This document shows positions 1-34,434 of a stretch of DNA of 34,434 bases, piece after piece. Within the stretch, counting starts at the first letter, position 1. Each line of letters starts with the position of its first letter. The position numbers and the translations under genes were made by a program. The DNA is from Psychrobacter sp. AH5. GTDB taxonomy: Bacteria > Pseudomonadota > Gammaproteobacteria > Pseudomonadales > Moraxellaceae. A model generated the notes under the pieces. That model was not told the origin of the DNA. It did no database searches and saw nothing but the letters and a program-made list of their open reading frames with translations. The DNA lies in NCBI RefSeq assembly GCF_040371085.1, contig NZ_JAMBMT010000005.1, forward strand, positions 1 through 34,434, written 5' to 3'.

Positions 1-3000
1 ATCAACAATGTTCATATCCGCAGTGGCTTGACCGACCACGATGGCCTCAAAGCCGCCGCCGACCGGATTACTGATGGTGATGCCAACCAGCTCACTACCC
101 TCAGCGATAAAGTCATCGATGGTATCAATGTCAAGATCGGTGCTGCTAGTGCCTGCAAGGATGGTCACTTGCACCACACCGGTAAAGTCGGTGCCGTCAA
201 TGGCCACGCCACTATAAGTCACATCAACCACCACATCGGTGATCGCATTGACCGGGTTGCCATTGCTATCGGTTAAGCTGATCGGGAAGCTGGCACTATT
301 ACCCTCTTCAACGTCGCCCACGGTGTCGGCGATCGAGACGGTGATGGTATCCTCCGCCCCAGGATCAGCTTCATCAACAATGTTCATATCCGCAGTGGCT
401 TGACCGACCACGATGGCCTCAAAGCCGCCGCCGACCGGATTACTGATGGTGATGCCAACCAGCTCACTACCCTCAGCGATAAAGTCATCGATGGTATCAA
501 TGTCAAGATCGGTGCTGCTAGTGCCTGCAAGGATGGTCACTTGCACCACACCGGTAAAGTCGGTGCCGTCAATGGCCACGCCACTATAAGTCACATCAAC
601 CACCACATCGGTGATCGCATTGACCGGGTTGCCATTGCTATCGGTTAAGCTGATCGGGAAGCTGGCACTATTACCCTCTTCAACGTCGCCCACGGTGTCG
701 GCGATCGAGACGGTGATGGTATCCTCCGCCCCAGGATCAGCTTCATCAACAATGTTCATATCCGCAGTGGCTTGACCGACCACGATGGCCTCAAAGCCGC
801 CGCCGACCGGATTACTGATGGTGATGCCAACCAGCTCACTACCCTCAGCGATAAAGTCATCGATGGTATCAATGTCAAGATCGGTGCTGCTAGTGCCTGC
901 AAGGATGGTCACTTGCACCACACCGGTAAAGTCGGTGCCGTCAATGGCCACGCCACTATAAGTCACATCAACCACCACATCGGTGATCGCATTGACCGGG
1001 TTGCCATTGCTATCGGTTAAGCTGATCGGGAAGCTGGCACTATTACCCTCTTCAACGTCGCCCACGGTGTCGGCGATCGAGACGGTGATGGTATCCTCCG
1101 CCCCAGGATCAGCTTCATCAACAATGTTCATATCCGCAGTGGCTTGACCGACCACGATGGCCTCAAAGCCGCCGCCGACCGGATTACTGATGGTGATGCC
1201 AACCAGCTCACTACCCTCAGCGATAAAGTCATCGATGGTATCAATGTCAAGATCGGTGCTGCTAGTGCCTGCAAGGATGGTCACTTGCACCACACCGGTA
1301 AAGTCGGTGCCGTCAATGGCCACGCCACTATAAGTCACATCAACCACCACATCGGTGATCGCATTGACCGGGTTGCCATTGCTATCGGTTAAGCTGATCG
1401 GGAAGCTGGCACTATTACCCTCTTCAACGTCGCCCACGGTGTCGGCGATCGAGACGGTGATGGTATCCTCCGCCCCAGGATCAGCTTCATCAACAATGTT
1501 CATATCCGCAGTGGCTTGACCGACCACGATGGCCTCAAAGCCGCCGCCGACCGGATTACTGATGGTGATGCCAACCAGCTCACTACCCTCAGCGATAAAG
1601 TCATCGATGGTATCAATGTCAAGATCGGTGCTGCTAGTGCCTGCAAGGATGGTCACTTGCACCACACCGGTAAAGTCGGTGCCGTCAATGGCCACGCCAC
1701 TATAAGTCACATCAACCACCACATCGGTGATCGCATTGACCGGGTTGCCATTGCTATCGGTTAAGCTGATCGGGAAGCTGGCACTATTACCCTCTTCAAC
1801 GTCGCCCACGGTGTCGGCGATCGAGACGGTGATGGTATCCTCCGCCCCAGGATCAGCTTCATCAACAATGTTCATATCCGCAGTGGCTTGACCGACCACG
1901 ATGGCCTCAAAGCCGCCGCCGACCGGATTACTGATGGTGATGCCAACCAGCTCACTACCCTCAGCGATAAAGTCATCGATGGTATCAATGTCAAGATCGG
2001 TGCTGCTAGTGCCTGCAAGGATGGTCACTTGCACCACACCGGTAAAGTCGGTGCCGTCAATGGCCACGCCACTATAAGTCACATCAACCACCACATCGGT
2101 GATCGCATTGACCGGGTTGCCATTGCTATCGGTTAAGCTGATCGGGAAGCTGGCACTATTACCCTCTTCAACGTCGCCCACGGTGTCGGCGATCGAGACG
2201 GTGATGGTATCCTCCGCCCCAGGATCAGCTTCATCAACAATGTTCATATCCGCAGTGGCTTGACCGACCACGATGGCCTCAAAGCCGCCGCCGACCGGAT
2301 TACTGATGGTGATGCCAACCAGCTCACTACCCTCAGCGATAAAGTCATCGATGGTATCAATGTCAAGATCGGTGCTGCTAGTGCCTGCAAGGATGGTCAC
2401 TTGCACCACACCGGTAAAGTCGGTGCCGTCAATGGCCACGCCACTATAAGTCACATCAACCACCACATCGGTGATCGCATTGACCGGGTTGCCATTGCTA
2501 TCGGTTAAGCTGATCGGGAAGCTGGCACTATTACCCTCTTCAACGTCGCCCACGGTGTCGGCGATCGAGACGGTGATGGTATCCTCCGCTCCAGGATCAG
2601 CTTCATCAACAATGTTCATATCCGCAGTGGCTTGACCGACCACGATGGCCTCAAAGCCGCCGCCGACCGGATTACTGATGGTGATGCCAACCAGCTCACT
2701 ACCCTCAGCGATAAAGTCATCGATGGTATCAATGTCAAGATCGGTGCTGCTAGTGCCTGCAAGGATGGTCACTTGCACCACACCGGTAAAGTCGGTGCCG
2801 TCAATGGCCACGCCACTATAAGTCACATCAACCACCACATCGGTGATCGCATTGACCGGGTTGCCATTGCTATCGGTTAAGCTGATCGGGAAGCTGGCAC
2901 TATTACCCTCTTCAACGTCGCCCACGGTGTCGGCGATCGAGACGGTGATGGTATCCTCCGCCCCAGGATCAGCTTCATCAACAATGTTCATATCCGCAGT

Positions 3001-5866
3001 GGCTTGACCGACCACGATGGCCTCAAAGCCGCCGCCGACCGGATTACTGATGGTGATGCCAACCAGCTCACTACCCTCAGCGATAAAGTCATCGATGGTA
3101 TCAATGTCAAGATCGGTGCTGCTAGTGCCTGCAAGGATGGTCACTTGCACCACACCGGTAAAGTCGGTGCCGTCAATGGCCACGCCACTATAAGTCACAT
3201 CAACCACCACATCGGTGATCGCATTGACCGGGTTGCCATTGCTATCGGTTAAGCTGATCGGGAAGCTGGCACTATTACCCTCTTCAACGTCGCCCACGGT
3301 GTCGGCGATCGAGACGGTGATGGTATCCTCCGCCCCAGGATCAGCTTCATCAACAATGTTCATATCCGCAGTGGCTTGACCGACCACGATGGCCTCAAAG
3401 CCGCCGCCGACCGGATTACTGATGGTGATGCCAACCAGCTCACTACCCTCAGCGATAAAGTCATCGATGGTATCAATGTCAAGATCGGTGCTGCTAGTGC
3501 CTGCAAGGATGGTCACTTGCACCACACCGGTAAAGTCGGTGCCGTCAATGGCCACGCCACTATAAGTCACATCAACCACCACATCGGTGATCGCATTGAC
3601 CGGGTTGCCATTGCTATCGGTTAAGCTGATCGGGAAGCTGGCACTATTACCCTCTTCAACGTCGCCCACGGTGTCGGCGATCGAGACGGTGATGGTATCC
3701 TCCGCTCCAGGATCAGCTTCATCAACAATGTTCATATCCGCAGTGGCTTGACCGACCACGATGGCCTCAAAGCCGCCGCCGACCGGATTACTGATGGTGA
3801 TGCCAACCAGCTCACTACCCTCAGCGATAAAGTCATCGATGGTATCAATGTCAAGATCGGTGCTGCTAGTGCCTGCAAGGATGGTCACTTGCACCACACC
3901 GGTAAAGTCGGTGCCGTCAATGGCCACGCCACTATAAGTCACATCAACCACCACATCGGTGATCGCATTGACCGGGTTGCCATTGCTATCGGTTAAGCTG
4001 ATCGGGAAGCTGGCACTATTACCCTCTTCAACGTCGCCCACGGTGTCGGCGATCGAGACGGTGATGGTATCCTCCGCCCCAGGATCAGCTTCATCAACAA
4101 TGTTCATATCCGCAGTGGCTTGACCGACCACGATGGCCTCAAAGCCGCCGCCGACCGGATTACTGATGGTGATGCCAACCAGCTCACTACCCTCAGCGAT
4201 AAAGTCATCGATGGTATCAATGTCAAGATCGGTGCTGCTAGTGCCTGCAAGGATGGTCACTTGCACCACACCGGTAAAGTCGGTGCCGTCAATGGCCACG
4301 CCACTATAAGTCACATCAACCACCACATCGGTGATCGCATTGACCGGGTTGCCATTGCTATCGGTTAAGCTGATCGGGAAGCTGGCACTATTACCCTCTT
4401 CAACGTCGCCCACGGTGTCGGCGATCGAGACGGTGATGGTATCCTCCGCCCCAGGATCAGCTTCATCAACAATGTTCATATCCGCAGTGGCTTGACCGAC
4501 CACGATGGCCTCAAAGCCGCCGCCGACCGGATTACTGATGGTGATGCCAACCAGCTCACTACCCTCAGCGATAAAGTCATCGATGGTATCAATGTCAAGA
4601 TCGGTGCTGCTAGTGCCTGCAAGGATGGTCACTTGCACCACACCGGTAAAGTCGGTGCCGTCAATGGCCACGCCACTATAAGTCACATCAACCACCACAT
4701 CGGTGATCGCATTGACCGGGTTGCCATTGCTATCGGTTAAGCTGATCGGGAAGCTGGCACTATTACCCTCTTCAACGTCGCCCACGGTGTCGGCGATCGA
4801 GACGGTGATGGTATCCTCCGCTCCAGGATCAGCTTCATCAACAATGTTCATATCCGCAGTGGCTTGACCGACCACGATGGCCTCAAAGCCGCCGCCGACC
4901 GGATTACTGATGGTGATGCCAACCAGCTCACTACCCTCAGCGATAAAGTCATCGATGGTATCAATGTCAAGATCGGTGCTGCTAGTGCCTGCAAGGATGG
5001 TCACTTGCACCACACCGGTAAAGTCGGTGCCGTCAATGGCCACGCCACTATAAGTCACATCAACCACCACATCGGTGATCGCATTGACCGGGTTGCCATT
5101 GCTATCGGTTAAGCTGATCGGGAAGCTGGCACTATTACCCTCTTCAACGTCGCCCACGGTGTCGGCGATCGAGACGGTGATGGTATCCTCCGCCCCAGGA
5201 TCAGCTTCATCAACAATGTTCATATCCGCAGTGGCTTGACCGACCACGATGGCCTCAAAGCCGCCGCCGACCGGATTACTGATGGTGATGCCAACCAGCT
5301 CACTACCCTCAGCGATAAAGTCATCGATGGTATCAATGTCAAGATCGGTGCTGCTAGTGCCTGCAAGGATGGTCACTTGCACCACACCGGTAAAGTCGGT
5401 GCCGTCAATGGCCACGCCACTATAAGTCACATCAACCACCACATCGGTGATCGCATTGACCGGGTTGCCATTGCTATCGGTTAAGCTGATCGGGAAGCTG
5501 GCACTATTACCCTCTTCAACGTCGCCCACGGTGTCGGCGATCGAGACGGTGATGGTATCCTCCGCCCCAGGATCAGCTTCATCAACAATGTTCATATCCG
5601 CAGTGGCTTGACCGACCACGATGGCCTCAAAGCCGCCGCCGACCGGATTACTGATGGTGATGCCAACCAGCTCACTACCCTCAGCGATAAAGTCATCGAT
5701 GGTATCAATGTCAAGATCGGTGCTGCTAGTGCCTGCAAGGATGGTCACTTGCACCACACCGGTAAAGTCGGTGCCGTCAATGGCCACGCCACTATAAGTC
5801 ACATCAACCACCACATCGGTGATCGCATTGACCGGGTTGCCATTGCTATCGGTTAAGCTGATCGGA
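1..5866 (-). CDS. Giant adhesin, distal repeat segment (partial, no C-terminus)
   Basis: Continuation of the minus-strand adhesin after the one-base deletion at 5864-5865. It reads open without a stop to base 1 and consists only of 124-residue Calx-beta-like repeats (about 15.7 units). Each unit has the family hallmarks: an EGNSASFPISL strand, GTDFTG, a hydrophobic VQVTILAG strand, IDTIDDFIAEGSE (acidic, probably calcium-binding) and a closing ITISNPVGGG strand. There is no start of its own and no C-terminus. The gene would be expected to continue into the VWA-containing C-terminus found at 29690-31627. The break is most simply a homopolymer error (GGG read as GG), so this is part of the same gene as 5853-13337. 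Confidence 0.8.
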
Positions 5867-8800
5867 AGCTGGCACTATTACCCTCTTCAACGTCGCCCAC
5901 GGTGTCGGCGATCGAGACGGTGATGGTATCCTCCGCCCCAGGATCAGCTTCATCAACAATGTTCATATCCGCAGTGGCTTGACCGACCACGATGGCCTCA
6001 AAGCCGCCGCCGACCGGATTACTGATGGTGATGCCAACCAGCTCACTACCCTCAGCGATAAAGTCATCGATGGTATCAATGTCAAGATCGGTGCTGCTAG
6101 TGCCTGCAAGGATGGTCACTTGCACCACACCGGTAAAGTCGGTGCCGTCAATGGCCACGCCACTATAAGTCACATCAACCACCACATCGGTGATCGCATT
6201 GACCGGGTTGCCATTGCTATCGGTTAAGCTGATCGGGAAGCTGGCACTATTACCCTCTTCAACGTCGCCCACGGTGTCGGCGATCGAGACGGTGATGGTA
6301 TCCTCCGCCCCAGGATCAGCTTCATCAACAATGTTCATATCCGCAGTGGCTTGACCGACCACGATGGCCTCAAAGCCGCCGCCGACCGGATTACTGATGG
6401 TGATGCCAACCAGCTCACTACCCTCAGCGATAAAGTCATCGATGGTATCAATGTCAAGATCGGTGCTGCTAGTGCCTGCAAGGATGGTCACTTGCACCAC
6501 ACCGGTAAAGTCGGTGCCGTCAATGGCCACGCCACTATAAGTCACATCAACCACCACATCGGTGATCGCATTGACCGGGTTGCCATTGCTATCGGTTAAG
6601 CTGATCGGGAAGCTGGCACTATTACCCTCTTCAACGTCGCCCACGGTGTCGGCGATCGAGACGGTGATGGTATCCTCCGCCCCAGGATCAGCTTCATCAA
6701 CAATGTTCATATCCGCAGTGGCTTGACCGACCACGATGGCCTCAAAGCCGCCGCCGACCGGATTACTGATGGTGATGCCAACCAGCTCACTACCCTCAGC
6801 GATAAAGTCATCGATGGTATCAATGTCAAGATCGGTGCTGCTAGTGCCTGCAAGGATGGTCACTTGCACCACACCGGTAAAGTCGGTGCCGTCAATGGCC
6901 ACGCCACTATAAGTCACATCAACCACCACATCGGTGATCGCATTGACCGGGTTGCCATTGCTATCGGTTAAGCTGATCGGGAAGCTGGCACTATTACCCT
7001 CTTCAACGTCGCCCACGGTGTCGGCGATCGAGACGGTGATGGTATCCTCCGCCCCAGGATCAGCTTCATCAACAATGTTCATATCCGCAGTGGCTTGACC
7101 GACCACGATGGCCTCAAAGCCGCCGCCGACCGGATTACTGATGGTGATGCCAACCAGCTCACTACCCTCAGCGATAAAGTCATCGATGGTATCAATGTCA
7201 AGATCGGTGCTGCTAGTGCCTGCAAGGATGGTCACTTGCACCACACCGGTAAAGTCGGTGCCGTCAATGGCCACGCCACTATAAGTCACATCAACCACCA
7301 CATCGGTGATCGCATTGACCGGGTTGCCATTGCTATCGGTTAAGCTGATCGGGAAGCTGGCACTATTACCCTCTTCAACGTCGCCCACGGTGTCGGCGAT
7401 CGAGACGGTGATGGTATCCTCCGCCCCAGGATCAGCTTCATCAACAATGTTCATATCCGCAGTGGCTTGACCGACCACGATGGCCTCAAAGCCGCCGCCG
7501 ACCGGATTACTGATGGTGATGCCAACCAGCTCACTACCCTCAGCGATAAAGTCATCGATGGTATCAATGTCAAGATCGGTGCTGCTAGTGCCTGCAAGGA
7601 TGGTCACTTGCACCACACCGGTAAAGTCGGTGCCGTCAATGGCCACGCCACTATAAGTCACATCAACCACCACATCGGTGATCGCATTGACCGGGTTGCC
7701 ATTGCTATCGGTTAAGCTGATCGGGAAGCTGGCACTATTACCCTCTTCAACGTCGCCCACGGTGTCGGCGATCGAGACGGTGATGGTATCCTCCGCCCCA
7801 GGATCAGCTTCATCAACAATGTTCATATCCGCAGTGGCTTGACCGACCACGATGGCCTCAAAGCCGCCGCCGACCGGATTACTGATGGTGATGCCAACCA
7901 GCTCACTACCCTCAGCGATAAAGTCATCGATGGTATCAATGTCAAGATCGGTGCTGCTAGTGCCTGCAAGGATGGTCACTTGCACCACACCGGTAAAGTC
8001 GGTGCCGTCAATGGCCACGCCACTATAAGTCACATCAACCACCACATCGGTGATCGCATTGACCGGGTTGCCATTGCTATCGGTTAAGCTGATCGGGAAG
8101 CTGGCACTATTACCCTCTTCAACGTCGCCCACGGTGTCGGCGATCGAGACGGTGATGGTATCCTCCGCCCCAGGATCAGCTTCATCAACAATGTTCATAT
8201 CCGCAGTGGCTTGACCGACCACGATGGCCTCAAAGCCGCCGCCGACCGGATTACTGATGGTGATGCCAACCAGCTCACTACCCTCAGCGATAAAGTCATC
8301 GATGGTATCAATGTCAAGATCGGTGCTGCTAGTGCCTGCAAGGATGGTCACTTGCACCACACCGGTAAAGTCGGTGCCGTCAATGGCCACGCCACTATAA
8401 GTCACATCAACCACCACATCGGTGATCGCATTGACCGGGTTGCCATTGCTATCGGTTAAGCTGATCGGGAAGCTGGCACTATTACCCTCTTCAACGTCGC
8501 CCACGGTGTCGGCGATCGAGACGGTGATGGTATCCTCCGCCCCAGGATCAGCTTCATCAACAATGTTCATATCCGCAGTGGCTTGACCGACCACGATGGC
8601 CTCAAAGCCGCCGCCGACCGGATTACTGATGGTGATGCCAACCAGCTCACTACCCTCAGCGATAAAGTCATCGATGGTATCAATGTCAAGATCGGTGCTG
8701 CTAGTGCCTGCAAGGATGGTCACTTGCACCACACCGGTAAAGTCGGTGCCGTCAATGGCCACGCCACTATAAGTCACATCAACCACCACATCGGTGATCG

Positions 8801-11800
8801 CATTGACCGGGTTGCCATTGCTATCGGTTAAGCTGATCGGGAAGCTGGCACTATTACCCTCTTCAACGTCGCCCACGGTGTCGGCGATCGAGACGGTGAT
8901 GGTATCCTCCGCCCCAGGATCAGCTTCATCAACAATGTTCATATCCGCAGTGGCTTGACCGACCACGATGGCCTCAAAGCCGCCGCCGACCGGATTACTG
9001 ATGGTGATGCCAACCAGCTCACTACCCTCAGCGATAAAGTCATCGATGGTATCAATGTCAAGATCGGTGCTGCTAGTGCCTGCAAGGATGGTCACTTGCA
9101 CCACACCGGTAAAGTCGGTGCCGTCAATGGCCACGCCACTATAAGTCACATCAACCACCACATCGGTGATCGCATTGACCGGGTTGCCATTGCTATCGGT
9201 TAAGCTGATCGGGAAGCTGGCACTATTACCCTCTTCAACGTCGCCCACGGTGTCGGCGATCGAGACGGTGATGGTATCCTCCGCCCCAGGATCAGCTTCA
9301 TCAACAATGTTCATATCCGCAGTGGCTTGACCGACCACGATGGCCTCAAAGCCGCCGCCGACCGGATTACTGATGGTGATGCCAACCAGCTCACTACCCT
9401 CAGCGATAAAGTCATCGATGGTATCAATGTCAAGATCGGTGCTGCTAGTGCCTGCAAGGATGGTCACTTGCACCACACCGGTAAAGTCGGTGCCGTCAAT
9501 GGCCACGCCACTATAAGTCACATCAACCACCACATCGGTGATCGCATTGACCGGGTTGCCATTGCTATCGGTTAAGCTGATCGGGAAGCTGGCACTATTA
9601 CCCTCTTCAACGTCGCCCACGGTGTCGGCGATCGAGACGGTGATGGTATCCTCCGCCCCAGGATCAGCTTCATCAACAATGTTCATATCCGCAGTGGCTT
9701 GACCGACCACGATGGCCTCAAAGCCGCCGCCGACCGGATTACTGATGGTGATGCCAACCAGCTCACTACCCTCAGCGATAAAGTCATCGATGGTATCAAT
9801 GTCAAGATCGGTGCTGCTAGTGCCTGCAAGGATGGTCACTTGCACCACACCGGTAAAGTCGGTGCCGTCAATGGCCACGCCACTATAAGTCACATCAACC
9901 ACCACATCGGTGATCGCATTGACCGGGTTGCCATTGCTATCGGTTAAGCTGATCGGGAAGCTGGCACTATTACCCTCTTCAACGTCGCCCACGGTGTCGG
10001 CGATCGAGACGGTGATGGTATCCTCCGCCCCAGGATCAGCTTCATCAACAATGTTCATATCCGCAGTGGCTTGACCGACCACGATGGCCTCAAAGCCGCC
10101 GCCGACCGGATTACTGATGGTGATGCCAACCAGCTCACTACCCTCAGCGATAAAGTCATCGATGGTATCAATGTCAAGATCGGTGCTGCTAGTGCCTGCA
10201 AGGATGGTCACTTGCACCACACCGGTAAAGTCGGTGCCGTCAATGGCCACGCCACTATAAGTCACATCAACCACCACATCGGTGATCGCATTGACCGGGT
10301 TGCCATTGCTATCGGTTAAGCTGATCGGGAAGCTGGCACTATTACCCTCTTCAACGTCGCCCACGGTGTCGGCGATCGAGACGGTGATGGTATCCTCCGC
10401 CCCAGGATCAGCTTCATCAACAATGTTCATATCCGCAGTGGCTTGACCGACCACGATGGCCTCAAAGCCGCCGCCGACCGGATTACTGATGGTGATGCCA
10501 ACCAGCTCACTACCCTCAGCGATAAAGTCATCGATGGTATCAATGTCAAGATCGGTGCTGCTAGTGCCTGCAAGGATGGTCACTTGCACCACACCGGTAA
10601 AGTCGGTGCCGTCAATGGCCACGCCACTATAAGTCACATCAACCACCACATCGGTGATCGCATTGACCGGGTTGCCATTGCTATCGGTTAAGCTGATCGG
10701 GAAGCTGGCACTATTACCCTCTTCAACGTCGCCCACGGTGTCGGCGATCGAGACGGTGATGGTATCCTCCGCCCCAGGATCAGCTTCATCAACAATGTTC
10801 ATATCCGCAGTGGCTTGACCGACCACGATGGCCTCAAAGCCGCCGCCGACCGGATTACTGATGGTGATGCCAACCAGCTCACTACCCTCAGCGATAAAGT
10901 CATCGATGGTATCAATGTCAAGATCGGTGCTGCTAGTGCCTGCAAGGATGGTCACTTGCACCACACCGGTAAAGTCGGTGCCGTCAATGGCCACGCCACT
11001 ATAAGTCACATCAACCACCACATCGGTGATCGCATTGACCGGGTTGCCATTGCTATCGGTTAAGCTGATCGGGAAGCTGGCACTATTACCCTCTTCAACG
11101 TCGCCCACGGTGTCGGCGATCGAGACGGTGATGGTATCCTCCGCCCCAGGATCAGCTTCATCAACAATGTTCATATCCGCAGTGGCTTGACCGACCACGA
11201 TGGCCTCAAAGCCGCCGCCGACCGGATTACTGATGGTGATGCCAACCAGCTCACTACCCTCAGCGATAAAGTCATCGATGGTATCAATGTCAAGATCGGT
11301 GCTGCTAGTGCCTGCAAGGATGGTCACTTGCACCACACCGGTAAAGTCGGTGCCGTCAATGGCCACGCCACTATAAGTCACATCAACCACCACATCGGTG
11401 ATCGCATTGACCGGGTTGCCATTGCTATCGGTTAAGCTGATCGGGAAGCTGGCACTATTACCCTCTTCAACGTCGCCCACGGTGTCGGCGATCGAGACGG
11501 TGATGGTATCCTCCGCCCCAGGATCAGCTTCATCAACAATGTTCATATCCGCAGTGGCTTGACCGACCACGATGGCCTCAAAGCCGCCGCCGACCGGATT
11601 ACTGATGGTGATGCCAACCAGCTCACTACCCTCAGCGATAAAGTCATCGATGGTATCAATGTCAAGATCGGTGCTGCTAGTGCCTGCAAGGATGGTCACT
11701 TGCACCACACCGGTAAAGTCGGTGCCGTCAATGGCCACGCCACTATAAGTCACATCAACCACCACATCGGTGATCGCATTGACCGGGTTGCCATTGCTAT

Positions 11801-12647
11801 CGGTTAAGCTGATCGGGAAGCTGGCACTATTACCCTCTTCAACGTCGCCCACGGTGTCGGCGATCGAGACGGTGATGGTATCCTCCGCCCCAGGATCAGC
11901 TTCATCAACAATGTTCATATCCGCAGTGGCTTGACCGACCACGATGGCCTCAAAGCCGCCGCCGACCGGATTACTGATGGTGATGCCAACCAGCTCACTA
12001 CCCTCAGCGATAAAGTCATCGATGGTATCAATGTCAAGATCGGTGCTGCTAGTGCCTGCAAGGATGGTCACTTGCACCACACCGGTAAAGTCGGTGCCGT
12101 CAATGGCCACGCCACTATAAGTCACATCAACCACCACATCGGTGATCGCATTGACCGGGTTGCCATTGCTATCGGTTAAGCTGATCGGGAAGCTGGCACT
12201 ATTACCCTCTTCAACGTCGCCCACGGTGTCGGCGATCGAGACGGTGATGGTATCCTCCGCCCCAGGATCAGCTTCATCAACAATGTTCATATCCGCAGTG
12301 GCTTGACCGACCACGATGGCCTCAAAGCCGCCGCCGACCGGATTACTGATGGTGATGCCAACCAGCTCACTACCCTCAGCGATAAAGTCATCGATGGTAT
12401 CAATGTCAAGATCGGTGCTGCTAGTGCCTGCAAGGATGGTCACTTGCACCACACCGGTAAAGTCGGTGCCGTCAATGGCCACGCCACTATAAGTCACATC
12501 AACCACCACATCGGTGATCGCATTGACCGGGTTGCCATTGCTATCGGTTAAGCTGATCGGGAAGCTGGCACTATTACCCTCTTCAACGTCGCCCACGGTG
12601 TCGGCAATAGAGACGGTGATGGTATCCTCAGGACCTGGCTCGTCTTC
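1..12647 (-). repeat. Tandem array of 34 x 372-bp adhesin repeats, left (inverted) copy
   Basis: Thirty-four head-to-tail copies of a 372-bp unit, coding on the minus strand, each giving a 124-residue Calx-beta-like domain. Copies are essentially identical. The only substitutions I see among internal copies are three silent Gly changes in the linker (GGG to GGA) at 2590, 3706 and 4822, spaced exactly three units apart. One G is missing from a GGG run at 5864-5865 and breaks the frame. The first unit, next to the N-terminus (12600-12647), has a diverged start and a DEDEPGPE-type linker instead of DEADPGAE. Base 1 coincides with the last base the array shares with the unique C-terminus of the plus-strand copy. 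Length is 34 x 372 minus 1, the same as the right copy. Probably a duplicate image of the array at 17042-29689. Confidence 0.95.
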
Positions 12648-13337
12648 ATCGACGATTGTACCTATTCCAGTAACGCCATTAACGGTAATTAGAACCGTTT
12701 CGTTTGGTTCTGCGATAGCATCATCGAGGGTTGGGTATCTGACCGTAAAGCTAGTCACTCCCCGCAGGAACCGTAATAGTTTCAGTGATAGAATCATAAG
12801 TAACGCGATCGCTAAACATAGGAATGTTGCTATAATCATCCCCTGCGGTGGCGGAACCATCGCTATACTAAAGCTACAGATCATATCAGTAGCTGAAGGA
12901 TTACTTAAGGTGACAGTGTGTACTAAGATATCACCTTCACTTACTGTTTCATTTGAAACACTTACTACTGGCGTATCGTCACCAAGTGGTGGATTCTCAG
13001 GGTCTAATGGCGTCTCGCCATCAGTAGTACCATCATCATAAATAGTAGTATTTACAGTATTTTGAGTAGGATTAATAGTGGCACTACCTGAATCTATACT
13101 GGTGACAGTTACATTAAAATCCTCTGGTCCTTCAAATAAACTGTCATCGACAATAGGGACACTAAAAGTTGCTGAGGTAGCACCTGCAGGAATAGTAATC
13201 GTTTGAGTAACTGGTGCAGTATAATCAGCACTACCTTCTGTAGAGCCATCGATGATTGTTACGATTATACTCGTATCAACTGTACTTGGATTGCTTAGAT
13301 TAACGGTATAAACTGCCTCAACTTGGCGTGCCATCAA
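5853..13337 (-). CDS. Giant Calx-beta-repeat adhesin, N-proximal segment (open 2,494 codons)
   Basis: This is the long open part of the minus-strand adhesin: about 230 residues of diverged Calx-beta-like sequence followed by 18 near-identical 124-residue repeats. The ATG at 13337 is unlikely to be the true start, because homologous coding sequence continues upstream in other frames to an ATG at 14304. The stop at 5853 follows a one-base deletion at 5864-5865. Residues from about 155 to 190 form a hydrophobic stretch that looks like a membrane helix but is an artefact of two compensating frameshifts (about 12765 and 12865). The correct frame there reads SDGSATAGDDYSNIP and then VPAG, a normal Calx-beta domain. 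Role: extracellular stalk of a secreted surface adhesin. These domains are usually calcium-stabilised and project the distal binding domains away from the cell. Confidence 0.85.
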   Translation of the reverse strand: MMARQVEAVYTVNLSNPSTVDTSIIVTIIDGSTEGSADYTAPVTQTITIPAGATSATFSVPIVDDSLFEGPEDFNVTVTSIDSGSATINPTQNTVNTTIYDDGTTDGETPLDPENPPLGDDTPVVSVSNETVSEGDILVHTVTLSNPSATDMICSFSIAMVPPPQGMIIATFLCLAIALLMILSLKLLRFLRGVTSFTVRYPTLDDAIAEPNETVLITVNGVTGIGTIVDEDEPGPEDTITVSIADTVGDVEEGNSASFPISLTDSNGNPVNAITDVVVDVTYSGVAIDGTDFTGVVQVTILAGTSSTDLDIDTIDDFIAEGSELVGITISNPVGGGFEAIVVGQATADMNIVDEADPGAEDTITVSIADTVGDVEEGNSASFPISLTDSNGNPVNAITDVVVDVTYSGVAIDGTDFTGVVQVTILAGTSSTDLDIDTIDDFIAEGSELVGITISNPVGGGFEAIVVGQATADMNIVDEADPGAEDTITVSIADTVGDVEEGNSASFPISLTDSNGNPVNAITDVVVDVTYSGVAIDGTDFTGVVQVTILAGTSSTDLDIDTIDDFIAEGSELVGITISNPVGGGFEAIVVGQATADMNIVDEADPGAEDTITVSIADTVGDVEEGNSASFPISLTDSNGNPVNAITDVVVDVTYSGVAIDGTDFTGVVQVTILAGTSSTDLDIDTIDDFIAEGSELVGITISNPVGGGFEAIVVGQATADMNIVDEADPGAEDTITVSIADTVGDVEEGNSASFPISLTDSNGNPVNAITDVVVDVTYSGVAIDGTDFTGVVQVTILAGTSSTDLDIDTIDDFIAEGSELVGITISNPVGGGFEAIVVGQATADMNIVDEADPGAEDTITVSIADTVGDVEEGNSASFPISLTDSNGNPVNAITDVVVDVTYSGVAIDGTDFTGVVQVTILAGTSSTDLDIDTIDDFIAEGSELVGITISNPVGGGFEAIVVGQATADMNIVDEADPGAEDTITVSIADTVGDVEEGNSASFPISLTDSNGNPVNAITDVVVDVTYSGVAIDGTDFTGVVQVTILAGTSSTDLDIDTIDDFIAEGSELVGITISNPVGGGFEAIVVGQATADMNIVDEADPGAEDTITVSIADTVGDVEEGNSASFPISLTDSNGNPVNAITDVVVDVTYSGVAIDGTDFTGVVQVTILAGTSSTDLDIDTIDDFIAEGSELVGITISNPVGGGFEAIVVGQATADMNIVDEADPGAEDTITVSIADTVGDVEEGNSASFPISLTDSNGNPVNAITDVVVDVTYSGVAIDGTDFTGVVQVTILAGTSSTDLDIDTIDDFIAEGSELVGITISNPVGGGFEAIVVGQATADMNIVDEADPGAEDTITVSIADTVGDVEEGNSASFPISLTDSNGNPVNAITDVVVDVTYSGVAIDGTDFTGVVQVTILAGTSSTDLDIDTIDDFIAEGSELVGITISNPVGGGFEAIVVGQATADMNIVDEADPGAEDTITVSIADTVGDVEEGNSASFPISLTDSNGNPVNAITDVVVDVTYSGVAIDGTDFTGVVQVTILAGTSSTDLDIDTIDDFIAEGSELVGITISNPVGGGFEAIVVGQATADMNIVDEADPGAEDTITVSIADTVGDVEEGNSASFPISLTDSNGNPVNAITDVVVDVTYSGVAIDGTDFTGVVQVTILAGTSSTDLDIDTIDDFIAEGSELVGITISNPVGGGFEAIVVGQATADMNIVDEADPGAEDTITVSIADTVGDVEEGNSASFPISLTDSNGNPVNAITDVVVDVTYSGVAIDGTDFTGVVQVTILAGTSSTDLDIDTIDDFIAEGSELVGITISNPVGGGFEAIVVGQATADMNIVDEADPGAEDTITVSIADTVGDVEEGNSASFPISLTDSNGNPVNAITDVVVDVTYSGVAIDGTDFTGVVQVTILAGTSSTDLDIDTIDDFIAEGSELVGITISNPVGGGFEAIVVGQATADMNIVDEADPGAEDTITVSIADTVGDVEEGNSASFPISLTDSNGNPVNAITDVVVDVTYSGVAIDGTDFTGVVQVTILAGTSSTDLDIDTIDDFIAEGSELVGITISNPVGGGFEAIVVGQATADMNIVDEADPGAEDTITVSIADTVGDVEEGNSASFPISLTDSNGNPVNAITDVVVDVTYSGVAIDGTDFTGVVQVTILAGTSSTDLDIDTIDDFIAEGSELVGITISNPVGGGFEAIVVGQATADMNIVDEADPGAEDTITVSIADTVGDVEEGNSASFPISLTDSNGNPVNAITDVVVDVTYSGVAIDGTDFTGVVQVTILAGTSSTDLDIDTIDDFIAEGSELVGITISNPVGGGFEAIVVGQATADMNIVDEADPGAEDTITVSIADTVGDVEEGNSASFPISLTDSNGNPVNAITDVVVDVTYSGVAIDGTDFTGVVQVTILAGTSSTDLDIDTIDDFIAEGSELVGITISNPVGGGFEAIVVGQATADMNIVDEADPGAEDTITVSIADTVGDVEEGNSASFRSA

Positions 13338-14304
13338 AACTTGTTTCGTTAAGATTAGTGGTACCTGATAATACTTACTACTGGCGTATCATCGCCAAGC
13401 GGTGGATTCTCAGGATCTAACGGTGTCTCGCCATCGGTAGTACCATTATCAAAAATAATAGTATTTACAGTATTTTGAGTAGGATTAATAGTAGCGTTAC
13501 CAGAATTCCACACTAGTAATTATGACATCAAAGTCCTCTGGACCTTCGAATACATTATCATCGATAATAGGTATACTAAAAGTCACTGAGGTAGCACCTG
13601 CGGGAATAATAACCGTTTGAGTAGCAGCGCAATATAATCATTTGACTCAGCTGAACCATTATTAATAGTTATTGTTACAGCAGTATCGACAGTGCTTGGA
13701 CTACTCAAACTGACAGTATATGTGGCTTTTACTAGCAGTGCCATCTTCAGCGGTCCTCATTAAGAGTAGTTGTACCTGTTATACTAACGGTAGTGTTATA
13801 GGTGGTGGCAAACTATCATTATCATCATCACTACTACTACGTAGCAGCAGCAATTATAACCGATCAGTCCTAATCCTGCTGCAGCCGGTATCCACCAAGG
13901 TATGACAGCCACTGCCGTATAGTCTTGACCACCTAAAGCTTGACCTTCTACATCTCCTGCCTCTAGCTGAGTCCACATAATCGTAGGCTTCGCCAGTATC
14001 TGGGACATAGTAATAATACTGACCATCTTCAGCCATGCCTAATAGTGCGCTATCTTCACGATCATAAAAACCTTCTATAATAAGATCGCTATTTTGTCCA
14101 TTTATCTTCAAACGAGACATGTAAATCATATTCACGCGTTTAGTGATAATATGATTAGGTGCACGATTAATAGCCGTATCATAGAACTCATAGTTCACTT
14201 TATCCATTGCAGTGATGACAGTTGGGGTACCATCTTCGGTGACGACTTGCACTTGGCTTATAGTTTGAGTCGCGTCGTTGGTTTTTTACGATAATAGTAT
14301 TCAT
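13338..14304 (-). pseudogene. Giant adhesin N-terminus: BapA-prefix-like domain, retention region, Calx-beta-like domains (frameshifted)
   Basis: True N-terminus of the adhesin, broken by several indels. The start is the ATG at 14304, preceded by AGAGAG six bases upstream and lying 59 bases after the OmpA-like gene. After a small frame slip the protein reads VQVVTEDGTPTVITAMDKV, then SDLIIEGFYDREDSALLG and YYYYVPDTGEAYDY, the pattern of BapA-prefix-like domains that open many type I-secreted adhesins. Next comes LEAGDVEGQALGG and a short hydrophobic stretch, VIPWWIPAAAGLGLIG, with a putative LapG cleavage motif. The rest (about 13800-13380) is a Calx-beta-like domain, recognisable from STVDTAVTITINNGS, VIIPAGATSVTFSIPIIDD and EGPEDFD once frames are corrected. 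The indel density suggests poor consensus quality, not a decayed gene. No classical Sec signal peptide is seen, as expected for type I export. Confidence 0.75.
13874..13888 (-). other. Putative LapG-type dialanine cleavage site (P-AAAG) in the adhesin N-terminus
   Basis: The minus strand encodes Pro-Ala-Ala-Ala-Gly at 13888-13874, inside WWIPAAAGLGLIG, about 140 residues from the start. The known LapG recognition pattern is [T/A/P]-A-A-[G/V] after an N-terminal retention domain; the A-A-A-G here fits both in sequence and position. In Pseudomonas fluorescens, LapG cuts LapA at such a site when LapD does not sequester it (low cyclic di-GMP). Neither lapG nor lapD is in the window, so the function is inferred. 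Confidence 0.5.
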
Positions 14305-14310
14305 GATATT

Positions 14311-14316
14311 CTCTCT
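14311..14316 (-). promoter_or_regulatory. Ribosome binding site of the adhesin gene
   Basis: AGAGAG lies six bases before the ATG at 14304. It is a modest Shine-Dalgarno match to the CACCTCCTTA tail of the 16S gene at 33983-33992. It supports 14304 as the adhesin start in preference to internal ATGs at 14252 or 13337. Confidence 0.5.
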
Positions 14317-14363
14317 TTTTTCAAAATTTAGTAACTCAAATACGTTCTATAAGATTGTTCGAC

Positions 14364-15350
14364 TTAATTGCTGCGTCTCTCTTTGATCAGAGCGACAACA
14401 CGGCGATTAAGTTGTCTACCTTCTGCTGTATCATTAGTTGCTCTTGGACGCGACTCTCCGTAACCGATAGCCGTTAAGCGATCAGCGGCAATGCCAAATT
14501 GATTTATTAAAACGTCTCTTACCGCATTTACTCGACGCTGTGATAGGGCTTGGTTATAGCTGTCCACTACCTTGACTATCGGTATGAACCTTCGATGACT
14601 GTCGTAGTGTTTGCATAGCGGTTCATAAAAATCTGCAACTTCGGCAACTTCCGAGAAGTATTCTGGCTTGACCACTGATTTATCCGTATCGAACAAGACT
14701 TCTAGATCGATAGTAGCTGGCTCTTCTAGTAACGACAGTCTGCTGTCTAACGACTACTGGTGGTGTGACGACAAACTGGAGCACTCACGACAACAGGCGG
14801 TGGACAGTTTGGTACCACGGCGGCTAACCTGATGTGTCTGATAGCGCTTATGGCTAACATCTGTAAGGCATTGTTTTCAGTAATTTGCATAAGGGAGCTG
14901 TTGCCTTGCTCATCCATATCGACATATATAAAATAAGTCTGACCCACCTGCGAGTTGGAAGTTTTTGGCATTTGCTGATAAATTATTGTTTTTAAAGCCA
15001 GTCGCTTGAGCGCTTAGACTGTTAGTACCTACGCAAGACTCGACTACGGTATAACTACCAGGCTGCAGGCTCACTTGAAATCTATTGTTAACGGCAATAT
15101 TGGCGCTCGTTTGCTCAGCGTCATCATCATTTTTACGAATGAATACTAAGCGAGTTTTAGTGGCTATCTATCTCTTGCGCTAATAGTGCCTTTACATCTA
15201 CATCGGCTTTGGTTTTCCATGCCACACCATTCACTCTTCGATTATCACCTTCGTTATAAACCCCACCATTAGTCGTTGTACAAGCGGTAAAAGCTCAAAG
15301 CTATAGTGGGTAGTAATAAGGTAATAAGGGTTTTTAAGTAGCTTGTCCAT
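14364..15350 (-). pseudogene. OmpA-family peptidoglycan-binding lipoprotein (frameshifted)
   Basis: A gene of about 330 codons whose frame is broken by several indels. It starts at ATG 15350 with TAGGAG seven bases upstream and ends at TAA 14366-14364. The N-terminus reads MDKLL, a hydrophobic stretch and, after a frame slip, a lipobox ending FTAC (TTTACCGCTTGT), so an outer-membrane lipoprotein is likely. The middle (VNGVAWKTKADVDVKALLAQE, RFQVSLQPGSYTVVESC) is not a domain I can name and is followed by a Pro/Val-rich linker. The C-terminus is a clear OmpA-like domain: LFDTDKSVVKPEYFSEVAEVADF, a TVIEG-x-x-DSQGSG motif recovered after correcting two slips near 14586 and 14645, then YNQALSQRRVNAVRDVL and GYGESRP, with the usual Asp and Arg for binding diaminopimelate. 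It precedes the adhesin by 59 bases, probably in one operon. The breaks look like consensus errors. Confidence 0.75.
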
Positions 15351-15357
15351 AGCAGGA

Positions 15358-15363
15358 CTCCTA
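15358..15363 (-). promoter_or_regulatory. Ribosome binding site of the OmpA-like lipoprotein gene
   Basis: TAGGAG seven bases before the ATG at 15350, a good Shine-Dalgarno sequence. It decides the start, because the downstream reading frame is broken and does not by itself point to an initiation codon. Confidence 0.6.
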
Positions 15364-15729
15364 ATAAGATTTATAAGCGGTTTAATAAAAAATGTTTAGC
15401 TAACTTCAAGAAATCATTTATAAAATGCATTTTTGGTTATTGGTGTTAAATAATAAATGTCAATGGTAGTAATAGAGGCGCTTCTATGACTAAAAAATTA
15501 AACTATCTATTTAGTGTTAGTAGAGAGTGGTATTGAGGCTTTGTAATAGTACAAACGTACTAATCAGAGAAGTAATTTGAGACAGAGACAGGAGGTTTAA
15601 GGAGGCTCAGGTACTAGGTTTTAGGAGGGTTTTATTGAAAGATGTTGTTGACCTAGACTACAGATCAAAGTAGAGAATTTATTATTAAATAGCTATGAGA
15701 TGGATTAGTTTTAATGAGTATTTTTGACT
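15364..15729. other. Intergenic region between the lipoprotein/adhesin operon and the HlyD gene
   Basis: AT-rich, with no convincing coding sequence on either strand. It should hold the promoter of the lipoprotein-adhesin operon. On the minus strand TTGACA occurs at 15463-15458, but I see no good -10 hexamer at the usual distance. An inverted repeat, AGTAC-aaac-GTACT, lies at 15549-15562. A purine-rich stretch with AGGAGG-like words occurs around 15589-15628 on the plus strand with no ORF behind it. Indels in this part of the window could hide a real promoter. Confidence 0.5.
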
Positions 15730-15758
15730 AAAAAAAACGCCCCTAAATATAGGGGCGT
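15730..15758 (-). terminator. Rho-independent terminator of the HlyD gene
   Basis: An 8-bp GC-rich stem (ACGCCCCT / AGGGGCGT, loop AAATAT), followed on the minus strand by a run of Ts. It sits 56 bases after the HlyD stop and would separate HlyD from the lipoprotein-adhesin operon. The run of A lies only on the left side, so it acts on minus-strand transcripts. Confidence 0.85.
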
Positions 15759-15813
15759 CTCATTGATAAAATAACTTTAAAACACATAGTAGGCTAAAGG
15801 TTTAGTACAGATA

Positions 15814-16985
15814 TTAGCGCTCACCTAATCCTTCAGAGAAGGTCTTGGTAATAGGTTGGTCAAGTAAGAAACACAGATCTCTCTTGCGCCCTTTATATCT
15901 ACTGAAGCGGTCATACCTGGCTTGAATCACAATCTCATCACGCGCGCTCTGCAAATTCGGCGCCTGTAATTTTTATCTGTACTCGGTAAATAAGGGCTCT
16001 TCACCATTCGGTGTTTGCTCCATCAAAGTATTCTGGACTCAATTTAAGTAACCGATCCATTCATAGCTCCAAAGATAGAATAATCATAAGCATCCAAGCT
16101 TGACAGTGGCCGCTGCCCTTCTTTACATAAGCTATATCTACAGGGGTGACCTTAGCTTCAACGGATCAAATCGCTACTGTAGGCAGAATCATCATGATAT
16201 CTCGCCCGGTTTGACCACACCGCCGATAGTGGTAATCAAAATATTATTTACCTACCATCGGTAGGAGCAAATAGGTTGTTTCTCTTCTGAACACTTGTGA
16301 GTAATCACGCAACTGTTCAAGCTCAGTATCTTAGCTCTTCTATGACTTGGGTCATCGCGCTTTGTGCTTCTTCAAAGTTATTATAACGCTTATTATGATT
16401 TGCGCTTGGAATCTCTGCCACTTGCCTACGCATTTAATCACATCCGCCTGACTGACATCACCATAGGTTAATAATGTCTCATCTCATTGCTCCAGCTCTA
16501 TGATTCGCTAATACCATCATCTTTTGTAGTGACGAGACGTCTTGATCAATTGCTTGGCGACGGCGATTATATAACTGACGTTTGGTTTCTACATAGTCAC
16601 TATAACTTTTGATATCATCTGGAACTGTAAAGCCGGCTCAAAAATCTCCGAGCCTCCAAACCGCCAGCCTAGCTTTTGCGCCGCTAACTTAGAGTTTGAG
16701 TTCGCCACACTGCCAGCTTGGGCGCGTCCTCCTCCAAAGTCCACCAATAATTGTCCTTTAGTGACCTCTTTCGCCTTCTTTAACCAATATCATCAGTCAA
16801 TACCCCGCCTTCTACCGCTTGAATCTCTTGGGTTCGTAGCGCTAGCAATCACCGTGCCTGTAGCGCGAGTAACCTGATCAATTTTGGCAAAATATGCCCA
16901 AACCACTAGTACAATAATACCAATCAGTGCTACCCATAATAATTCGGGTTACGACCCTAACTTTAGGGTCATGAGGTTTATATTG
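15814..16985 (-). pseudogene. HlyD/LapC-family type I secretion membrane-fusion protein (5'-truncated, frameshifted)
   Basis: Periplasmic adaptor of a type I secretion system, presumably exporting the adjacent adhesin. With frames corrected, the minus strand reads PHDPKVRVVTRI, then a single membrane helix (LLWVALIGIIVLVVWAYFAK) and IDQVTRATGTVIA at the start of the periplasmic part. The lipoyl half-motif (AVEGGVLTDI, VKEGE) and a helical hairpin region (RQLYNRRRQAIDQDVSSLQK) follow, then the second barrel half (GGVVKPGEIMMILPTDSDLI) and a typical C-terminus (GMTASVDI, LDQPITKTFSEGLGER) ending at TAA 15816-15814. The remaining length, about 390 codons, is close to the family norm. At least eight frame breaks are needed, consistent with uncorrected long-read sequence. 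No start codon is present: the coding sequence runs into the junction at 16985/16986, so the first few tens of residues and any upstream ABC transporter gene are missing. Confidence 0.8.
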
Positions 16986-16996
16986 GAAACGGTTCT
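16976..16996. other. Breakpoint joining HlyD sequence to inverted adhesin sequence
   Basis: Left of about 16985 the sequence is HlyD coding sequence on the minus strand. From 16986 the plus strand is the same sequence as the reverse complement of 12701 downward (GAAACGGTTCTAATTACC). The switch is abrupt, with no inverted terminal repeats, target duplication or recombinase gene beside it. It cuts two coding regions at once. Best read as an assembly or read chimera. Confidence 0.8.
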
Positions 16997-19900
16997 AATT
17001 ACCGTTAATGGCGTTTACTGGAATAGGTACAATCGTCCGATGAAGACGAGCCCAGGTCCTGAGGATACCATCACCGTCTCTATTGCCGACACCGTGGGCG
17101 ACGTTGAAGAGGGTAATAGTGCCAGCTTCCCGATCAGCTTAACCGATAGCAATGGCAACCCGGTCAATGCGATCACCGATGTGGTGGTTGATGTGACTTA
17201 TAGTGGCGTGGCCATTGACGGCACCGACTTTACCGGTGTGGTGCAAGTGACCATCCTTGCAGGCACTAGCAGCACCGATCTTGACATTGATACCATCGAT
17301 GACTTTATCGCTGAGGGTAGTGAGCTGGTTGGCATCACCATCAGTAATCCGGTCGGCGGCGGCTTTGAGGCCATCGTGGTCGGTCAAGCCACTGCGGATA
17401 TGAACATTGTTGATGAAGCTGATCCTGGGGCGGAGGATACCATCACCGTCTCGATCGCCGACACCGTGGGCGACGTTGAAGAGGGTAATAGTGCCAGCTT
17501 CCCGATCAGCTTAACCGATAGCAATGGCAACCCGGTCAATGCGATCACCGATGTGGTGGTTGATGTGACTTATAGTGGCGTGGCCATTGACGGCACCGAC
17601 TTTACCGGTGTGGTGCAAGTGACCATCCTTGCAGGCACTAGCAGCACCGATCTTGACATTGATACCATCGATGACTTTATCGCTGAGGGTAGTGAGCTGG
17701 TTGGCATCACCATCAGTAATCCGGTCGGCGGCGGCTTTGAGGCCATCGTGGTCGGTCAAGCCACTGCGGATATGAACATTGTTGATGAAGCTGATCCTGG
17801 GGCGGAGGATACCATCACCGTCTCGATCGCCGACACCGTGGGCGACGTTGAAGAGGGTAATAGTGCCAGCTTCCCGATCAGCTTAACCGATAGCAATGGC
17901 AACCCGGTCAATGCGATCACCGATGTGGTGGTTGATGTGACTTATAGTGGCGTGGCCATTGACGGCACCGACTTTACCGGTGTGGTGCAAGTGACCATCC
18001 TTGCAGGCACTAGCAGCACCGATCTTGACATTGATACCATCGATGACTTTATCGCTGAGGGTAGTGAGCTGGTTGGCATCACCATCAGTAATCCGGTCGG
18101 CGGCGGCTTTGAGGCCATCGTGGTCGGTCAAGCCACTGCGGATATGAACATTGTTGATGAAGCTGATCCTGGGGCGGAGGATACCATCACCGTCTCGATC
18201 GCCGACACCGTGGGCGACGTTGAAGAGGGTAATAGTGCCAGCTTCCCGATCAGCTTAACCGATAGCAATGGCAACCCGGTCAATGCGATCACCGATGTGG
18301 TGGTTGATGTGACTTATAGTGGCGTGGCCATTGACGGCACCGACTTTACCGGTGTGGTGCAAGTGACCATCCTTGCAGGCACTAGCAGCACCGATCTTGA
18401 CATTGATACCATCGATGACTTTATCGCTGAGGGTAGTGAGCTGGTTGGCATCACCATCAGTAATCCGGTCGGCGGCGGCTTTGAGGCCATCGTGGTCGGT
18501 CAAGCCACTGCGGATATGAACATTGTTGATGAAGCTGATCCTGGGGCGGAGGATACCATCACCGTCTCGATCGCCGACACCGTGGGCGACGTTGAAGAGG
18601 GTAATAGTGCCAGCTTCCCGATCAGCTTAACCGATAGCAATGGCAACCCGGTCAATGCGATCACCGATGTGGTGGTTGATGTGACTTATAGTGGCGTGGC
18701 CATTGACGGCACCGACTTTACCGGTGTGGTGCAAGTGACCATCCTTGCAGGCACTAGCAGCACCGATCTTGACATTGATACCATCGATGACTTTATCGCT
18801 GAGGGTAGTGAGCTGGTTGGCATCACCATCAGTAATCCGGTCGGCGGCGGCTTTGAGGCCATCGTGGTCGGTCAAGCCACTGCGGATATGAACATTGTTG
18901 ATGAAGCTGATCCTGGGGCGGAGGATACCATCACCGTCTCGATCGCCGACACCGTGGGCGACGTTGAAGAGGGTAATAGTGCCAGCTTCCCGATCAGCTT
19001 AACCGATAGCAATGGCAACCCGGTCAATGCGATCACCGATGTGGTGGTTGATGTGACTTATAGTGGCGTGGCCATTGACGGCACCGACTTTACCGGTGTG
19101 GTGCAAGTGACCATCCTTGCAGGCACTAGCAGCACCGATCTTGACATTGATACCATCGATGACTTTATCGCTGAGGGTAGTGAGCTGGTTGGCATCACCA
19201 TCAGTAATCCGGTCGGCGGCGGCTTTGAGGCCATCGTGGTCGGTCAAGCCACTGCGGATATGAACATTGTTGATGAAGCTGATCCTGGAGCGGAGGATAC
19301 CATCACCGTCTCGATCGCCGACACCGTGGGCGACGTTGAAGAGGGTAATAGTGCCAGCTTCCCGATCAGCTTAACCGATAGCAATGGCAACCCGGTCAAT
19401 GCGATCACCGATGTGGTGGTTGATGTGACTTATAGTGGCGTGGCCATTGACGGCACCGACTTTACCGGTGTGGTGCAAGTGACCATCCTTGCAGGCACTA
19501 GCAGCACCGATCTTGACATTGATACCATCGATGACTTTATCGCTGAGGGTAGTGAGCTGGTTGGCATCACCATCAGTAATCCGGTCGGCGGCGGCTTTGA
19601 GGCCATCGTGGTCGGTCAAGCCACTGCGGATATGAACATTGTTGATGAAGCTGATCCTGGAGCGGAGGATACCATCACCGTCTCGATCGCCGACACCGTG
19701 GGCGACGTTGAAGAGGGTAATAGTGCCAGCTTCCCGATCAGCTTAACCGATAGCAATGGCAACCCGGTCAATGCGATCACCGATGTGGTGGTTGATGTGA
19801 CTTATAGTGGCGTGGCCATTGACGGCACCGACTTTACCGGTGTGGTGCAAGTGACCATCCTTGCAGGCACTAGCAGCACCGATCTTGACATTGATACCAT

Positions 19901-20117
19901 CGATGACTTTATCGCTGAGGGTAGTGAGCTGGTTGGCATCACCATCAGTAATCCGGTCGGCGGCGGCTTTGAGGCCATCGTGGTCGGTCAAGCCACTGCG
20001 GATATGAACATTGTTGATGAAGCTGATCCTGGGCGGAGGATACCATCACCGTCTCGATCGCCGACACCGTGGGCGACGTTGAAGAGGGTAATAGTGCCAG
20101 CTTCCCGATCAGCTTAA
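16986..20117 (+). CDS. Giant adhesin, right copy, N-proximal repeat segment (no N-terminus)
   Basis: Plus-strand copy of the adhesin beginning 56 bases before the array (ETVLITVNGV, then two slips, then PGPEDTITVSIADT) and carrying the first eight 124-residue Calx-beta-like repeats. The preceding open frame back to 16884 is antisense HlyD sequence and is not part of the protein. Two extra bases relative to the left copy lie in the short unique lead-in (one T near 17021, one C near 17051-17053). A missing G at 20031-20033 (GGGG read as GGG) shifts the frame and gives a false stop at 20117. The same protein resumes in the correct frame downstream, so this and the 20069-31627 segment form one gene. 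Confidence 0.75.
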   Translation, partial: ETVLITVNGVYWNRYNRPMKTSPGPEDTITVSIADTVGDVEEGNSASFPISLTDSNGNPVNAITDVVVDVTYSGVAIDGTDFTGVVQVTILAGTSSTDLDIDTIDDFIAEGSELVGITISNPVGGGFEAIVVGQATADMNIVDEADPGAEDTITVSIADTVGDVEEGNSASFPISLTDSNGNPVNAITDVVVDVTYSGVAIDGTDFTGVVQVTILAGTSSTDLDIDTIDDFIAEGSELVGITISNPVGGGFEAIVVGQATADMNIVDEADPGAEDTITVSIADTVGDVEEGNSASFPISLTDSNGNPVNAITDVVVDVTYSGVAIDGTDFTGVVQVTILAGTSSTDLDIDTIDDFIAEGSELVGITISNPVGGGFEAIVVGQATADMNIVDEADPGAEDTITVSIADTVGDVEEGNSASFPISLTDSNGNPVNAITDVVVDVTYSGVAIDGTDFTGVVQVTILAGTSSTDLDIDTIDDFIAEGSELVGITISNPVGGGFEAIVVGQATADMNIVDEADPGAEDTITVSIADTVGDVEEGNSASFPISLTDSNGNPVNAITDVVVDVTYSGVAIDGTDFTGVVQVTILAGTSSTDLDIDTIDDFIAEGSELVGITISNPVGGGFEAIVVGQATADMNIVDEADPGAEDTITVSIADTVGDVEEGNSASFPISLTDSNGNPVNAITDVVVDVTYSGVAIDGTDFTGVVQVTILAGTSSTDLDIDTIDDFIAEGSELVGITISNPVGGGFEAIVVGQATADMNIVDEADPGAEDTITVSIADTVGDVEEGNSASFPISLTDSNGNPVNAITDVVVDVTYSGVAIDGTDFTGVVQVTILAGTSSTDLDIDTIDDFIAEGSELVGITISNPVGGGFEAIVVGQATADMNIVDEADPGAEDTITVSIADTVGDVEEGNSASFPISLTDSNGNPVNAITDVVVDVTYSGVAIDGTDFTGVVQVTILAGTSSTDLDIDTIDDFIAEGSELVGITISNPVGGGFEAIVVGQATADMNIVDEADPGRRIPSPSRSPTPWATLKRVIVPASRSA

Positions 20118-23100
20118 CCGATAGCAATGGCAACCCGGTCAATGCGATCACCGATGTGGTGGTTGATGTGACTTATAGTGGCGTGGCCATTGACGGCACC
20201 GACTTTACCGGTGTGGTGCAAGTGACCATCCTTGCAGGCACTAGCAGCACCGATCTTGACATTGATACCATCGATGACTTTATCGCTGAGGGTAGTGAGC
20301 TGGTTGGCATCACCATCAGTAATCCGGTCGGCGGCGGCTTTGAGGCCATCGTGGTCGGTCAAGCCACTGCGGATATGAACATTGTTGATGAAGCTGATCC
20401 TGGGGCGGAGGATACCATCACCGTCTCGATCGCCGACACCGTGGGCGACGTTGAAGAGGGTAATAGTGCCAGCTTCCCGATCAGCTTAACCGATAGCAAT
20501 GGCAACCCGGTCAATGCGATCACCGATGTGGTGGTTGATGTGACTTATAGTGGCGTGGCCATTGACGGCACCGACTTTACCGGTGTGGTGCAAGTGACCA
20601 TCCTTGCAGGCACTAGCAGCACCGATCTTGACATTGATACCATCGATGACTTTATCGCTGAGGGTAGTGAGCTGGTTGGCATCACCATCAGTAATCCGGT
20701 CGGCGGCGGCTTTGAGGCCATCGTGGTCGGTCAAGCCACTGCGGATATGAACATTGTTGATGAAGCTGATCCTGGGGCGGAGGATACCATCACCGTCTCG
20801 ATCGCCGACACCGTGGGCGACGTTGAAGAGGGTAATAGTGCCAGCTTCCCGATCAGCTTAACCGATAGCAATGGCAACCCGGTCAATGCGATCACCGATG
20901 TGGTGGTTGATGTGACTTATAGTGGCGTGGCCATTGACGGCACCGACTTTACCGGTGTGGTGCAAGTGACCATCCTTGCAGGCACTAGCAGCACCGATCT
21001 TGACATTGATACCATCGATGACTTTATCGCTGAGGGTAGTGAGCTGGTTGGCATCACCATCAGTAATCCGGTCGGCGGCGGCTTTGAGGCCATCGTGGTC
21101 GGTCAAGCCACTGCGGATATGAACATTGTTGATGAAGCTGATCCTGGGGCGGAGGATACCATCACCGTCTCGATCGCCGACACCGTGGGCGACGTTGAAG
21201 AGGGTAATAGTGCCAGCTTCCCGATCAGCTTAACCGATAGCAATGGCAACCCGGTCAATGCGATCACCGATGTGGTGGTTGATGTGACTTATAGTGGCGT
21301 GGCCATTGACGGCACCGACTTTACCGGTGTGGTGCAAGTGACCATCCTTGCAGGCACTAGCAGCACCGATCTTGACATTGATACCATCGATGACTTTATC
21401 GCTGAGGGTAGTGAGCTGGTTGGCATCACCATCAGTAATCCGGTCGGCGGCGGCTTTGAGGCCATCGTGGTCGGTCAAGCCACTGCGGATATGAACATTG
21501 TTGATGAAGCTGATCCTGGGGCGGAGGATACCATCACCGTCTCGATCGCCGACACCGTGGGCGACGTTGAAGAGGGTAATAGTGCCAGCTTCCCGATCAG
21601 CTTAACCGATAGCAATGGCAACCCGGTCAATGCGATCACCGATGTGGTGGTTGATGTGACTTATAGTGGCGTGGCCATTGACGGCACCGACTTTACCGGT
21701 GTGGTGCAAGTGACCATCCTTGCAGGCACTAGCAGCACCGATCTTGACATTGATACCATCGATGACTTTATCGCTGAGGGTAGTGAGCTGGTTGGCATCA
21801 CCATCAGTAATCCGGTCGGCGGCGGCTTTGAGGCCATCGTGGTCGGTCAAGCCACTGCGGATATGAACATTGTTGATGAAGCTGATCCTGGAGCGGAGGA
21901 TACCATCACCGTCTCGATCGCCGACACCGTGGGCGACGTTGAAGAGGGTAATAGTGCCAGCTTCCCGATCAGCTTAACCGATAGCAATGGCAACCCGGTC
22001 AATGCGATCACCGATGTGGTGGTTGATGTGACTTATAGTGGCGTGGCCATTGACGGCACCGACTTTACCGGTGTGGTGCAAGTGACCATCCTTGCAGGCA
22101 CTAGCAGCACCGATCTTGACATTGATACCATCGATGACTTTATCGCTGAGGGTAGTGAGCTGGTTGGCATCACCATCAGTAATCCGGTCGGCGGCGGCTT
22201 TGAGGCCATCGTGGTCGGTCAAGCCACTGCGGATATGAACATTGTTGATGAAGCTGATCCTGGAGCGGAGGATACCATCACCGTCTCGATCGCCGACACC
22301 GTGGGCGACGTTGAAGAGGGTAATAGTGCCAGCTTCCCGATCAGCTTAACCGATAGCAATGGCAACCCGGTCAATGCGATCACCGATGTGGTGGTTGATG
22401 TGACTTATAGTGGCGTGGCCATTGACGGCACCGACTTTACCGGTGTGGTGCAAGTGACCATCCTTGCAGGCACTAGCAGCACCGATCTTGACATTGATAC
22501 CATCGATGACTTTATCGCTGAGGGTAGTGAGCTGGTTGGCATCACCATCAGTAATCCGGTCGGCGGCGGCTTTGAGGCCATCGTGGTCGGTCAAGCCACT
22601 GCGGATATGAACATTGTTGATGAAGCTGATCCTGGGGCGGAGGATACCATCACCGTCTCGATCGCCGACACCGTGGGCGACGTTGAAGAGGGTAATAGTG
22701 CCAGCTTCCCGATCAGCTTAACCGATAGCAATGGCAACCCGGTCAATGCGATCACCGATGTGGTGGTTGATGTGACTTATAGTGGCGTGGCCATTGACGG
22801 CACCGACTTTACCGGTGTGGTGCAAGTGACCATCCTTGCAGGCACTAGCAGCACCGATCTTGACATTGATACCATCGATGACTTTATCGCTGAGGGTAGT
22901 GAGCTGGTTGGCATCACCATCAGTAATCCGGTCGGCGGCGGCTTTGAGGCCATCGTGGTCGGTCAAGCCACTGCGGATATGAACATTGTTGATGAAGCTG
23001 ATCCTGGGGCGGAGGATACCATCACCGTCTCGATCGCCGACACCGTGGGCGACGTTGAAGAGGGTAATAGTGCCAGCTTCCCGATCAGCTTAACCGATAG

Positions 23101-26100
23101 CAATGGCAACCCGGTCAATGCGATCACCGATGTGGTGGTTGATGTGACTTATAGTGGCGTGGCCATTGACGGCACCGACTTTACCGGTGTGGTGCAAGTG
23201 ACCATCCTTGCAGGCACTAGCAGCACCGATCTTGACATTGATACCATCGATGACTTTATCGCTGAGGGTAGTGAGCTGGTTGGCATCACCATCAGTAATC
23301 CGGTCGGCGGCGGCTTTGAGGCCATCGTGGTCGGTCAAGCCACTGCGGATATGAACATTGTTGATGAAGCTGATCCTGGGGCGGAGGATACCATCACCGT
23401 CTCGATCGCCGACACCGTGGGCGACGTTGAAGAGGGTAATAGTGCCAGCTTCCCGATCAGCTTAACCGATAGCAATGGCAACCCGGTCAATGCGATCACC
23501 GATGTGGTGGTTGATGTGACTTATAGTGGCGTGGCCATTGACGGCACCGACTTTACCGGTGTGGTGCAAGTGACCATCCTTGCAGGCACTAGCAGCACCG
23601 ATCTTGACATTGATACCATCGATGACTTTATCGCTGAGGGTAGTGAGCTGGTTGGCATCACCATCAGTAATCCGGTCGGCGGCGGCTTTGAGGCCATCGT
23701 GGTCGGTCAAGCCACTGCGGATATGAACATTGTTGATGAAGCTGATCCTGGAGCGGAGGATACCATCACCGTCTCGATCGCCGACACCGTGGGCGACGTT
23801 GAAGAGGGTAATAGTGCCAGCTTCCCGATCAGCTTAACCGATAGCAATGGCAACCCGGTCAATGCGATCACCGATGTGGTGGTTGATGTGACTTATAGTG
23901 GCGTGGCCATTGACGGCACCGACTTTACCGGTGTGGTGCAAGTGACCATCCTTGCAGGCACTAGCAGCACCGATCTTGACATTGATACCATCGATGACTT
24001 TATCGCTGAGGGTAGTGAGCTGGTTGGCATCACCATCAGTAATCCGGTCGGCGGCGGCTTTGAGGCCATCGTGGTCGGTCAAGCCACTGCGGATATGAAC
24101 ATTGTTGATGAAGCTGATCCTGGGGCGGAGGATACCATCACCGTCTCGATCGCCGACACCGTGGGCGACGTTGAAGAGGGTAATAGTGCCAGCTTCCCGA
24201 TCAGCTTAACCGATAGCAATGGCAACCCGGTCAATGCGATCACCGATGTGGTGGTTGATGTGACTTATAGTGGCGTGGCCATTGACGGCACCGACTTTAC
24301 CGGTGTGGTGCAAGTGACCATCCTTGCAGGCACTAGCAGCACCGATCTTGACATTGATACCATCGATGACTTTATCGCTGAGGGTAGTGAGCTGGTTGGC
24401 ATCACCATCAGTAATCCGGTCGGCGGCGGCTTTGAGGCCATCGTGGTCGGTCAAGCCACTGCGGATATGAACATTGTTGATGAAGCTGATCCTGGGGCGG
24501 AGGATACCATCACCGTCTCGATCGCCGACACCGTGGGCGACGTTGAAGAGGGTAATAGTGCCAGCTTCCCGATCAGCTTAACCGATAGCAATGGCAACCC
24601 GGTCAATGCGATCACCGATGTGGTGGTTGATGTGACTTATAGTGGCGTGGCCATTGACGGCACCGACTTTACCGGTGTGGTGCAAGTGACCATCCTTGCA
24701 GGCACTAGCAGCACCGATCTTGACATTGATACCATCGATGACTTTATCGCTGAGGGTAGTGAGCTGGTTGGCATCACCATCAGTAATCCGGTCGGCGGCG
24801 GCTTTGAGGCCATCGTGGTCGGTCAAGCCACTGCGGATATGAACATTGTTGATGAAGCTGATCCTGGAGCGGAGGATACCATCACCGTCTCGATCGCCGA
24901 CACCGTGGGCGACGTTGAAGAGGGTAATAGTGCCAGCTTCCCGATCAGCTTAACCGATAGCAATGGCAACCCGGTCAATGCGATCACCGATGTGGTGGTT
25001 GATGTGACTTATAGTGGCGTGGCCATTGACGGCACCGACTTTACCGGTGTGGTGCAAGTGACCATCCTTGCAGGCACTAGCAGCACCGATCTTGACATTG
25101 ATACCATCGATGACTTTATCGCTGAGGGTAGTGAGCTGGTTGGCATCACCATCAGTAATCCGGTCGGCGGCGGCTTTGAGGCCATCGTGGTCGGTCAAGC
25201 CACTGCGGATATGAACATTGTTGATGAAGCTGATCCTGGGGCGGAGGATACCATCACCGTCTCGATCGCCGACACCGTGGGCGACGTTGAAGAGGGTAAT
25301 AGTGCCAGCTTCCCGATCAGCTTAACCGATAGCAATGGCAACCCGGTCAATGCGATCACCGATGTGGTGGTTGATGTGACTTATAGTGGCGTGGCCATTG
25401 ACGGCACCGACTTTACCGGTGTGGTGCAAGTGACCATCCTTGCAGGCACTAGCAGCACCGATCTTGACATTGATACCATCGATGACTTTATCGCTGAGGG
25501 TAGTGAGCTGGTTGGCATCACCATCAGTAATCCGGTCGGCGGCGGCTTTGAGGCCATCGTGGTCGGTCAAGCCACTGCGGATATGAACATTGTTGATGAA
25601 GCTGATCCTGGGGCGGAGGATACCATCACCGTCTCGATCGCCGACACCGTGGGCGACGTTGAAGAGGGTAATAGTGCCAGCTTCCCGATCAGCTTAACCG
25701 ATAGCAATGGCAACCCGGTCAATGCGATCACCGATGTGGTGGTTGATGTGACTTATAGTGGCGTGGCCATTGACGGCACCGACTTTACCGGTGTGGTGCA
25801 AGTGACCATCCTTGCAGGCACTAGCAGCACCGATCTTGACATTGATACCATCGATGACTTTATCGCTGAGGGTAGTGAGCTGGTTGGCATCACCATCAGT
25901 AATCCGGTCGGCGGCGGCTTTGAGGCCATCGTGGTCGGTCAAGCCACTGCGGATATGAACATTGTTGATGAAGCTGATCCTGGAGCGGAGGATACCATCA
26001 CCGTCTCGATCGCCGACACCGTGGGCGACGTTGAAGAGGGTAATAGTGCCAGCTTCCCAGTCAGCTTAACCGATAGCAATGGCAACCCGGTCAATGCGAT

Positions 26101-29100
26101 CACCGATGTGGTGGTTGATGTGACTTATAGTGGCGTGGCCATTGACGGCACCGACTTTACCGGTGTGGTGCAAGTGACCATCCTTGCAGGCACTAGCAGC
26201 ACCGATCTTGACATTGATACCATCGATGACTTTATCACTGAGGGTAGTGAGCTGGTTGGCATCACCATCAGTAATCCGGTCGGCGGCGGCTTTGAGGCCA
26301 TCGTGGTCGGTCAAGCCACTGCGGATATGAACATTGTTGATGAAGCTGATCCTGGGGCGGAGGATACCATCACCGTCTCGATCGCCGACACCGTGGGCGA
26401 CGTTGAAGAGGGTAATAGTGCCAGCTTCCCGATCAGCTTAACCGATAGCAATGGCAACCCGGTCAATGCGATCACCGATGTGGTGGTTGATGTGACTTAT
26501 AGTGGCGTGGCCATTGACGGCACCGACTTTACCGGTGTGGTGCAAGTGACCATCCTTGCAGGCACTAGCAGCACCGATCTTGACATTGATACCATCGATG
26601 ACTTTATCGCTGAGGGTAGTGAGCTGGTTGGCATCACCATCAGTAATCCGGTCGGCGGCGGCTTTGAGGCCATCGTGGTCGGTCAAGCCACTGCGGATAT
26701 GAACATTGTTGATGAAGCTGATCCTGGAGCGGAGGATACCATCACCGTCTCGATCGCCGACACCGTGGGCGACGTTGAAGAGGGTAATAGTGCCAGCTTC
26801 CCGATCAGCTTAACCGATAGCAATGGCAACCCGGTCAATGCGATCACCGATGTGGTGGTTGATGTGACTTATAGTGGCGTGGCCATTGACGGCACCGACT
26901 TTACCGGTGTGGTGCAAGTGACCATCCTTGCAGGCACTAGCAGCACCGATCTTGACATTGATACCATCGATGACTTTATCGCTGAGGGTAGTGAGCTGGT
27001 TGGCATCACCATCAGTAATCCGGTCGGCGGCGGCTTTGAGGCCATCGTGGTCGGTCAAGCCACTGCGGATATGAACATTGTTGATGAAGCTGATCCTGGA
27101 GCGGAGGATACCATCACCGTCTCGATCGCCGACACCGTGGGCGACGTTGAAGAGGGTAATAGTGCCAGCTTCCCGATCAGCTTAACCGATAGCAATGGCA
27201 ACCCGGTCAATGCGATCACCGATGTGGTGGTTGATGTGACTTATAGTGGCGTGGCCATTGACGGCACCGACTTTACCGGTGTGGTGCAAGTGACCATCCT
27301 TGCAGGCACTAGCAGCACCGATCTTGACATTGATACCATCGATGACTTTATCGCTGAGGGTAGTGAGCTGGTTGGCATCACCATCAGTAATCCGGTCGGC
27401 GGCGGCTTTGAGGCCATCGTGGTCGGTCAAGCCACTGCGGATATGAACATTGTTGATGAAGCTGATCCTGGGGCGGAGGATACCATCACCGTCTCGATCG
27501 CCGACACCGTGGGCGACGTTGAAGAGGGTAATAGTGCCAGCTTCCCGATCAGCTTAACCGATAGCAATGGCAACCCGGTCAATGCGATCACCGATGTGGT
27601 GGTTGATGTGACTTATAGTGGCGTGGCCATTGACGGCACCGACTTTACCGGTGTGGTGCAAGTGACCATCCTTGCAGGCACTAGCAGCACCGATCTTGAC
27701 ATTGATACCATCGATGACTTTATCGCTGAGGGTAGTGAGCTGGTTGGCATCACCATCAGTAATCCGGTCGGCGGCGGCTTTGAGGCCATCGTGGTCGGTC
27801 AAGCCACTGCGGATATGAACATTGTTGATGAAGCTGATCCTGGGGCGGAGGATACCATCACCGTCTCGATCGCCGACACCGTGGGCGACGTTGAAGAGGG
27901 TAATAGTGCCAGCTTCCCGATCAGCTTAACCGATAGCAATGGCAACCCGGTCAATGCGATCACCGATGTGGTGGTTGATGTGACTTATAGTGGCGTGGCC
28001 ATTGACGGCACCGACTTTACCGGTGTGGTGCAAGTGACCATCCTTGCAGGCACTAGCAGCACCGATCTTGACATTGATACCATCGATGACTTTATCGCTG
28101 AGGGTAGTGAGCTGGTTGGCATCACCATCAGTAATCCGGTCGGCGGCGGCTTTGAGGCCATCGTGGTCGGTCAAGCCACTGCGGATATGAACATTGTTGA
28201 TGAAGCTGATCCTGGGGCGGAGGATACCATCACCGTCTCGATCGCCGACACCGTGGGCGACGTTGAAGAGGGTAATAGTGCCAGCTTCCCGATCAGCTTA
28301 ACCGATAGCAATGGCAACCCGGTCAATGCGATCACCGATGTGGTGGTTGATGTGACTTATAGTGGCGTGGCCATTGACGGCACCGACTTTACCGGTGTGG
28401 TGCAAGTGACCATCCTTGCAGGCACTAGCAGCACCGATCTTGACATTGATACCATCGATGACTTTATCGCTGAGGGTAGTGAGCTGGTTGGCATCACCAT
28501 CAGTAATCCGGTCGGCGGCGGCTTTGAGGCCATCGTGGTCGGTCAAGCCACTGCGGATATGAACATTGTTGATGAAGCTGATCCTGGGGCGGAGGATACC
28601 ATCACCGTCTCGATCGCCGACACCGTGGGCGACGTTGAAGAGGGTAATAGTGCCAGCTTCCCGATCAGCTTAACCGATAGCAATGGCAACCCGGTCAATG
28701 CGATCACCGATGTGGTGGTTGATGTGACTTATAGTGGCGTGGCCATTGACGGCACCGACTTTACCGGTGTGGTGCAAGTGACCATCCTTGCAGGCACTAG
28801 CAGCACCGATCTTGACATTGATACCATCGATGACTTTATCGCTGAGGGTAGTGAGCTGGTTGGCATCACCATCAGTAATCCGGTCGGCGGCGGCTTTGAG
28901 GCCATCGTGGTCGGTCAAGCCACTGCGGATATGAACATTGTTGATGAAGCTGATCCTGGAGCGGAGGATACCATCACCGTCTCGATCGCCGACACCGTGG
29001 GCGACGTTGAAGAGGGTAATAGTGCCAGCTTCCCAGTCAGCTTAACCGATAGCAATGGCAACCCGGTCAATGCGATCACCGATGTGGTGGTTGATGTGAC

Positions 29101-29689
29101 TTATAGTGGCGTGGCCATTGACGGCACCGACTTTACCGGTGTGGTGCAAGTGACCATCCTTGCAGGCACTAGCAGCACCGATCTTGACATTGATACCATC
29201 GATGACTTTATCGCTGAGGGTAGTGAGCTGGTTGGCATCACCATCAGTAATCCGGTCGGCGGCGGCTTTGAGGCCATCGTGGTCGGTCAAGCCACTGCGG
29301 ATATGAACATTGTTGATGAAGCTGATCCTGGGGCGGAGGATACCATCACCGTCTCGATCGCCGACACCGTGGGCGACGTTGAAGAGGGTAATAGTGCCAG
29401 CTTCCCGATCAGCTTAACCGATAGCAATGGCAACCCGGTCAATGCGATCACCGATGTGGTGGTTGATGTGACTTATAGTGGCGTGGCCATTGACGGCACC
29501 GACTTTACCGGTGTGGTGCAAGTGACCATCCTTGCAGGCACTAGCAGCACCGATCTTGACATTGATACCATCGATGACTTTATCGCTGAGGGTAGTGAGC
29601 TGGTTGGCATCACCATCAGTAATCCGGTCGGCGGCGGCTTTGAGGCCATCGTGGTCGGTCAAGCCACTGCGGATATGAACATTGTTGAT
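17042..29689 (+). repeat. Tandem array of 34 x 372-bp adhesin repeats, right copy
   Basis: Thirty-four head-to-tail copies of the 372-bp unit, coding on the plus strand. Counting from the N-terminal side, the silent GGG to GGA linker change follows units 6, 7, 13, 14, 18, 21, 24, 26, 27 and 32 (for example at 19289, 24868, 25984 and 27100). Unit 25 also carries Ile to Val (26058-26060) and Ala to Thr (26235); unit 33 carries the same Ile to Val (29034-29037). All other internal bases appear identical, apart from the one-base deletion at 20031-20033. The array looks GC-richer than the unique C-terminus after it. Such uniformity points to recent amplification or continuing homogenisation, or to consensus smoothing. 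Confidence 0.97.
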
Positions 29690-31627
29690 AACGACACCGT
29701 ACCAACGATTAGTATCAGCTCTACCACAGTTTCCGAAGAAGGCTTACCAGGAGGTATCCCTGACAATGACGCTCTCCCACCATTTACTGACAATGCTTTT
29801 TTAACAACACAGACCGGAGTCATTACAGTAGTCGATCCAGACCCTATGTCTGCTAGCGACTTTAGTGTGACCTTAAATGGGCCTACTGGAAATAATGCAA
29901 TTACTTCAGGCGGCAGTCAAGTCACTTGGTCACAGGCTGGCAATGTCTTAACAGGCTCAGCTATGATAGGAGGCAATCCAGTAGACGTGATTACTATGAC
30001 CATCGATGCGTTTACCGATAATGGTAATGGCAACTACTCAGCTAACTATACTGCAGAGCTCTTAAAACCAATTGATCATCCAAATACTAATGGCGAAGAC
30101 AATCTTGACTTGAGCTTTACGGCTACCGTTAGTGACGGTTTCAATACCTCAAGCTCATCAGTATTCACGCTCACTATCGAAGATGATTCGCCACTGGCTA
30201 ATGATGTTAATGAAAACATTTTAGTAGAGCCTGTTAATACTAATTTGCTATTGATGCTTGATGTATCTGGAAGCATGAGAGGAGAAAGGTTAGCTTTAGC
30301 AAAATCAGCTTTGATACAAGCTATTAGTAAGTATGATGAGTTTGGTGAAGTTGCGGTGAGACTAGTCACTTTCCAATCAACTAGTAATATTATTGGATCC
30401 ACATGGTTATCTGCTGCAGATGCACTTGTTGCAATTGATAATATCAATGTCTCTAATGGCTTTACTAATTATGATGCTGCATTAGCTGCAGCAATAACTG
30501 CATTCGGTAGCAGTGGTAAAATTGCAGATGTTAGTGGAGCTACGCTATTAAATAAAGCTATTTTTATTACCGATGGAGAACCTAACCGAGGTAATGGCGG
30601 TCCAAGTCTTTTGGAGGGTTCTGCGAACAGCAACTTTAATGACGTAGGTATTCAGGCAGCAGAAGAGGCCATTTGGACTGGCTTCTTGAATACCAATAAG
30701 ATAGACGCAGCCGCTTATTCAATCGTAAATTTAGGTTCTAACACCTTGCTTGATCCTATCGCTTATGATGGTAGTGGTGTTATGGGCATTGATAAGGATG
30801 GCGTGACAGTGACTCCTCAAACCTTAGAGGACAGTATTTTAAACGACATTGATATTACTACGTTATCAGGTAATCTTGCTGGTTCCTCTAGTGTGCAGTT
30901 CGGCGCAGACGGCAATGGCCTGACTCTCACAACCATTAATATCGGTGGTGTTGGTAATTTCACTTATAACATAGACACAGCTGTACTTACTTCTACAGCA
31001 GCTACTACTAGTTATAGCTATGACATGGCAACAAATACAGTCACAGTAACGACAACCAACAATGGTATCTTCGTAATTGATTTTGATAATGCTGATTATA
31101 GCTATACGGCACCAAAAACAGTAAGCGCAGACTATCAGGAGACCATATCATATACCGCTATTGATAATGATGGTGATCAAGATATGACTACTTTAACTAT
31201 AAGTCTGACTTACGATGCTAACAATAGTAATAGAATGATGACTAGCCAAGCAAGCAGAGCCGTCGACATCGATGATGAGTCGACAGACGCTTTAATAGGT
31301 GATGGTTCTCAAAATATAGATACGCTATACTTTGACAGTATCTCGATTGATTTAAACAATGTTAATGATATTGAAGTTATAGAGATGACTAATGGTATCT
31401 CTCAAACTCTAAGTCTTTCATTACAGGATGTCATTGGTATCACTGATGATGACAATACGCTGTTCATCAATGGCGATAGTGCGAATGAAACTTCAGGAGA
31501 TGCCGATAAGGTCGTATTAACAGACTTTACCAAAGCAGCGACTTCTAATCAAGTAGGCTATGATCTCTATCAAAGCAACAACGATGATACTATGCTATAC
31601 ATTGATACAGATATCACGGTCATCTGA
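20069..31627 (+). CDS. Giant LapA/BapA-type adhesin: 26 Calx-beta-like repeats, T1SS-143-like domain, VWA domain, type I secretion C-terminus
   Basis: An open frame of 3,852 codons containing the end of the adhesin; the GTG at 20069 is internal to a repeat and not a biological start. After repeat 34 (ends 29689) the unique C-terminus of 645 residues begins. First comes a T1SS-143-like domain (about 29745-30185: DNDALPPFTDNAFLTT, ITVVDPDP, DNGNGNYSANYTAELLKPID). Next is a von Willebrand A domain (about 30234-30860) with a complete MIDAS: Asp-x-Ser-x-Ser in DVSGSM (30260-30277), Thr in GFTNYD (30464-30466) and Asp in ITDGEPN (30572-30574). It ends with a type I secretion target region (about 31140-31627: AIDNDGDQD, ALIGDGSQNIDTLYF, NVNDIEVIEMTNG, DKVVLTDFTK). 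There is no cluster of GGxGxDxLx RTX nonapeptides. The order resembles LapA of Pseudomonas. VWA domains in such adhesins bind surfaces or other cells; the ligand here is unknown. This part has no frame breaks. Confidence 0.9.
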   Translation: MGDVEEGNSASFPISLTDSNGNPVNAITDVVVDVTYSGVAIDGTDFTGVVQVTILAGTSSTDLDIDTIDDFIAEGSELVGITISNPVGGGFEAIVVGQATADMNIVDEADPGAEDTITVSIADTVGDVEEGNSASFPISLTDSNGNPVNAITDVVVDVTYSGVAIDGTDFTGVVQVTILAGTSSTDLDIDTIDDFIAEGSELVGITISNPVGGGFEAIVVGQATADMNIVDEADPGAEDTITVSIADTVGDVEEGNSASFPISLTDSNGNPVNAITDVVVDVTYSGVAIDGTDFTGVVQVTILAGTSSTDLDIDTIDDFIAEGSELVGITISNPVGGGFEAIVVGQATADMNIVDEADPGAEDTITVSIADTVGDVEEGNSASFPISLTDSNGNPVNAITDVVVDVTYSGVAIDGTDFTGVVQVTILAGTSSTDLDIDTIDDFIAEGSELVGITISNPVGGGFEAIVVGQATADMNIVDEADPGAEDTITVSIADTVGDVEEGNSASFPISLTDSNGNPVNAITDVVVDVTYSGVAIDGTDFTGVVQVTILAGTSSTDLDIDTIDDFIAEGSELVGITISNPVGGGFEAIVVGQATADMNIVDEADPGAEDTITVSIADTVGDVEEGNSASFPISLTDSNGNPVNAITDVVVDVTYSGVAIDGTDFTGVVQVTILAGTSSTDLDIDTIDDFIAEGSELVGITISNPVGGGFEAIVVGQATADMNIVDEADPGAEDTITVSIADTVGDVEEGNSASFPISLTDSNGNPVNAITDVVVDVTYSGVAIDGTDFTGVVQVTILAGTSSTDLDIDTIDDFIAEGSELVGITISNPVGGGFEAIVVGQATADMNIVDEADPGAEDTITVSIADTVGDVEEGNSASFPISLTDSNGNPVNAITDVVVDVTYSGVAIDGTDFTGVVQVTILAGTSSTDLDIDTIDDFIAEGSELVGITISNPVGGGFEAIVVGQATADMNIVDEADPGAEDTITVSIADTVGDVEEGNSASFPISLTDSNGNPVNAITDVVVDVTYSGVAIDGTDFTGVVQVTILAGTSSTDLDIDTIDDFIAEGSELVGITISNPVGGGFEAIVVGQATADMNIVDEADPGAEDTITVSIADTVGDVEEGNSASFPISLTDSNGNPVNAITDVVVDVTYSGVAIDGTDFTGVVQVTILAGTSSTDLDIDTIDDFIAEGSELVGITISNPVGGGFEAIVVGQATADMNIVDEADPGAEDTITVSIADTVGDVEEGNSASFPISLTDSNGNPVNAITDVVVDVTYSGVAIDGTDFTGVVQVTILAGTSSTDLDIDTIDDFIAEGSELVGITISNPVGGGFEAIVVGQATADMNIVDEADPGAEDTITVSIADTVGDVEEGNSASFPISLTDSNGNPVNAITDVVVDVTYSGVAIDGTDFTGVVQVTILAGTSSTDLDIDTIDDFIAEGSELVGITISNPVGGGFEAIVVGQATADMNIVDEADPGAEDTITVSIADTVGDVEEGNSASFPISLTDSNGNPVNAITDVVVDVTYSGVAIDGTDFTGVVQVTILAGTSSTDLDIDTIDDFIAEGSELVGITISNPVGGGFEAIVVGQATADMNIVDEADPGAEDTITVSIADTVGDVEEGNSASFPISLTDSNGNPVNAITDVVVDVTYSGVAIDGTDFTGVVQVTILAGTSSTDLDIDTIDDFIAEGSELVGITISNPVGGGFEAIVVGQATADMNIVDEADPGAEDTITVSIADTVGDVEEGNSASFPISLTDSNGNPVNAITDVVVDVTYSGVAIDGTDFTGVVQVTILAGTSSTDLDIDTIDDFIAEGSELVGITISNPVGGGFEAIVVGQATADMNIVDEADPGAEDTITVSIADTVGDVEEGNSASFPISLTDSNGNPVNAITDVVVDVTYSGVAIDGTDFTGVVQVTILAGTSSTDLDIDTIDDFIAEGSELVGITISNPVGGGFEAIVVGQATADMNIVDEADPGAEDTITVSIADTVGDVEEGNSASFPVSLTDSNGNPVNAITDVVVDVTYSGVAIDGTDFTGVVQVTILAGTSSTDLDIDTIDDFITEGSELVGITISNPVGGGFEAIVVGQATADMNIVDEADPGAEDTITVSIADTVGDVEEGNSASFPISLTDSNGNPVNAITDVVVDVTYSGVAIDGTDFTGVVQVTILAGTSSTDLDIDTIDDFIAEGSELVGITISNPVGGGFEAIVVGQATADMNIVDEADPGAEDTITVSIADTVGDVEEGNSASFPISLTDSNGNPVNAITDVVVDVTYSGVAIDGTDFTGVVQVTILAGTSSTDLDIDTIDDFIAEGSELVGITISNPVGGGFEAIVVGQATADMNIVDEADPGAEDTITVSIADTVGDVEEGNSASFPISLTDSNGNPVNAITDVVVDVTYSGVAIDGTDFTGVVQVTILAGTSSTDLDIDTIDDFIAEGSELVGITISNPVGGGFEAIVVGQATADMNIVDEADPGAEDTITVSIADTVGDVEEGNSASFPISLTDSNGNPVNAITDVVVDVTYSGVAIDGTDFTGVVQVTILAGTSSTDLDIDTIDDFIAEGSELVGITISNPVGGGFEAIVVGQATADMNIVDEADPGAEDTITVSIADTVGDVEEGNSASFPISLTDSNGNPVNAITDVVVDVTYSGVAIDGTDFTGVVQVTILAGTSSTDLDIDTIDDFIAEGSELVGITISNPVGGGFEAIVVGQATADMNIVDEADPGAEDTITVSIADTVGDVEEGNSASFPISLTDSNGNPVNAITDVVVDVTYSGVAIDGTDFTGVVQVTILAGTSSTDLDIDTIDDFIAEGSELVGITISNPVGGGFEAIVVGQATADMNIVDEADPGAEDTITVSIADTVGDVEEGNSASFPISLTDSNGNPVNAITDVVVDVTYSGVAIDGTDFTGVVQVTILAGTSSTDLDIDTIDDFIAEGSELVGITISNPVGGGFEAIVVGQATADMNIVDEADPGAEDTITVSIADTVGDVEEGNSASFPVSLTDSNGNPVNAITDVVVDVTYSGVAIDGTDFTGVVQVTILAGTSSTDLDIDTIDDFIAEGSELVGITISNPVGGGFEAIVVGQATADMNIVDEADPGAEDTITVSIADTVGDVEEGNSASFPISLTDSNGNPVNAITDVVVDVTYSGVAIDGTDFTGVVQVTILAGTSSTDLDIDTIDDFIAEGSELVGITISNPVGGGFEAIVVGQATADMNIVDNDTVPTISISSTTVSEEGLPGGIPDNDALPPFTDNAFLTTQTGVITVVDPDPMSASDFSVTLNGPTGNNAITSGGSQVTWSQAGNVLTGSAMIGGNPVDVITMTIDAFTDNGNGNYSANYTAELLKPIDHPNTNGEDNLDLSFTATVSDGFNTSSSSVFTLTIEDDSPLANDVNENILVEPVNTNLLLMLDVSGSMRGERLALAKSALIQAISKYDEFGEVAVRLVTFQSTSNIIGSTWLSAADALVAIDNINVSNGFTNYDAALAAAITAFGSSGKIADVSGATLLNKAIFITDGEPNRGNGGPSLLEGSANSNFNDVGIQAAEEAIWTGFLNTNKIDAAAYSIVNLGSNTLLDPIAYDGSGVMGIDKDGVTVTPQTLEDSILNDIDITTLSGNLAGSSSVQFGADGNGLTLTTINIGGVGNFTYNIDTAVLTSTAATTSYSYDMATNTVTVTTTNNGIFVIDFDNADYSYTAPKTVSADYQETISYTAIDNDGDQDMTTLTISLTYDANNSNRMMTSQASRAVDIDDESTDALIGDGSQNIDTLYFDSISIDLNNVNDIEVIEMTNGISQTLSLSLQDVIGITDDDNTLFINGDSANETSGDADKVVLTDFTKAATSNQVGYDLYQSNNDDTMLYIDTDITVI

Positions 31628-31661
31628 TAATATTAAATGCCGAGCTGAGCAATTTCGAATC

Positions 31662-31688
31662 AAACGTCTCTTACTAGAGGCGTTTTTT
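31662..31688 (+). terminator. Rho-independent terminator of the adhesin gene
   Basis: A hairpin AAACGTCTC-ttacta-GAGGCGTTT with one T-G pair, followed by TTT, 34 bases after the adhesin stop. It should insulate the adhesin from the rRNA operon promoters that begin about 135 bases further on. Confidence 0.85.
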
Positions 31689-31823
31689 ACAAGTTAATTA
31701 ATAGTACAACTCACAAAAGCTAGCTTCAAAGCAATAAAGGTAATAAAATCAACAGTCAAAAGCGCTAGAAAATATAAGGTTTGTCAGACAATACGGAAAT
31801 AGTAAATTAATTTCCAAAACCCC

Positions 31824-31851
31824 TTGACGCCCAAAGCAAAGCGCGTATAAT
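31824..31851 (+). promoter_or_regulatory. rRNA operon promoter P1
   Basis: TTGACG (31824-31829) and TATAAT (31846-31851) with a 16-base spacer. An AT-rich tract precedes the -35 box, a possible UP element. The GC-rich sequence after the -10 (gccaccc) resembles an rRNA-type discriminator, the feature linked to ppGpp control. Confidence 0.8.
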
Positions 31852-31882
31852 GCCACCCAGTCGGAAGGGAAGGCGGATTGAG

Positions 31883-31921
31883 AAGTGGTTTACCACTTAT
31901 TATTAATAGCGAAGCTATTAA
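31883..31921 (+). other. Two tandem hairpins between rRNA promoters P1 and P2
   Basis: AAGTGG-ttta-CCACTT (31883-31898) is followed by the palindrome TTAATAGC-gaa-GCTATTAA (31903-31921). Neither is followed by a run of Ts, so they are not typical terminators. They would lie in the leader of transcripts from P1 only. A role in leader folding is a guess. Confidence 0.5.
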
Positions 31922-31970
31922 CTAATCACCCAACCCACTAAATTACTTTTAGAATAAAATAATTTAATTC

Positions 31971-31998
31971 TTGACTTAGCAAATAAAGCGTCTATAAT
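31971..31998 (+). promoter_or_regulatory. rRNA operon promoter P2
   Basis: TTGACT (31971-31976) and TATAAT (31993-31998) with a 16-base spacer, in an AT-rich stretch, followed by a GC-containing discriminator (acgcacc). Strong match to the housekeeping sigma consensus. Confidence 0.85.
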
Positions 31999-32099
31999 AC
32001 GCACCTCATTAAGGGACAGGACGAGACAAACTACCAAATAAGGTAGTTAAATCAAATTCTTAACTTAAGATACAAATTATAAAGATTTAAAATAAAAGC

Positions 32100-32127
32100 T
32101 TGACAGACACATCGAATATGATATGAT
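32100..32127 (+). promoter_or_regulatory. rRNA operon promoter P3
   Basis: TTGACA (32100-32105) and TATGAT (32122-32127) with a 16-base spacer. It is the most downstream of three promoters, about 330 bases before the mature 16S end. A second, overlapping TATGAT starts five bases earlier, at 32117. Confidence 0.75.
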
Positions 32128-32194
32128 AGTCAGCTCGCTAGATAGAACGGCCCATAAGGGTTTAAGGCTATCTTAGCAAACAAGATTGATATAA

Positions 32195-32203
32195 CTCTTT
32201 AAC
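32195..32203 (+). promoter_or_regulatory. boxA-like antitermination element in the rRNA leader
   Basis: CTCTTTAAC at 32195-32203 matches the core of rRNA boxA, the Nus-factor site that keeps RNA polymerase from stopping early in the untranslated rRNA operon. It lies downstream of all three promoters and upstream of the 16S processing stem, the expected place. Confidence 0.65.
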
Positions 32204-32237
32204 TGGACGACAGTAAAGAGACACTATTTAAAAGCAT

Positions 32238-32255
32238 AACTAAAGAACAACTTGT
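32238..32255 (+). other. 16S processing stem, 5' strand
   Basis: The 18 bases here are perfectly complementary to 34023-34040 in the spacer after the 16S gene. Such a helix loops out the 16S RNA and is the known substrate for RNase III in pre-rRNA processing. Confidence 0.8.
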
Positions 32256-32452
32256 GTGGATTTTTGCTGAGCAAGAGTGCTAAAAATAAAGTTGGTTTGA
32301 ACTTCTTTTCGGAGTTTATTCTAACTATAAAAATTATCATTTAAGACAGCAGAAAAACTCAAAGTTAATTCATTACGAACATAATTTAAAGCGATTTTGC
32401 CAGATTAAATGAGCCAAGTTTCGTAACCTCTTTAAAGGGTTACATGCAGATT

Positions 32453-33992
<1,540 letters not shown>

Positions 33993-34077
33993 TAGACGGC
34001 ATTCACTTGGCAAGAATTCACAACAAGTTGTTCTTTAGTTTAAGCTAGTTTATTAGCTAGAGGTATATGCCTCGTAC
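33993..34077 (+). other. Spacer between 16S and tRNA-Ile with processing stem and boxA-like element
   Basis: 34023-34040 is the 3' strand of the 16S processing helix, paired with 32238-32255. The embedded TTGTTCTTTAG (34028-34038) also resembles boxA, which commonly recurs between 16S and 23S. The rest is AT-rich and precedes the tRNA directly. Confidence 0.7.
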
Positions 34078-34154
34078 AGGCCTGTAGCTCAGCTGGTTAG
34101 AGCACCGTGTTGATAACGCGGGGGTCGGCAGTTCAAGTCTGCCCAGGCCTACCA
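34078..34154 (+). tRNA. tRNA-Ile (anticodon GAT)
   Basis: A 77-base cloverleaf with encoded CCA. The acceptor stem AGGCCTG pairs with CAGGCCT, the D arm is GCTCAGCTGGTTAGAGC, the anticodon stem CCGTG pairs with CGCGG around the loop TTGATAA (GAT at 34112-34114), and the T arm is GGCAG-TTCAAGT-CTGCC. It is the usual first tRNA in a 16S-23S spacer. Confidence 0.97.
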
Positions 34155-34161
34155 TTATTTA

Positions 34162-34237
34162 GGGGCCATAGCTCAGTTGGTAGAGCGCCTGCCTTGCACG
34201 CAGGAGGTCAACGGTTCGACTCCGTTTGGCTCCACCA
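34162..34237 (+). tRNA. tRNA-Ala (anticodon TGC)
   Basis: A 76-base cloverleaf with encoded CCA, seven bases after tRNA-Ile. The acceptor GGGGCCA pairs with TGGCTCC, the anticodon stem CCTGC/GCAGG encloses CTTGCAC (TGC at 34195-34197), and the T arm is AACGG-TTCGACT-CCGTT. The Ile-Ala pair is the classic spacer content of a gammaproteobacterial rRNA operon. Confidence 0.97.
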
Positions 34238-34434
34238 TTAATAAACAAGCGCGATTAAATAGAATATTTAGAATAGCATAAACAGAAACAAGTGATTATC
34301 AAATGATTACTTCTTTCTGTTTTATACAGAACTATACTACTCGACGAGAGAGTAAGAACTATTTAAAAACATAGATATGAGTCTGGGTTAAGAAGAGCGT
34401 GTTCACGCGCACTTCTTAACCTTAATAATCAGCT
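34238..34434 (+). other. Spacer between tRNA-Ala and 23S (23S gene not reached)
   Basis: No gene. It contains two strong RNA hairpins. The first, 34280-34322, has a perfect 9-bp outer stem (AAACAGAAA/TTTCTGTTT) with a further near-paired inner stem. The second, 34387-34420, has the outer stem GTTAAGAAG/CTTCTTAAC around a GC-rich top. They may take part in pre-rRNA folding or processing before the 23S. I do not see the start of mature 23S before the window ends. Confidence 0.6.

Follow-up and report, generated by a model that had tools for sequence, protein, structure and literature searches.

The window analysed here is the whole of contig C5 (34,434 bases), one of seven contigs in the 3,241,797-base assembly of Psychrobacter sp. 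AH5. Its 16S gene shows 96% identity to that of Psychrobacter pygoscelis, which fits Psychrobacter or a close relative. It is dominated by two long tandem arrays in inverted orientation, which TRF placed at 1-12629 and 17061-29689, each with 34.0 copies of a 372-base unit; a unit-by-unit comparison gave exactly 34 units in each arm (Table 1). With a common lead of 72 bases on the left and 75 on the right, these arrays form the near-identical inverted arms that the original prediction had placed at 1-12701 and 16986-29689, and the 4.3-kb loop that it drew between them is likewise present once. Its count of 34 units per arm held, as did its placing of base 1 exactly on the border between array and C-terminus, and only its array lengths of 12,647-12,648 bases differ slightly from ours: the array measures 12,629 bases in each arm and 12,630 on the chromosome contig, the gap reflecting how the last unit, which ends at its base 354, is counted (34 complete units would come to 12,648 bases). 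The loop carries, all coded on the minus strand, the N-terminus of an adhesin, an OmpA-like gene and an HlyD gene without its start, and these genes are broken by many indels.

Table 1. Features of the window and their counterparts on the chromosome contig (C1)
Feature	Position	Strand	Description
Left copy of the 34-unit array (372-base unit)	1-12629	-	Matches C1 1974851-1987480; differs by 23 substitutions and by a single-base deletion in unit 19 that interrupts the frame
72-base lead upstream of the array, end of left arm	12630-12701	-	Identical to C1
Loop, single copy	12702-16985	-	Matches C1 1987553-1991793; read-like errors rise towards 16985
Fold-back junction	16985-16986		C1 1991793 (+) joined to C1 1987552 (-); microhomology of 0 bases
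Second copy of the lead	16986-17060	+	75 bases, with 3 single-base insertions that C1 and the left copy lack
Right copy of the 34-unit array	17061-29689	+	Ten C1 linker variants at matching unit numbers; departs from C1 by 11 substitutions and by a single-base deletion in unit 8
Adhesin C-terminus (VWA domain)	29690-31627	+	Identical to C1
Downstream flank	31628-34434	+	16S rRNA (32453-33992), tRNA-Ile and tRNA-Ala; ends within rRNA operon repeat

An intact copy of the locus lies elsewhere in the assembly, on the chromosome contig (C1, 2,967,972 bases), so that the array is present three times, in the two arms of C5 and on C1. There it sits inside an adhesin gene with an intact open frame of 5,411 residues (C1 1972913-1989148), which from the HlyD side reads HlyD, OmpA-like gene, N-terminus, array and C-terminus. 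The wider order on C1 is a TolC-like outer membrane protein (assigned by the Pfam family OEP and falling under the TolC cut-off of NCBIfam), an LssB-type ABC transporter, the HlyD-type adaptor, the OmpA-like protein, the adhesin and an rRNA operon. The protein has Calx-beta matches, LapA-domain repeats (PF20579) and a VWA domain. It is a known kind of adhesin: its LapA repeats, VWA domain and HlyD, LssB-type ABC and TolC-like neighbours are those of LapA-like giant adhesins encoded with type I secretion genes, from which it differs in that the C-terminal calcium-binding RTX nonapeptide family (PF00353) gave no match at E 1e-3 in the 795-residue C-terminal piece scanned. Another piece, covering the array of C1 (L010:2-13735, minus strand), passed the Pfam cut-off for Astro_p19, a family of astroviruses; the match is probably due to chance, with the repeats multiplying it.

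Among 105 genomes of the genus, the C-terminal region was matched in 22, counting its own genome (E 1e-3), and the array unit in three (E 1e-20): its own, for which 42 of 109 candidates were scored, and G042 and G050, with 8 and 11 unit matches at 49-62% identity. Since 27 of the 34 chromosomal units are identical in protein sequence (the last unit being truncated) while the identity to the units of those two genomes is so much lower, the array looks to have been recently expanded or homogenised in this species. A separate scan of genome contigs returned distant relatives of the C-terminus only.

The whole of C5 can be traced along this one locus. C5 1-16985 tracks C1 1974851-1991793, and C5 16986-34434 tracks C1 from 1987552 back to 1970107; the two halves thus come from a single locus in opposite orientation, and C5 holds no sequence from outside it. 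A search of the genome with one unit returned 102 matches, 68 in C5, 34 in C1 at 1974851-1987480 and none elsewhere. The loop has copies in C5 and C1 only, plus one 68-base match, and these two contigs are also the sole carriers of the adhesin C-terminus with its flank as far as window position 31822. A second real gene was rejected as an explanation, because both arms and the loop match the one chromosomal locus. Base 1 of the window corresponds to C1 1974851, the final array base before the C-terminus. Across the turn, C5 12258-16985 aligned with C1 1987109-1991793, after which 4,241 bases are skipped, leaving about 4.2 kb in single copy; neither side of the junction has a base in common with the other side's continuation. 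From the last part of the right array onwards the agreement is almost complete, with 99.98% identity between C5 29300-34434 and C1 1975240-1970107 and a single base difference in the 4,745 bases of C5 29690-34434.

The 3' end of C5 falls inside the rRNA operon repeat. The start of C1 (C1:3) lies at the edge of another copy of the repeat carried at window 31823-34434, and a comparison of the two C1 ends found no overlap between them; the chromosome contig was therefore probably cut at an rRNA operon.

The arms were compared with each other and with the chromosomal array unit by unit, as a MAFFT alignment of the whole arms set them three units out of step, with 2,237 gap columns. In register, 12 substitutions and 5 single-base indels separate the two arms with their leads, and 3 of these indels lie in the lead. 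Against C1, the count is 23 substitutions and 1 indel for the left arm with its lead, and 11 substitutions and 4 indels for the right arm with its lead. The original prediction had also drawn on linker variants, of which it reported three on the left, after units 21, 24 and 27, and ten on the right that included those three. We recovered both sets, the right-hand one at units 6, 7, 13, 14, 18, 21, 24, 26, 27 and 32. The chance agreement calculated from them (120/5456, or 2.2%) is arithmetically correct, but the argument is weak on its own, because, once every variant is counted, the left arm matches about equally well at an offset of three units: against the right arm it shows 13 differences in 31 units at a shift of -3 and 14 in 34 at 0, and against C1, 20 in 31 units at +3 and 24 in 34 at 0. 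We therefore set the left-arm linker variants aside as evidence of register.

The right arm compared with C1 is decisive for the register, since at shift 0 the 34 units show 12 differences, as against 17-39 in 26-33 units at 16 other shifts. The linker variants of the chromosomal array fall at exactly the ten units of the right arm (10/10), an agreement expected by chance at about 1e-8 if ten-unit sets are equally likely. Seven of these ten chromosomal variants are missing from the left arm. In addition, units 1, 5, 17 and 22 hold 11 sites at which the two arms share a base that C1 does not have. As C5 has the base of the common unit at every one of these sites, consensus smoothing is the likely cause.

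The loop departs from C1 along a steep gradient. Pairwise alignment in 400-base windows gave differences of about 0.5% at 12630-13429 and 1.0-1.7% to 15429, increasing to 4.4-4.5% to 16229 and 6.1-6.4% at 16230-16985, so that the errors are concentrated at the turn. Over C5 12630-16985 the pairwise aligner counted 68 insertions, 25 deletions and 22 substitutions in C5; the corresponding MAFFT alignment of the loop has 64 insertions, 21 deletions and 84 substitutions, the substitution count being aligner-dependent. The excess of insertions over deletions and the rise in differences towards the junction appear with both methods. There are 75 indels in the adhesin N-terminus and the OmpA-like and HlyD genes of the loop, and its 20 coding substitutions comprise 2 synonymous changes, 17 nonsynonymous changes and 1 stop; the arms, like the loop, are frameshifted. 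Within the window at 16950-16975, beside the junction, a short perfect inverted repeat with 8-base arms was seen by eye; it is imperfect in C1, and its perfection in C5 is probably a read error.

In PacBio reads, insertions outnumber deletions. The insertion-rich errors of the loop loosely point to PacBio continuous reads, and they are unlike those of nanopore reads, which are described as mostly deletions (PMC8486125, PMC4719071). The fit to the PacBio RS ratio, in which indels are about 15 times as frequent as substitutions (PMC4719071), is itself loose, as the ratio in the loop is about 4 by pairwise alignment or about 1 by MAFFT.

Related genomes show to which contig these differences belong. 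G085, a conspecific genome of 2.2 Mb and 77% completeness, aligns in one piece to C1 1988058-1993992, past the turn of C5, with 98.6% identity over 5,934 bases. A congener, G033, is collinear with C1 through 1991793, the position at which C5 instead jumps from the start of HlyD to the array lead. Four genomes were searched, and both of those with a collinear match (G085 and G033) pass through C1 1991793 without a turn, as judged by the collinearity of their matches. The 3,799 loop columns common to C5, C1 and G085 include 165 with a state private to C5, 64 private to G085, 1 private to C1 and 1 in which all three differ; this count was made with MAFFT, which inflates substitutions here as it did above, and the C5-private columns divide into 83 substitution and 82 indel columns. 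The contig of G085 ends inside the adhesin N-terminus, and a search of that genome found no match to the array unit or C-terminus, which makes it uninformative on the array. In G042 and G050 the HlyD-like match is located elsewhere, and an OmpA-like gene precedes the adhesin. The synteny of these two genomes was dropped as a means of discriminating between C1 and C5, the OmpA-adhesin neighbourhood being retained in C5 too.

Taken together, these observations suggest, with a probability of roughly 0.95, that C5 is a spurious fold-back contig, a second and error-laden copy of the single adhesin locus on C1, and that the inverted duplication is not a real feature of the genome. The strongest evidence for an artefact is the copy on C1, the error gradient and the errors private to C5, none of them visible to the original prediction. 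The original prediction, that one chromosomal array had been placed twice, agrees with the array of the intact gene on C1, of which both C5 arms look like copies. Its proposal of a fold-back misassembly is supported and can be refined: C5 appears to be an extra contig rather than a misjoin inside the chromosome.

We propose that C1 carries the genome's only adhesin gene with this 34-unit array. A very small number of long reads, perhaps just one, or of molecules generated in library preparation, would have passed from the array through the adhesin N-terminus and the OmpA-like gene into HlyD, crossed to the other strand at a point 4.2 kb back and traversed the array again as far as the C-terminus and the rRNA operon. 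Since a junction with 0 shared bases cannot arise by overlap of similar sequence, it was probably present in one or more reads or molecules. The long, near-identical array in both halves may have led the assembler to retain a separate contig, in which reads from the true array would have polished both arms, while raw read errors would have persisted in the part of the loop next to the switch, where coverage was perhaps a single read. Such polishing would draw individual units closer to the common one and could account for both the seven variants missing from the left arm and the 11 sites at which the arms differ from C1.

Candidate causes of such a read include a missed hairpin adapter giving a palindromic read that was partly trimmed, consecutive reading of the two strands with a gap in the second, and an amplification chimera. 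Missed SMRTbell adapters are reported to yield palindromic long reads (PMC6218980), and fold-backs to occur in about 0.55-0.6% of genomic ONT reads and to be all but absent from PacBio HiFi data (PMC12870357). C5 resembles the artefacts of these two reports in that a sequence is followed by its own reverse complement and disturbs the assembly. It differs from fold-back reads as PMC12870357 defines them, by a return alignment within 200 bp of the turn, in that its turn is asymmetric, skipping 4,241 bases and leaving 4.2 kb once. MDA, by the account in PMC1855051, yields inverted chimeras with skipped sequence; C5 is like these in its switch to a nearby opposite strand and its skipped sequence, but more than 70% of the junctions described there had 2-21 shared bases, whereas that of C5 has 0. 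Three observations count against an artefact: the 4.2 kb present once, as opposed to a turn at a single point, the 11 sites at which both arms differ from C1, and the seven variants missing from the left arm. The near absence of fold-backs from the PacBio HiFi data of PMC12870357 counts against it as well.

The alternative that survives best is a real inverted duplication of the adhesin locus, chromosomal or extrachromosomal, carried by a minority of cells, in which the second copy would be new and the errors assembly noise. It would have arisen by strand switching near the array, the repeat array acting as a hotspot of rearrangement, and, if true, adhesin arrays would seed inverted duplications. 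The clean switch at the junction, the near-identical arms and the 11 differences from C1 common to both arms are all compatible with such an event, and low read coverage, with a noisy loop as its result, would be expected of a rare variant too. Nevertheless, a noisy loop is unexpected for a well-covered replicon, C5 contains nothing from outside the C1 locus, and base 1 stops exactly at the array border, so that we regard a real duplication, by this route or any other, as very improbable.

Duplication by the assembly in other contigs argues against it as well. C3 (24,104 bases) and C4 (19,636 bases) are exact head-to-tail doubles, of 2 x 12,052 and 2 x 9,818 bases, and are most likely circular plasmids assembled twice round. 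Wick and Holt (PMC6966772) describe contigs in which a small plasmid occurs twice (contiguity of about 200%), an outcome most frequent with Canu and NextDenovo/NextPolish. C3 and C4 are alike in being exact head-to-tail doubles; these are direct repeats, and C5 differs from them in being inverted. No inverted self-match of more than 200 bases was found in C2, C4 and C7 (searched whole) or in the first 20,000 bases of C3 and C6 (of 24,104 and 151,210), and no match to the window in C4 and C7 (whole) or the first 20,000 bases of C2, C3 and C6.

A second copy of the locus decaying into a pseudogene, a paralogue that gathers private changes without selection, is hardly credible. The 165 columns private to C5 and the substitutions without purifying selection would suit it; a rise in difference from about 0.5% to 6% over 4.3 kb, next to 4,745 bases with one difference, would be unexpected, as would changes that are mostly single-base insertions (pairwise alignment) in a locus whose array and C-terminus are almost unchanged. 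That C5 is correct and C1 the misassembled copy, a reading prompted by the presence of the array in both contigs, deserves next to no credence, as the open frame is on C1, and G085 and G033 pass through C1 1991793 as C1 does.

Setting the spurious contig aside removes from the genome a false second adhesin locus and a false HlyD-array junction, together with disrupted versions of the OmpA-like and HlyD genes and one 16S copy too many. The case also suggests that near-identical repeats extending over more than 12 kb can protect a chimeric read from rejection, and similar small contigs next to giant adhesins deserve the same check. The largest contig of G033 starts 316 bases before its C-terminal match and ends 27 bases after its N-terminal match; it appears to be cut inside the corresponding adhesin gene, so that the gene seems to have broken that assembly too.
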